In this document: positions 1-64,000 of the stretch, piece after piece
Layout of the letters: every line of letters begins with the position of its first letter
How positions within the stretch are numbered: position 1 is the stretch's first letter
DNA from: Tridacna crocea
Taxonomy: Eukaryota > Mollusca > Bivalvia > Cardiida > Cardiidae
Assembly: GCA_943736015.1 (NCBI GenBank)
Contig: OX031062.1
Coordinates: 29,547,462 to 29,611,461, forward strand
Length of the DNA: 64,000 nt
Reading direction: 5' to 3'
Made by a program: the position numbers and the translations under genes
Notes under the pieces: model-generated
Database searches by the model: none
Told to the model about the DNA's origin: nothing
Seen by the model: the letters and a program-made list of their open reading frames with translations, nothing else

Positions 1-29
1 CACTCGTATAAGGTTTTTCTGTTTTACAG

Positions 30-125
30 GTAAAATCAGACGTCAGAGTATGCTTTTTTAAGCGGAGGTCTTACTGTCTCTATCTCACAAACACTGTGGA
101 ATTCTGTGGCCTTAAGCTAAACTGA
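30..125 (+). CDS. Candidate terminal exon, unknown gene
   Basis: A pyrimidine tract ending TTTTACAG precedes position 30. The frame starting there is open for 31 codons to a TGA at 123-125 and reads VKSDVRVCFFKRRSY then CLYLTNTVEFCGLKLN. The composition looks like protein, and no repeat covers it. I do not recognise the family. Earlier exons would lie outside the window. The exon call is inference from one splice signal plus an open frame. Confidence 0.4.
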   Translation, partial: VKSDVRVCFFKRRSYCLYLTNTVEFCGLKLN

Positions 126-404
126 CTTCTAGTGAGGCTTATAAGAAGCTCTACATTATTGTGATGGGTTCCTCATGTGCCATCCCCTTGGTGGGGCGAT
201 ATTCTGGAATAACCTAGTACATCGTGGGAGGATGTTCCAAATTGAAGACTGAGAGAGGAACAAAATAAGTGCTGCAGACGCCTGTATTTTCTGCTGAATT
301 ACCTCACATGAAGATGATGTTTTTCGTCTTCTCATCAACTCTGCAAATCTTTTCTACATTTATGCTTATCCATATTGAAAGCATGCGTAGATACAGAAGA
401 TATC

Positions 405-598
405 TTAACTCTTTACCAAACGACAAAATTTTAGACTTTTCCAAATTTAAAGCATTTGCAGATTACAAAATAAATCTGACTCAAAAATTGAAAACTTGAC
501 TTTAGAAGAGTAGAAAACATTGTGGGAAAAGAACGCAATGCTTGTTACCAGCATTTTCTCCCTTTCCCACAATGTTTTCAGTGTAGTAAAGAGATAAA
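405..598 (-). repeat. h1 hairpin TTAA element, right end worn
   Basis: Starts TTAACTCTTTACCAAACGAC (405) and carries the central arms GTGGGAAAAG and CTTTCCCACAATG. One arm has drifted (GAACGCAATG), and the far end is only approximately TAA. Confidence 0.7.
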
Positions 599-642
599 CT
601 CTTTTCCATTGTATAAAATTTTGGATTTCTCCAAAATCCAAG

Positions 643-866
643 TTGACTCATTACCAAACAACCAAATTTTAGGTTTGTCCAAATTGAAAGCATTTGCAGA
701 CGACAATATAAAAGTGACTGAAATTTTGAATTTTTTTGTGAAGGATATAAAACACTGTGGGAAAAGGAGAAAATGCTGGTTACCAACATTTTCTTCTTTT
801 CCCACAATGTTTTCTACAGGCTTTCTCAGGGGCGTCAAAAGTAGGAATTGTGTGGTAATGGGTTAA
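643..866 (-). repeat. h1 hairpin TTAA element
   Basis: Near full-length h1 copy in reverse orientation ending GGTAATGGGTTAA. The left TTAA is mutated to TTGA. The core reads GCTGGTTACCAACA. Confidence 0.8.
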
Positions 867-869
867 TTG

Positions 870-1015
870 CAGATAACATATTTAACGTGGCTTAAATGGT
901 GAAAAATGGCTATGAAAAAATTGAAAAAAAAAAATTTGGGTAAAGGAGAAAATGGCAATTCTAAGTATTCTCCTTTTCCTACATTGTTTTCTCAAAAGGC
1001 TTCTTTCCGAAGTCA
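870..1015 (-). repeat. Degenerate h1 remnant
   Basis: Holds recognisable arms (AAAGGAGAAAATGG and TCTCCTTTTCCTACATTG) but no intact ends. It abuts the next copy. Confidence 0.5.
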
Positions 1016-1242
1016 TTAACCCATTATCACACAATCCCTACTTTTGACGCCCCTGAGATAGAAGCCTTCAGAAAATATTGTGGGAAAAGGAGAAAATGCT
1101 GGTTACCAGCATTTTCTCCTTTTCCCACAATGTTTTCTACCCTTCACAAAACAAATTTCAAATTTTCAATCACTTACTTTGTCGTCTGCAAATGCATTCA
1201 ATTTAGACCAGTCTAAAATATTGTCGTTTGGTAATGGGTTAA
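1016..1242 (+). repeat. h1 hairpin TTAA element, intact
   Basis: TTAA at both ends (1016 and 1239). The central palindrome around GCTGGTTACCAGC is perfect from CATTGTGGGAAAAGG outwards. This is a good reference copy. Confidence 0.9.
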
Positions 1243-1266
1243 AGGTTAGGATTGTGTGGTAAAGGT

Positions 1267-1497
1267 TTAACCCTTTTTACACAATCCCAAGTTTAAATTA
1301 CCAAGAGAAAAGAGGGCTTTTGAAAACATTGTGGGAGAAGAAGAAAATGCTGGTAACCAGCATTTTCCTCTTCTCCCATAATGTTTCCAATCTACTGAAA
1401 GACAAACACTGTAATTTGAAAAGCATTTGAAATCATCTCAGTAAATTCCTTCAATTTGACCCATGTATAAAAAGTTTACTGTGTTGTAAAGGGTTAA
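1267..1497 (+). repeat. h1 element with paired arm changes
   Basis: TTAA at 1267 and 1494. The left arm reads GTGGGAGAAGAAG and the right arm CCTCTTCTCCCAT, so both arms differ from the usual GGGAAAAGG/CCTTTTCCC in a matching way. Confidence 0.85.
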
Positions 1498-2073
1498 AAC
1501 GATGAGCACATAGCTGTTATCGGTCTAGATCTACATGTACCATGAATGTTTGTTTTATGTTTTTTGATACATCTGCAGAAGAAAAGTTGGGAAAAAATTG
1601 TGAAACTGCTTTGAAGGCAATATTTATACCCCCCCCCCCCAACTTTGTTTGCGGGGAATATATATAGGAGTCACTGTGTCGGTCTGTCAGACGGTTTGTA
1701 GCTTTTTTTGTCCACTCCATTTCGCAATAACTGCAGAGCAGATTTCTAACAAACCTCACAAGAAGTTACCCAATAGAATAAATATGTGCATATTATAATT
1801 TGTTTACAGTTTAATAATTTTCCAGTGACGGGTTTCCCTTTGTTACTCTTTTTTTTTCCAAATAGTCTTTTTTTGAAATCTTTCTTTTGTACTAAACCAT
1901 GCTTCATTCTGTAACACAGACCTGTTTTGTGACAAGGAGCTGGTGAGGGGTATGATCACGTTTAGTGATAGCTCTAGTTTTACTTGAATCAACCTCCTTT
2001 CATTGTAGTACCATTCTTCTGTTGTTTTGTTTTCGTAAAAGTAGTTTTTATTTTCAGGTAATAGGAGACTTTC
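1498..2073. other. No gene seen; C-run and low-complexity DNA
   Basis: About 575 bases between elements. It contains a 13-base C run near 1629 and several T runs. No convincing exon or repeat boundary was found. Confidence 0.4.
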
Positions 2074-2301
2074 TTAAACCCTGTACTCCATAGATACTCA
2101 TTTTTACGCATTGCTTGTAGGAGCCCTTGGAAAACATTGTGGCAAAAGGTGAAATTGCTTGTGACAAGCAATTTCACTTTTTGTCACAATGTTTTCTATG
2201 CTATCAAAAGGTGTCATATACACATAAGAAACGGCTTCATCCTTGCTGTTATTTAGGGTCATAGAGATACCATAGAAATACCTTATGGGGTAAAGGGTTA
2301 A
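2074..2301 (+). repeat. h3 hairpin TTAA element
   Basis: TTAA at 2074 and 2298. The left flank contains CTCCATAGATACTC, the core is ATTGCTTGTGACAAGCAAT, and the right flank has CATCCTTGCTGTTATTTAGG. The flanks differ from h1 but the outer arm AAAACATTGTGG is shared. Confidence 0.88.
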
Positions 2302-2335
2302 GAATCATGTAGTTGACAAGATTGTCCTTGAAAGC

Positions 2336-2564
2336 TTAACCCATTACCACACAATCCCTACTTTTGACGCCCCTGAGAAAGAAGCCTTTTGAAAACACTG
2401 TGGGAAAAGGAGAAAATGCTGGTAACCAGCATTTTCTCCTTTTCCCACAGTGTTTTCTACTCTTCACAAATCAAATTTCAAATTTTCAGTCACTTTTATT
2501 TTGTCGTCTGCGAATGCTTTCAATTTGGACCAGTCTAAAATTTTCTCGTGTGGTAAAGGGTTAA
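2336..2564 (+). repeat. h1 element, intact
   Basis: Exactly 229 bp including both TTAA sites. The arms carry a paired variant, AACACTGTGGG with CCCACAGTGTT, in place of the commoner CATTGTG/CACAATG pair. Confidence 0.9.
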
Positions 2565-2671
2565 GATTTTAAGGGTTTTTTCCCCCCATCACTGAGAGCA
2601 GCATTTTCCAATACCTTGAAATTTTGAAAACATGTTGATAATAGGAAAAAAATCATGCTAACAAGTGTTAC

Positions 2672-3117
2672 TTAACCCTTAACCACATACTCAACAATTT
2701 CAATCACCTAATAGTAAAATGCCCTTTGTACACATTGTGGAAAATGAAGAAAATGCTGGTTTTAACTCTTTACCACACGAGAAAATTTTAGACTGGTCCA
2801 AAGTGAAAGCATTTGCAGACGATAAAATGAATATGACTAAAGAATTGAAATTTGTTTTAGGAAGGGATGAAAACATTGTGGGAAATGGAGAAAATGCTGG
2901 TTACCAGCATTTTCTCCTTTTCCCACAATGGTTTCAAAAGGTTTCTTTCACATGGGTGTTAAAAGTCGGGATTGTGTGGTAAAGGGTTAAGCATTTTCTC
3001 CTTTTCCCATGTTTTCTTCCCATTCAAGGAAAAGTACTGACAGTTGAAAAAAAAAAATAGTGAATTGTAGTCCATAAGGACCTTCAATACAGACATACGC
3101 TATGTGATAAAGGGTAA
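2672..3117 (+). repeat. h1 element split by a second h1 element
   Basis: The left half (2672-2761) ends in the palindrome arm GAAGAAAATGCTGGT. The right half (2991-3117) resumes with the opposite arm GCATTTTCTCCTTTTCCC. The intervening 2762-2990 is another complete element, so this copy was interrupted at a TTAA in its centre. Confidence 0.85.
2762..2990 (-). repeat. h1 element inserted in the preceding h1 copy
   Basis: Full 229-bp reverse copy with TTAA at 2762 and 2987, which are the duplicated target site. The core palindrome is intact. Confidence 0.9.
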
Positions 3118-3162
3118 CTTTTTTCAGGACTATCTCGGAATTATCTCTGAAGTCATTCTACT

Positions 3163-3391
3163 TTAACCCTTTCCCAAACAATCCCTGGTTTTTACGGGTC
3201 TGGAATAGTAGCCTTTTGAAAACATTGTAGGAAAAGGAGAAAATGCTGGTAACCAGCATTTTCTCCTTTTCCCACAATGTTTTCTACCCTATCATAGACA
3301 GAAATCATCGTTTCAGCAAGAGTTGAATTGTCATCTGCAAATGCTTTCAATTTGGTCTAGTCCAAAAGTTTGTCGTTTGGGAAAGGGTTAA
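3163..3391 (+). repeat. h4 hairpin TTAA element
   Basis: TTAACCCTTTCCCAAACAAT start and GGGAAAGGGTTAA end. The left flank has GGTCTGGAATAGTAGCC and the right flank ATCATAGACAGAAATC. The central palindrome is the h1 core. It closely matches the copies at 29166 and 55681. Confidence 0.9.
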
Positions 3392-3626
3392 TCATCATTA
3401 AATACATATGTGCGAGCTAAATGACCAAAGCTGTCAATGCGCCATAAACAACATTTATTCTTCTCATTTTCTTTGTGATATGCCGTTTTTTTTAAATGAA
3501 GGAGAAAGTATATACAGTATAACGAAGAGAGAAAGGAGTCACCTCTCGTGGAGTGTATATGAAGATTTTTAGTATTTATTTATGGATATGGTGCTGAAGA
3601 AATGCAATGTGGCTTGGTTTGAATTA

Positions 3627-3855
3627 TTCAACCCTTTCCCAAACGACAAATTTTAGCCTTTTTCAAACTCGAAGAGCTTGCAGATGACAATTTCATATTA
3701 GATGAAAATGGCAGAAAGTTCTCTAAATGGGTAGAAAACACTGTGGGAAAAGGAGAAATTGCTTGTTATGAGCAATTTCTCCTTTTCCTACAGTGTTTTC
3801 AAAAGACTTGTACCGCAAACACGTAAAAAGAAGGGCTTGTTTGGGAATGGGTTAA
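3627..3855 (-). repeat. h2 hairpin TTAA element
   Basis: h2 copy with core ATTGCTTGTTATGAGCAAT and arms AACACTGTGGG/CCTACAGTGTT. The left TTAA is mutated to TTCA; the right TTAA at 3852 is intact. Confidence 0.85.
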
Positions 3856-3951
3856 GTGCTCGTGAATGGTTTTCATCGCAAACAGCACTCTGCACACACT
3901 TACTGGTGTATATAAACTTTTAAAAAAAACTTAATTTCTAGGACTTATGTG

Positions 3952-4186
3952 TTAACCCTTCACCACACAATCCAAATTTCTACAGACACTGAAGAAGGCT
4001 TTTGAAAATATTGTGGGAAAAGGAGAAAATGCTGGTAACCAGTATAACCAGCATTTTCTCCTTTTCCACAATCTTCTCTACTCTATCATAGACAGAAACC
4101 ACAATTTAAGCAGCATTTAATTTTTCAGTCCGCAAATGCTTTCAATTTGGACAATTGCAAAATTTTGTTGTTCAGTAAAGAGTCAA
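3952..4186 (+). repeat. h1 element with lengthened loop
   Basis: TTAA at 3952, with the far end mutated to TCAA. The loop carries an extra CCAGTATAA-like insertion, giving GCTGGTAACCAGTATAACCA before the second arm. Confidence 0.8.
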
Positions 4187-4265
4187 CTGTGTTCAACATA
4201 AGGAAATTTTAGACTTATCCAAATTGAAAGCTTTCCATTATTAAGATGAATGTTAAAAATTTGTT

Positions 4266-4494
4266 GTGTGGTAGAGAGCTCACCCTTTTCCACACTATTC
4301 CTATTGGTATTGATACTGGAGAAGCCTGTTATAAACATTGCAGGAAAAGGAGAAAACGATGGTAAACAGCATTTCCTCCTTTTCCCACAATGTTTTCTAC
4401 CCTTTTAGAGTCAGGTTTCATCAATTGAGCCCTTTTTTTTGGTGATAGCTGTGAATTTGGGCGACTGTAAAATTTTGTCTTTTGGTAAAGAGTT
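4266..4494 (+). repeat. Old h1 element
   Basis: Arms GGAAAAGGAGAAAACGATGG and CATTTCCTCCTTTTCCC flank a diverged loop. Both terminal TTAA sites are mutated. Confidence 0.65.
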
Positions 4495-5011
4495 GAAAGT
4501 CAAATTGAATAATAGGAAAGGTGTCTTCAATGGAATCAGTGTAAAAATGAATTCTGTATTCTGTCTCTTTTTTTTTAATCTCCTTTGAGAAGAAGACTTT
4601 TAAACCTGTAAGTGTATTTTGTGTATGAAAAGACGGTTTTGTAAATATTGCAAACTTTCATATGCCAAAGTATATATTTTAGGAAGTGATAACTATTTTT
4701 TATGGAAAAGTAAAAAATACAGGCAAATGTAAATCATGTACATATTGTAGATTCATATGTAGATCATCCATTAACACCAGTCATCATTCTGTGTAGGCAT
4801 TTCTTAAGATGGTTGTTGACCCCTAGAGTGCATTTCAACACCATGGTAGCTTTTGCAACCAGAGTAGATCAAGATCAGACTGCACATATGTTGCAGTCTA
4901 ATCTTAGAGCTACACTATCTTTTTAGTTATTCTTATTGAATGATAAATGGCAGTGCATTTCAAGCATTTGTATCATTTCTCTCCATGGTGTTTGTCCTGC
5001 TCTCTATGGGT
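4495..5011. other. A/T-rich DNA with a dyad repeat
   Basis: No gene seen. At 4865-4916 lies a dyad, GATCAAGATCAGACTGCACA paired with TTGCAGTCTAATCTTAGA. Relatives of this dyad occur at 21430, 26399, 50941 and 56728. Confidence 0.5.
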
Positions 5012-5332
5012 GAACTCTTTACCACATAACCCTGAGGTTTAATAACCCATAAGAAATAGCTATTTAGCTCTTTACCAAATGTCATAAATTTTTTAGACTT
5101 GTCCAAATTGAAAGCACTTGCAGACGACAAAATAAACGTAACTAAAAAAATGAGATTGGTTTCCAGCAGGGTAGAAAACATTGTTGGAAAAGGAGAAAAT
5201 GCTGGTTACCAGCATTTTCTCCTTTTCCAACCATGTTTTATAAAAGCCTCTCTCTCAGGGTCGTAAAAAGTCAGGATTGTGTGGTAAAGAGTTAAAAACC
5301 TTTAAAATTTTGTTGTTTGGTAAAGAGTAAAA
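5012..5332 (+). repeat. h1 remnant split by an h1 copy
   Basis: Left remnant ACTCTTTACCACATAACCC (5012) and right remnant AAATTTTGTTGTTTGGTAAA (to 5332) flank a complete reverse copy at 5063-5295. This is consistent with insertion and later loss of the host core. Confidence 0.6.
5063..5295 (-). repeat. h1 element with paired TTGG/CCAA change
   Basis: The left arm reads TTGTTGGAAAAGG and the right arm CCTTTTCCAACCATG, so a change in one arm is matched in the other. The loop is GCTGGTTACCAGC. Confidence 0.85.
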
Positions 5333-5385
5333 TCATGAAGATTGTCTAGTATCTCCGTCCCTGTTCCATGCATGCTTTCTAAGAT

Positions 5386-5597
5386 TTAACCCTTTACCCT
5401 ACAACCCAGACTTATACCGACCTTGAGGAAAAATGCTTTTGAAAATATTGTGGAAAAAGAAGAAAACGCTGGTAACCAGCAGTTTCTCCTTTTCCCCCTT
5501 TCAAATACATTTTTCTTTTATTTTAAGCAACATTTATGATGTCAAATGCTTTCAGTTAGGAACCTGTCCAAAATTTTGTATTCTGGAAAAGAGTTTA
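5386..5597 (+). repeat. h1 element, eroded
   Basis: TTAA at 5386, core CGCTGGTAACCAGCAG. The right arm is shortened and the right terminus is degraded. Confidence 0.65.
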
Positions 5598-5961
5598 TTG
5601 ACTCTAGAAACAACTTTGAATGATTCTGAGGAAGGAACGCTTATGAAACAATGTGGGAAAGGGATCAAACGTTAGTAACCAGCATTTTCTCCTTTCCCCC
5701 ACAATTTTTTCTGCCTTCAGAGACGAATCCCATTATTTCAGTTATTTTTTTTTTTTTGTCAATTGGAAATGCTCCCCACGCAATCCGAAGTTGTAATGGC
5801 CCTAATAAGAAGAGTGATGGATGAAATGCTGGTAACAAGAGTTTTCTGCTTTTCCAGAATTGTTTTCCCACATTTCGAGTCCAAATATTTCCACTCTAGT
5901 CCTGTTAAATGCAAGTGCTTTAAAATCATACATGCCTTTATATTTGGCATCTTGTAAAGGC
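5598..5961 (+). repeat. Two overlapping degenerate h1 remnants
   Basis: Two separated cores (GTTAGTAACCAGCATTTTCT near 5673 and ATGCTGGTAACAAGAG near 5826) with weak arms and no clear ends. The next copy starts at the TTAA at 5962. Confidence 0.5.
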
Positions 5962-6190
5962 TTAATCCATTACCACACAATCCCTACTTTTGATGACCCT
6001 GAGAAAGAAGCCTTTAGTTAACACTGTGGGAAAAGAAGAAAATGCTGGTGACCAGCACTTTCTCCTTTTCCCTCAATGTTTTCTACCCTTGACAAAACAA
6101 GTTTAAAATTTTCAGTCACTTTTATGTTGTGGTCTGCAAATACTTTTGATTTGGACAAGCCAAATATTTTGTTGTTTGGTAAAGGATTAA
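5962..6190 (+). repeat. h1 element, intact
   Basis: 229 bp with TTAA at 5962 and 6187. The core is GCTGGTGACCAGCAC. Confidence 0.88.
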
Positions 6191-6465
6191 AATTTGGAAG
6201 AGTCCAGAATTGCTGGGCGGGGATGGAGTTACCTTTACATTTGTATTTATAATTATTATAATGCCTTTACTATTTGTCATTTAAAATTAATGACTAATTT
6301 TTAGAATCATGTACATGTATTTAAAGACAATTGCAACATGTATTTCATAGACAGATCATCAAGACAAATTAAACACAAAGAAATTTGTAAAAACTTGTTC
6401 TCTTGTTTTTGTAGATGTAAGAATCTGATATCCTTTTGAAAAACGTTGACATGTGTTTGTATGTA

Positions 6466-6896
6466 ATTACCAACAAAAAAAATTGGACTGGTCCATATTG
6501 AAAGCATATGCAGACCTAGAATTAGAAGTGTCTGGATTTATGTTGGTTGTGTTGGGGTTTAACGCCACTTTAACATCTAAGGTCATATCATGGCAGTCAG
6601 TGACGCACATGTGTTTCCTGGCTTTCTCATACCAGTACTAACACTACTTTCTTTACAAAGCCACCGACTGCTTTTCTCACATGCTTCAGCAAAGATGAGA
6701 GGGGAAAATACGCCAGAAGAAAGTTCGCCTCAACCAGATATCAAACTCACAACCACCAGGTCCTGAGTCCAACACGCTTGCCACTGAGCCACCCGGACGG
6801 GCCTGGATTTACGAAATTTGTCTCTGAAAGGGTAGGAAACATTGTGGGGAAAGGAGAAAATATTGGTTACCAGCATTTTCTCCTTTTCCCCCAATG
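6466..6896 (-). repeat. h1 element interrupted by a SINE
   Basis: The h1 sequence stops at 6540 and resumes at 6803. Joined across the SINE, the two parts read as an ordinary reverse h1 copy. The right end after the palindrome is lost. Confidence 0.8.
6541..6802 (-). mobile_element. tRNA-derived SINE with 9-bp TSD
   Basis: Flanked by direct repeats CTGGATTTA at 6532-6540 and 6803-6811. On the minus strand the head reads GGGTGGCTCAGTGGCAAGCG (A-box-like), then GGTTGTGAGTTTGATA (B-box-like), and the tail end contains GGCGTTAAACCCCAA. A second copy is at 57551-57818 and an older broken one at 57238-59214. The box positions and TSD fit an RNA polymerase III-derived SINE moved by a LINE; the LINE partner is not in the window. 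Confidence 0.88.
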
Positions 6897-6958
6897 TAAT
6901 CTTTTACCAAATGGCATATCTTGGAGTTGTTCATATTGAAAGCTTGCACATATGACAT

Positions 6959-7187
6959 ATCAACCCTTTCCCAAACAAGCCCTTGTTTTTACGTGTCTGC
7001 AGTACAAGTGTTTTGAAAACACTGTGGGAAAAGGAGAAATTGCTCGCAACGAGCAATTTCTCCTTTTCCCACAGTGTTTTTTACCCATTTGGAGAACTTT
7101 CTGCCATTTTTATCAAATTTGAAATTGCTGTCTGCAAACTATTAAAGTTTGGAAGAGTTTAAAATTTGTCGTTTGGGAAAGGGTTAA
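6959..7187 (+). repeat. h2 hairpin TTAA element
   Basis: 229 bp. Core ATTGCTCGCAACGAGCAAT with arms AACACTGTGGG/CCCACAGTG. The left site is mutated to ATCA; TTAA at 7184 is intact. Confidence 0.88.
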
Positions 7188-7395
7188 GGGAGGCTTGAGT
7201 TACCATATTCATCAATGAAGGAAAGAAAACATTGCAGGAAGAGGAGAAACGGCTGGTTACCAGCCTGTTAAAAATTTGCATTTCTACATGAAATTTGCGG
7301 ACAAAAAGGCAAGAATGACACTTAACAAATCCCCAGAGAACAATTTGTGACCCCCACCTACTTTTGGATTAACTTTTGACACCATGGCATTTAAT

Positions 7396-7622
7396 TTAAC
7401 TCTTTACCTAACGACAAAAATTGGACTAGTCCAAATTGAAAGCATTTACAGACGACAAAATAGATGTGATTCAAAGATTGAAATCTGATTTGGGAAGGGT
7501 AGAAAACATTGTAGGAAAAGGAGAAAATGCTGGTTACCAGTATTTTCTCCTTTTCCTACAATGTTTACAAGGCCTTCTTTCTCAGGGTCGTTAAAAGTCA
7601 GGATTGTATGGTAAAGACTTAA
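7396..7622 (-). repeat. h1 element with paired TAGG/CCTA change
   Basis: TTAA at 7396 and 7619. The left arm reads TTGTAGGAAAAGG (7509) and the right arm CCTTTTCCTACAATG (7549), a matched change. Confidence 0.88.
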
Positions 7623-8182
7623 CAACCTTGATTAAGGTCCCTCATATTATGAACTACACAGCCACACATCTGTTGGACTGCTGATGACAATGTGCTAAAT
7701 GTTAAACAAAAAAGTACACAGCTACCAAATGCAAATGCTAATTTTATTTATATATTTAATATAATGTAAATACAGATATAAAATGTCATCATATCTAGAT
7801 CTGGTCATACATGTATCTACATATAAAACAATGAATACTTGCATAAACATGAGTCTAGTAGCTACTTATCTTTCCCCAACTCCTCTATAAGCTATTTTTT
7901 TCATGTTTTACTTACATAAGTATGGACCTAGTGGCTATCAACCTTTCTCTTTCTTCCCCACAAGCTTTTTTTTTTTTCTTGTATTACTGGTACTTACATA
8001 AACATGAACCTAGTGACAAACTTACTCCCTTTCCTTTCCTTCCCTATAAGCTATTATTTACATGCAACTTGCAAAATGTGATAGATAAACAGGAAGCCTC
8101 TTACTGAGCGACACAAATCTGCAGTGGTGAGCATGAAAAGATTTTTACAAGCATTGACCAAGACCACGTAATAAGTTAACTC
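7623..8182. other. A/T-rich stretch downstream of the NOPCHAP1 gene
   Basis: No exon seen. It contains two imperfect direct repeats of about 110 bp (near 7840-7925 and 7965-8060, sharing CATAAACATGA..CTAGT and CTATAAGCTATT). Confidence 0.4.
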
Positions 8183-8430
8183 TTAACTCTTTACCTGAAA
8201 GTAAATTTTAGACTCTTCGAAATTGAAAATATTGGCAGGAGACAAATTGTATGGGTCTGAAAGAATGGGATTAGTTATTCAACTGATAAAATAAATTTTG
8301 GAAAATGGAGAAACTGCTTGTCACTGTTGGCAACTTCTGCTGCTGCCACCAGCTTAAGCTTTTCTTACAGTATTATCCAAAGCTTTCACCCTCGGGGTCA
8401 TTCAAACCCTATATCATCTGGTCAAGGGTG
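8183..8430 (-). repeat. Degenerate h1 element
   Basis: TTAACTCTTTACCTGAAAG at 8183. The arms have drifted almost beyond pairing (AATGGAGAAACTGCTTG). Confidence 0.55.
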
Positions 8431-8466
8431 ATGAATACCACAGAACAAAATATGTTTTCTAAAGCC

Positions 8467-8701
8467 TTTCACTCTTTACCAAACAAAATTTTAGACTTGT
8501 CCAAAATCAAAGCATTTGCAGACGATAGTTTAAAATTTTTAATGTTGTCTAAATGATGATGCTTGTCTTTGATATAGTACAATACATCTTGAGAAAAGGA
8601 AAAAATGCTGGTTACCTGCATTTTTTTATTTTCCCGCAATGTTTTCAAAAGGCTCTTCCTACAGGGTTGTTAAAAATCGTGATTGTGTTTTAAAGACTTA
8701 A
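8467..8701 (-). repeat. h1 element at the 3' end of the NOPCHAP1 gene
   Basis: An h1 copy ends at TTAA 8698, 41 bases beyond the NOPCHAP1 stop codon. On the minus strand it holds AATAAA at 8625-8630, a possible poly(A) signal supplied by the element. Confidence 0.7.
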
Positions 8702-8741
8702 CTTAGCCTTATTAAAACCGTGTAATAAAACCGGTAAATAT

Positions 8742-8927
8742 TCAATCTGCATCTATGAGGTTTGTCTCAGATACGACTTCTATCACAGGTGCTTGTTTTG
8801 TGTTTGTACTGTTTCTTGACAACTTAAGATTGTTCTCATTCAGTTCTGATATATCACAATCACTATCTTCTGATCCATCCCCACTGTCTTCATCTGCACT
8901 ATTGTCTTCTTCAAACAGGGCTAGATC
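8742..8927 (-). CDS. NOPCHAP1: NOPCHAP1 exon 4 (terminal)
   Basis: Acceptor CCATTTGTAG precedes 8927. 61 codons starting DLALFEEDNSADEDS and ending at TGA 8742-8744. The acidic stretch EDSGDGSEDSDCD matches the family's acidic tail. Confidence 0.85.
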   Translation of the reverse strand, partial: DLALFEEDNSADEDSGDGSEDSDCDISELNENNLKLSRNSTNTKQAPVIEVVSETNLIDAD

Positions 8928-11900
8928 CTACAAATGGAATATTCATGTAATATTATTTAGTGGTACAGAAAATTTCCAATTCCAGGTTGATTCATACATA
9001 TAAAAAGACCTGTTACAGTACAAATCAAAGTACTAAAAATGCTGATGTGGCATTTTTAGCTCACCTGAGCACAATGTGCTCAAGGGGAGCTTTTTGGATC
9101 ACCTAGTGTCTGTCGTCAACAATTCTTTAAACATCAACTCCTCCTAAACCACTCCGCCAATTTGGACCAAACTTGGCTGGAATGTTCCTTGGGAGGTCCT
9201 CTTTAAAAAATGTTCACAGAATTTGATTCCGTCAAAAACTCTGGTTGCCATAGCAATGAAACGGAATTTTTTAGGAAATTTTTTAAAAATTTTCTTCTCT
9301 GAAACCGCTGGCCAGATTTTAAAATAATTTCTCAGAGATGTTCCTTGGGTGACCCTTTTCAAAAACAGTTCGTGAAATTTTGATCCGTCAAGAAACATGG
9401 CTCTGGTGAATGGGGGCTTCTTGCACTATACAGAAATGACGAAATTCTTAAAAATTCTTCTTCTCTGAAACCGCTGGCCAGATTTTAAAATAATTTCACA
9501 GATATGTTCCTTGGGTGACTCTTTTCAAAAATTGTTCGTGAAATTTTGATCAGTCAAGAAACATGGCCCTGGTGAATGGGAGCTTCTTGCACTATACAGA
9601 AATGAAGAAATTCTTAAAAATTCTTCTTCTCTGAAACAGCTGGTCAGATTTTGAAATAGTTCCACAGAGATGTTCCTTGGGTGACCCTTTTCAAAATTTG
9701 TTTGTGAAATTTTGATTCGTCAAGAAACATGGCTCTGGTGAATGGGGGCTACTTGCACTATAGGGCAATGAAGAAATTCTTAAAAATTCTTCTTCTCTAA
9801 AATGGCTTGTCAGATTTTGGAAAAATTTCACAGAGATATTCGTTTGGTGACCCTTTTAAAAATTCGTTCGTGAAAGTTTGATTCGTCGAGAAACATTGCT
9901 CTGGTGAATGGGGGCTACTTGCACTATATGGAAATGAAGAATTTCTTGAAAATTCTTCTTCTCTGAAACGGCTGATCAGATTTGAAAATTATTTCAAGGA
10001 AATATTCCTTGAATGACTTTTTTCAAAATTTGTTCCCAAAATTTTGATAGGTCAAGAAACATGGCTCTGGTGAATGGGGACTACTTGCACTGTACAGAAA
10101 TTAAGAAACTCCTAAAAATTCTTCTTTTCTGAAACTGCTGCTCAGATTTTGAAAGGACTTTTACGGGTGACCTTTTAAAAATTGCTTGGCAAAATAATGA
10201 TTTTGTTTCCAGTATTTCAATACCTTCAAAAAAAAAGACTATGGGCCTCTAAAAAATTCAGGTGAGCGATCCAGGGCCATCTTGGCCCTCTTGTTTCAAG
10301 GAAGCCATAGTGCGGAATCAATAATCTAAAAATTAAACTTTTCAAATATTAACCTGAAAATCAACCTCTAAACAAAGTAATACATCTTTTTTTTTTTTGG
10401 GGGGGGGGGTTTAAAGGGACATTACTGGTGCCAAAGTTTGCATTATTTGTGTTATGGTGGTCACTCCTTGATGATTCAGGTACAGTCGGAAGTAACGTCC
10501 CTTGATGTTTGGATGTATGACAGATAGATAGAGAAACCATATAAGTATATCAAAATGACTTTATAACTGTAACCTATATTGTTAAATTTACAAATTTCAT
10601 TGTTTCCTTCTTGATTTCATCAAATCAATTCTTCTATAATGATATCCCTTTTCCCATAATGTTTTCATCACCACTTTACCACGCAACAACTTTCAGAATT
10701 GTAACAATTGAAAACACGTCCAGACAACAAACTGAATATGGCCAAATGATTTTTCTCTGAAGGTAAAAAAAAAAAAGATTGTGGGAAAAGGAGAAAATAC
10801 TGGTTACCTTTTTTCCTGAAGGCTATTAAAACATGGGATTGTGAGGTTAAAAGTTAAACCTTGCAGACCTTAGACATTACACCAGAACATAAAAAAAAAA
10901 AAATGAGATTTTCAATCTCACCATCTGAATGTGAGGCTTATCAGAGTCTATCTGTTCAATATCGTAGGTACCAGTAGGCTCATTTTCAAGTTGTTTCTGT
11001 AATTCTTGATTTGCAGATGCAATCTTTGGTAGAAAATCTCTCACTTGATCCAAAACTGTTGAAGAAACAATTTGACAGAATGATGAAAGTGATACTTTGC
11101 AACTGAGCTACCCATATTAACACATGGTGTATTGCAGGTAAATAAAATCTTTACTATTTGACGCCTACACTTGTCCATATGTAAGGCTAAAATGGTGGAA
11201 TTTGCCTTTGACACAGCAGAAAATCCTGGGGGAAAAAGGAAAAAATGCTGCATGTCGGCAAGTTCTCTTTTACTCGGAATGTTTTCAAATGTCTTTAGTT
11301 TAACCCATTACCACACAATCCCTACTTTTGACACCTCTGAGAAAGAAACCTGTAGAAAACATTGTGGAAAAAGGAGAAAATGCTGGTTACCAGCATTTTC
11401 TCCTTTTCCCACAAAGTTTTCTACCCTTCACAAAACGAATTTTAAATTTTCAGTCACTTTTATTTTGTCGTCTGCAAATGCTTTCGATTTGGACAAGCCA
11501 AAAATTTTGTTGTGTGGTAATGAGTTAAGGGTTGTTAAAACACTGGAATGTTTGTACAACATACATGAAGAAATACAACTGAAGAATAAAGACAAAAAGT
11601 TCAGATTCTATAAAAGGAAGTTCTCAGTTGTGTAACACAATGTATTTACCTGGACATCCTGATTTAATTCATATTAACCCTTTCCCAAGCGATGAATTTT
11701 GGACTAGCCCAAATTAACAGCATCTGTAGACAACAAATTCAGAATTGGTACAAAGTAGCTATAGGTCTCTGATATGGTCTAAAACATTGTGGGAAAAGGA
11801 GAAAATGCTGGTTATCAGCATTTTCTCTTTTTCTCGCAATGTTTTCAAAAGGCTTCTCCTTTAAGGTCGTGAAAACCAGGGATTGTTTAGTAAAGGGTTA

Positions 11901-14900
11901 AGGATAGGGCATCCCAATGGAATTCATGTAACGTTGCCCCTTTCATTCTACAAATTCAGGTTATCAATAACTGATGCAGAGAACCAGTATCTTTCAGCCA
12001 ATCCATTACGGATTACCCGTGTCTTAGCCAAATCAGTATGTTTTTTGGCAATGAAAGGCAATATTACAGGAATCCACATTAGGGTACCCTATCCTTAATC
12101 CTTTTCCAAACGACAAATTTTAGACTCTTCCGAACCAAAAAGTTTGCAGACAACAATTTAAGATTTGGAGAAAATGGCAGAAAGTTCATAAAAAGGGTAG
12201 AAAACACTGTGGAAAAAGGAGAAATTGCTTGTTACAAGCAATTTCTCCTTTTCCCAAAGTGTAACTTACCGTATATGCTCGACTATAAGAGTTTAACGCA
12301 TCTCCTGGAAAAGATTTTTAAGTGGCTAAATTTGAAAAAATCCTTTTAAAATACTGGTGATCAGCATGTATGTAAAATTTAATACATGTAAAAACTTTTA
12401 CAATCCACATCATTTAAAGCACAGGTTTGTTTAGGCTTAAAAGAAATCCATCTTTGTTATAGTACCTGTATATGTGATAAAGGTTGCACTCTCAACCTTC
12501 TGACTACATTAGAGACCTCATAGGCACACACACCTATGCTATTCACATTTTTTGACATTATTCTTATTTCTATCCTACAAAGAAAGTTCATGAAGGCTGC
12601 AAATTCCTGCAATCCTTGTTTCAATGAGCTCCTACCTTTTATTTGAACTTCCATTTTTTTTAATGTACACTTTTTTTTATAAACAATCTATATAGTGATG
12701 ATGATGATGATGATTACGATTGTATTTTTATGTAATAAAATTTTGTACCAAACTGTTTCTGAATTTTCGAACTTTTCAGTCATTAGTATAATTCTTGACT
12801 TACACAAGCGCTGTTAAAGCCAGTGAATAAAACAAGAATGTATTGCCAGTATTTCAAGCCACAATTTTGAATATCCTGATTTTACTATATACCGTAATTC
12901 CCCTAAGTATTCGGACACCCTAAATTTTCGGACACCATTAATTATTTTCCGAAATAATTTATTTTTTGTCCCTAAGTTCGGACACTTGGTAAAATAATTG
13001 TCCCTAAATTTTCGGACACGAAATTATGATGGTTTAGAAGACGCGCAGAACTCTACCAAACAACAAATTAAAATGATTTAAAAGTTGACGAAGACCCGCT
13101 ACACTCTTTCCCAAACAACAAATTAAAATGGTTTAGAAGTTGACGAAGACCCGCTATACTCTTTCCCAAACAACAAATTAAAATGGTTCAGAAGATCGAC
13201 GAAGGTCTGCAATACTCTTTCCCAGACAACAAATTAAAGACTCGTCCAAACTGAAAGAGTTTGCATACGACAAAGGCTTGTTTGGGATATGGTAAACTTT
13301 TACCAAACGAAAATGTTATTGGACTTGATAAAATGCAAAGGATTCGCAGACGACAACTACATTTTGCTAAAATGATTTTTGATTGGATAACGAAGAAAAC
13401 GGTGGGGGAAGAGGAGAAAATAATTAATTCCAGCGTTTTCTCCTTTTCCAACAATGCTTTCAAAAGGTTTTACCCCATGATCGTTTAAAGTCGTGATTGT
13501 GTGGTAAAGAGTTAATTAGCAAGTACCTGAGAAGAGTGAAACGATCTATGTTTTAAGCTTAAATCCTTTGTTTTGTATCTGATTGATCGCTGTAGACTGA
13601 ATGCAGGTGCTAATTTGTGTCACACAGGCTGTATATATTTAGTCCAATACCCGTGACGCATTAAAGATGTAAATCTTATCTATAAACGCTATAAGATACA
13701 CTTTTAATGCATAACGGGATGGCTAGTTGTAACGACCTGTACACAGACATGTTGGCATGGAGACAAGCACGTGTATGGGTGACGTCACCAGGTTTAGTCA
13801 GGTCAAGAATAACCCTTATCACGACCATGATTTAGGATTGTTTAGCGAAGTAACTATTTGCGTTCGAATACGTAACTGTGTGAACTCTTTTTACAAGTAA
13901 GTTTTATTAATCCATAAAGGTCAATCTCATGTCAGTTCTTTTCGGGAAATATATGCCTTACTGTATGTTGTACATACGATGTCTATTGAAGGATATGTTG
14001 TTGTTGGAAAGAGATTTCCCGAAATTTTCGGACAGTCGCACAAATAATTTAATAAGTTTTCGGACACCAAAAAAAATAATTATTTTTTTCCGTCCGAATA
14101 CTTAGGGGAATTACGGTATATAAACAGATTATGTCAAGTGAAAAAGGATAAAAAAAGAGCTTCGCAAAGTAATGCATATATGCCTAAAGGGGCTTATCAG
14201 TGAAATGGCTTAAAATCTAAAACGCCTGCAGATATCCAAATTCTAAAATTCTAACATGCACAACTACACATCATGGGATTCATTGTGGTTAGTTTGAACT
14301 TATTCCAATGAAAACTGTTGGAGGAATTGGGTGCAAAAAAAATTGCTAATGGATAGACAGAGAGGCAGATGGACAGATGACCCAGGCCATAACAAAATAG
14401 GACATTTCAGGCATATAAAAAGACTTACCGGAACTTGTTTCATGTTTGAATGACTGTCGTAGCTCCTCTAGGGTTTTACCTTTCTTATTTACTAACAGTT
14501 TCTGTTCTGCAATGCATAAAAGAATATTCAAAATATGTATCTCTACTCCACTTTGCTTTTTGATATATAGGTACAAATGTAAATTAAGAAAACATCAATA
14601 TAAGTGTTTGAAAAATCATGATCAGAAAACTATTAGAATATTTGCTATTCAATTCTCCAGTTATTGCTTTAACCCATTACCAAACAATCCCTACTTTTGA
14701 CACCCCTGAGGAGAAGCCCTTAGAAAAACATTGTGGGAAAAGGAGAAAATGCTGGTAACCAGCATTTTCTCCATTTCCCACAATGTTTTCTACCATTCAC
14801 AAAACAAATTTACATTTCGAATGAAAAGAAAATGTAATATTTTGACCTGATCATATTAAAGGTGGGTATTTAGAATTTTCACATCACACCAAATTAAGAA

Positions 14901-15552
14901 ATATAGATGTCGCTGAAATTTATATGAAAAAACAATACAAATCATCAGTAATTAAGATTCGTAAAATTACGAAAAAAAATTTTTTGGGTGGTATTCCCTT
15001 AAAAGGCTACGTAGCCTTTTAAGCTATTTTTAGATTTCCCGCCAAAATAAAAAAAATCATTGTGGGAATGTTAAATGACTTGCACGTGACTAATGACTAT
15101 TAAATTCCATAACATAACAAACATGTAATTATTTTCCATAATGTCCAGAACTTCAGATGCTATGTTTGAAGCTTCGTCTGTATATTTCTGGTATGTAAAT
15201 AAGCGAGTTGCTGATGTAAAAATAGACCGTGTTTCCCTTCAGTGTCGACCTGGGCAGAAGTAAATCTCTAATTTTTGTAGTTGTTGGGTGGTTTTGGACT
15301 ACTGGGATTCAATGAATGAAAATTATAAGGCTTTGGGAGTATATGGATGAATTTTTTGTATTTTTGTAAAATTTTTGTTCCAAGATCTGAAGGGCCACCT
15401 TTAAACTTAGAGTATCCATATTCGTCCGGATATGTGTACTCGGCGAATACATGTAGGATTAAACACGTGAGTAACGTTAAAATAGATAACCTACGATATG
15501 CAAATGGATTGCTGTTTAACACCACACTTTTGTTATTATTTTCTACATCCAT
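8742..15552 (-). CDS. NOPCHAP1: NOPCHAP1 (C12orf45) homologue, 4-exon gene
   Basis: Joined exons 15552-15495, 14506-14429, 11055-10922 and 8927-8742 give 456 nt, or 151 residues plus stop. Signature blocks in order are EQKLLVNKKGKTLEEL-like in exon 2, VLDQVRDFLPKIASANQEL across the exon 2/3 join, YDIEQI, then HIQM/DLALFEEDN across the exon 3/4 join, followed by an acidic Ser/Asp tail. In vertebrates this protein links NOP58 to the RUVBL1/2 ATPases during box C/D snoRNP assembly. The human protein is about 185 residues, so this one is a little short. All splice sites are GT-AG and every phase fits. Exon 1 is the weakest part. The introns hold an E549 element, a Tc1/mariner-like element and a Helitron-like array. 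Naming rests on motif memory; a protein search would confirm it. Confidence 0.82.
9057..10296 (+). mobile_element. Helitron/pearl-like unit with 166-bp tandem array
   Basis: Starts TAGCTCACCTGAGCACAATG (a small hairpin, TGAGCAC..GTGCTCA) and ends CAGGTGAGCGAT, hairpin GGGCCATCTTGGCCC, TCTTGTT. Inside are about six tandem units of 166 bp marked by CTCTGAAACCGCTGGCC (9297, 9463, 9629 and on). It lies in intron 3 of the NOPCHAP1 gene. No TSD is visible. Assignment to the pearl/HINE group is from end structure and known bivalve examples. Confidence 0.75.
10297..10667. other. Intron sequence, no feature
   Basis: Part of NOPCHAP1 intron 3. It holds a T/G run (TTTTTTTTTTGGGGGGGGGG near 10390) and otherwise unremarkable A/T-rich DNA. 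Confidence 0.4.
10668..10856 (-). repeat. Degenerate h1 element, one arm lost
   Basis: ACTTTACCACGCAACAAC start, and left arm GTGGGAAAAGGAGAAAATAC. After GGTTACC the opposite arm is deleted. Confidence 0.6.
10922..11055 (-). CDS. NOPCHAP1: NOPCHAP1 exon 3
   Basis: Acceptor TTTCTTCAACAG, donor GTGAGA. 134 nt, read as two bases plus 44 codons. Encodes LDQVRDFLPKIASANQELQ and ends HIQM at phase 0. Confidence 0.88.
11163..11299 (-). repeat. Degenerate h1 remnant
   Basis: Weak arms (GGGGGAAAAAGGAAAAAATG, TTCTCTTTTACTCGGAATG) abutting the next copy at a TTAA. Confidence 0.5.
11300..11528 (+). repeat. h1 element, intact
   Basis: 229 bp between TTAA at 11300 and 11525. The core GCTGGTTACCAGC is intact. 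Confidence 0.9.
11674..11901 (-). repeat. h1-like element, first of a three-element stack
   Basis: TTAA at 11674 and 11898. Core GCTGGTTATCAGC. The right TTAA is also the left TTAA of the next element. Confidence 0.85.
11898..12098. repeat. G201: separate TTAA family with long TIRs
   Basis: 201 bp. The ends are inverted repeats: TTAAGGATAGGG at the left and CCCTATCCTTAA at the right, with similarity continuing about 40 bp inwards (..CAATGGAATTC against ..TAATGTGGATTC). There is no central palindrome. It shares its left TTAA with the h1 copy before it and its right TTAA with the h2 copy after it. Only one copy was noticed in the window. Confidence 0.75.
12095..12262 (-). repeat. h2 element, truncated after the palindrome
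   Basis: TTAA at 12095. Core ATTGCTTGTTACAAGCAAT pairs perfectly. Everything after CCCAAAGTGT is missing. Confidence 0.75.
12263..12889. other. Intron DNA with GAT microsatellite
   Basis: NOPCHAP1 intron 2. Contains a short GAT repeat near 12696-12715. No other element boundary is clear. Confidence 0.45.
13028..13250. repeat. 55-bp tandem repeat derived from an h2 end
   Basis: CAACAAATTAAAATG recurs at 13061, 13116, 13171 and, diverged, 13227. Each unit contains CTCTTTCCCAAACAAC, which is the terminal sequence of h2 elements, so the array seems to have grown from an element end. Confidence 0.7.
13292..13515 (-). repeat. h1 element inside the Tc1/mariner-like element
   Basis: Diverged reverse h1 copy. 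Arms GTGGGGGAAGAGGAG and CTCCTTTTCCAACAATG, loop TAATTAATTCCAGCG. It ends at TTAA 13512. Confidence 0.7.
14119..14428. other. NOPCHAP1 intron 2 sequence next to exon 2
   Basis: About 310 bases of A/T-rich DNA with no recognisable element. It ends at the exon 2 donor GTAAGT (14428-14423). Confidence 0.4.
14429..14506 (-). CDS. NOPCHAP1: NOPCHAP1 exon 2
   Basis: Acceptor TTATGCATTGCAG and strong donor GTAAGTCT. 78 nt, read as two bases, 25 codons and one base. Encodes QKLLVNKKGKTLEELRQ then SFKHETSS. Confidence 0.85.
14669..14859 (+). repeat. h1 element, right side replaced
   Basis: TTAA at 14669 and an intact palindrome. The right flank after ACAAAACAAATTTACAT is not h1 sequence. It ends at a TTAA shared with E549. 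Confidence 0.7.
14856..15404 (+). repeat. E549 TTAA element, full length
   Basis: 549 bp between TTAA sites at 14856 and 15401. Ends TTAAAGGTGGGTATTTAG and GGGCCACCTTTAA are inverted. A 24-bp palindrome, TTAAAAGGCTACGTAGCC.., sits about 145 bp in. Other copies are at 30038, 58318, 62882 and 63032. It lies in NOPCHAP1 intron 1, 91 bases from exon 1. Short ORFs crossing it are by-products. Confidence 0.92.
15495..15552 (-). CDS. NOPCHAP1: NOPCHAP1 exon 1 (proposed)
   Basis: ATG at 15552-15550. 19 codons (MDVENNNKSVVLNSNPFAY) plus one base, then donor GTAGGT. Phase fits exon 2 and gives ..AYQQKLLV. The family's N-terminus is poorly conserved, so this start is chosen on phase, donor and ATG only. 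Confidence 0.5.
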
Positions 15553-15604
15553 CGTTTCATCAAATAGGAGTCAAACTGTTTCTGAAATTCATTTCATTGA
15601 TGAT

Positions 15605-16366
15605 TTTGATACTTGATTTTTTATGTTGTTGTTGTACTATTTGAAGTTGTTGTTTCTGCGGTTGTTGTTGTTTGCGGAGAAATCAAAGCACTGCGTGCAG
15701 CTAGGCGCGACTCACTGACTAAAAGCGGGCAAGGTAGATCAAGATTAGAATGCTCAGAACGTGCGATCTGATCTTAGATATACTCTGTTCGATAAATGGA
15801 TATTTTTATTTAAAAATGAAATGAAATAACTTAATTCGGAATTTTATTATCTGCTTGATAATGTTATTTAATTAATACATGTATATCGGGAGAAGAGCCA
15901 AGATATGATTAGGTATCTCCAACATAATAACTCAAAACGACTGACTTAAAATTCTCAAAATTAAAGATTGTGAACTTACTTTTAATGATGACTAGCGAGC
16001 TGTGGAAGATCTTGGACCAGACTGCAAATTTTTCGGTCTGGTTCAGGCTTCAGGGGCGTAGCACTTTGGCTGTATGAAAAAAAAAAAAGCGCAGTTGCGT
16101 ACAGTTGACAAAAAGGGAAAGAGAGAAAAGGAAGACTATTTTGCTTAAAAAAAAAAGTCACCAGAGGACACCAAACAGTTTCGACAATTCAGACGTTTTC
16201 TGGATGAGGTCCGCTCAAGATACCCCTTCCTATGACGTTATTTTTTCGTTTAATTTATTTTGCCGGACAAGCTATGCACCCGGGATTATTTTTCACAGTG
16301 GATTTTTATCATAAAATGATACTTTATGTTTCTGTGTAGTTTACCTATAGTTTCTAAACATTTCAT
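15605..16366. other. Presumed upstream/promoter region of NOPCHAP1
   Basis: Contains TTGTTGTTGTT-type simple sequence near 15620-15670 and two diverged GATCAGACTGCA-type dyads (15738-15790, 16005-16050). A GTAAGT donor lies on the minus strand near 15980, but no ATG-led frame accompanies it. Confidence 0.4.
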
Positions 16367-16593
16367 GTAAACTCTTTTCCAAACGACAAAATTGTAGACT
16401 GGTCCAAATTGAAAGCATCTGCAGACGACAAAATAAAAGTGACCGAAAATTTGAAATTTGGTGTGAGAAGGGTAGAAAACATTGCGGGAAAAGGAAAAAA
16501 TGCTGGTTATTAGCATTTTCTCCTTTTCCCACAGGGTTTTCAAAAGGCTTCTATCTCTGGGTCGTAAAAACCAGGTATTGTTTGCGAAAAGTA
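16367..16593 (-). repeat. h1 element
   Basis: Reverse copy with core GCTGGTTATTAGCAT and left arm TTGCGGGAAAAGG. Both outer TTAA sites are mutated (GTAA at 16367). Confidence 0.75.
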
Positions 16594-17380
16594 TCGGCCA
16601 AGTCAGTATGAGCAGTCCGTGCAGCCTCGCCTGGGCAAAACTTTTTTCGCTATCGGAAATTTTTCTGTATCTCTTTTTCGCTATAGGTAAATTTTCTGTA
16701 TGTCAAAGGACCAGTGTACATGTACTTTTATGTGATATCTTGCATGGTATCATACATCACGGAGATACATTAAGCCCCCTTTTGTCAGAGTATGGCTTTT
16801 TTTAAATAAATAAAACAAAGAATTTTCTCATATAGGAATGGTTGATAAACACGGACCCCGAGGCTACAGTATATGGTCAAATGTCTGCGACATAATCAAA
16901 GTTCTATGACCATGGTGTTGGTTTCTTTCAAATAGAGTAGAAGAGTATTTTCTGGCTTATGAATGGAAACCACCCATCTTAAACTAGTTGAATTGTCCCC
17001 TTGGTGATCTGAATAGACCGTTCGACTAGTTGTAAGTGATTCATGTTGACGTATTCACTCTTCCAGGGACTGCAAATGATCACTAACCCTTGTTGTATGT
17101 TTTTTTTTTGTTGTAGCCTATGTCGATGTAGCACAAATATAGTATTATATATGAATCTATTCAGAAGAATGAAACATATATGTACATCAACAATATAACT
17201 ACAACTACTACACTACGCAAGAAGGGTAGGGCATTGAAAGACATACATACGTCGAATCAGCGATAAACCTAACGTGTTTATGTTTTTACCTTTTCAAACA
17301 AGTTAGATTACATGTACACAACGATGGATATTTCTCACAATTTGCTAATTCTGACGAATCTGTCAAGAATCACACTTGTG
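16594..17380. other. No gene or repeat recognised
   Basis: About 790 bases. Contains a local direct repeat (TTTTTCGCTAT twice, near 16647 and 16675). No splice-bounded open frame was found on either strand. Confidence 0.4.
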
Positions 17381-18716
17381 AACAAGAGGACCATGATGGT
17401 CCAATATCGCTCACGTGAATACTAAGCAGTAAAGGTCTACAATGAAGATAATGACCAAATATTGAGGTTCAAGGGCAAATGATATTGAAACAAGAGCGGC
17501 AAATTGTCGCAATATATGCAATCCCACCGCCAGTCGTCAAGGAGATATAATAGTTGCAAAGGGCAACAATCATGTTTACCAAATCTAAAGTCAATTTGAC
17601 TTGAGACTTCAAAATTCTACACTGGACAAGCAAAAACTACAGTAAGAATGAAGATCAAAGTGAAGTTATTCAAAATCTGTGCTTGGTAGAATTATTGTCC
17701 TTGCACACGGTAATATTGCAACAAACATGCTTACCAATTTTGAAGTCGTTCTGATATGAGATGACAAAGTTATATTCCAGACAAGCAATAAATGCAGACT
17801 CATGTGAGATTTTATCGAGACAAACATTTTCTAACTAATTTTCAATTCAGCTTAGCAAAGAATGTGGTCCCTAGAGTGCTCACAAGAAGATTTATAAAGA
17901 TTTCCCTCCTTATCTGTGAAATGTGAGACCGACAACATAGGGCTAACTTTCACACCAGGGCCATAATTTGAAGTATTTTGGTAGAGGTCCACTAGATAAG
18001 CTACATGCCAAATATGAAAGCTCTAGCCCTCATGGTTTTGGACCAGAACATTTTCTTTATCGCTATGTGAAAGCTCTAGCCCTCATGGTTTGGGACAAGA
18101 AGATTTTCTTTATCGCTATGTGAAATTCGAGATCCCACAACACAGGGCCATTTTCAACTAGGGTAATAATTTGAGGTATTTTGGTAGACGGCCACTAGAT
18201 GATGCTACATGCCAAATATGAAAGCTCCTTTACCATTTGGGACAAAGAGATTTCTAAAGATTTTCTTCTTTATCTCGATGTAAAATCTGAGACCCACAAC
18301 ATAGGGCCAATTTTTTACATCAGGGCCATAATTTGAAGTATTTTGGTAGAGGGCCACTAGATGATGCTACATGCCAAATATGAAAGCTCTGGCAGTCACC
18401 ATTTCCAAGGGACAAAAAGATTTTTAAAGATTTCCTTCCCTATATCTATGTAAAACCCAAGACCATCAACAAAGGGCTAATTTTTACACCAGGGCCATAA
18501 TTTGAAGTATTTTGGTAGAGTGCCACTAGATGATGCTGCATGCCAAATATGAAAGTTCTAGATAGCCCTTACGGTTTGGGACAAGAATATTTTTAAAAAT
18601 GTCCTTCTTTATCTCTATGTGAAATCTGAGAACCCACAACATAGGGCCATTTTCAACAATAGGGCCATAATTTTAAGTATTTTGGTAGAAGGTAGACTAC
18701 GTGCTCAGGTGAGCTA
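17381..18716 (-). mobile_element. Helitron/pearl-like unit with about 165-bp array
   Basis: Inverted relative to 9057-10296: it begins on the minus strand at AGCTCACCTGAGCAC (18715) and ends with hairpin GGACCATCATGGTCC and TCTTGTT at 17381. The internal monomer, marked by CTACATGCCAAATATGAAAG (18001, 18205, 18367 and on), is unrelated to the monomer of the first unit. One segment is locally duplicated at 18021-18122. Confidence 0.75.
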
Positions 18717-19412
18717 AAAAACGATATAGCGGTAATTACTGTTACAAATAGGTCGTTCACGAATTGTCACGTGCAATGATTTCCCACTATTACGACTGGC
18801 CAGTGCCATGAGTGCATAGCGATACTTTGGTAACTTGTTTAGTGCATGTCGATAGCAAGAAGATAAGCATCGATGTGTAAATGGATTCTTGTAACAGAAC
18901 GTATATATAAAGAAAGTTCATTTTGATGAAATAAATAGGTTGTGCATAGTCTTAGCCAAGGTTGAAACAGAGGCACAAAGTGCCGATGAAGGAGCAGGGA
19001 TCGTACATGTACCCTGGTAGGAGGGAGAGGGAGTTATTTTTTTTAAAGAATAGAAGAATTCTGTATTCATAAAAGCAACAATCCAAACCAAATATTTGGC
19101 ATGAAAAGGCGTGTAGATCAAGAGAAAAATTCAGCTCATGTAGATTCTATAAGATTTTGTGATTACAACTTTGGTCAAGGAATGTCAATATCGGCTTTAT
19201 TCTTTAACATGTAGAAAACTATGAAATAGGAGTTATCTCCCTTACATTATAATTCACTCTCCGAGTTTCCTGGAGTTCCATAACTTTCTTCAGTTTTCCA
19301 ACTTCTTACAGCAAGATGGTGGTGGTAGGGCAAGCTTAAGGTAATTGATAAGCTACTTTCCTCATTTCTAAGCCACTGTTAGAAATGATTTTAATAATCC
19401 AACGGTCCCATA
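18717..19412. other. Mostly single-copy DNA; weak exon-like segment on minus strand
   Basis: At 18918-19018 (minus) a tract CTCCCTCTCCCTCCTACCAG is followed by an open frame reading GTCTIPAPSSALCASVSTLA and ending ..FISSK. It could be a last exon, but two frames are plausible and no partner was proven. Confidence 0.3.
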
Positions 19413-19639
19413 ACCTGTTACACCCACAGCAAAATTTTAGACGTATCCAAATAGAAAGCATTTGCAGACGACAATTTCAAAGTGGCTCAAATGGTGCAAC
19501 TTTGCTTTGTTAGAGTAAAAAACTTTGTAGGAAAAGGAGGAAATGCTGATTACCTGCATTATTCTTCTTTTCCCACAATGTTTTCTAAAGGCTACTTCCT
19601 CAAGGGGGTTAAAAGTCATCATTGTGTGGTAAAGGGATA
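19413..19639 (-). repeat. h1-like element
   Basis: Reverse copy with arms TTGTAGGAAAAGGAGG and TTCTTTTCCCACAATG. The ends have drifted (GATAA on the right). Confidence 0.7.
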
Positions 19640-19857
19640 AATGATGAACCCAGCAGGTAGACGGTAAATGATTGTCGTCAGCAAGTCATATTCTAAGATT
19701 CAACCTTTCTGCTTCAAGGCATTACCATCCTGTACAGAATAAACTTTAATAAATTGTTCGTAAAATAAAACTGGCTTCCAATAGAGTATCAAATGAGAAA
19801 AAAAGCTATAAACAATCAGAGGGCGTGATGGTATTCTGAATCCATTACTTTCCATTG

Positions 19858-19932
19858 AAACCCTATGTTGTGGGTATTCATTAGAATCGTCCCGATGAGA
19901 TGATTCTAATGAGTACCAACAACATAGGGTTT
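19858..19932. repeat. Imperfect inverted repeat
   Basis: AACCCTATGTTGT..ATTCATTAGAATC at the left is answered by GATTCTAATGAGTACCAACA..CATAGGGTTT at the right, with a loop of about 12 bases. Confidence 0.7.
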
Positions 19933-20022
19933 AGTGGAGCATTATCAATATTTTCAATTTTGAAATCAAAATCACTCCCTCTCTCTGGAGCTCTGAGCAA
20001 TACATCTGTGTTAAAATCTAGC
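19881..20022 (-). CDS. Candidate exon B of an unknown minus-strand gene
   Basis: Acceptor GAATGTAAAACAG at 20023. The frame continues in phase from exon A and reads LDFNTDVLLRAPERGSDFDF then KIENIDNAPLNPMLL, closing at TAA 19881-19883 or splicing at GTACTC near 19916. Its 3' part overlaps an inverted repeat. The family is not recognised. Confidence 0.45.
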
Positions 20023-20194
20023 CTGTTTTACATTCCATGTTTCATAAAATTTTTAATATTTCAAGAGGAAAAGTCTGTACAAGTACTTTTGTTTTACTGG
20101 ACATCTTTGAACAGTTTCTAAATATAGACTTTACAGAACAGGAGTCATGCAGGGTTTTTCCACAGACTTGTCAACAAGAAGTGTCCGGGCTTAC

Positions 20195-20286
20195 CCTGAA
20201 GCTATTTTCCAAGCCAATTGGTCCCTGTTTTGTAAATGAATGGTGGATAGGCTACCTACTGGCTGACCACAACTGAATGAATCATA
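20195..20286 (-). CDS. Candidate exon A of an unknown minus-strand gene
   Basis: Acceptor TTACCTAG and donor GTAAGC. 92 nt reading YDSFSCGQPVGSLSTIHLQN then RDQLAWKIASG, and joining exon B in phase across a 172-base intron. The acceptor side resembles a repeat also seen near 48698, which lowers confidence. Confidence 0.42.
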
Positions 20287-20450
20287 CTAGGTAAAGTTTT
20301 AATGTGTCAATATTTATTTTATTTTGAAATTTGAAGAAACAGCAGTGCTGCTATTTTGAAAAGTGATCTGGTTCTGTGCCCTGAATGCGCAAATTAGATA
20401 GGTCTGTACTGGAAAAATGGCACCTATCTAGAGGGAGATAATGGCTCAAT
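20262..20450. repeat. Dispersed repeat, two copies in window
   Basis: Shares ACTGAATGAAT..GTTTTA, TTGAAATTTGAA and GGGAGATAATGG blocks with 48698-48870. Boundaries are uncertain. Confidence 0.5.
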
Positions 20451-20552
20451 GATGTGTTTTTCACTATTCGCAGCTGTCTCTTCAAAGGTTATTTCATGTT
20501 TAAGATATTCTTTACTCTTTTCCAGACAACAAAATTTCACACTGGACTAAAT

Positions 20553-20757
20553 TTAACCCATTAACAAACAACACTATTTTAGACCGGTCCAAATTGAAAG
20601 CATTTGCAGACGACAAAATAAAAGTGACTGAAAATTTGAAATTTGTTTTGTGATCGGTAGAAAACATTGTGGGAAAAGGAGAAAATGCTGGTCAATGTTT
20701 TCTAAAGGCTTCTTTCTCAGGGGCGTCAAAAGTAGGGATTGTGTGGTAATGGATTAA
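20553..20757 (-). repeat. h1 element lacking one palindrome arm
   Basis: TTAA at 20553 and 20754. The left arm GGAGAAAATGCTGGT runs straight into CAATGTTTTC, so the whole opposite arm is deleted. A partial h1 end (20510-20552) precedes it. Confidence 0.85.
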
Positions 20758-20888
20758 AGCACCTTTTGCAACAATGTTTTCTATGCTATCAAAAAGTGTC
20801 ATGTACACATGAGAAACAGCTTCATCCTTGCTGTTATTTAGGGTCAATTAGAGATACCATAGAAATGCCTTATGGGAAAAAGAGTTAA
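20754..20888 (+). repeat. h3 element, left half missing
   Basis: Shares TTAA 20754 with the preceding copy. It retains only the right arm and the flank CATCCTTGCTGTTATTTAGG, ending TTAA 20885. Confidence 0.8.
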
Positions 20889-21069
20889 CCAACACTCAAC
20901 TATCAAGTAAATAAACTTAAGACTTAATTTACAGTTAAGTGAAGAATCGAACGTCTCAAGGGTATACCACCTCAATTTAAGTAAAGCTGTAATCTGTTTC
21001 AAGTGGGCCTAAGTTTACAGTGCATGAATGGCTGTTTTATAAAACTGTTTGAAGTAAAAATTTAGGTAC

Positions 21070-21195
21070 ATAGCTCTTTACTAAACAATCTTGAGTTGTA
21101 ATGACAATCAGGAAAAGGGATTATGAAAACATTGAGGGAAAAGAAAAAATGCAGGTAGCATTTTCTCCTTTTTAAGGTTATTTTAGCCAGAAGAT
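21070..21195 (+). repeat. Degenerate h1 remnant
   Basis: CTCTTTACTAAACAATC start, a shortened core AAATGCAGGTAGCATTTT, and no right flank. Confidence 0.55.
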
Positions 21196-21419
21196 TTAAC
21201 TCTTTACCACACATTCTCGACTTTTAACAACCCTGAGAAAGAAGTCTATAGAAAACATTGTGGGAGAAGGAGAAAATGCTGGTTATCAGCATTTTCTCCT
21301 TTTCCCACAATATTTTTTATCAAAGTCGGAAATCATCATATTACCAGGATTTAATTTGTTGTCTGCATATGCTTTGAATTTGGTCCAGTCCAAAAATTTG
21401 TCGTTTGGTAAAGAGGTAA
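21196..21419 (+). repeat. h1 element
   Basis: TTAA at 21196, right end drifted to GGTAA. Core GCTGGTTATCAGC with left arm GTGGGAGAAGG. Confidence 0.8.
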
Positions 21420-22183
21420 AAAAGATGGCATTGATCCAAGATCAGGCTGCACATTCTTTGCAATCTGATCTTGATCCAGTGTCTGCAATAAACAACTGAT
21501 GCATGTAGATCTACCAGCAGTTTTAGGTTTAAATCACACATAACATATTGAGGTTGCCATCAAATTTGTAAATGTGGTCCTGCATGGGTCAGTATAGAAT
21601 AATAGGACTCAAAATCAGAAGGTCAGAGGCTTGTACCTCACTAGAAGCATTTTTATTGGGTTTCCTTGACAAATACCACTTCAGCTTTCTCAACGCTTTG
21701 ATTATTGCGTGAGAGTTGCCTTGGAGAAGACAGTTTAAAGCTATAGCCTAGTACTGCTAGAATACAGGACCTAATTTGAATGTGGAGACTATTACTGTGA
21801 TATGTCTGAAATAGTGTTGAAAATGGCATAAAATACCACTCCCATCAATTAACCAATCATAGTACATGTATCAGTTAAGAGTTAGACATCAATAGGTTAG
21901 GATATGAACCCAAGCCAAGAAAGGGTAGGATTGTTGACAAAATGTGGTATGTGTACAATGAAACTGATCCTTGTGATAAAGCACTATCAAAATATTTTCT
22001 TTTTCCAAGGGTGGCAAATTTACTGTTTATGGGTTTAGGACACTTGTATTTGGGTTAATGTACCATGAAATAGAGCAGTTTGAAATTACCTATATCTTCC
22101 ACATATATATATATATGTACTAGCCGACAGTTACATCTACAAGGCATCGCTGCATGTAAATGGCACTTGCAACGGTTACAATT
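21420..22183. other. No gene; dyad repeat at the start
   Basis: 21430-21483 is the GATCAGGCTGCACA..GCAATCTGATCTTGATC dyad. The rest is apparently single-copy, with a TA repeat near 22103. Confidence 0.45.
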
Positions 22184-22412
22184 TTAACCCATTACCACAC
22201 AATCCCTGCTTTTGATGCCCCTGACAAAGAAGCCTTTAGAAAACATTGTGGGAAAAGGAGAAAATGCTGGTAACCAGCATTTTCTCCTTTTCCCACAATG
22301 TTTTCTACCCTTCACAAGACCAATTTCAATTTTTCAGTCACTTTTATTTTGTCGTCTGCAAATGCTTTCAATTTGGACAATCCTAAAATTTTGTTGTTTG
22401 GTAATGAGTTAA
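22184..22412 (+). repeat. h1 element, intact
   Basis: 229 bp between TTAA 22184 and 22409. The central palindrome is perfect. Confidence 0.92.
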
Positions 22413-22966
22413 GCCATTGCCGCACATAAATGACACTCGACATTCCTGCAAAAGAGATCTTTGAACACAGTGTTGTTAAAGAAACTATTGCGGCGTAATA
22501 CCGACAAAAGGCCCCATCTCTGTATAGTTCTATTCACATATGTGGCATTGTTTTATGAGTGAGAAGGATAGAAATTGATGAAACTTTCAGCTTCATTTCG
22601 TTGATTAATATTTTTTTTATCTATATGGAATGAATCCGTAAAAGTTTTTTTTGATGGATAATATTGGCTTTCATGGGTTTTTGTGGTACAAATGGGGAAA
22701 GTTACCAGTATCAAGCCCGAGCTGCTTGTAACAAGCAAATGGTAATTTTCCCACAATGGTTTCTGTAAAATTATAAGATATTAAATTTTTAAAAACTATG
22801 ATATTCTTCTTTGCTCTAGACTGCTTATCATGTATGTCACTTGTACAGGATTTGAGTTGGGCTAATGTTGGGTAATACTGTACTGCAATGTGTTAAGAAC
22901 TATTGTAAACTCTGTTACTTCCTTCAGACAATCAGTTCTGCACCAGCTTATGACCAAAACAATTGC
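22413..22966. other. No gene; weak hairpin remnant
   Basis: 22690-22760 carries a diverged hairpin (GCTGCTTGTAACAAGCAAAT, TTTTCCCACAATGG). Nothing else was recognised. Confidence 0.4.
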
Positions 22967-25900
22967 TTGACCCATTACCACACAATCCCGACTTTTAACG
23001 ACCCTAACTAATGCTTTTGAAACCATTGTGGAAAGAGGAGAAAATGCTGGTCAACAGGGTTTTCTCCTTTTCCCACAATGTTTTCTACCCTTCCGAAAAC
23101 AAAATTCAAATTTTCAGGCACTTTTTAGCTCGCCTGAGCACGAAGTGCTCATGATGAGCTATTGTGATCATACTGTGTCCGTCGTCCGTCGTCCGTCGTC
23201 GACTTTTTACCTTGTGTACGCTCTAGAGGCCACAGTTTTGGTCGGATACTGATGAAAATTGGTCAGGATGTTTGTCTCGATAAATTCTCGGATGAGTTCG
23301 AAAATGGGTCATGTGGGGTCAAAAACTAGGTCACTAGGTCAAATCTTAGAAAAACATTGTGTACGCTCTAGAGGCCACATTTTGAGTCGGATACTCATGA
23401 AAATTGGTCAGGATGTTTGTCTCGATGATATCTCAGATGACTTCGAAAATGGGTCATGTGGGGTCAAAAACTAGGTCACCAGGTCAAATCTTAGAAAAAC
23501 CTTGTGTACGCTCTAGAGGCCACATTTTCAGTTGGATACTCATGAAAGTTGGTCAAGATGTTTGTCTGGATGATAGCTCGGACGAGTTTGAAAATGGGTC
23601 ATGTGGGGTCAAAAACTAGGTCACTAGGTCAAATCTTAGAAAAACCTTGTGTACGCTCTAGAGGCCACATTTTCAGTCGGATACTCATGAAAGTTGGTCA
23701 AGATGTTTGTCTGGATGATATCTCGGACGAGTTCGAAAATGGGTCATGTGGGGTCAAAACTAGGTCACTAGGTCAAATCTTAGAAAAACCTTGTGTACGC
23801 TCTAGAGGCCACATTTTGAGTCAGATACTCATGAAAGTTGGTCAGGATGTTTGTCTCGATGATATCTCGGATGAGTTCGAAAATGGGTCATGTGGGGTCA
23901 AAAACTAGGTCACCAGGTCAAATCTTAGAAAAACCTTTTGTATGCTCTAGAGGCCACATTTTCAGTCGGATACTCATGAAATTTGTCAAGATGTTTGTCT
24001 GGATGATATCTCGGACAAGTTCGAAAATGGGTCATGTGGGGTCAAAAACTAGGTCACTAGGTCAAATCTTAGAAAAACCTTGTGTATGCTCTAGAGGCCA
24101 CATTTTGAGTCAGATACTCATGAAAGTTGGTCAGGATGTTTGTCTCGATGATATCTCGGATGAGTTCGAAAATGGGTCATGTGGGGTCAAAAACTAGGTC
24201 ACCAGGTCAAATATTAGAAAAACCTTGTGTACGCTCTAGAGGCCACATTTTCAGTTGGATACTCATGAAAGTTGGTCAAGATGTTTGTCTGGATGATAGC
24301 TCGGACGAGTTTGAAAATGGGTCATGTGGGGTCAAAAACTAGGTCACTAGGTCAAATCTTAGAAAAACCTTGTGTACGCTCTAGAGGCCACATTTTCAGT
24401 CGGATACTCATGAAAGTTGGTCAGGATGTTTGTCTGGATGATATCTCGGACGAGTTCGAAAATGGGTCATGTGGGGTCAAAACTAGGTCACTAGGTCAAA
24501 TATTAGAAAAACCTTGTGTACGCTCTAGAGGCCACATTTTGAGTCAGATACTCATGAAAGTTGGTCAGGATGTTTGTCTCGATGATATCTCGGATGAGTT
24601 CGAAAATGGGTCATGTGGGGTCAAAAACTAGGTCACCAGGTCAAATCTTAGAAAAACCTTTTGTATGCTCTAGAGGCCACATTTTCAGTCGGATACTCAT
24701 GAAATTTGTCAAGATGTTTGTCTGGATGATATCTCGGACAAGTTCGAAAATGGGTCATGTGGGGTCAAAAACTAGGTCACTAGGTCAAATCTTAGAAAAA
24801 CCTTGTGTATGCTCTAGAGGCCACATTTTGAGTCAGATACTCATGAAAGTTGGTCAGGATGTTTGTCTCGATGATATCTCGGATGAGTTCGAAAATGGGT
24901 CATGTGGGGTCAAAAACTAGGTCACCAGGTCAAATCTTAGAAAAACCTTGTGTACGCCCTAGAGGCCACATTTTGAGTCAGATACTCATGAAAGTTGGAA
25001 AAACCTTGTGTACGCTCTAGAGGCCACATTTTCAGTTGGATACTCATGAAAGTTGGTCAAGATGTTTGTCTGGATGATAGCTCGGACGAGTTTGAAAATG
25101 GGTTACGTGGGGTCAAAAACTAGGTCACCAGGTCAAATGTTAGAAAAACCTTTTGTACGCTCTAGAGGCCACATTTTCAGTCGGATACTCATGAAAGTTG
25201 GTCAGGATGTTCGTCTGGATGATATCTCGGATCATTTTGAAAATGGGTCATGTGGGGTCAAAAACTAGGTCACCAGGTCAAATCTTAGAAAAACCTTTTG
25301 TACGCTCTAGAGGCCACATTTTCAGTTGGATACTCATGAAAGTTGGTCAGGATGTTTGCCTGGATGATATCTCGGACAAGATCGAAAATGGGTCAAGTGG
25401 GGTCAAAAACTAGGTCACTAGGTCAAATGTTAGAAAAACCTTTTGTAAGCTCTAGAGGCCACATTTTCAGTCCGAAACTCTTGTAAGTTGGTCAGAATGT
25501 TTGTCTGGATGATATCTCAGACAGGTTTGAAAATGGGTCATTGGGGGTTAAAAACTAGGTCACCAGGTCAAATCTTAGAAAAACCTTGTATATGCTCTGG
25601 ATGCCACATTTTCAGTCCAACACTCTTGAAAATTAGTCAGAATGTTTGCCTTTATAATATCTTGGATGATTTTGAAAATGGGTCATGTTGGGTCAAAAAC
25701 TGGGTCAATAGGTCAGATGTTATAAACACCTTTTGTATGCTCTGGAGGACACATTTTCAGCCTGATACTCCTAAAACTTGTTCATAATATTTGTCCTGGT
25801 GATACCTTGAATGAGTTTGAAAATGGGTCATGTGGAGTCAAAAACTGGGTCAATGGGTCAAATATTAGAAAAACCTTGTGTACACTCTAGAGGCTACATT

Positions 25901-26281
25901 TTCTGCCTGATACTCTTCAGACTTGGTCAGAATTGTTTGTTTTGGTGATGTCTCAAAAGAGTTTGATAATGGGTAATTGTCGGGTCCAAAACTAGGTCAG
26001 TTGATGAAATCTTAGAAAAACCTTTTGTACACTGTAGAGGCCACATTTTCAGTCCAATACTCATGAAACTTGGCCAGAATGTTTGTTTTATTGATATCTC
26101 AAAAGTGTTTGATGATGGGTAATGTCTGATAAAAAACTAGGTCGCTGGGAAACTAGATGGTGCATGTTTGGTCAATAAACTCAGGTGAGCGATTTCAGGG
26201 CCATCATGGCCCTCTTGTATTTTGTTGTCTGCAAATGCTTTCAATTTGGATAGGTCTAAAATTTTGTCATTTTGTAGTGAC
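22967..26281 (+). repeat. h1 element split by the third Helitron-like unit
   Basis: The left part (22967-23125) stops at CAGGCACTTTT and the right part resumes at 26219 with ATTTTGTTGTCTGCAAATGC. This is the exact continuation of the h1 consensus, so the host sequence is undisturbed. Confidence 0.88.
23126..26218 (+). mobile_element. Helitron/pearl-like unit, 145-bp tandem array, about 20 units
   Basis: Head TAGCTCGCCTGAGCACGAAG with a TGAGCAC..GTGCTCA hairpin, then CGTCGTCCGTCGTCC. About 20 tandem monomers of 144-145 bp follow, marked by TTGGTCAGGATGTTTGTCT (23258, 23403, 23548 and on). The tail has TCAGGTGAGC, hairpin GGGCCATCATGGCCC and CTCTTGT. A 723-bp block of five monomers is duplicated (about 23400-24120 and 24123-24843), and one monomer is shortened near 24990. 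The last units are the most diverged. Long ORFs here come from the repeat period and are not genes. Confidence 0.85.
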
Positions 26282-26564
26282 TTTAGTTTGATAAACCATG
26301 GTGCCTCCCTTCGCAAGCATTGAAAAGACAAAAAGGAATTCTTTTCATAAGATTCTAAACCCCTAGGCCGTTAAGTGCCACTCAAGGGCCTTTTACAGAT
26401 AGTGTAGATTCAAGGTCAGTCTGCACAGAGCATGCAGTCTGGTCTTAGATCTAAATTGTCTGGGAGATATTTTTCTCCTAAAATCATGTAAAACGGCTTT
26501 GAAATAGTAACATTTTGGTTTTTAACCTTTTGCTATAGGCAGTAAGGTTTCAGTAGGTTATTAT
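26282..26564. other. No gene; dyad repeat
   Basis: 26399-26462 carries the GTCTGCACAGAGCATGCAGTC dyad of the short GATCAGACTGCA family. Confidence 0.5.
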
Positions 26565-26790
26565 TTAACCCTTTACCACAGCAGAAAATTAGACCTATCA
26601 AATCAAAAGAATATGCGTAAGATAATTTCATAGTGGCTCAAATAATGCAATATTTCTTTGATAGAGTACAAAACTTTATGGGAAAAGGAGAAAATACTGG
26701 TTAGCATCATTTTCTCCTTTTTCCTACAAAGTTTTCAAGAGGCCTCTTCCTCAGGGTCGTTAGACTTGTCATCTTGTGGTAAAAGGTTAA
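26565..26790 (-). repeat. h1 element
   Basis: TTAA at 26565 and 26787. Arms TTATGGGAAAAGGAG and CTCCTTTTTCCTACAAAG, loop TGGTTAGCATCA. Confidence 0.8.
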
Positions 26791-26819
26791 TCAATTAGCA
26801 GGCTTCTTACTATATATAT

Positions 26820-26965
26820 AGTGAAAAGACCAACCCACATAACTCGTTAGATCATAGGACTGGTGATCATGAGGGTGTGGGTTCAATTCCAAAGGCTGGC
26901 CATCTAAAATTACTATTTTTCTTTGGGACTGAGTTCCCATGTAACGATGCTTTACACCAAGCACA
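26820..26965 (+). mobile_element. tRNA-like SINE head
   Basis: Reads TAACTCGTTAGATCATAGGA, then GTGTGGGTTCAATTCC, a close match to the tRNA B box. The downstream part is short and runs into an h1 copy at TTAA 26966. It is a different family from the SINE at 6541. Confidence 0.6.
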
Positions 26966-27194
26966 TTAACTCTTTACCACACGAGGAAAATTTAGACTGG
27001 TCCAAATTTAAAGCATTTGCAGACGACAAAATAAAGGTGACTGAAAAATAGAATTTTGTTCTGGGAAGGGTGGAAAACACTGTGGGAAAAGGAGAAAATG
27101 CTGGTTACCAGCATTTTCTCCTTTTCCCACAGTGTTTTCAAAAGGCTTCTTTCTCAGAGGCGTCAAAAGTAGGGATTGTGCGGTAATGGGTTAA
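26966..27194 (-). repeat. h1 element with paired ACTGTG/CACAGT arms
   Basis: 229 bp, TTAA at 26966 and 27191. Both arms carry the C/G variant (AACACTGTGGG with CCCACAGTGTT). Confidence 0.92.
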
Positions 27195-27214
27195 AGAACC
27201 AGGCAAAACTTTAC

Positions 27215-27330
27215 ATGGGTTTCGTACTGTATCAGATTCTGCACTATCCTCCATAACAATACGAACAGTTTTCAGGGGGCCTCGCCCATATCGGAAACCG
27301 GTGGCAACGATAAATAAACACAAATTCAAT
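27215..27330 (-). CDS. Candidate internal exon, unknown gene
   Basis: Acceptor TATCCCCTGCCTTTCCTCATAG and donor GTAAAG. 116 nt open in one frame: LNLCLFIVATGFRYGRGPLK then TVRIVMEDSAESDTVRNP. An overlapping alternative upstream frame (27327-27440) could instead be a last exon. The donor lies 20 bases from an h1 copy. Confidence 0.42.
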
Positions 27331-27641
27331 CTATGAGGAAAGGCAGGGGATACTGTTTTGTCATTTCCATCTCCTTGTCCATCCATCTATTTGTTATGTC
27401 CTCCTTCCCTCTCTGTACAGACTCATGCATCATCTTTTGCTGGGGGAATCCATTTAGTGGGGCCAGTAGTTTTTTTCCATGCATCAAATTGAAATTGCAT
27501 GAAGCATATAGAATCTTCAATATTTGCGAAAGTTCTAAATGGCACTGACATGAAATTCATTTGTCTCTCAATTTTTTTAATACATACTAAAAGTATGTAT
27601 CATTTATTTTTTGGTTCTCAAAGGCCTGCCAGTTAACATTT
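27331..27641. other. Possible coding sequence on minus strand, frame uncertain
   Basis: On the minus strand, after GATTCCCCCAG (27440), a frame reads QKMMHESVQRGKEDITNRWM then DKEMEMTKQYPLPFLID and stops at 27327. It conflicts with the exon proposed at 27215-27330, so only one can be right. Confidence 0.3.
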
Positions 27642-27862
27642 AAACCTTTACTTAACAATGCCATGTTTTAATAACCAAGGGAAGAGTGCCTCTGCACACA
27701 TTGTTAGCAAAGGAAAAATTGGTGAGAACCGGCATTTTCTCCTTTTTTCAACGATATTTTCTACGTATCAGTAGACATCTCTCATCATTTGAGCCTTCCG
27801 TTAAGTTTTATCTGCACATGCTGGCAATATGGGCAAGTCTATAATTCTGTTGTATGGTTCAT
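27642..27862 (+). repeat. Degenerate h1 element
   Basis: Recognisable flanks (ACCTTTACTTAACAATG, TCTGCACATGCTGGCAATAT) and right arm GGCATTTTCTCC. The left arm has drifted. Confidence 0.55.
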
Positions 27863-28146
27863 CTTTTGTCCCCTGTCACTAGCATAGCCTTTTTCTGAAT
27901 TTTTAGGTTATAAATGGAGATAAGACTTTGATGGACTGTGAACAAGATCAAACTACTTGAAATGCTAGATTCAGTTAGAACCTATGAGATAGGTAATAAC
28001 TATGGTGTAAAGAGATGATAGTGATTTTCACACCTTGTTAACTGGAGGTATGTAACATACATTTAAAACATCTAAACCTTATACTTTTTAACCCCAAACC
28101 TTCAAAAAGATTATCATTTACCAGATGAAACCCAAATTATACCCAT

Positions 28147-28825
28147 TTAACTCATTACCAAACAACAATATCTTAGGCCTGTCCAAATCGAAAGCATTTG
28201 CAGACAACAAAGTAAAAGTGACTGAAAATTTGAAATTTGTTTTGAGAAAGGTAGAAAACATTGTGGGAAAAGGAGAAAATGCTGGTTACCAGCATTTTCT
28301 CCTTTACCCACAATGTTTTCTCCAGGCTTCTTTCTCAGGGGCGTCAAAAGTAGGGATTGTGTGGTAATGGGTTAACTCAGTACCAGATGACATTATTGTA
28401 GGCTTGTCAAAATTGAAAGCATTTGCAGACGACAAAATAAAATTGGTTGAAAATTTGAAACTTGTTTTGTGAAGGGTAGAAAACTTTGTGGGAAAAGGAG
28501 AAAGTGCTGGTTACCAGCATTTTCTCCTTTTCCCACAGTGTTTTCTAAAGGCTTCTTTCTCAAGGTCATCAAAAGTAGGGATTGTGTGGTAATGGGTTAA
28601 CTCATTACCACACAACAAAATTTTGGGTTTGTCCAAATCGAAAGCATTTGCAGACGACAAAATAAAAGTGACCCAAAATTTGAAACTTGTTTTGTAAAGG
28701 GTAGATAACATTGTGGGAAAAGGAGAAAATGCTGGTTACCAGCATTTTCTCCTTTTCCCACAATGTTTTCTAAAGGCTTCTTTCTCAGGGGCGTCAAAAG
28801 TAGGGATTGTGTGGTAATGGGTTAA
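28147..28825 (-). repeat. Three h1 elements in tandem sharing TTAA
   Basis: Reverse copies at 28147-28375, 28372-28600 and 28597-28825. Each is 229 bp and starts exactly 225 bases after the last, with one TTAA serving both neighbours. All have strong palindromes. The copies differ at scattered positions, so they are not a very recent exact duplication. Confidence 0.93.
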
Positions 28826-28857
28826 AGGAGTATTAATCCCACCCCAAAAAAGTACTT

Positions 28858-29085
28858 TCATTTTTTACGAAACAAGAAAATTTTAGACAGGTCAAATTGA
28901 AAACATTAATTTTTCAGACGACAAATTAAACATAACTGAAATGGTGATTTCTCCTTTTGATGGGATAGAAATATTGCGGGAAGAGGAGAATATGCTGGTT
29001 ACCAGCATTTTCCTCTTTTCCCATATTGCTTTAAAAAGCCTTCTCTTTCTAGTTTAAAAGTTGGGATTGTGTAGGAAGCCCAATA
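28858..29085 (-). repeat. Old h1 element
   Basis: Arms GCGGGAAGAGGAGAATATG and CATTTTCCTCTTTTCCCATA pair partly. The outer ends are lost. Confidence 0.65.
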
Positions 29086-29165
29086 GTGGCCAAAATTCAA
29101 TGCATGATTTGTGGTAAAGTGCATTTGAATGTAATGTATACCATTTAAAAGTATGGAAAATATCT

Positions 29166-29383
29166 TTAACCCTTTCCTAAACAATCCCTGGTTTTTACGG
29201 GTCTGGAATAGAAGCCTTTTGAAAACATTGTGGAAAAAGGAGATCCAGCATTTTCTCCTTTTCCCACAATGTTTTCTACCCTATCATAGATAGAAATCAT
29301 CTTTTCAGCAAGAGTTGAATTGTCGTCTGCAAATGCTTTCAATTTGGTCTAGTTCAAAAATTTGTTGTTTGGGAAAGGGTTAA
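29166..29383 (+). repeat. h4 element with core deletion
   Basis: TTAA at 29166 and 29380. The left arm jumps from AAAAAGGAGA to TCCAGCATTTTC, so about 11 bases at the palindrome centre are missing on one side. Confidence 0.85.
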
Positions 29384-29681
29384 GATAACAATCTACTGTA
29401 TTATTGTGTGGTTGGTGCAAATATTAGTGGCTGACAGAAACAATGAATTTTAAAATCAGGCAAAGATAAACAAAAGATTTTGACCTTGCAACTTTAACCC
29501 TGCTTTTGACATTAATTTCCGTGCCATAATTACCACATTTAATAACAGATTGTCATCATTGCATTGCATATTGAAAAAAAACAACAGAAAATTAATTGTT
29601 ATCATTCCATTTAAAAAAAAAAAGGGACAATAATTTTGCAAGAAATTTCAAGATCTGTTTTGTATCTGTCAGTCTACAGTT

Positions 29682-29910
29682 CATTCTTTACAAAACAACA
29701 AAATTTTAGACTAGTCAAAATTGTTAGTACATGTATTTGCAGCCGACAACTTTATAGAGTGCCACAAGTGAATAAATTTATCCTCAATAAGGTAGAAAAT
29801 AGTAGAGAGAAAGGAGGAAATGCTGATCACCAGCATTTCTCCTTTTCCCATGATGTTTTCTCCCTTTCCCATGATGTTTTCAAAGGCCTTCTGCAGTGTG
29901 GTAAACCGTT
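29682..29910 (-). repeat. Degenerate h1 element
   Basis: Core ATGCTGATCACCAGCAT. The segment TTTTCCCATGATGTTTTC is locally duplicated at 29845-29881. The ends are worn. Confidence 0.6.
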
Positions 29911-30037
29911 ATCCTTCTAAATAACCCAACTGAAAGACTTCAAGATTTTCTGTTTCTAAGGTAATTTTTGGGGAAAGATATCTCCCTATCAGGCGGTGTA
30001 AATCAAAACTAGACTGTGTGTTCTATGCAGCCTGAGC

Positions 30038-30584
30038 TAAAAGGTGGCTCTTCAGATTTTTGGACGAAAATTTTACAAAAGTGCCAAAAAATCATCCTTA
30101 AACTCCCAAAGCCTTTTAATCTTCATTCATAAAACCCCAGTAGTCGAAAACCGTCCCACAACACGGAAAATTAGAGATTTACTACGGCCCAGGCTGACAC
30201 CAATGGGAGACACATTCTATTTTTAGATGATCAATTCGCTCATTTACTTACAGGAATACAGAGAAGAAGCTTCAAACATAGCGTCCAAAGAAGATATTAT
30301 GGAAGAAATTATTACATGTTTGTTATGATAGGGATTTAAGCATTATGGGTCACATGCAAGTCACTTGACATTCCCACAATGCTTTATTGATTTCTGGCGC
30401 GAAATCTAAAAATAGCTTAAGAGGCTACGTAGCCTTTTAAGGGAATACCATCAAAAAAGAATTTTTTTTGTAATTTTCTGAATCTTAATTATTGATGATT
30501 TGTATTATTTTTTCATATGAATTTCAGTGATATATATATTTTTTAATTTGGTGAGATGTAAAAATTCTAAATACCCACCTTTAA
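30038..30584 (-). repeat. E549 element
   Basis: Reverse copy of 547 bp. The left TTAA is mutated (TAAA), the right TTAA is at 30581. The palindrome GGCTACGTAGCC is at about 30424. Confidence 0.9.
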
Positions 30585-30722
30585 TCTGTACTGTCTGAAA
30601 ACGGTGACTGAGTCGCATTTTACAGACTTACGGTTAAAAGTCAGTATCATGTTGTAAAGGATTTGATCTTATCGTGTTAAGTAAGTGAAACATTGTAGTT
30701 CAAGGCAAGAGATACAGAAACT

Positions 30723-30951
30723 TTAACCCTTTCCCAAACTACAAATTTTAGACTCTTCCAAACTGAAAGAGTTAGCAGACAACAATTTTTAACTTTAATA
30801 ACAATCGAAGAAAATTATCCAAACGGACCAAAAACACTGTGGGAAAAGGAGAAATTGCTTGTTACGAGCAATTTCTCCTTTTCCCACAGTGTTTTCAAAA
30901 GACTTGTACTGCAGACATGTAAAAACAAGGGCTTGTTTGGGAAAGGGTTAA
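30723..30951 (-). repeat. h2 element, intact
   Basis: 229 bp, TTAA at 30723 and 30948. Core ATTGCTTGTTACGAGCAAT has one T/G mismatch in the stem, intermediate between fully paired copies elsewhere. Confidence 0.9.
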
Positions 30952-31299
30952 GGCTGTGTTTGTCAAGATAATCTCACAATGAAGAAGACTGTCAATTCAG
31001 GATCAGGCTAAAAATACAATGTAACATCTAACTTTCAAGGCTGATTTTGCTCAGATATCTCGCAAAGAAAAAGAGTGTCTGGGTTTTCTAAAGTTTCTGT
31101 GTAAGAAATGAAATCAAGGTCCAGTATTAACAGTGTAAAAGTAATTCGATGTCTGCCTAACTGTGATAGGAAAATTGGCTTGATTACTTATTATCCCGAA
31201 GTTGTCATGATTTAGTCTTTCTTATCAGCATGTTTTTGGCTTGTCAGGTCTGATACAATACATTTACAGCTGAAAATATGTTTAAACAAACATTCCTGT
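30952..31299. other. No gene or repeat recognised
   Basis: About 350 bases of ordinary A/T-rich DNA. Confidence 0.4.
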
Positions 31300-31509
31300 C
31301 TGTAAATAACTCTAGGGAAAAAAGGCTTTTTGAAACATTGCGTGGAAATGAGAAAATGCTGGTGAATAGCACAATAATTCTCCTTTTCGTTCAAGTTTTC
31401 GAACCTGGTTTTGAAGATAAACTCCATTATTCGAGCCATATATATGATTTAATCTTTCCACACTAAGTTTAGAAGAGTACTAAAACTTTTGTCATCTGGT
31501 AAAGAGTTA
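31300..31509 (+). repeat. Degenerate h1 element
   Basis: Weak arms around AAATGCTGGTGAATAGCAC. Right end GTCATCTGGTAAAGAGTTA. Confidence 0.55.
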
Positions 31510-31548
31510 TGAAAAGTTTGATTACAGTTGTGTTTTGATGAAAAGCTT

Positions 31549-31778
31549 TTTAACCCATTACCACACAATCTCTCCTTTTGACGCCCCTGAGAAAGAAGCC
31601 TTTTGAATTCACTGTGGGAAAAGGAGAAATTGCTGGTAACCAGCATTTTCTCCTTTTTCCACAATGTTTTCTTCCCTTCACAAGACAAATTTCATTTTTT
31701 CAGTCACTTTTATTTTGTCGTCTGCAAATGCTTTCAATTTGGACAATCCTAAAATTTTGTAGTTCGGTAATGAGTTAA
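31549..31778 (+). repeat. h1 element
   Basis: TTAA at 31549 and 31775. The left arm carries GAGAAATTGCTGG (an h2-like base change) against CAGCATTTTCTCC on the right. Confidence 0.88.
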
Positions 31779-31924
31779 AGGTGATGCAGAATGGACACAA
31801 AACCAGTAATTTTAAAGATTTTTGTATGATCTCTATACATGGAAGTCCTCATTATTGTTAAGGTAAGGGATTTCACTAAAACTCAGTCCTTGATCACAGG
31901 TGTGTGTCTCCGCTTTACACCCAG

Positions 31925-32156
31925 ATTAACTCTTTATCAGATGACAAAATTTTTAGACTTGCCTAAATGAAAACCTTTGCTGAAAATAAATTTAAAATGA
32001 TTCAAATGATGGAATTTGTCTTGGAAAGGGTAGCAAGCAATATGGGAAAAGGAGAAAATGCTGGTAATCAACATTTTTTTCTTACCCACTAATTTCTTTT
32101 TTTAAAGCTTCTCTCTACAAGGTCATTAAAACTCGGGATTGTTTGATAAAGGGACA
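31925..32156 (-). repeat. h1 element, worn
   Basis: TTAA at 31925. Left arm ATGGGAAAAGGAGAAAATG intact, right arm decayed to TTTTTTTCTTACCCAC. Right end GGACAA. Confidence 0.65.
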
Positions 32157-32550
32157 AGGTTGATAACATATTCAGTTTACAGTATTGGTTTACTATAAAT
32201 TCATTCATATCCAAAGTGTGCTCTCAGCAATTTTCCGCAAGGTCTCCTATGTTATTGAAAAATTGGTTAATTTCGATAGCACAGAACAAGGTTAGACATA
32301 AATTGTTAATTTGTGTTATCTTTTATTTGTGGGTGTGTATTTCCAGATTGTGTGTATTTCATTCTTTTTGCCTGTTTCATATAAATTTAGAAAAAAATAT
32401 AAGTATTAAGGGCTATTATTTGCCATATAAGGATTGTTTTCATTACGGCCGTCTAGTAGCCTATTTGTAAATGCTGTAAGCACATGGTTTTGTGCATGGA
32501 AATCGGCCTTTAAAGCTTTTCCACTTAATGTGTGTGACTTTCCTTTTCAG

Positions 32551-32638
32551 AAATACAGGTTGATGAGAAAAAGTATGTGACATTTCTTTCATTTTGGATT
32601 GTGGACAAAGTAAAGATACCCTATTTAAAGAGAGACAG
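32551..32638 (+). CDS. Internal exon of an unknown gene
   Basis: Good acceptor (GACTTTCCTTTTCAG) and donor GTAATT. 88 nt, open in one frame only: IQVDEKKYVTFLSFWIVDKV then KIPYLKRD. Its 3' phase fits the exon at 35844. I do not recognise the family. Confidence 0.55.
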
Positions 32639-33056
32639 GTAATTATTTCCTTAGATATACCATTGGTTTTTGATTTGCAGACATTTTCAAAAGATCTTGT
32701 ATGGCCTATGGGGGCCCTTTGTGTACTTGAAGCTACATTTTATGTGGCATTTGAAATTATTATCAGAATTTCTTTTAGTTACCATGCATTTAGTTTTGGT
32801 TACCATTTGATCTTTAAGCCGCAGGCTTTTGCAGACAATGTAGGTCAAGATCAGACTCTACAGAATTTGTAGGATATGAGCAATTAGTATAGAATAGGGA
32901 ATTGGATCAAGAATTCCTAATGGACACAGAGCATTGTATGTTTTGGACAAGTTTTTGGATAGAATCCCACTGATTGAGTGCCTGGGCACAGTTTCCCGAA
33001 AAAACTTCAATTTTTTGTTTTGCTAAAAATCATCTGACAGACCCATTAATTTTTTT
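32639..33056. other. Intron-like DNA
   Basis: No element. A half dyad TGTAGGTCAAGATCAGACT lies at 32841. A short open frame here has no splice support. Confidence 0.4.
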
Positions 33057-33274
33057 TTAACCCTTTACCACACAATCCTTATTTTTAAGGACCCCAAGAA
33101 GGAAGCCTTTTGAAAACATTACGGGAAAAGGAGAAAATGCTGGTAATCAGCATTTTCTCCTTTCCATAATGTTTTCTAACCTTTCAAAAATGGATTTTAA
33201 TTTTTGAGTCACATTTATGTTGTCGTCTGTAAACCTTTTAGTTTGGACAAGTCTAGAATTTGGTTGTGAGTTAA
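33057..33274 (+). repeat. h1 element
   Basis: TTAA at 33057 and 33271. Left arm TTACGGGAAAAGG; right arm slightly shortened (CTCCTTTCCATAATG). Confidence 0.85.
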
Positions 33275-33497
33275 CTCAAGTTGAGTCTGTTATTTGAGAA
33301 GCATGTCATTGACATTTATGGACTGTGCTGACATTTTTTAAATTGTGAGTTGACACAATGTTTCAGACTGAAATCAGAAAAATAAACACCCCTTACATAA
33401 TTAACAGTATGAAGTCCATTATTCTGCTGAGTTGAGAATGAAACATCTTGTCATCAACATGGGGTATGAGAACATGATTTGTTAGCTTACAAAGGTC

Positions 33498-33726
33498 TTA
33501 ACTCATTACCACACGAGAAAATTTTGGACTGGTCCAAATTGAAAGCATTTGCAGACGACAAAATAAAGCTGACTGAAAAATAGAAATCTGTTCTGGGAAG
33601 GGTAGAAAACACTGTGGGAAAAGGAGAAAATGCTGGTTACCGGCATTTTCTCCTTTTCCCATAGTGTTTTCAAAAGGCTTCTTTCTCAGAGGCATCAAAA
33701 GTAGGACTTGTGTGGTAATGGGTTAA
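33498..33726 (-). repeat. h1 element
   Basis: 229 bp, TTAA at 33498 and 33723. Left arm AACACTGTGGG against CCCATAGTGTT; core GCTGGTTACCGGC. Confidence 0.9.
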
Positions 33727-33813
33727 TACGTGCGTTTAGTCACCTGATTTGTCACTGTTCACTTCAGTGCTTCTCAGACTGAGGATTCGTTCTAATAGAA
33801 TGTTAGTCAAGTA

Positions 33814-34038
33814 TGTCTACCCATTACTGCCCTACTTTTGACAACCCTGAGAAAGAAGCCTCTAGAAAACATTGTGGCAAAAGGAGAAAATGCTGGTAAC
33901 CAGTATTTTCTCCTTTTCCCACTATTATCTACTCTTCACTGAACAAATTTCAAATTTTCAGTCACTTTCATTTTGTCGTCTGCATATGCTTTCGATCTGG
34001 ACAGTGGCCTGAAATATTGTCGTTTGGTAATGAGTTAA
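33814..34038 (+). repeat. h1 element
   Basis: Right TTAA at 34035, left TTAA lost. Core GCTGGTAACCAGTAT, right arm shortened. Confidence 0.75.
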
Positions 34039-34347
34039 ATCAAACTCACCTGCAGTCAGAAAATGAGTCTATTAGCAGATTTGAGCAAACTAGATAGACA
34101 TTTTAAGCTGAGCCTGTATCAGTATGTATTTTCTTACCTGATATGAGAGTAATGTTCTTGGAATGTATGCATGATTATGTAAACTGCTTTGCTCTTGCAA
34201 ATATTTGCTAAAACTGTGCTTCATAGCTCTCTTGTAACATTGGCTCCATCCTAAAAGAAACATTTTGTCAATTTTACGAGCAGAAAAATGATTAATGAGG
34301 TTTTACTTTATAAATCCCAATGAACCATGCTCTGGCAAAAGCAGGCT
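34039..34347. other. No gene or repeat recognised
   Basis: About 310 bases of A/T-rich DNA without clear features. Confidence 0.4.
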
Positions 34348-34763
34348 TTAATCTATTATCACACAATCCTTACTTTTGACGACGCTGAGAAGGAAACCTT
34401 TAGAAAACATTGTGGGAAAAGGAGAAAATGCTGGTAACCAGCATTTTCTCCTTTTCCCACAATGTTTTCTACCCTTCGCAAAACAAATGTCAAATTTTCA
34501 ATCACTTTTATTTTGTCGTCTGCAAATGCTTTCCATTTGGACAGTCTAGAAATTTTGTCGTTTGGTAATGAGTTAACTCTTCACCACACAATCACAAGTT
34601 TTAATGACCCTGGGAAAGAGGCCTTTTGAAAACAATGTGGGAAAAGAAGAAAATGCTCATTTCATTCTTTTGTATTCTTTCTCCATTTTAGCCATATCTA
34701 AAGTGTCATCTGCAACTGCTTTAAATTTGGACCTGTCTCACATTTTGTCGTTTGGTAAAGAGT
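34348..34763 (+). repeat. Two h1 elements sharing a TTAA
   Basis: The first, 34348-34576, is intact and 229 bp. The second starts at the shared TTAA (34573) and has lost most of its right palindrome arm, ending at AAAGAG near 34763. Confidence 0.85.
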
Positions 34764-34859
34764 CTCCATGAAGCAGTAGACCTAGCAAACCATCACATTA
34801 TCATAGATACAAAGTAGCTTTTTTTTATGAGATGTTGAATTAAAGGCCTGTATTATAGT

Positions 34860-35075
34860 GTTATACTATGACAGAAAACAATTCCGATTCTATACTTCCT
34901 TATGAAACGAGGCTTTTGAAAACACTTTTGGAAAAGTTGAAAAAACTCATGAACAGCAATTTCTTTTCAAACTGTTTTTTGTCCATTCAAAGACATACCC
35001 CTCATGTGGGTCTTCCTCTTGTTGCTGTCTGCAAATGCTTTCAATTTGGTCAGCTTTTAAGTTTTGACATGTGAT
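34860..35075 (+). repeat. Degenerate h1 element
   Basis: Retains GGCTTTTGAAAACA and GTCTGCAAATGCTTTCAATT. The palindrome is largely lost. Confidence 0.55.
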
Positions 35076-35843
35076 ATGGAGAAAAAGAACTAGGGATTAC
35101 TTTGGATGTTTTCTATTTCTGAAAGACAAGTAGCATCAATGTTTAAGTTGTTGCGTGTTATTTTGCCTTCATTATGTAGAATTCAGACATTTTGTCATCT
35201 GGTAAAGGGTTAACCAGACAGATTGATCATTTTGGACTTGAGTACTGACTGTTATTGTGGCTGAATTACATTTTTGTGCAATCTGCTATTGGCATCAAAT
35301 ACAGCTGTAAATATCTAGGAATCTATGGTTATCTCTCAGTATAATCAGTGTTGGTATAATGACCAATCAGTTTGATGAACCCCGTGGAGTGTGACTCGAA
35401 GACCATTTGCAGACAGTGTAGGTCAAATTCATATTGTACAAAAAATGCTGTCTGAACTTTGATCTACACTCTCCAATAAGGAGATTCGTTGTCTGTATAG
35501 AAGAAGCTGGCAGTGTCATTTTTTTGGCTTTTTACTTTCCGCTTTAAAGTTTGATTTCATGCATTTAGCTGGAGAAGGTTAAAAGATATAATTATGAGGG
35601 ATCCTGTATTGATCATTGGTAAAGTACATGGCCCTTAATCAGGGCCCTGGCCCTGGTTGGAGTCTCTTTCGGTTGGAAGCATATGGCTTTTCTTGGGAGT
35701 GTCCATGGGCAGTATTAGCCTAGTATTAGTGAAAGCCAGGACAAAATTGATACAATTTTGTTGTTTGTTGGTGCAATTTAATTATAAGCAACTATGAATC
35801 AATGTAAACCATCATTCATATAGATCTTCCGTAGCTTGGTCAG
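35076..35843. other. Intron-like DNA
   Basis: An h1-like end TTTGTCATCTGGTAAAGG at 35192, a diverged dyad at 35401-35475, and otherwise single-copy DNA up to the acceptor at 35843. Confidence 0.4.
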
Positions 35844-36054
35844 TAATGAACAAAAGTTGAAACCAAGGGAGCATTTGGTTTTGCCTCAGCAATGTTCTTT
35901 TAGAAGATTGATGGTAGTCATTGTTACAGGGTTCATACTGCTCTCACTACTGTATGGTGTGTCCATGATGTCTGTCCCAGAAAGTAGTGAGTTGCTTGAA
36001 GAGAATGTAGCAGTGTGCAGAGTGCTTGTCAAAGAAACTCCAGGCAAGCGTTGA
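35844..36054 (+). CDS. Candidate exon with a membrane segment
   Basis: After acceptor CTTGGTCAG, one base plus 70 codons end at TGA. It reads NEQKLKPREHLVLPQQCSFR, then a hydrophobic segment MVVIVTGFILLSLLYGVSMM, then SVPESSELLEENVAVCR and a basic end. Joined to 32551-32638 the frame continues in phase. The topology suggests a single-pass membrane protein. The family is unknown. Confidence 0.42.
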
Positions 36055-36211
36055 ATATAAATAGGTACCACTGATGGGTTACTGATTGCAGCAGTTTAAT
36101 TGGAGTGATACTGCAAACTTTTAGGTACCAACCACACAATTTGACACAAACATCTTTCACCAAGGTAAATGAAAAAAAATTTGGTTGGGACAATCGCCCA
36201 GACACTGCAAT

Positions 36212-36436
36212 TTAACCCTTACCACACAACCCTGACTTTTAACACCCCTGTGGAAGAAGCCATTTGAAAACATTTTGGGAAAAGGAGAAAATGCTGGTAA
36301 CCAGCATTTTCTCCTTTTCACACAATTTTTTCTCTACCTAAAACAAAATTCAATTCTTTAGTTGCATTCATTTTGTTGTCTGCAAATGCTTTCAATTTGG
36401 ACCAGTCTAAAATTCTGTCATTTGATAAAGAGTTAA
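36212..36436 (+). repeat. h1 element
   Basis: TTAA at 36212 and 36433. Left arm TTTTGGGAAAAGG, right arm CCTTTTCACACAATT. Confidence 0.85.
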
Positions 36437-36571
36437 ACCTCAATCCTGAGTTTAACAACTCTATGGCAGAAGAACTTTAGAAACATAAAAAATGTTGATA
36501 ATCAGTGTTTTCTCGCAAAGTTTCAAAAGCTTTATCCTGCATTGTTGTAAACCGTGGCACTGTAGGGTTAA
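36433..36571 (-). repeat. Degenerate h1 remnant sharing a TTAA
   Basis: A shrunken copy (ATGTTGATAATCAGTGTTTT core) between TTAA 36433 and TTAA 36568. Confidence 0.6.
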
Positions 36572-37116
36572 AGATTTAATGGCTGCTTTTGCCATGAAGT
36601 GAAAACATTTACCATTTAGTATGGGTCTAAGATCAGACTGTGTATCCCATAGACATTATTAGTTGCAATTTCAGGTGGCAGGGGACTTGGAAACTTGTTC
36701 ATGGCCGTGGTCAATCATGTTGCCCCTGAGCCGTGAACAAGTTTCCAAGTCCCCTGCCACCTGAATGTACATGGTTTTTGCCAGGTTACACGATGTAATG
36801 GTTCCCGGCATGTTAACCAATCAGATCACGAGAAATTTGTTTGCAGTAAAATAAACCATACTGTCCAATTTTTTTTTTTCTACAATGTCGGCAAAACCAT
36901 GTGTTGTGTCTTCTGGGCTAAAAGATCAAACTGCATATTTTTCCAGTACATGTATTACATGATGAAAGTGCTGGGAGTGAAAGACAAAAATCTTGTAAAT
37001 ATTTGATTACATTTACCTTTTTGGGAAACAATACAGAAAATTGAACAGGAAAAGGCTTTTCTCTCTGCCATTCCTTACATGATTCTTGAAATCAAGGAAG
37101 AACAGACAACTTTTCT
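36572..37116. other. Single-copy DNA with one perfect inverted repeat
   Basis: Holds half of the GATCAGACTG dyad (36630) and the inverted repeat listed separately. No exon recognised. Confidence 0.4.
36669..36765. repeat. Perfect 32-bp inverted repeat, 33-base loop
   Basis: Left arm starts TTCAGGTGGCAGGGGACTTG (36669-36700) and is matched exactly by the right arm ending CCCCTGCCACCTGAA (36734-36765). It is not related to the TTAA families and has no TTAA ends. Confidence 0.9.
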
Positions 37117-37347
37117 TGCAACCCTTTAGCACACAATTACAGCTTTTGACGACCCTGAAAGAGAAATGTTATAGAAAACATTGTGTGAAAAGGAGAAAAT
37201 TCTGATAACCAGCATTTTCTCCTTTTCCAACAATGTTTTCTACCCTTCCCATAGCAAATTTTAACTTTTCAGTCACATTTATTTTGTCGCCTGCAAATGC
37301 TCTCAGTTTGGACCAGCCCAAAAATTTGTCGTTTGGTAAAGAGTTAA
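37117..37347 (+). repeat. h1 element
   Basis: Left TTAA mutated to TGCA, right TTAA at 37344. Core TTCTGATAACCAGCAT. Confidence 0.8.
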
Positions 37348-37479
37348 TTTGTACACAGAAATTTAAAAGGAGAATTAACTTATATTTTTCTGTTGTAATA
37401 TTCAATTGCTCCTGTGATTACAAAGAAATAAACACAGATTTTCAGTCTATCATGGCTGATGGATCTGTATATTACCTTT

Positions 37480-37719
37480 GAAACCTTTGCAACACATTCA
37501 AGAGTTTTGATGACTCTGAGGAAGAATTAAGTTTTTTGAAAAAAAATTGTGGGGAAAAAAGAGAAAATACTGGTCACCATCATTTTCTCCATTTCCCAAA
37601 TTTTTTGTGCTCTTTTTGACAACAAATCCTATAATAAGATTCATGTTTGATGTGGTGTTTACATAATTAGGCTGTGAAACTGGACATTTCTAAAATTCTG
37701 TCACCATGTATAGAGTTAA
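37480..37719 (+). repeat. Old h1 element
   Basis: Core ATACTGGTCACCATCAT, left arm GTGGGGAAAAAAGAG. Only the right TTAA (37716) survives. Confidence 0.65.
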
Positions 37720-37776
37720 AGGTTGTTGAAGTAAACACTTTAATAGTATGTGCATATTTTATATCAGTAAATAGTT

Positions 37777-38005
37777 TGACCCTTAACCACACGAGAAAAT
37801 TTTAGACTTGTCTGAATTCATTAGTCATTTGCAGATAACAGTTACATTGTGACTCATACCAAATTATTTCCTTTGTTTGGGTAGAAAACATTGTGGGAAA
37901 AGGAGAAAATGCTGGTAACCAGCATTTTCTCCTTTTCCCACAATGTTTTCAAAAGCCTTCTTTTTCAGAGGTGTTAAAATCCGTTATTCTGTGGTAAAGG
38001 GATAA
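37777..38005 (-). repeat. h1 element
   Basis: Perfect central palindrome (CATTGTGGG..CCCACAATG). Outer TTAA sites mutated to TTGA and ATAA. Confidence 0.85.
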
Positions 38006-38166
38006 TACATGTACATGTGCCCAGTGAACAGTATTGTGTATATTTCATTGTCATGTATAATTCATGATGGGTAAGATTCGTACCAGCATATTTTGCTTCA
38101 GTGATGAAATGAACGTTTGCAGTAATTAATTCTCCATCAGACAACAAATTGCCAGACTGGTCTATA

Positions 38167-38431
38167 TTAACTTTTTACCAAAAGAAGCAATTTTAGACTG
38201 GTCCAAATTGAAAGAATTTGCAGATGACAAATAAAAGTGACTGAAAAATTAAAAATTTGTTTTGTGAATAGTAGAAAACATTATGGTAAAGGGGGGAAGG
38301 TAGCCAGCATTTTCTCCTTTTCCCACAATGTTTTCTACAGCCTTCTTTTTCAGGGTCTTTTCCCATAATGATTTCAAAAGACTTCTCTCATGGGGGCCGT
38401 TAAAAGTCGGGATTGTGTGGTAAAGGGTTGA
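38167..38431 (-). repeat. h1 element with damaged core
   Basis: TTAA at 38167. The left arm is altered (TATGGTAAAGGGGGGAAGG) and a stretch near 38356 (TCTTTTCCCATAATGATTTC) looks like a second partial arm. Confidence 0.7.
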
Positions 38432-38600
38432 CAGAATTTGCAGATAAGAAATAAAGAGTGGCACAAGAGATGACAGTTGTCTCTATATTTATAAGGGTAG
38501 AAAGCTCTAAAAATGGGTATAGAAGAAAATGCTGGTAACTAGCATTTTTTCCTATTTCAAAACTGTTTTAAAATAAACACTATCATTGGTTAAAACTAGG
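38432..38600 (-). repeat. Degenerate h1 remnant
   Basis: AAATGCTGGTAACTAGCATTTT at 38526 without proper flanks. Confidence 0.5.
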
Positions 38601-38706
38601 TTGTTTGGTAAAAGTCTTTCTTCCATATAAGAACTTTTTATGAAAAATATTAAGTGGTAATTGATGGTGTTACCGTTTTACATTATTTATCACTCCTTAT
38701 ATTAAA

Positions 38707-38938
38707 CTTAGCCTTTACCAGAAAATCCCTGGTTTTTACAACCCTTACATTACAGCCTTTCGAAAACATTGGGAAAAGGAGAAAAATGCTGGTCACCAGC
38801 ATTTTCTCCTATTCCCACAATGCTTGCTACCCTTCCCAAAAACAAATTTCAATTTTTTAAGCCATGTTAATTTTTGTCGTCTGCAAATGCTTTCAATTTT
38901 GAAATATCTACAATTTTGTCGTTTGGTAAAGAGTTAAA
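38707..38938 (+). repeat. h1 element
   Basis: Core GCTGGTCACCAGC. Left arm shortened (CATTGGGAAAAGG). Right TTAA at 38935. Confidence 0.8.
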
Positions 38939-39530
38939 TGATTTATCACTTATTATCATAAGCTATCATTTATGCTACATCTGCTGCTTGTCTGTAATAT
39001 AAGGATTAATTTCAGTTTTATCTGTATATTAAAGGCTCACTAATGGCCAAAAGTGAATTATGATTTGGAATTGAAATTGTGTACAAATATGATTCATACC
39101 ATTTCACAGTATGGATACTGCTTCACAATGCAGCTCAGAACAGTCTGTCAAAGTTCCTGTTGCTGGCAGAAAAATGATTTGTGACAACTTTTGTCAAACT
39201 CATAAAAATATTCATACTCATTAGTGTTAGGAATTGCCTATAATTTGGCTCAATTCTCATTGGGGCAAATACTTCATTGGGTAAAAGAGGCAGGAATTGT
39301 TGAATAATAGACTTTAAGATTTTTAAATGTTTATAATATATCTATTTCATCAGTGTGAATCAAGGTCTTGTTCTCATTCTGATATCAATATCCATTATTT
39401 TGAAATTAATACAAGGGTTGTTTATAATATTCACTGACTCAATCCATTATTGGCATAGAAAACGTTAACTCTCCAGCAAACAACCAATGTCTTTATCAGT
39501 AAAATACAGAACAAAATAATAGAGAATGCT
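38939..39530. other. No gene; short dispersed repeat
   Basis: 39045-39120 (TGGCCAAAAGTGAATTATG.., ATACCATTT..AGTATGG) resembles 29090-29160. A 37-codon ATG frame starting at 39111 begins inside this repeat and is not annotated. Confidence 0.4.
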
Positions 39531-39760
39531 CTAATTTCTTACCACACAACCCCAACTTTTAACGACCCTCAGAGAGAAGCCTTTTTAAAACATTGTAGCA
39601 AGAGGAGAAAATGCTTGTAACCAGGATTTTCTCTTTTTCAAACAATGCTTTCTTCCCTTTCAAAGGCAAATTGTTTTGTCTGCAATACATTTTACTTTGT
39701 CATCTGCAGATACTTTCAAATTACACCAGTCTAACATTTTGTTGTTTGATAAAAAGGTCA
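39531..39760 (+). repeat. h1 element, worn
   Basis: Core ATGCTTGTAACCAGGAT, left arm TGTAGCAAGAGGAG. Both TTAA sites lost. Confidence 0.65.
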
Positions 39761-39779
39761 ATGCAGCTCAATCATTAGG

Positions 39780-40016
39780 CAAAAATCTCCAGTAAGAGTT
39801 TCTGGCTCCTGTGGGAAATTTATGCATTATGCTGATATGTATTTTGCTGCCACCTGTGTAAAAGAAAGTGCGACAGTGGTGACGTGGGAAAGCGGCCAGT
39901 CAGGCTTGGTAAGAAAATTGTACAGAGTACTGGTAGAGTCTCCAGGAAAGCATAGATAAGTGCACTGTCTACCGCAATATAACTGAAATGATGTTGAGAA
40001 AGGCATCTAGGGCCAT

Positions 40017-40053
<37 letters not shown>
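39780..40053 (+). mobile_element. SINE-like tail with ATCA microsatellite
   Basis: 39975-40018 reads ACCGCAATATAACTGAAATG..TTGAGAAAGGC, a tail type common in mollusc SINEs, then about eight ATCA units (40019-40052). The head is not clear, so the left limit is approximate. Confidence 0.5.
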
Positions 40054-40054
<1 letters not shown>

Positions 40055-40355
40055 TATGAGAAAGCTTTTTTGTTGTCTTCAGCAGAGGTTGTTGTAAATA
40101 GGTCTGACTAACACACAGTAATGTAAGTACAGAAATAGGATGATAATTGGTATATAGGGGATTTGAAAAAGATGGTTGAGTATGGTTGAATGAACTGAAG
40201 ACAAACTGGTTAAAGAATGTAAGTGTCAGGTCAGTAGTGTATAAATAATTTATCCTGTCAGAAATGGACACCTCTTGTGAACTATATACTTCATAAGTAA
40301 GAATAAGAAAAAACCAACATATTTAGATCTATATCAGTTTGTATTTTCTTCTCAG
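40054..40355. other. Intron-like DNA upstream of candidate exon
   Basis: About 300 bases of single-copy sequence running into the acceptor TATTTTCTTCTCAG. Confidence 0.4.
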
Positions 40356-40578
40356 TCTTGCACACAGCTGGTACAGAAAATGTACTGGGATCTTTCAGTG
40401 GGGCAGACCAGAACAATGTAAACTAAAGGCATATAAGGACAGAATATCAAATATCACACAGTGTAGACTACATTATCAGACTCCCTGTCTTGTTCAGCAG
40501 GTTTTTGAACGTCACTATCTTCAAAAACAACCCTATATTGCTCTTGGCTCAATTGGAGGCAGTCAGTTTACTTTATAA
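40356..40578 (+). CDS. Candidate terminal exon, unknown gene
   Basis: Acceptor GTATTTTCTTCTCAG. The longest frame runs 73 codons (LAHSWYRKCTGIFQWGRPEQ ... GSIGGSQFTL) to TAA. A second frame, LHTAGTENVLGSFSGADQNN, is also protein-like for 22 codons, so the true frame is uncertain. Family unknown. Confidence 0.42.
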
Positions 40579-40587
40579 TCAATCTTT

Positions 40588-41051
40588 TTAGCTCACCTGT
40601 GCAAAAATTGTGCTTAAAGGTAAGTTATTTAGATTGATATGTGTCTATCACCTATCTATCCATGCAAATACCGGTATCACACAGTGTTGTTACAAGATTA
40701 GACTGCATGTCGTGCACAGCTTATTTTTAAACCTCTCTTTCTTTAGCTCTTTCCACTCCAGAGACAACACCAGAAGCTTTTTCTTGGATCTTCACTGTCC
40801 ACTGCTACATTCTAGACTAAGACCGAACTGTCTCTTGATCTTGCAGAGGAAATGTATTTTTGGCCTCTGAGACAATGCAATTTATGTGTTCAGTATCAAA
40901 AGAGTTAATACTACCCATAATGCTGTTTGCTCATTTGCAGAGGCAGTCAATGTCTTTGTTTTCAATTAATCGTTTTTGCTCATCTGTGCAAAAAGATGTT
41001 TTGATTGGTTTTTGTCCATCATCCATCCATAAATCCATCCAGCCATCATTT
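40588..41051 (+). repeat. Two degraded heads of Helitron-like units
   Basis: TTTTTAGCTCACCTGTGCAA at 40587 and TTTTTGCTCATCTGTGCAAA at 40972 resemble the head of the unit that follows, with CATCCATCC simple sequence after the second. Tails were not found. Confidence 0.5.
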
Positions 41052-43253
41052 TTAGCTCACCTGAGCACGAAGTGCTCAGAGTGAGCTATTGTGATCACTC
41101 ACCGTCCGTCGGCGTCCGTCGTCCGTCCGTCCGTCCGTCCGTCCGTCCGTCGTCCGTTCACATTTTCTTGTTTACACTCTAGCATCTACAAATATCAACC
41201 AATCAACACCAAACTTGGTCAAAGTGTGTATGACCATAAGATCTCGGATGAGTTCGATTATGGGTCAAATCGGACCAGAACATCTGGAGTTATTTGCCCT
41301 TGAATTAAGAAAATTGCTATATTTCACTTTGTTTACACTCTAGCATCTACAAATATCAACCAATTAGCACCAAACTTTGTCAAAATATATATGACCATAA
41401 GATCTTGGATGAGTTCGATTATGGGTCTCATCGGACCAGAACGACCGGAGTTATTTGCCCTTGAATTAAGAAAATTGCTATATTTGACTTTGTTTTCACT
41501 CTAGCATCTACAATTTTTAACAAATCAACACCAAACTTGGACAAAGTGTGTATGACCATAAGATCTTGAATGAGTTCGATTATGAGTCAAATCGGACAAG
41601 ACCATCTGGAGTTATTTGCCCTTGAATTAAGAAAATAGCTATATTTCACTTTGTTTACACTCTAGCATCTACAAATATCAATCAATTAGCACCAAACTTT
41701 GTCAAAATATATATGACCATAAGATCTTGGATGAGTTTGATTATGGGTCTCATCGGACCAGAACGACCGGAGTTATTTGCCCTTGAATTAAGAAAATTGC
41801 TATATTTGACTTTGTTTTCTCTCTAGCATCTACAATTTTTAATGAATCGACACCAAACTTGGACAAAGTGTGTATGACCATAAGATCTCGGATGAGTTTG
41901 ATTATGGGTCAAATCGGACCAGAACATCTGGAGTTATTTGCCCTTGAATTAAGAAAATTGCAATATTTCACTTTGTTTACACTCTAGCATCTACAAATAT
42001 CAACCAGTTAGCACCAAACTTTGTCAAAATATATATGATCATAAGGTCTCGGATGAGTTTGATGATGGGTCTCATCGGACCAGAACAACTGGAGTTATTT
42101 GCCCTTGAATTAGAAAAATTGCTATATTTGATGTTGTTTTCACTCTAGCATCTACAGTTATTAACCAATCAACACCAGACTTGGACAAAATATACATGAC
42201 CATAAGATCTCGGATGAGTTTGATTATTTGTGTATTCAGACCAGAACAACTGGAGTTATTTGCCCTTGAATTAAAAAAATTGCTGTATTTCACTTTGTTT
42301 ACACTCTAGCATCTACAAATATCAACCAATTAGTTCCAAACTTGGTCACAACATATATGACTAAGATCTCAGATGAGTCCGATTATGGGTGACCAGAACA
42401 ACGGGAGTTATTTGCCCTTGAATTAGAAAGTATTTTTTAGAATAGTTCTTAGGCTGGAGCATAACTTTGTCATTTCCAGTCCAATTTACTTGAAACTTGG
42501 CATTTGTGTTTATTGCAATAAAACAGAGTGCAGTGTGAAAGAGCCATAACTCTACTTCATACTGTCTATAAGTTAATTCCCTTTGATTGAAATTTTTACA
42601 GCATTTTCTGCTTGTCTGGAATATAACTTTGTCATCTACAGCCTGAACATCGTCAAATTTGATATGCATGATTGTTGAAAAATTATGGAGTGCACTGCAC
42701 AAGAACCATAACTTCCTAGCACAAATTTTGAGTTATTCCCCTTCATTTTTATAGCATTTCTTGCTTTGTCAGGAGCAAACCTTTGTCATCATAAGGAGGA
42801 ATGACTTGATATTTGGTATGCTTATTTGTTGCAGTATTTGGGAGTGCAGTGCCCAAGAATTGTAATTGTACCTTGTGCTGTCTAAGTTATTTCCCTTTGA
42901 ATGTCATTTTTACAGCATTTAGTACCTGCCCTGAATATAGCTGTTATCTTAAGTCAGAACAACTTCAAACTTGGTATTCATGTTTTTTGCAATATTACAG
43001 AGTACAGTGCACAAGAACAATAACTCTACGTAGCAGGAATTTTGAGTAATTCCACTTTGATCTTCATTTTTACAGTATTTCTTGCTTGTATGGAATGGAA
43101 CTTCAAAGTCTCAAGTTAGATTGCAACAATTTGCTGCTCCTGTTTCATTATCATTTGGCCTTGAACCTTGTTATTTGGTATATATCTTTAGTTTAGACCT
43201 GTGCTGCTTGGTACTCAGGTGAGCGATATAGGACCATCATGGTCCTCTTGTTT
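41052..43253 (+). mobile_element. Helitron/pearl-like unit with two array types
   Basis: Head TTAGCTCACCTGAGCACGAA with hairpin, then a CGTC/CCGT microsatellite (about 41097-41157). Eight tandem monomers of about 161 bp follow (CTCTAGCATCTACAA at 41179, 41340, 41500 and on to 42305), then about four units of a second, unrelated monomer of roughly 155 bp (TTTTTACAGCATTT at 42593 and 42910). The tail is ACTCAGGTGAGCGAT, hairpin GGACCATCATGGTCC, TCTTGTT. The microsatellite plus core-repeat layout matches published pearl elements. Confidence 0.85.
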
Positions 43254-43254
43254 A

Positions 43255-43375
43255 ATTGTTTCCCTTTAATCACAAGTTTTAAGACCCTGAGAAAGAATGT
43301 TTTTGAAAGCACTGTGGGAAAAGGAGAAAATACTAGAAACCAGCATTTACTCATTTTCACACAAAATCTAAAAGT
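43255..43375 (+). repeat. h1 remnant
   Basis: Left half and core (GTGGGAAAAGGAGAAAATAC, CCAGCATTTACTC) without right flank, beginning right after the Helitron-like unit. Confidence 0.55.
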
Positions 43376-43484
43376 TCATCAAGACTGCAGTATGGATTTA
43401 GAAATAATTTCAGAGGAATGATCTTTATAAGTTGGGTGACTGTTCACCAGATTTGTGTCTAAGGAATATCAGTCAGTTGACCCT

Positions 43485-44003
43485 TTACCGTCTTAACGAG
43501 TCTTGGCCAATCGAGCCGATTTCTAGATTCCCAAGATACACTCCTTACTGGATGCTGGTTATTATCCCCCTTTACATCATATTTCTGGTAGCCAATGAAA
43601 TATCGTTTTACAAACCGCCTACGAATACAATAATTCAACATGAATCAATAATCACAAATATACTTCAACATTCCATCGTAAGGTGCTGGAATATGGCCTA
43701 AAACCTCCGATAATTGATTGATCACACTGAAACTTTCTGTAAATATTGTTCATCTATGTTTATTTGGTAAGAAATCATTGCTATACTTGTGCACATCTAC
43801 AGAGTTATCCATGTTTACCTTCTATTTTTTTCGAAACGTTGCGACCTTGTTCCATTTTTATCAAAAATGAAATGCTACAAGCAATTTGATTCATGCAGTT
43901 AGAGCTGGCTACAACCAATGAAAATACATACCACGGGAATGTAAAAATCAAGCCTGACCCGCAAAGGGTAGAGTAGCGTAGTGAATTGTCACCCTTGGCT
44001 CGC
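43485..44003 (-). pseudogene. Decayed copy of the zinc-finger-like exon
   Basis: On the minus strand this repeats the layout of 52002-52508: upstream CATCTTCGCGAGCCAAGGGT, then an ATG at 43812-43810 starting MDNSVDV. The zinc ligands are lost (the C-T-I-C motif reads HKYSN-like) and a stop follows within about 20 codons. Downstream similarity continues through GGGGGATAATAAC. Confidence 0.7.
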
Positions 44004-44005
44004 GA

Positions 44006-44128
44006 AGATGACCCTTTACCAAATAATCTCTAGTTTTAACGACCCTAAGAAGAAGGTCTATTGAAAATATTTTGGGAAAAGGAGAAAATGGTGATAGCCA
44101 TTTGGGAAGCCATGTCGGAAAGAGTTAA
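44006..44128 (+). repeat. Short h1 derivative
   Basis: Left half up to GGAGAAAATGG, then ends at TTAA 44125. Right flank missing. Confidence 0.65.
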
Positions 44129-44654
44129 ACATAAATCCATAGTGAAGGTTCAGATTTCTGTGATATTGAAGCACTTTGGTGTCCAACTTGGTACTGGCCT
44201 CAATTTTATCAAGAATGCTGGAGAAAAATAACTTTATAGAACAGTTTTCATTGTACCAGAAATAACTCTTTTATTCATATCATTAGTATAATGTGGTAGG
44301 TTGAATACAACTTGTGTCCTCTTCAAACTGGCTGTCCAATAGTGTTCCCTAAAATAGCCTGTAGAAAGAGATGTAGGTCTGTAACAGTAGTGAGGTTAAA
44401 TCATTTAGTCAGGCAAGAGATTCATTATAACATTTTTCAATGAAAAAGAATATTTCAATTTCAAGTTTGAATATTGAAAGTTAATGAGCCATTCGGAATG
44501 ATGTCCCAGTCAGAGTTGACATGAGTGATACAGTCAACGTTCTCTTCTAATGGCCTTACTGTCCATACAAGTTGACCTATCACCTTCTAGAACAAAATAT
44601 AGGAATGTCCGAATTCAAAGTTTTTGCAAGTGTGATGCAGAGAAATGAACCTCA
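44129..44654. other. No gene or repeat recognised
   Basis: About 525 bases of A/T-rich DNA without convincing exons. Confidence 0.4.
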
Positions 44655-44870
44655 CTTACAAAATGACCTGGGTCATTATTCTACATAGAGAAATTACCCC
44701 AGAAGTCATTTCTATACGTAGAATAATGACATGGATCATTCCTCTACATAGAGAAATGACCCATGGGTCATCCCCCCCCACCCCCTCTACGTAAAAATAT
44801 GACCCATGGGTAATTCCTTTACATAAAGATATGACCCATGGGTCATTTTGTATGGGAGGGTAATTTCTCT
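44655..44870. repeat. Short tandem array of GACCCATGGGTCAT-type units
   Basis: AAATGACCTGGGTCATTATT, ATGACATGGATCATTCC, ATGACCCATGGGTCATCC, ATGACCCATGGGTAATTCC and ATGACCCATGGGTCATTTT recur every 40-60 bases, linked by CTACATAGAGAA-like spacers. Each unit is itself a small palindrome. Confidence 0.75.
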
Positions 44871-45715
44871 GCATTACACAGGCAACAAATTTGATGCAGC
44901 TCAGGTGATGGATTCTATATCTAGAAGAGGTAGAAAATATTGGGGAGAAAGAAAAAAATGAAAGCAAACAGCACTTTTTCTCCTTTTCCTATGTTTTCAA
45001 AGGTAATGCTGCCCTTTGGGTTGTCACAACACGGGACTGTTACTATTTTAAAGCTTGAAAATATACCCACCTGTAACACTTACTTCTAGCAATGCTTTGG
45101 TAAAAGAGAGTTTAATGCGTTAGACACAGTTCAGTCTGTGCAGGCCGACCCGAGTTACTACTTTTTGCAGAATGCTTTAAACCCTCTTTTCACAGAGTGT
45201 GGCTTCTCATATGTCTTTTAATGAGGCAATCTGCATACATGCTTGTGTATGACGGTACAATGGTTTAGAAAAGCATAAATTTAAAACTTAGGACTATCTG
45301 GTTAAGAACGTTTTGCAGATGGTGTAGATCAAGAACAGACTGCACAATTATTAGATCTATACTTTCCCATGTGGAGATATTTTTTTCCACCTTTAAAATA
45401 CCTTTGCAATAGCAGCATGAGGGTTTTTGCTGTTGGCTTTGAAGTTTCATTTGACCAATTTAGGAGGACAAATGTCAAGCAGGTTTTCCTCCCCCAGTAT
45501 TCTTTCCCTCCTTCAGATATCACAAAGTGTATATTTTATGAGTTTTTATGTAAATTTATTGTGAGGTGTCCACCAGGCTCTGACTTTTATTGCCTTTAAT
45601 AGGTGGTTTCAGTAACTTGTTAAAGTCATATAGGTGGATTAGAATTAAAAACCATCTTTATAACCTTGGTACTTTTTTTTCTTTCAAATACTTTGTTTCA
45701 TTGTATTACCAAGGT
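44871..45715. other. h1 trace, then single-copy DNA
   Basis: 44930-45000 keeps weak h1 arms. A half dyad (GTAGATCAAGAACAGACTG) is at 45321. Open frames at 45369-45599 lack splice support. Confidence 0.4.
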
Positions 45716-45921
45716 TTAACTCTTTGCCAAATGAAAAAAAAATCAGACTTTTTCAAAATGAAAGCATTTGCAGACATCAAAATAAAAGTTACTGAAAATT
45801 TGAAATTTGTATTGAAGAGGAGAGAAAACATTGTGGGAAAAGCATTTTCTTTTCCCACAATGTTTTCAAAAGACTTCTTTCTCAAGGTTGTCAAAAGTCA
45901 GAATTGTGTGGTAAAAGGTTA
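45716..45921 (-). repeat. h1 element with symmetrical core loss
   Basis: TTAA at 45716. The arms CATTGTGGGAAAAG and CTTTTCCCACAATG are joined through only CATTTT, giving a shorter hairpin. Confidence 0.85.
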
Positions 45922-45924
45922 CCG

Positions 45925-46262
45925 GTAACTCTTCACAACACAATCACGGGTTTAAAAGACCCTGAAAAAGGAAGGCATTCATTTTTGAGAACCTAGCAAA
46001 AAAGGAGAAAATGTTTGTATTTTTTAATAAGCATTTTCTGAAAGAGCATAAAACATTAAAGGAAAAGGACAAAATGCTGATTCTCAAAGAGCATAAAATA
46101 TTGAAGGAAAAGAAGAAAATGCTGGTTATCAGCATTTTCTTCTTTTCCAACAATGTTTTCTGCTCTTTCAGACAATAATACTATCATTTGAACCCTATTC
46201 AAATGATAATCTGAAAATGCATTAAATTTGGACTAGTCTAAATTTTACCATGTGGTACATGA
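45925..46262 (+). repeat. h1 element with repeated arm fragments
   Basis: Flanks of h1, but AAAGAGCATAAAA and ATGCTGATTCTC pieces are repeated before the final core GCTGGTTATCAGC. This suggests local template-switch duplications. Confidence 0.65.
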
Positions 46263-46611
46263 TTACGGTATGTCGCTATGTCCTCCATATCAGTTACTTA
46301 TTTGGAGAGTGGAGATTAAAATCACCCAACATAAAACATGCAGTCTGATCTTTGGTCTATGACAGCTGTCATTTCGTGAGAGAGTTTGACAAAAAAAAAA
46401 CCTTTAAATTGAAAAGTGAAGGATTTTTTTTTTTTGACCAACTGAAAATGTCAGTTTTATTGTCATTTTTATGGCCCACAGATAAAATTTTTATGCTTAA
46501 CAATTAACATATAAAAGGTAGATAACTGAGTTTCAAGAAAAATGATTAGTCAGCTTCAAGAAAGAGGATTAGTCAGCTTACAGAAGCTATCATACACCAC
46601 AAGGTCTGTAA
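46263..46611. other. No gene recognised
   Basis: Single-copy DNA with a half GTCTGATCTTTGGTCTA dyad near 46341 and a run of T at 46423. Confidence 0.4.
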
Positions 46612-47075
46612 CTTGTTACCAAACAACATCATTTTAGACTAGTCCAAATTGGAAGCATTTGCAGACGACAAAATGAATAATATTGTCTTAAAAATTTAAA
46701 TTTCTTTTGGGAAGGGAAAAAAAACATTGCAGGAAAAGGAGAGAATGCTGGTTTCCAGCATTAAAAATTTTTCTTCTTTTCCCACAACGTTTTTAGCCCT
46801 TTACTCCATAGATACTCGTTTCTACGCATTGCTTGTAGGAGCCGTTTGAAAACATTGTGACAAAAGGTGAAATTGCTCGTGACGAGCAATTTCACCTTTT
46901 GTCACAATGTTTTCTATGCTATCAAAAGGTGTCATATACACATAAGAAACGGCTTCATCCTTGCTGTTATTTAGGGTCAATTAGAGATACCATAGAAATG
47001 CCTTATGGGGTAAAGGGTTAAAAGACTTATTTCACAGGGGTGTTAAAAGTCCTGATGTTTTTAGTTTACCAAACA
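46612..47075 (-). repeat. h1 element split by an h3 element
   Basis: The h1 sequence stops at CCCACAACGTTTT (46794) and resumes at AAGACTTATTTCACAGGGG after 47021. Confidence 0.8.
46793..47021 (+). repeat. h3 element inside an h1 copy
   Basis: Full h3 copy, core ATTGCTCGTGACGAGCAAT. Left site TTAG (mutated), right TTAA 47018. Compared with the h3 copy at 2074 the stem differs by a paired C-G for T-A change. Confidence 0.88.
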
Positions 47076-47264
47076 ACATAATTTTAGACTAGTCCAAATT
47101 GGAAACATTTGCAGACAACAAAATGAACCTGTCTCAAATTTGAAATTTCTTTTTGGAAGGGAAGAAAATATTGGTTACCAGCATATTCTCCTTTTCCCAC
47201 AATGTTTTCAGAAAGCTTCCTTATCAAGGTGGTGAAAACCATGGATTGTTTGGGAAAGACTTAA
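47066..47264 (-). repeat. h1 element, core partly deleted
   Basis: The left arm goes from AAAATATT straight to GGTTACCAGCATATTC. Ends at TTAA 47261. Confidence 0.75.
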
Positions 47265-47520
47265 TTAACCCTTTACCAGGGGACAAAATTTTAGCCCTGG
47301 CCGAATTGAAAGCACTTGCAGACAACAAAATAAACGTAACTCAAAAATTGAAATTTGTTTCTAGCAAGGTAGAAAACATTGTGGGAGAAGAAGAAAAACA
47401 TTGTGGGAGAAGAAGAAAATGGTGGTTACCAGCATTTTCTACTTTTCCCATAATGTTTACAAAAGGCTTCTTTCTCACGGTTGTCAAAAGTCGTCATTGT
47501 CTGGTTATGGGTTTTAATTA
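47265..47520 (-). repeat. h1 element with duplicated arm segment
   Basis: TTAA at 47265. AACATTGTGGGAGAAGAAG occurs twice in tandem in the left arm. The right end is worn. Confidence 0.75.
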
Positions 47521-47562
47521 ATGTACTTGGTTAACCAGGATCAGACAACCCTAAACATACAG

Positions 47563-47641
47563 CAATATCTACCTGGCACAGTATGCTGAAAGTTACGGTG
47601 CCATAGCTATGGAACTAATAAAGCCTGACAGTTTGAGCTAG
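47563..47641 (+). CDS. Candidate terminal exon, unknown gene
   Basis: After CTAAACATACAG, one base plus 25 codons read NIYLAQYAESYGAIAMELIK then PDSLS to TAG. No repeat covers it. The short length and weak pyrimidine tract keep confidence low. Confidence 0.35.
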
Positions 47642-47680
47642 ATATTGTCATAAAAAGCATTTTTAAATTCTGATCTTTTT

Positions 47681-47918
47681 TTAACCCTGTACAACACAAT
47701 CTCAAGTTTTAACGACCTTGATAATGAGCAGTTTTGTAATCACTCTGAGATAAAAGAGAAAATACTAGTGGCTAGCATTTTTTCCCTTTTTCTTTGTATC
47801 TATTGTTTTCTGCTCTTGCAGACTCATATTCAATATTCTTTATCACTTTTTGTTTGCTGCCTGCATTCATGTTCAATAAAGACTAGTTAAATATTTTCTT
47901 GTTTGGTAAAAATTTAGT
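47681..47918 (+). repeat. Old h1 element
   Basis: TTAA at 47681. Core ATACTAGTGGCTAGCAT, weak arms. Confidence 0.6.
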
Positions 47919-47954
47919 TTTTTCCATCTTTCTCACCTTAAATTTTCTAACTTT

Positions 47955-48178
47955 TTAACTGACCAAACAATCCCTTGTTTCAATGACTCTGAAGAAGAAG
48001 GCTCTTAAAAATATTTGTTGGAAAAGGAGAAAATACTGCTGATTACGAGCATTTTCTCTTTTTCTCACAGTGCTTTCTGCCCTACCTAATCATTTATGCA
48101 TATTTAACAGGTAATTTGTTTTCTGCAAATGTTTTCAGCAGTGATAAGTCGAAAATTTTATTGTCTGGGAAAGAGTTA
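47955..48178 (+). repeat. h1 element
   Basis: TTAA at 47955. Core ATACTGCTGATTACGAGCAT, arms GGAAAAGGAG and TTTTTCTCACAG. Confidence 0.7.
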
Positions 48179-48298
48179 CTTACCTTAGCTCAGGTGCCTT
48201 TTTTTCCCACACAACTCGGATTAGGGTCAGACTGATGTGCAATTTTATTTGTCAATATATACTTACATTTTTCCTGCCAAAGCATCTTTGAAATTGCA

Positions 48299-48515
48299 AA
48301 GACTTGCCCAAATTATTTAGATTGGTCCAAATTTAAAGCGCTTGTGGATGATAAACATTAATTTAAGAATTGAAATTTGTTTCCAGCATGGTAGAAAACA
48401 ATATGGGAAAAGGAGAAAATGCTGGTTATCAGCGTTTTCTCCTTTTCCCACATTGATTTCAAAAGGCTTCTATTTCAGGGTCGTGAAAACCAGGGATTGT
48501 TTGCTAAAGAGTTAA
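48299..48515 (-). repeat. h1 element
   Basis: Core GCTGGTTATCAGCG with good arms. Left end lost, right TTAA 48512. Confidence 0.8.
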
Positions 48516-49029
48516 AATTCGTTGTCTGCGCATGTCATATTCTTCAAAGATTCGACTGTCTTATATGACGCATCACTAGCCCGGAAAGCGGGCTGATTGT
48601 AATATTAGGCTAGAAAGTAGTAATGTAGAAAATAGCTTTTATCAATACATTTGAGGAGAAATGAGACCTGCTTTAGCTACAGATTTCTCAAGACTGCTGA
48701 TCATAGCTGAGTGAATTGCATGAGGTAGCGTTTTATTGAGTAAACGTTTATTTTAGTTTGAAATTCAAAATAATGGTTGTCGCATAGGAAAGTGGTTCGG
48801 TTCTGTACCCGGGATGCCCAAAATAGATAGATGAGTATTTATAGAATGCCATCTAGCGGGAGATAATGGTTAAAATTCTGTTGGCACTGAAGGTTGGTTC
48901 CCTGAATTTAGCAACCAAAGGGTTAATATGTTTGCCCTGATAACAGTTTACCTTATATAGAAGCAAGGTGCAGTTAGTCATCATACCTTATTTGGGAATT
49001 TTTTGATACTGTCAGACTTCCAGCTAGCT
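48516..49029. repeat. Dispersed repeat within single-copy DNA
   Basis: 48698-48870 matches 20262-20450 (CTGAGTGAATTGCATGAGG, GGTTCGGTTCTGTACCC, GGGAGATAATGG). No gene seen. Confidence 0.5.
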
Positions 49030-49190
49030 TTAACTCTTTACCACACCATCTGAAGTTTTAGCAGCTCATAAGAAAATGGCTTTTGAGAAACATTGTAGGA
49101 AAAGGAGACAATGGTGGTAACCATTATACTACCCTGTCAAAGACAAATTGTTATTAGGGTAATATTGAATTTGTCATCTCTACCGGTGTT
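49030..49190 (+). repeat. h1 element, palindrome reduced
   Basis: TTAA at 49030. AAAAGGAGACAATGGTGGTAACCATT has a much shortened second arm. Confidence 0.65.
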
Positions 49191-49519
49191 TGGCTTTGTT
49201 GTTTGGCACAGTTATTTCCATGGTTTTTAAGCTGAACTTATCAAATATTCTGGCAATGAACCAGACTCAAGGTTGTGAAATAACTGACATTCTGTGCAAA
49301 TCAAAGATCAGAATGTATTTGTGCTCTTTGTGGTCATTCTCACTCCACATTGTCTGCAAAAGCAATTTAGTTTTTTTGTGCCCAATCCGCGAAGGGTTCA
49401 AAATGTCAGCAGGTTCAGGAATGAAGAGAATTATGATGATCCAGATTGAGGTTTTAGATACAAAACAAAGTACATGTAGTCATGTTTTTATTTCCTGCTT
49501 TCTCATGGGGTAACTTTTG
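49191..49519 (+). other. Possible coding sequence, frame undecided
   Basis: A frame ending at 49449 reads FFVPNPRRVQNVSRFRNEEN then YDDPD and stop. A longer frame through the same DNA also exists. No clear acceptor was found, so it is not called as a CDS. Confidence 0.25.
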
Positions 49520-49722
49520 TAAACCTGTATAAGACAATTACATGTTTTTTAACAAACCTTAAAGGTAGAAGACTTTTGAAAACAATGCTGGAAAAGTGGA
49601 AGTTAGCAGCATTTTCTCCTTTTGCAAAACATTTTCTGTTCTTGAGAGACAAATTCCTTTGTTCGAGTTGCATGTAATGAGTCATCTTCAACCAGTAAAT
49701 AAAAATTGTGTAAAGAGATAAG
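49520..49722 (+). repeat. Degenerate h1 element
   Basis: GCAGCATTTTCTCCTTTTGC arm and GTAGAAGACTTTTGAAAAC flank survive. Confidence 0.55.
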
Positions 49723-50382
49723 TGAAAGAATGACAATTGGTGAATGTTGGCTTACTTATAACCAAAGCATTGAAAAAGCTGAAGTGGTATTTATCAAGGA
49801 TGCCATTGTGTGGAATTATTAATTTGAAAAAAGATATTTTTCAAATATTAGCTTGAAAGTTAGCCTACTAAGCAAATGAATACTTGTTAGGATTATTTGT
49901 GTATTAGTGTTCTTTCTTTTATCATGAGGAGGAGTCACGAGTTATATCCCTTGACAACAGAATGCATGATGGGTAGAAAGAGAAACCATGTAGATGTACT
50001 GAAAAGAATTAAGTCTGTACCTGAAAATTATGATTTTGAAATGTATTTTGGCTGTTATCATTATTATTATATTCCCAACATTACAATCAATTATTTCAAT
50101 TGGTTAGTATTCATGCCCTGTCAAATGGAGTAGTAGTAGTTCATGGTATGAAAAAGCCTTGGATGAACTGGTTTTGGAAAGAAAAAGCTCAGGATCAGTA
50201 GACAAATTTTGTATCATTGTGCCAATAGAAGGCTTGGATACCTGGGAGTTGATGTCAAAGATTGTTTATTGGCCAACACATTCGTTGCTAGTGCTGGTGC
50301 AGTTCCCAGGAAGCAAATTCGAGAGAGTTTAGTACAAGTTGTTAGAGCATAATTTTTCTCAATTGATGTAAAATAGATACAT
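49723..50382 (+). other. Probable exon-bearing DNA, frame unresolved
   Basis: Three overlapping frames look protein-like: 49925-50133 (GRKRNHVDVLKRIKSVPENY..), 50114-50207 (NGVVVVHGMKKPWMNWFWKE..) and about 50170-50352 (RRLGYLGVDVKDCLLANTFV..). They cannot all be coding. Homology search would settle the frame. Confidence 0.3.
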
Positions 50383-50611
50383 TTAACTCTTTACAAGACG
50401 TCGAAATTGTAGCCCTATCCAAATTGAAAGCATTTGCAACCGACAGCTTCACTGTTGCTCAAATGGTGCAGTTGTTTATTGATAGGGTAGAAAACAATGT
50501 GGGAAAAGGAGAAAGTGCTGGTAACCAGCATTTTCTCCTTTTCCCGAAATGTTTTCCAAAGGCTTCTTTCCTAAGGTCATCAAAAGTCGTCATTGTGTAG
50601 TAACAGGTTAC
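50383..50611 (-). repeat. h1 element
   Basis: TTAA at 50383. Core GCTGGTAACCAGC, right arm CCTTTTCCCGAAATG. Confidence 0.88.
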
Positions 50612-51106
50612 ACTAATAGAAATCATTTATCAGAGGATCACCTGAATTAACAGGATTGTTTAGTAAAGGGTACAAACATACTATTTGTCTTACTTTTCTT
50701 TCTGAAAATGTCCATTCATGTTGTCATCTTGGTCAATAAAAGTTGCGACTTTCTTTCTTTGCTACAGTGTAAAAAGTAATTGGTTCATTGGCACTAATTA
50801 TTCAAATCAGGTTTGTAAACATGGGAAATACTTCTGAGATATATGTTAATATTTGCATTTCCACTTTCACCATTTGATCTTTTTTTACTGATCTTAAGCC
50901 TGAATAACTCTTCTTATTATGGATGGTAACAAAAGCTTTTGTGGATAGTGTAGATCAAGATCAGACTGTTCAGAATGTGCAGTCTGATCTCTGATATACA
51001 CTGTCCACTGGTTTATTGTAGATTAAGGAGTTGTTTCACCTTGCAGTGGAACTATATTTATAGCCAATGGAAAAAAGTAAATCATTTACTTGGTCAGTGA
51101 AAGAGT
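50612..51106. other. Single-copy DNA with a clear dyad
   Basis: 50941-51008: GATAGTGTAGATCAAGATCA is mirrored by TGATCTCTGATATACACTGTC. Best example of the short dyad family. No gene seen. Confidence 0.55.
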
Positions 51107-51336
51107 GAACTTTTTATATACAATCTTGATTTTTAATGGCCCTGAAGGAGAAAGCTTTTAAAACATTGTGGTAAAAGGAAAAAAATGCCGGTAACCAGCA
51201 TTACTCCCTTTTGCACGATCTTTTCTATCCTTCTGTTAACAAATTTCAATACTTCATTAGTCAGGTTTATTTTGTCATCTGCAAATGCTTTCATTATTAC
51301 ACAAGTATAGAATTTTGTCAGTTGGTAAAGACTTAT
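51107..51336 (+). repeat. h1 element, worn
   Basis: Core ATGCCGGTAACCAGCAT, left arm TTGTGGTAAAAGG. TTAA sites lost. Confidence 0.7.
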
Positions 51337-51448
51337 TTAAAGCCCCTCCACATTACTTCAGTTGCCTTGGATGACTTGTCAATGTAGATCAAAATCAGAC
51401 TGCTAAGAATGTGCACTGTTTGCTATACTGAGCAGGCCCGTAGGAACA

Positions 51449-51509
51449 GGGGGGGGGGGGGGCGCTAGGGGAGGATCAGCGCCGCCCCCCCCCCCCCCCC
51501 CCCCCCCCC
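51449..51509. repeat. G14 run facing a C25 run
   Basis: Fourteen G (51449-51462), then CGCTAGGGGAGGATCAGCG, then about 25 C (51485-51509). The runs can pair with each other. A further C-rich run is at 51597-51607. Such runs are error-prone, so lengths are approximate. Confidence 0.7.
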
Positions 51510-51616
51510 AGTAATTTTGAAAATCATAGTTACTAAAATATGAGTTTTTAGCGCAATGCAACTACCACACAAAAAATCTCAGTATTTCGAAGTTAGCCCC
51601 CCCCCCCACCCTGGCA

Positions 51617-51845
51617 TTAACTATTTACCACACAATCCTTAGTTTTGATGCCCTTGAAGAAAAAGCTCATTGAAAACATTGTGGGAAAAGGAGAAAATGC
51701 TGGTAACCAGCATTTTCTCCTTTTCCCGCAATGTTTTCTACCCTTCCCAAAACAAATTTCATTGTCTGAGCAATGTTTATTTTGTCATCTGCAAATGCTT
51801 TGAATTTGGACCAGCCTGAAATGTTGTTGTTTGGTAAAGGATTAA
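51617..51845 (+). repeat. h1 element, intact
   Basis: 229 bp, TTAA at 51617 and 51842, strong palindrome. Confidence 0.92.
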
Positions 51846-52001
51846 AGATGCATCCTCAAAGCTAGAGAGAAAAATGCTGTTAAAACTTGGAAGGGTGTAG
51901 AATAGCTCAGAATTGTATCATCTGTGTAAATATAGATTTATTGCGAAATATATTGTTATAGGGATAAAGACATTAAAGATGTTTGTTCTCACTTGAAAAC
52001 C

Positions 52002-52508
52002 CATCTTCGCAAGCCAAGGGTGACGATCCACTTCGCTACTCTACCCTTGGCGGATCATGCTTGATTTTTATATTCCCATTTTCATTGGTTGCAGCCAGCT
52101 CTAACTGCATGAATCAAATTGCTCGTAAACATTTCATCTTTGATAAAAATAGAACAAGGGTGCGACCTTTTGAATAAAAATAAAAGGTAAAGATGGCTAC
52201 CTCCGTGGATGTGTGCACGATATGCAATGAGTCATTACCAAAAAAACATAGACGAACAATATTTACAGAAAGTTTCAGTATGACCAATCAGTTATCAGAG
52301 GTTTTAGGCTATATCCCAGCACCTGAAGATGGAATGTCTAAGTACCTTTGTGGTTATTGCTTCATGATGAATTATTGTTTTCGTAAGCGTTTTGTGAAAC
52401 AGTATTTTATTGGCTATCAGAAATGAGATGTAAAGGGGGATAATAACAAACATTTAATAGGGAGCGTATTCCGGGAATAACAAAAATGGGCTCGATCTTG
52501 CGAAGATG
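52002..52508 (+). repeat. 507-bp duplicated unit carrying the zinc-finger-like exon
   Basis: Starts CATCTTCGCAAG (52002) and ends CTTGCGAAGATG (52508), a perfect 12-bp inverted pair. Inside the left end CCAAGGGT is inverted as ACCCTTGG. The decayed copy at 43485-44003 shares the left end but not a clear right end, so it may be a gene promoter duplication instead of a transposable unit. Confidence 0.5.
52193..52426 (+). CDS. Zinc-finger-like N-terminal exon (possible fragment)
   Basis: ATG at 52193 in the context GTAAAGATGG. It reads MATSVDVCTICNESLPKKHR, then RTIFTESFSMTNQLSEVLGY, IPAPEDGMSKYLCGYCF and a further 20 residues to TGA. The C-x2-C at residues 8-11 and C-x2-C at about 53-56, roughly 45 residues apart, resemble a ZAD-type or other treble-clef zinc domain at the start of larger proteins. 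A possible donor GTAAGC follows TTTTC near 52383, so this could be a first exon. No later exon was found. Confidence 0.5.
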   Translation: MATSVDVCTICNESLPKKHRRTIFTESFSMTNQLSEVLGYIPAPEDGMSKYLCGYCFMMNYCFRKRFVKQYFIGYQK

Positions 52509-53157
52509 TTGAAAACCAGAAACAACAACGGTGATTTCTTTGAGGGTATCCCAAAAATGAAATGTTATTTTCTATCTGTTGTAAGTATACAACCATCAGT
52601 GGCAATGTTTGGCATGAAGATGCAAGAATGATAATGGTTTCACAAAGAAAGATGAAATCATCACCAGGGTACAAAACTAGCTTAAAATAGGCATGGATGT
52701 ATCTTTAAGGTAGTTGATAATCAGATTAGTGGAACTGTAATAGGTTTTCAAATGGAACAGGAGGAAAAAAAATCAGGGGAAAGATGTTAATAGTTATGAA
52801 ACTATAAGTAGCAAGGTGCAAAGAAACAATGAATCTGTATTTAAAGCTTGAGTTGAGCATGGAGCAAGCAATCTTGATAGTAAAGGTAAAACTGTATGCT
52901 TATCTTTTGGAGGGCAAGGTGCATTCAGTTTCAGCAAGTAAACAGTTTGATTGTATAAGAATTCCTAGATTGGTTGTTCAAACTTAACAAATTGACTTTA
53001 GGAAATGAGTGACTGGCATACCTTTTCTTTGATAGGATTTTGATTTTCTGTGAACAACAATTAACAGTCTTGATCAACAAATATTGGCATTTGCCTAATG
53101 TATTGACACTCCAGAGTGTAGATAAGGTATAAAATGACCAATAGGGTAAACATAATG
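52509..53157. other. No gene or repeat recognised
   Basis: About 650 bases of single-copy A/T-rich DNA. Open frames here lack splice signals. Confidence 0.4.
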
Positions 53158-53555
53158 TTAATCCTTAACAACAGAATTCAGAACTTGTAATGTTCCTCTG
53201 AAAGAAGCCCTTTGAAAAAAATGAAGGAAAAGGAGAAAATACTGGTAATCAGTAATGTTTCTCTACCCTTTCCAAAACAAATTTCAATTTTTCAGTCACA
53301 TTTATTGTGTCGTTTGCAAATGCTTTAAAATTTGACCAGTCTAAAATTTAGTAGCTTGGTAAGAGTTAACCCTCAACCATTATAATCCCATGTTTTCACA
53401 ACTACGTGGGACAAGCTTTTATCAAACATTGTGGGAAAAGGTAACCGGCAACTCCCCTATTCCTGCTGTTTCCAACACCTTCAGGTAACATTTCAATTTT
53501 TAAGCCGTATGTCTACAAAGTCATTCAGTGCTTTCAATATAGACAAATTCAAAAC
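53158..53555 (+). repeat. Two h1 elements sharing a TTAA, both damaged
   Basis: 53158-53369 lacks most of its right arm. The next copy starts at the shared TTAA (53366), with AACATTGTGGGAAAAGGTAA, and its palindrome is gone. Confidence 0.7.
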
Positions 53556-53616
53556 TTTTGATGACCAGAACAATAAAGAATAACATAAAGGATAAGCAAT
53601 TCAAGGCAAGAAACTT

Positions 53617-53622
53617 TTTATT
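53617..53622 (-). promoter_or_regulatory. Poly(A) signal AATAAA
   Basis: Canonical hexamer at the expected distance beyond the stop codon of the exon at 53744-53870. Confidence 0.5.
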
Positions 53623-53743
53623 TTCCATTGGATAGCATAATGATAAAAGGAGCAATTTTTTTGTTACAAGCAGTGCCTATTTTTCTTGAAAAAGCTTCGT
53701 TGCATGGTCAAAAAGAATGGCACTGGTAAAATGATGGATCACA

Positions 53744-53870
53744 TTAAGTTATACAAATGTCAGCATCCATGATACCGATTTGTTGTGGCAAATAGAAAGT
53801 TCTCCACTTGTCTTGATGTTTTCTTGACTCAACTACAGAGATCAAACCAACTTTATCTGGCAATTCCTGT
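53744..53870 (-). CDS. Terminal exon of an unknown minus-strand gene
   Basis: Acceptor ACGACAATTGACAG (or four bases on). The frame reads ELPDKVGLISVVESRKHQDK then WRTFYLPQQIGIMDADICIT to TAA at 53746-53744. A canonical AATAAA follows at 53622-53617, 122 bases past the stop. Upstream exons were not found and the family is not recognised. Confidence 0.55.
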
Positions 53871-54110
53871 CTGTCAATTGTCGTTTTATATTGGCTTTTA
53901 TATCTTACTTATATGGAAAGAGTCCAGGCATAACTGATAAGGAAAGGAGTAAAGCGGAAAATGAGTAATGTTTGTCAGATATAAAATGTCCCATGTTAGG
54001 TTTTCAACATCCTTGTTTAACTTTTATGGTCACTTGGGGAGGAATTGAGGAATGTTAAAGGTAATCACTTTGTAACAAGTTTAATCTTTTTGTTATTTGT
54101 TTCTTAGTTT

Positions 54111-54338
54111 TTAACTTTTTATAAAATGACAAAAATTTGGACTTGACCAAATTCGCAGCATGTGCAGATGACAGAATGAATGTAGATCAAATGTTGATTT
54201 TTGTCTTTGATGGGGTAGAAAACATGGTGGAAAAAGGAGAAAATGCTGTTCACCAGCATTTTCTCCTTTTCCCACCATGTTTTCAAAAGCCCTCTTTCTC
54301 ATGGTCATGAAAACTTGAGATTATGTGGTTAAGGGTTA
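54111..54338 (-). repeat. h1 element with paired GGTGG/CCACC change
   Basis: TTAA at 54111. The left arm reads CATGGTGGAAAAAGG and the right arm CCTTTTCCCACCATG, replacing the usual ATTGTGG/CCACAAT in both arms. Confidence 0.88.
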
Positions 54339-54584
54339 GATGCCATGTAATGACAGAAATGGACAGTAAATGAAAGGGACAAAGGGTATTTAATACAAAA
54401 GCTGGTTTTGGTCGGCTACATCTAAGCATTTTTTGCAGTCTAATCATAATCTACAGTGTCTGCAACTTTGATAGGCATCCTACAGATAGGCATTTTTTCT
54501 ATGGTACAATAATTTTATTTGTCAAAATAAAATTGGCTGACTTTCATGTACATGCTGTACTATTTTGGGTGAAATCCAAGCCGT

Positions 54585-54812
54585 TTAACTCATTACCAGA
54601 CGACAAAATTTTAGACTTGTCCAAATTGAAAGCATTTGCAGATGACAAAACAAAAGTGACTGAAAATTCGGAATTTGTTTTAGGAAGGGTAGAAAACAAT
54701 GTGGGAAAAGGAGAAAATGCATGTTACCAGCATTTTCTCCTTTTGCCACAATGTTTTCTAAAGCTTCTTTCACAGGGTCGTCAAAAGTAGGGGTTGTGAG
54801 GTAATGGGTTAA
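54585..54812 (-). repeat. h1 element
   Basis: TTAA at 54585 and 54809. Core ATGCATGTTACCAGCAT has a small mismatch. Confidence 0.88.
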
Positions 54813-54860
54813 TAATTCCTTCCACAGGTGCCAAATCTTAGAATATGTAGACAAAAATGC

Positions 54861-55095
54861 TTAACTCTTTACCACACAATTCAGAGTTTTGAAGCCCTTG
54901 TAGAAAAGCCTGTTGAACACATTGTGGGAAAAGGATAAAAATCCTTATAACCTGAGCTTTTTCTCCCTTTTTCACAATGTTTTCTACCCTTCCCAAAACA
55001 AATTTCATTTTTGAGCAACAATTTTTTTTTTGTCTTCTACAAATGCTTTGATTTTTTTGACCAGTCTGCAATTTTGTCGTTTGGTAGAGAGTTAA
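54861..55095 (+). repeat. h1 element, core decayed
   Basis: TTAA at 54861 and 55092. Core ATCCTTATAACCTGAGC. Confidence 0.8.
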
Positions 55096-55174
55096 TGAAA
55101 GCAAGCTCTCTGAAATAGGGCTGAATGCATCTGCAAAAAGTAGCAACTTGGGTATTTTGTCATTTGGTATAGAG

Positions 55175-55625
55175 TTAACTCTTTACCAAACAAGCCCTGG
55201 TTTTTACGTGTCTGTAGTAAAAGTCTTTTGAAAACACTGCGGGAAAAGGAGAAATTGCTTGTAACGAGCAATTTCTCCTTTTCCCACAGTGTTTTCTACC
55301 CTTTTTGAAAACTTTCTGCCATTTTCTCAAAATCTAAAATTGTCGTCTGCAAACTCTTTCAGTTTGGAAGAGTCCAAAATTTGTCATTTGGGAAAGGGTT
55401 AACTCATTACCAAATGACAAAATTTTTGGATTCCGAATCGAAAGCATTTGCAGACGACAAAATCAGAGTGACTGAAAATTCGGAATTTGTTTTAGGAAGG
55501 GTAGAAAACAATGTGGGAAAAGCAGAAAATGCTGGTTACTAGCATTTTCTCCTTTTCCCACATTGATTTCTAAAGGCTTCTTTCTCAGGGTCATCAAAGG
55601 TAGGGATTGTGTGGTAAAGAGTTAA
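55175..55625. repeat. h2 then h1 element sharing a TTAA
   Basis: h2 (+) 55175-55402 with core ATTGCTTGTAACGAGCAAT. h1 (-) 55399-55625 with core GCTGGTTACTAGC. TTAA 55399 serves both. Confidence 0.9.
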
Positions 55626-55680
55626 ACAGAATCTGATGAAGCAAAAGTGATTCATCTGCTTACCAAACCAGTAATGTTTT
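55626..55680. repeat. Spacer duplicated at 56135-56193
   Basis: ACAGAATCTGATGA, CATCTGCTTACCAAACCAGT and AATGTTTT occur in the same order after the h1 copy at 55399 and after the one at 55906. The elements on either side are not the same. Confidence 0.8.
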
Positions 55681-56134
55681 TTAACCCTTTCCCAAACAAT
55701 CCCTGGTTTTTACAGGTCTGGAATAGTAGCCTTTTGAAAACAGTGTGGGAAAAGGAGAAAATGCTGGTAACCAGCATTTTCTCCTTTTCCCACAATGCTT
55801 TCTACCCTATCATAGACAGAAGTCATCTTTTTAGCAAGAGTTGAATTATCGTTTGCAAATGCTTTCAATTTGGTCTAGTCCAAAAGTTTGTTGTTTGGGA
55901 AAGGGTTAACTCTTTACCATAAAACAAAATTTTAGACTGGTCCAAATTGAAAGCATTTACAGACAACAAAATAAAAGTGATTGAAAATTTTAAATAGGTT
56001 TTTGAAAGGAAAGAAAACATTATGGGAAAAGGAGAAAATGCTGGGAACCAGCATTTTCTCCTTTTACCTCAATGTTTTCCGTGAACTTCTTTCTCAAGGT
56101 CATTAAAAGTCAGGATTGTGTGGTAAAGAGTTAA
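55681..56134. repeat. h4 then h1 element sharing a TTAA
   Basis: h4 (+) 55681-55909 closely matches 3163-3391. h1 (-) 55906-56134 has core GCTGGGAACCAGC. They share TTAA 55906. Confidence 0.9.
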
Positions 56135-56193
56135 ACAGAATCTGATGAGGCAAAAATGATTCATTCATCTGCTTACCAAACCAGTAATGTTTT

Positions 56194-56418
56194 TTAACCC
56201 TTTACCAAACATCAAAATTTTAGACTTGTTCAAATTGAAAGCATTTGCAGACAACTTCAATGTGGCTCAAATGATGCAATTTGTCTTTGATAGAGTAAAA
56301 AACATTGTAGGAAAAAGAGAAAATGCTGGTTATCAGTATTTTCTCCTTTTCCCACAAGCTTTTCAAAAGGCTTCTCTTTTAGGGTCATTAAAACTTGGGA
56401 TTGTGTGGTAAAGGGTAA
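56194..56418 (-). repeat. h1 element
   Basis: TTAA at 56194. Core GCTGGTTATCAGTAT, left arm TGTAGGAAAAAGAG. Right end drifted to GGTAA. Confidence 0.85.
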
Positions 56419-56874
56419 AACACCTACTCTATGTTACACTTGGATGACAGGCCTGCTAACAAAGAATGGCTGAAGATGTCAGTTTTAATTTCACAGAAAT
56501 TATAATTACAAGGAGGCAAGCAGAGCATAATAAGATCAGATAGGATTGTGAATGTAGTGGAGTGGAAGAGTTGATCTGAAGACAAAGAAACATTTGCAAC
56601 ATGGTACATTAGGTACCTTTGACGTACAGAATAAAATGAAAGGCCCTCTCTGCAATCAGCAGGAAAGACCCAAAAATGTACACTGAATGCGTTTAATATC
56701 CTCAATTTCTCATGGAATGTCAGGTGCTGTAGATCTGAGATCAGAATCACTGAAAATGCAGTCTGATCTTTGATCTACACTGTTCACAGTTGCATGTAAT
56801 GCTGGCTCTTTTTTGCGAAGAGTAGCAAGGCAAAGCTGACAGACTATCACACACCATTGAAGTGTCAGTTAGGC
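56419..56874. other. Single-copy DNA; dyad; weak exon-like segments
   Basis: 56728-56792 is a dyad of the GATCAGACTGCA family. On the minus strand TTTCCTGCTGATTGCAG and TTTCTTTGTCTTCAG look like acceptors but no frame is convincing. Confidence 0.35.
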
Positions 56875-57105
56875 TTAACTCTTCAATTGACACAAGCAAA
56901 ATATGGACTTTTCCAAATTTAAAGCCTTTGCAGATGAAAATTGAAATGTAACACAAAAGATGAAGTTTGTCTTTGACAGGGTAGAAAAAATTGTGGGAAA
57001 AGGAGAAAATGCTGGATACCAGCATTTTCTCCTTTTCCAACAATATTTTCAAAATGCTTCTTTTCTAGGGTCGTTAAAACTCAACCCTGTATGGGAAGGG
57101 ATTAA
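56875..57105 (-). repeat. h1 element
   Basis: TTAA at 56875 and 57102. Core GCTGGATACCAGC. Confidence 0.88.
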
Positions 57106-57252
57106 TGCTGATCAGATTTTAGATAGCCATCATTGGTCATTGGATATTTCCCTATTGTATTGGTCAAATAGATCAAATCAATGTGCATCGGACAGTCCAC
57201 TATTGACAGCTATTTCATTCTGATGACGACCAGATGGTATTGTATTGGTGTC

Positions 57253-57478
57253 TTAACCATTTATCACACAATCCCAACTTTTACCGACCCTGAGAAAGAA
57301 GCCTTTTATAAACATTGTGGGAAAAGGAGAAAATACTGGTAATCAGCATTTTCTCCTTTTCCTACGTTTTCTACCCTCCCAAATAAAAATTTCAGATTTT
57401 CAGTCACTTCTGTTTTGACGTCTGCAAATGCTTCCAATTCGAACCAGTATAAAATTTTGTCATTTGATAAAGAGTTAA
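57253..57478 (+). repeat. h1 element inside the old SINE
   Basis: TTAA at 57253 and 57475. It sits exactly at the TTAACGC of the SINE end. Right palindrome arm slightly shortened (TTTTCCTACGTTTTC). Confidence 0.9.
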
Positions 57479-57550
57479 CGCTGTTGTAGCAGCTTAGGTC
57501 ATATCCACGGTGGACAGTGTACCTACGCATGAGTTTCCAGGCTTTCTCAC

Positions 57551-57818
57551 CTGCCAGGGTGGCTCAGTGGTGAGCGTGTCAGACTCATGACCTGTGGTGG
57601 TTGTGAGTTTGATACCCGGTTGAGGCAAACTTTCTTTACGGCGTATTTTCCCCTCTCACCTCTGCTGAAGCATGTGAGAAAAGTAGTCGGTGGCTTTGGA
57701 AAGAAAGTAGTGTTGAGTACCGATGTGAGAAAGCCTGGAAACACGTGTGTCACCGACCACCATGATATGACCTTAGCTGTTAAAGTGGCGTTAAACCCCA
57801 ATACAACCAACCAATCAA
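57551..57818 (+). mobile_element. Younger SINE with 14-bp TSD, nested in the old SINE
   Basis: Direct repeats CCAGGCTTTCTCAC at 57537-57550 and 57819-57832. The head reads CAGGGTGGCTCAGTGGTGAG, the B-box-like part GGTTGTGAGTTTGATAC, and the tail GTGGCGTTAAACCCCAATAC. It is in the opposite orientation to the SINE it entered. Confidence 0.9.
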
Positions 57819-57891
57819 CCAGGCTTTCTCACTCCTTTACCGATACAACTTACCTTCCAAGTCACTGACTACGGGTAATTTTCTCACATGC

Positions 57892-58098
57892 TTAACCCTT
57901 TACCAAAAGACAAAATTTTAGACTGGTCTAAATTGAAAGCATTTGCAGACGACAAAATAAAAGTGACTGAAAATTTGAAATTTCTTTTGGGAAGGGAAGA
58001 AAACATTGTGGAAAAAGGAGAAAATGCTGGTGACCAGCATTTTCTTCTTTTCCGGCAATGTTTTCAGAAGGCTTCTCTCTCAGGGATTGTGTGGTTAA
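57892..58098 (-). repeat. h1 element, first of a stack
   Basis: TTAA at 57892 and 58095. Core GCTGGTGACCAGC. A short deletion removes part of the right flank (CTCTCTCAGGGATTGTG). Confidence 0.88.
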
Positions 58099-58321
58099 CC
58101 CTTTCCCAAACAAGCCCTGGTTTTTACGTGTCTGCAGTAAAAGTCTTTTGAAAACAATGTGGGAAAAGGAGAAATTGCTCGTTACGAGCAATTTCTCCTT
58201 TTCCCACACTGTTTTCTACCCTTTTTGAGAACTTTATGCCATTTTCTCTAAATCTAAAATAGTCGTCTGCAAACTCTTTCAGCTTGGAAGTGTCCAAAAT
58301 TCATCATTTGGAATAGGTTAA
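58095..58321 (+). repeat. h2 element, second of the stack
   Basis: TTAA at 58095 and 58318, both shared with neighbours. Core ATTGCTCGTTACGAGCAAT pairs perfectly. Confidence 0.9.
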
Positions 58322-58865
58322 AGGTGGCCCTTCAGATATTGGGACGAAAATTTTACAAAAATACAAAAAAATCATCCATATACTCCCAAAGCCTTATAAC
58401 TTTCATTCATTAAACCCGAGTAGTCGAAAACCATCCGACAACTAGATAAATTAGAGATTTACTACAGCCCAGGTAAACACTGGAGGGAAACACCGTCTAT
58501 TTTTACATAAACAACTCGCTCATTTACATACCGGAAATATACAGACGAAGCTTCAAACGTACCGTCCGAAGTTCTAGACATTATGGAAAATAATTACATG
58601 TTTGTTATGCTATGGAATTTAATAGTCATTAGTCACGTGTGAGTCACTTAATGTTCCCACAATGCTTTTTTTATTTTGGCGGGAAATCTGAAAATAGCTT
58701 AAGAGGCTACGTAGCCTTTTAAGGGAATACTACCAAAAAAATTTTTTTTTGTAATTTTATGATTCTTAATTACTCATGATTTGTATTGTTTGTTCATATA
58801 CATTTCAGTGACATATATTTTTTTTAATTTGGTGTGATGCGAAAATTCTAAATACCCACCTTTAA
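58318..58865 (-). repeat. E549 element, third of the stack
   Basis: 548 bp, TTAA at 58318 and 58862. Palindrome GGCTACGTAGCC near 58707. Confidence 0.92.
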
Positions 58866-58952
58866 GAGGTGAGAGGCCAAAAATCACCCCAGAGAAAGTT
58901 TGCCTCAACCAGATATCAAACTCACAACCATCAGGTCAGGAGTCAGATAACC

Positions 58953-59187
58953 TTAACCCTTTACCACACAGTCCTGACTTTTAACGATTCTGAAAGAGGA
59001 GGGTTTGGAAAACCTTGTGGAAAAAGGAGAAAATGCTGGTAACCAGCATTTTCTCCTTTTCCCACAATGTTTTCTACCCTATCAAAGGCAGAAAACATAA
59101 TTTGAGCAGCATCTTATAAAATTTTGTGGTCTGCAAGTGTTTTCAAATTGGACAAGTCCAGAATTTTGTTGTGTGGTAAAGGGTTAA
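58953..59187 (+). repeat. h1 element inside the old SINE
   Basis: TTAA at 58953 and 59184. Strong palindrome. Right flank resembles h4 (ATCAAAGGCAGAAAACAT). Confidence 0.9.
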
Positions 59188-59235
59188 ACATGAGCTACCC
59201 AGGCTGAGGGACTGCCAGATGGATGATTGACTGTA

Positions 59236-59463
59236 TTAACTCTTTACCACACACAATCCAGAGTTTTACGACCCTGGGGAAGAAGTCCTTTGAAAACGTT
59301 GGAAAAGGAGAAAATGCTGGTGACCCGTATTTTCTCCTTTTCCCACAACGTTTTCTACCAATATTACATACAGAAATGGTCTGTTTAGCTACATTCAATA
59401 TGTTGCCTGCAAATGTTTTGAATTTGGTCTAGGCCAGAATTTTGTCGTTTGGTAAAGAGTTAA
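59236..59463 (+). repeat. h1 element
   Basis: TTAA at 59236 and 59460. Left arm shortened (AACGTTGGAAAAGG) against TTTTCCCACAACGTTTT; both carry the ACG variant. Confidence 0.88.
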
Positions 59464-59524
59464 CCTCTAGATGGCTATGTACATGAGCCATGCTCTTTGA
59501 AAAGGAGTCTTCATGCATCTGCAG

Positions 59525-59634
59525 TCAGTAAAGACCTGTGTCAGGTTGTGCAGTCCACCCAAGAGCCTGAAGCACAATCTCATTTGGATTTTGCCTCCAT
59601 CATAGATGGAAAACAGACTTTATCTTATGTGCAG
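59525..59634 (+). CDS. Internal exon of an unknown gene
   Basis: Acceptor TTCATGCATCTGCAG and donor GTATCA. 110 nt, open in one frame only: SKDLCQVVQSTQEPEAQSHL then DFASIIDGKQTLSYVQ. It enters with two bases of a split codon and leaves at phase 0. It could belong with the plus-strand exons further left, but that link is not shown. Confidence 0.55.
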
Positions 59635-59674
59635 GTATCATTTTGTATCCACATCATATACTTTATTTTGTTAT

Positions 59675-60336
59675 TTAACCCTTTTCCACACAATCCCAAC
59701 TTACAACGACCCTGAGAAATAGGCTTTTTGAAAACATAGAGGGAAAAGGAGAAAATGCTAGTAATCAGCATTTTCTCCTTTTGCAACAATGTTTTCTACC
59801 CTGATGGAAGCAAATTTCAAATATTGAGTTGCGTTTATTTTGTCCTGTGCAAGTGCTTTCAGTTCGGACCAGTCTAAAATTTTGCTGTTTGGTAAAGAAT
59901 TGATTAATTCTTTACCAAACACAAAATTTTAGACTGGTCAAAATTGAAAGCATAATAGCAGATGACAAAATTAGAGTGACTCAAAAATTAATATATTTGT
60001 TTCGGGAATGATAGAAAAGGACAAAAATGTGGGAAAAGGACAAAATGCTGGTTTCTTCTTTTCCCTCAATGTTTTCAAAAACGTCTTTTCACAGAGTTGT
60101 GAAAACCTGGGATTGTTTGGAAAAGAGTTAACCCTTTACTCCATAGCTTGTAGGAACCTTTGGAAAACATTGCAGCAAAAGGTGAAATTGCTCGTGACGA
60201 GCAATTTCACCATTTGCCACAAGGTTTTCTACACTGTCAAAAGGTGTCATATACACATAAGAAACGGCTTCATCCTTGCTGTTATTTAGGGTCAGTTAGA
60301 GATATCATAGATATGCCTTATGGGGTAAAGGGTTGA
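59675..60336. repeat. h1, h1 and h3 elements end to end
   Basis: h1 (+) 59675-59903; h1 (-) 59904-60131 with much of its right arm lost; h3 (+) 60128-60336 with core ATTGCTCGTGACGAGCAAT. The last two share TTAA 60128; the outer right site is TTGA. Confidence 0.85.
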
Positions 60337-60448
60337 TTATAAGAACTGTTGTCTACAATATGAGTATTTCCTACAGTTTTTATTTCTTTTTGTGTGTGGG
60401 AAAAAGAATCAATTGCTATGGAACGCCGTAGCTGTCTTTTCTTCAAAA

Positions 60449-60965
60449 TAGTTATGTTGCTCAGTTCACTTTTAACTTGTATGAATGAATTGAAATGATG
60501 ATCAGTCAGACAGGATTAAAGTCGTCTCTAAATATCATTTTGTTCGGTTGCCAAGCCATTAAGAAGTATTGGTTGGACATTTTGTTCTGCCTATTTCTAA
60601 TGATGTCAAGTTAGATTAACATTTTGTTCACTTCACTTTTATCTTCTTGGGTTGAATTGAAATGATAATCAGTCAGATGGGAATGAAAGTCTTTTCTAGA
60701 TATCATTTTGTTCGGTTATCAAGCCATTAAGAAGTGTTGGGTGATCATTTTGTTCTGTATATTTCTCATTATGTTCACAGTTAGATTAACATTATGTTCA
60801 GTTCACTCTTATCCTATTGGGTTGAATTGAAATGATGATCAGTCAGCTGGGACAAAAGTCTTCTCTAAATATCAATTTGTTCTGTTGCCAAGCCATTTAG
60901 AAGTAGTGGGAAGACGTTTTGTTCTGTTTATTTCTCATTATGTCCAGTTAGATTAACATTATGTT
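60449..60965. repeat. Three tandem units of about 170 bp
   Basis: GAATTGAAATGATGATCAGT recurs at about 60488, 60656 and 60827, with CCAAGCCATTAAGAAGT-like and CATTTTGTTC blocks in the same order. A weaker ATTATGTT motif continues to about 61340. Confidence 0.8.
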
Positions 60966-61413
60966 GGGTTAACATGTTATTTGATTCCATCAACTGGTAA
61001 TGAAGTTCAGCTGACATAGCATTAGTTTTGCTTTACTATAATATCTTGTTCATTACAAGGGTATTTTATTCAGTTTATTGTTTATCATAATATGTTTACT
61101 CGTTAATATCTTACATCAGAGAGACTGGAATTATGTTAAGTGCTCATTTAGTTTACAAAGTACACATCATATTTGACAATCTTATCATTGTGTCTGGGTA
61201 TAAACAATTATGCTTAGAAAGGATGATGCTATGTTTAGTTGAGTGAATATTACGTCCAGGTAGGATAGTATTATGTTTCGTTACCCCGATATTCTGTTTG
61301 GTTGATTGTCATTGTATCGAGTTGAAGTAACATTATGTTGAATAAACTTATGTTCATTTGGAAAACCTCGGTTTTAATCCGCAACCCGAACTTTTCCTCT
61401 TGTCCGGCGAAAA
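60966..61413. other. Upstream region of the SAM-domain ORF
   Basis: Repeated ATTATGTT/AACATTATGTT motifs to about 61340. The last 70 bases are more GC-rich and lead into the ATG. No TATA box is obvious. Confidence 0.4.
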
Positions 61414-61644
61414 ATGGCGGGAAACGAGGAAAATACTCGGACAATTTTAAAGAAAGTCCTGCAAGATTTAGGACTGCCAACATTGATAACTTCATTTATA
61501 ATGGAGCGGATCGATGATGAAACAGCTGTTTACGTAAGCGACAGGGATCTGGTCAGACTTGGGATCGAGACAATGGGCGATCGACACTGGTTCCGTTCAC
61601 ACTTGAAAAGTTGCAAGGCGGTCTACAAGTCGATTATTTTCTAG
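61414..61644 (+). CDS. SAM-domain protein, 76 residues
   Basis: ATG in strong context (GAAAAATGGCGG). A single SAM-like fold spans about residues 9-70: LKKVLQDLGLPTLITSFIME, RIDDETAVYVSDRDLVRLGI, then ETMGDRHWFRSHLKS. The DLVRLGI and G-x-R positions match the SAM consensus (…DL..LGI…G.R…). Such domains mediate protein or RNA binding. It could be a complete small protein or a first exon. Its second half plus 3' DNA is repeated inverted downstream. Confidence 0.65.
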   Translation: MAGNEENTRTILKKVLQDLGLPTLITSFIMERIDDETAVYVSDRDLVRLGIETMGDRHWFRSHLKSCKAVYKSIIF

Positions 61645-62549
61645 ACGTATCCAGCATGAATTATAAACTCCGGTGCAGCCCGATGATCTCTAGTTCCACC
61701 ACTCTTAACATTTAAAATCTCGCATTTGTTTGAAGGATTTCATTTACCAAAGGATTATTTTTCATTCTTCAAAGTATATCAAGTCCGTTCGCCCTAAAAC
61801 ACGTTCGCCTTATTAGGCCTAAGAAAAAAAAATCAGTCCGAGATGCCATAGGTAGGGTAGGTAGGGTTTTCTTTTTTCTCTAAATTTCTTTTACATGGAC
61901 CATGTACTGAAATGCCACCTAAACATTTGGGGCCGGTTTGACCTCCCCGGGGATCATTTGATGACAGGCCGGTTTGATTGCTGCCCAAATAAGGCCTAAG
62001 AAAACAAAGTTCTGTGTTTTGGGTTTCCAAACCCTACCTAAAAAATGCTGTCGACCCTAAACTTTTTACCCTACAGTTGAAAGAATATTTTTTTCAGGTG
62101 GCATTTCAGTACATGGTCCATGTAAAAGAAATTTAAACAAAAATAAAAACACATGAAAACCCTACCTACCCTACCTATGGCATCTCGGACCGAAACCCTA
62201 AACACTGATTTTTTTCTTAGGCCTAATTAAGGCGAACGTGTTTTAGGGCGAACGGACTTGATATACTTTGAAGAATGAAAAATAATCCTTTGGTAAATGA
62301 AATCCTTCAAACAAATGCGAGATTTTAAATGTTAAGAGTGGTGGAACTAGATATCATCGGGCTGCACCGGAGTTTATAATTCATGCTGGATACGTCTAGA
62401 AAATAATCGACTTGTAGACCGCCTTGCAACTTTTCAAGTGTGAACGGAACCGGTGTCGATCGCCAATTGTCTCGATCCCAAGTCTGACCAGATCCGTCGC
62501 TTAGGTAAACAGCTGTTTCATCATCGATCCGCTCCCTTATAAATGAACT
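61489..62549. repeat. Long inverted repeat containing SAM coding sequence
   Basis: Left arm 61489-61920 and right arm 62098-62549 (about 430-450 bp) with a 177-base loop. Matching blocks include GGAGCGGATCGATGATGA, CAAGTCGATTATTTTCTAGA, CCGTTCGCCCTAAAACACG and CTACCTACCCTACCTATGG. Identity is high but with scattered differences and one gap. Confidence 0.9.
62325..62549 (-). pseudogene. Truncated, frameshifted inverted copy of the SAM ORF
   Basis: Begins at the codons for SFI(R)ERIDDETAVY; the N-terminal third is missing. After ..YLSDG a base change or indel shifts the frame, so the DLVRLGI segment is read out of frame. It lacks the original start. Confidence 0.75.
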
Positions 62550-62881
62550 TAGTCTTTGTCCTACTTTTCTATCCAATCAGAACGCTCATATTTGAAAATT
62601 TTTGACCGTCTATCTTCCATAAACTACCCAACGCAGGTTTATTTTGATCATTTATTCATTTAAACGTCGCAGTTTATCTGGATTTACTGCGCATGCGTAC
62701 ATAAACCCTACGCCCTCATTAATATTCAACAGTTACTTAGATTAGATGTAGCACATGCCAAGTGGTAAAACACAGATCTATACAAAAATTATGTAATAAA
62801 AGCCGATCAATCTAGATGGTCGGTTTTCCTCTAAAACCATACCACCTGCAGTTTGAAACAAGCTGTAGAACTTTACGAGGT
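62550..62881. other. No gene or repeat recognised
   Basis: About 330 bases between the inverted repeat and the E549 pair. Confidence 0.4.
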
Positions 62882-63975
62882 TTAAAGGTTGGTATTTAGA
62901 GTTTTCATATCTCACCAAATTAAAAAAAAAATAGATCTATATATCACTGAAATTTATATGAAAAAACAATACAAATCATCAATGATTGAGAATCATAAAA
63001 TTACCCAAAAAAAATTTTTGGTGGTATTCCCTTAAAGGTGGCCCTTTAGATTTTGGGACGAAAATTTTACAAAAGTACAAAAAAATCATCATTATACTCC
63101 CAAAGCCTTTCAATTTTCATTCAATAAACCCAAGTGGTTGAAAACCATCAGGCAATTAGAGAATTTAGAGATTTACTACGGCCAAGGTCAACACCGACGG
63201 GAAACACGGTCTATTTTTACATGAGCAGCTAGCTCATTTACATACCGGAAATAGACAGACATAGCGTCAAACATAGCGTCCGAAGAAGACATTATGGAAA
63301 GTAATTAGTTATATGTTTGTTATGTTATGGAATTTAAGCGTCATTAGTCACGTGTTAGGAGCATAACATTCCCACAATGCCTTTTTGATTTTTGGTGGGA
63401 AATCTAAAAACAGCTTAAGAGGCTACGTGGCCTTTTAAGGGAATACCATCAAAAAATGTTTACCGTGATTTTATGATTTTTAATTAATGATGATTTTTTT
63501 TTTTTTTTTCATATAAATTTCAGAGATATATTTATTTTTGAATTTGATGTGATGTTAAAAACCTAAATAGCCACCTTTAAAAGGCTACGTAGCCTATTAA
63601 GGTATTTAAAGATTTCGCGCCAAAAATGAAAAAAGGATTTTGGGAATTTCAAGTGACTGTTACGTGACTAATTCCATAACATAACAAACATGCAATTATT
63701 TTCTATAATGTCTTCTTCGGACGCTATATATTTGAAGCTTCGTCTGTGTAGTTCTGGTATGTAAATGAGCGAGTTGCTCATCTAAAAATAGACTGTGTCT
63801 CCCGTCGGAGTCGACCTGGGCCGTAGTAAATCTCTAATTTCTCTTGTTGTCGGGTGGTTTTGGATTACAGGGGTTTTATGGATGAAAATTAAAAGGCTTT
63901 GGGAGTACAAAGATGATTTAAAAATTGTGTATTTTTGTAAAATTTTCGTCCCAAAACCTGAAAGGCCACCTTTAA
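62882..63975 (+). repeat. E549 element split by another E549
   Basis: Left part 62882-63035 and right part 63577-63975. Removing the inserted 545 bases leaves exactly 549 bp. Ends TTAAAGGTTGG and GGCCACCTTTAA. Confidence 0.95.
63032..63580 (-). repeat. E549 element inserted in an E549 copy
   Basis: 549 bp counting both TTAA sites (63032, 63577), which are the target duplication. The target was the TTAA at the edge of the host's central palindrome. Reverse orientation. Confidence 0.95.
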
Positions 63976-64000
63976 GAAGTAAATCGACGATATGTTGGAA

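Follow-up and report, generated by a model that had tools for sequence, protein, structure and literature searches.

In-register matched changes in the palindromic cores of TTAA-flanked MITEs of Tridacna crocea

Matched changes in the two arms of the h1, h2 and h3 palindromes are found more often than chance would give, but they are not the general rule that the initial annotation had proposed in stating that the arms change together. Among 8131 cells scored in h1, 1111 were changed on one side only and 109 were matched, while 68 were changed on both sides without matching; the corresponding counts were 78, 24 and 13 of 653 cells in h2, and 92, 18 and 1 of 1610 cells in h3. Compensatory changes in hairpins are usually taken as selection for RNA structure. 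Here, the element is non-coding and its copies decay for the most part freely; the co-change can be divided into a part due to inheritance, parts due to CpG decay and to chance, and a small remainder.

We consider it probable that master palindromes stay paired, that their copies decay independently, and that rare arm-to-arm template switching adds matched changes. Inserted copies decay mostly one arm at a time, and the apparent co-change is in large part a product of states inherited with subfamilies, of CpG decay where the loop of h2 and h3 is closed, and of coincidental hits in old copies. Beyond this, a non-independent process has, on statistical grounds, matched a few percent of the stem changes in register; we infer that its mechanism is most likely template switching during replication, or fold-back in which one arm is copied from the other. 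The better-paired copies may be the founders of new subfamilies.

Elements that carry the palindrome

The h1, h2 and h3 hairpins are the centres of MITEs (tiny mobile DNA elements) of about 230 bp flanked by TTAA. These cover one third of the window (the whole analysed stretch of 64,000 nucleotides) and about 14% of 18 sampled stretches from the 1.05-Gb genome, and extrapolation from the sampled stretches gives several hundred thousand MITE pieces. The window holds 62 non-overlapping hairpins with a score of at least 15, most of them with a shared core, i.e., a central palindrome of 31 paired positions and a 5-base loop. The flanks of the three families are asymmetric and different, and were modelled separately. 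Pairing is almost complete in the h1, h2 and h3 consensus cores. Between h1 and h2, 3 of the 31 pairs differ, in each case with matching changes in the two arms; h1 and h3 are set apart by five pairs, four of them matched, the fifth being pair 19, whose commonest state in h3 is G.T. The elements referred to below are the following.

7398..7622, + strand: h1 element; core 7502-7568, TTGTAGG/CCTACAA, pair 20 changed from G-C to A-T; two unmatched pairs
54108..54342, + strand: h1 element; core 54218-54284, CATGGTGG/CCACCATG, pair 23 changed from T-A to G-C; pair 18 unmatched
5066..5296, + strand: h1 element; core 5174-5240, TTGTTGG/CCAAC, pair 20 G>T; two unmatched pairs, one of them pair 23
1268..1497, - strand: h1 element; core 1322-1388, GGGAGAAG/CTTCTCCC, pairs 12 and 16; three unmatched pairs
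2337..2565, - strand: h1 element of the ACTGTGG (pair 24 C-G) subfamily; core 2391-2457
26967..27193, + strand: h1 element of the ACTGTGG subfamily; core 27073-27139
28148..28826, + strand: three h1 elements head to tail, TTAA common to neighbours
30722..30952, + strand: h2 element; core 30831-30895, half-changed CTTG..CGAG stem
58094..58323, - strand: h2 element; core 58150-58216, CTCG..CGAG; CAATG..CACTG unmatched
12204..12262, no strand assigned: h2 core, CTTG..CAAG
55175..55402, - strand: h2 element; core 55230-55296
6960..7188, - strand: h2 element; core 7016-7080
2072..2302, + strand: h3 element; core 2130-2196, CTTG..CAAG, G.T at pair 19
46794..47022, + strand: h3 element; core 46848-46914, all pairs matched, CTCG..CGAG
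60130..60338, + strand: h3 element; core 60163-60229

When the sequence was re-read, the strings quoted in the initial annotation at 7509, 5181, 54224, 1333, 2394 and 27075 were found as quoted, as were the stem variants of h2 (CTTG..CAAG, CTCG..CGAG and the half-changed CTTG..CGAG) and of h3 (CTTG..CAAG and CTCG..CGAG) in the copies named. Its attribution of ACTGTGG/CCACAGT to all h2 copies is wrong, since the copy with its core at 58150-58216 reads CAATG..CACTG; in 21 scored h2 rows, pair 24 is C-G in 10 and T-A in 7. The quoted example copies also hold unmatched pairs that went unmentioned there (two each in the cores starting at 7502 and 5174, one at 54218 and three at 1322).

The three sets are probably families of non-autonomous, piggyBac-like TTAA MITEs. 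TTAA stands at both ends in 73 of 78 full-length h1 copies, 7 of 7 h2 copies and 35 of 39 h3 copies. The terminal CC[C/T]T motif named for piggyBac-like MITEs (PMC2872659) was found, among the four commonest 5' ends of each family, in 7/7 h2, at least 30/39 h3 and at least 9/78 h1 copies, the commonest h1 5' ends being CTCTTT (20) and CTCATT (19 of 78). The elements are short (models of 227-228 columns) and non-coding, with only one open reading frame of at least 130 amino acids in the window, which spans an h1 copy; judged from this form and the TTAA duplication, they would fit a piggyBac-like MITE. The part of the literature on coral CMITEs used here describes piggyBac-like MITEs of about 100 bp in an estimated 1,600 or so copies, with TTAA target duplication, ends such as CCCTTTCCC, tandem arrays, and several families that differ in their ends and have a more conserved internal region in common (PMC2872659). 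The architecture of h1, h2 and h3 is similar, with a core better conserved between families than the rest and arm divergence below flank divergence. However, the present elements are longer (about 230 bp) and far more numerous, and their shared internal region is a palindrome, a feature unmentioned in that part of the CMITE account (PMC2872659). Kolobok transposons also have TTAA target duplications, but according to the portion of the source considered here their ends follow the rule 5'-RR..YY-3' (PMC9587614), whereas h1/h2/h3 elements begin with C and end with G (commonest starts CC or CT, commonest finishes GG or AG), and a Kolobok identity was rejected.

A composite h3-spacer-h1 unit was considered as an independent phylogeny, as a first genome search suggested a 401-bp unit in 40 places. 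It was dropped: over the portion of the alignment inspected, the places disagreed in the stretch that precedes h3 and in much of the h1 part further downstream, and the units were thus taken as neighbouring insertions.

Matched changes that follow ancestry or CpG

One alternative is that ancestry and chance account for everything, i.e., that each double comes from a perfectly paired master or from coincidence, and that resident copies undergo no arm exchange. We regard this as unlikely to be the whole explanation, but where tested it describes pairs 24, 25 and 20 well. The 24 copies with pair 24 T>C have a mean flank identity of 0.827, in comparison to 0.685 for random copies (0/1000 permutations), and ACTGTGG is the marker of an inherited subfamily. 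The TTGTAGG double at 7509 (pair 20 G>A) is likewise inherited: 11 of 20 kin carry T in the right arm (seven as G.T, four as A-T) and 4 of the 20 carry A in the left; on the flank tree, this left A requires 2 changes, where shuffled data average 4.7 (0/500). As many of these kin hold the mismatched state, doubles are reachable in two steps. Pair 25 A>C was also traced to inheritance, by both the kin check and the flank tree. Ancestry, against which the initial annotation had proposed to test the pairing, thus accounts for a large share of the signal but not for the whole of it, since well-paired copies still show an in-register excess.

In both h2 and h3, CTTG/CTCG represents a symmetric CpG pair, and CpG accounts for it at least in part. 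It is pair 1, which closes the loop and carries CpG on both arms. In the h2 element at 58094..58323 two CpGs lie opposite each other across the loop. In h3, pair 1 showed 8 doubles and 5 half-changed states with 2.1 expected; this pattern, which counts against the reading that we prefer, fits neither flank kinship nor CpG decay elsewhere in the copy. Mosaic CpG methylation was rejected as the sole cause of the loop-pair association, because copies changed on both arms were not more CpG-decayed elsewhere than the others (h3 5/12 vs 31/68, h2 4/9 vs 59/148; few sites in each case).

The dominance of one-sided change is clearest among close relatives. For the half-changed h2 copy (30722..30952), we fetched 39 genome kin at 92-94% identity; these young copies carry 47 one-sided changes and 2 matched ones, both at a CpG pair. 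In seven kin sets, counted with the copies used as search queries excluded, 29 of 33 matched doubles fall at pairs known to be inherited, CpG or unresolved, leaving four elsewhere against 261 one-sided changes.

These counts bear directly on the proposal that the arms correct each other frequently in every copy, so that they evolve in concert. Unbiased correction would give as many doubles as restorations, whereas only 2 of the 49 stem changes among the young kin of the h2 copy were doubles, and the share at pair 17 was about 3% (see below). Such frequent correction, largely refuted by the one-sided majority, is in our judgement very improbable, and the suggestion of the initial annotation that the arms correct each other is supported only as a process of low rate. 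What speaks for frequent correction is the lower divergence of h1 arms than of flanks (0.096 vs 0.212; pairwise ratio 0.23-0.83 over bins). However, transition variants shared by at least two copies occupy 30 of 434 arm sites and 143 of 870 non-CpG flank sites, while private arm changes numbered 98 against 141 predicted from flank rates (four sets summed), a weaker deficit. The larger deficit in shared variation indicates constraint on masters; since doubles are also too rare, we rejected the divergence gap as proof of correction.

The residual in-register excess

Tests were based on 354 h1 rows. The double tests used the 244 rows in which each arm had 25 or more of its 31 bases, the flank-kin tests 251 rows and the regression 201; the shuffle and slid-control alignment used 100 (window plus L009-L028) of 143 ungapped cores. 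L001, the same place as part of the window, was left out of most element alignments. In the 100 h1 cores (92 distinct), 43 cells were changed on both sides, in comparison to 10.6 in shuffles (0/500) and 18-33 in slid controls. Without the subfamily pair, h1 showed 70 matched doubles, where independence predicts 27.8, off-register pairing about 41 and a copy-age/heterogeneity model 46.1. The off-register ratio was 1.49 and the excess was reached in 0 of 5000 re-dealt registers. Transversion doubles numbered 29 against 8.0 expected; transition doubles showed no excess in 74 copies from the loci of the first search (6 vs 4.2). These results suggest that an in-register excess of matched doubles survives ancestry, CpG and controls, although numerous small sub-lineages with inherited doubles may be hidden in it.

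Most of this excess comes from copies whose arms pair well: those with at most three one-sided changes hold 28 matched doubles against 4.0 expected under the heterogeneity model, which argues against ancestry and chance alone, although stratifying by mismatch count is biased towards doubles in such copies. The excess rests mainly on the off-register controls and the heterogeneity model, whose class split is itself conditioned on one-sided changes.

Individual copies differ in this respect. Among six copies picked for their doubles and checked against kin, the double is inherited in two (7509 and L026_6158), L021_6385 has one inherited and one mixed pair, and the doubles of L012_365 are partly common to its one nearest relative; the 54224 copy and L016_8211 have no shared double. 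The G-C double of the 54224 copy at pair 23 is found in 0 of 20 kin (flank identity 0.76-0.82), and this double was seen on three flank backgrounds, which counts against a purely ancestral origin. Also difficult for that origin are L016_8211, neither of whose two doubles is found in 20 kin (0.77-0.90), and L016_7993, whose pair 18 differs from all five scorable of its six nearest sampled kin (0.91-0.93). Against this, the two pairs concerned in L016_8211 each occur in a one-sided state among its kin, with G in the right arm at pair 17 in L166 and T in the right arm at pair 20 in L179. Several doubles can stand in one copy without mismatches, two in L016_8211 and three in L012_365.

Possible sources of the residue

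Selection on an RNA hairpin would require the element to be transcribed and its pairing to be kept, with compensatory changes passing through G.U. We find this improbable, more so than ancestry and chance, but the wobble states agree with it: one-sided h1 transitions leave G.T/T.G in 245 cases and A.C/C.A in 188 (p 0.007; 20 pairs vs 9), the counts being 115 vs 49 in seven kin sets and 45 vs 32 among singletons. Of 12 mismatched states present in at least three copies, ten are G.T or T.G, one A.C and one T.T, and the intermediates at 7509 and at h3 pair 19 are G.T. However, this wobble test was post hoc, and several of the shared states are CpG or belong to one lineage. Moreover, the majority of changes stay unmatched, shared arm variants, counted as columns, are near balance (11 C>T and 9 G>A; 5 A>G and 5 T>C), and the whole window gave no Rfam match at the gathering threshold. 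As judged by eye, h3 is opposite to h1 in orientation, so that transcription of a single strand does not suit every family.

Rare template switching, the reading that we prefer, has known counterparts. In the part of that work considered here, template switch mutations create and maintain hairpins, and loop inversions are taken as a sign of interstrand switching (PMC8794818). The likeness lies in matched changes that are in register, several at once and from arm to arm; the difference is that those cases are RNA genes with reconstructed histories, whereas ours is a dispersed non-coding element with mostly decaying copies (PMC8794818). Quasi-palindrome mutations in yeast similarly extend identity between imperfect inverted-repeat arms, there, in the portion of the study drawn on, in a reporter assay and here as inferred solely from standing copies (PMC3820800).

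Genome-wide counts for two substitutions lie above independence at the point estimates. Pair 17 A>C gave 7 perfect doubles against 0.5-0.9 expected; the matches listed (100 of 283, left and right counted by eye, twice) include 93 rows with one mismatch, 50 left-only and 36 right-only, which scale to about 148 and 107 of 276, so that doubles are about 3% of changed cores. Pair 23 T>G gave at least 100 perfect doubles (a lower bound from the first 100 exact matches, which reach contig 12) among 1,671 matches with at most one mismatch, where at most 17-31 were expected. The expectations depend on 17,000-32,000 intact cores, a figure extrapolated from a sample of 3 (or 8). If the lower 95% limit for the 3 cores is taken, the expectations rise to 4.4 and up to 150 and both excesses vanish, which weakens the genome-wide counts and favours ancestry and chance; with the limit for the 8 cores (1.2 and up to 39) both stay.

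A bolder proposal, which we put forward tentatively and hold as somewhat doubtful, is that the MITE swarm may record template switching between arms as it takes place in the germ line of a eukaryote, and so serve as its natural reporter. Among cores that are intact in other respects, about 3% (pair 17) and at least about 6% (pair 23) of stem changes would have been copied in register, repeatedly and on unrelated flanks, and the same process would supply fully paired masters. Copy numbers of this order make it possible to measure how often such switching occurs and how long its tracts are. For RNA gene finding by covariation, the palindromes form a clear class of candidates for false positives.

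The loops also show biased changes. In h3, G>C makes up 7 of 8 loop changes, in copies that partly form one flank clade (p 0.011). In h1, T>A accounts for 32 of 56 changes of the middle loop base, in comparison to 38% expected (p 0.003).

Elements carrying the palindromes

Profile searches of the window (C7:29547462-29611461, in a genome of 1.05 Gb and 31 contigs) placed the hairpins at the centres of small elements, the TTAA-flanked MITE families h1, h2 and h3, which share a central palindrome (the core) and differ in their flanks. The 108 pieces found (97 h1, 8 h2 and 3 h3; 77 near full length) cover 21,224 of 64,000 bases, approximately a third of the window, while 139 pieces cover 25,239 of 180,000 bases (14%, listed values summed) in 18 sampled 10-kb stretches not adjoining it (L009-L025 and L028). 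Extrapolation from the sampled stretches implies several hundred thousand pieces genome-wide. TTAA flanks both ends of 73 of 78 full-length h1 copies, 7 of 7 h2 and 35 of 39 h3; these copies are about 230 bp long and most commonly start with CC or CT and finish with GG or AG. These termini do not follow the RR..YY rule given for Kolobok transposons in PMC9587614, and are similar to those of piggyBac-like MITEs such as coral CMITE (PMC2872659). The predicted fold of the core closes a 3-base loop with 31 pairs, at -47 to -52 kcal/mol; here, 31 pairs are counted outward from a 5-base loop. Rfam returned 0 families matching anywhere in the window.

Many elements adjoin others within a few bases. 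The following arrangements and further repeats were also seen in the window:

28148-28826: three h1 elements in a head-to-tail row, with a single TTAA common to each neighbouring pair
about 6540-6800 and about 57540-57830: another dispersed repeat, with GGTGGCTCAGTGG-type sequence, occurring twice in opposite orientation (by eye) and possibly tRNA-SINE-like
about 30050-30570 and about 58325-58865: two copies, similar to each other, of an unrelated repeat of about 540 bp, close to elements of the h1/h2/h3 family (by eye)
19858-19932 and 44672-44730: two hairpins of sequence unrelated to the core, possibly other MITE families

The h1 trio is reminiscent of the tandem arrays of coral CMITE (PMC2872659).

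One-sided, matched and inherited changes

The initial annotation held that the palindrome arms change together, by mutual correction or by selection on an RNA hairpin. The strings that it quoted are mostly correct but selected, and over all 31 pairs changes of a single arm outnumber matched doubles, in which both arms changed and pairing was kept.

Changes over the 31 stem pairs (one-sided; matched; both sides changed without matching)
h1: 1,111; 109; 68
h2: 78; 24; 13
h3: 92; 18; 1

The youngest set consists of 39 h2 relatives with 92-94% identity to the copy at 30722; it shows 47 one-sided changes and 2 matched ones, both at pair 1. Overall, the hairpins are real and the covariation is real in part, with largely ordinary causes; a small residue of matched changes remains.

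Part of the matching is inherited. The consensus cores of h1 and h2 differ at 3 pairs and those of h1 and h3 at 5, all matched except h3 pair 19, where the 52 copies carry G.T (22, the commonest state), G-C (21), A-T (8) or A.C (1). ACTGTGG, previously read as co-change of the arms, is the C-G state of h1 pair 24 and belongs to a flank-defined subfamily of 24 copies (flank identity 0.827 versus 0.685, 0 of 1000 permutations). The pair TTGTAGG/CCTACAA at 7509 is likewise a real string; among 20 flank-similar copies (kin) of this element, 11 carry T in the right arm at pair 20, and 4 of these 11 also have A in the left. On the flank tree, query included, 2 changes suffice for the left A where shuffling gives a mean of 4.7; the right T, at 8 changes against a shuffled mean of 7.4, shows a scattered distribution. 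G.T is thus frequent in this set of kin, and the left A seems to define a sub-lineage. The C-G at pair 25 of copy L026_6158 recurs in 3 of its 11 kin, and three more have partial states; on the flank tree a single change suffices for its right-arm G (shuffled mean 3.9).

The CTTG..CAAG and CTCG..CGAG variants of h2 and h3, also correctly quoted, differ at the loop-closing pair 1, where both arms carry a CpG. Among 40 young h2 copies, pair 1 was intact in 31, changed on the left arm only in 6, on the right only in 1 and on both in 2. For h3 these numbers were 39, 3, 2 and 8, with only 2.1 doubles predicted from the margins. This h3 excess is not readily accounted for by kinship or CpG decay: the flank kinship test of the doubles gave no clear signal (p 0.33), and CpG decay elsewhere in the double copies was not raised. 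The left change alone clustered mildly on the flank tree (19 of 500 shuffles).

The residual excess of matched doubles

Across 244 h1 copies, pair 24 left out, 70 matched doubles were observed versus 27.8 expected from column margins, an excess reached by none of 5,000 re-dealt registers. An off-register control, using pairs with equal consensus base, gave a ratio of 1.49 and thus an expectation of about 41, and a site-by-copy rate model gave 46. Under this model the doubles numbered 28 versus 4.0 expected in copies with at most three one-sided changes, 12 versus 8.5 with 4-6, and 30 versus 33.6 with seven or more. By type, there were 29 transversions (8.0 expected) and 41 transitions (19.7 expected). 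In the 74 copies from the loci of the first search the transition excess was absent (6 versus 4.2, 1142 of 4000 re-deals) and that of transversions weaker (6 versus 1.4, 8 of 4000). A separate pair count pointed in the same direction, with 43 both-side cells versus 10.6 shuffled (0 of 500), 14 of the 43 lying at pair 24. The excess of matched stem changes in h1 thus survived the column-margin, off-register and rate-model controls, except for transitions in the 74-copy subset.

Two substitutions were counted genome-wide. With a 57-base core query intact at all remaining positions, the A>C change of pair 17 was found doubled in 7 places. Allowing one mismatch gave 283 matches, 276 after the 7 perfect ones; among the 93 of these listed we counted, by eye, 50 left-only, 36 right-only, 4 doubles with a further change, 2 carrying another base at this site and 1 double on the opposite strand. 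Scaled to 276, this corresponds to about 148 left-only and 107 right-only copies, and the doubles are about 2.7% of these. The sampled 180 kb hold 3 intact cores, and 264 kb, with the window and its neighbours counted in, hold 8. These figures extrapolate to about 17,000-32,000 genome-wide, for which independence predicts 0.5-0.9 doubles. The T>G change of pair 23, carried by the h1 copy at 54224, was doubled in at least 100 places, with 1,671 matches at up to one mismatch. Taking all other matches, apart from second-strand matches of the doubles, as one-sided in equal parts, independence predicts at most 17-31 doubles, and the observed doubles amount to at least about 6%. The number of intact cores is the weak point: with the 3-core estimate taken at its lower 95% limit the expectations rise to 4.4 (pair 17) and up to 150 (pair 23) and both excesses are gone, whereas with the 8-core estimate treated likewise both remain.

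Kin of single copies showed both private and inherited states. L016_8211 is free of mismatches and carries doubles at pairs 17 and 20; neither double occurs in any of 20 fetched kin (flank identity 0.77-0.90), although two of these kin show single one-sided states, a right-arm G at pair 17 in L166 and a right-arm T at pair 20 in L179. The double at 54224 was found in 0 of 20 kin, whose flank identity is only 0.76-0.82. L012_365 also lacks mismatches and carries three doubles; its nearest fetched relative (0.68) has one of them in common, and at the remaining two pairs only its left arm is changed. This pattern is what copying of the left arm to the right would produce; it is also compatible with decay of an ancestor whose core was fully paired. 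The pair 25 state of L021_6385 is common to 5 of 9 fetched kin, and its pair 20 is mixed among them (left T in three, right A in one). L147 differs from kin at 0.91-0.94, and L148 differs from kin of which two have one-sided states; both were found via their core and are left out of any rate.

Possible causes of matched change

Continuous, unbiased correction between arms should yield as many doubles as restorations. As doubles amount to only a few percent, such correction cannot account for an arm divergence as low as 0.23-0.83 of the flank rate. Transition variants present in at least two copies occupied 30 of 434 arm sites versus 143 of 870 non-CpG flank sites, and this scarcity points to constraint on the amplifying masters.

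Selection on an RNA hairpin has some support. One-sided h1 transitions on the element strand left a wobble (G.T or T.G) in 245 cases versus 188 non-wobble (A.C or C.A; p 0.007), the ratio was 115 to 49 in seven kin sets, and the bias was strongest in states carried by several copies, where 10 of the 12 mismatched states found in three or more copies were G.T or T.G. However, the test was post hoc and included CpG and single-lineage states, the bias among singletons of the seven kin sets was only 45 versus 32, and it was balanced once counted by columns.

Searches of open-licence PubMed Central literature brought up the CMITE, Kolobok, template-switch and quasi-palindrome papers, and none of the titles or abstract openings listed mentions arm co-change in MITEs. 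PMC8794818 takes loop inversion to indicate interstrand template switching. The middle base of the h1 loop changed T>A (GTTAC to GTAAC) in 32 of 56 changes, versus 38% expected (p 0.003), and that of h3 changed G>C (GTGAC to GTCAC) in 7 of 8, these 7 copies being partly one flank clade (p 0.011). There is thus a hint that loop centres change to their own complement beyond the mutation spectrum, a pattern that in-place inversion of the core would produce. The h3 copies with the G>C change are:

L016_6093, L015_1848, L002_1685, L043_208, L040_186, L030_404, L045_216
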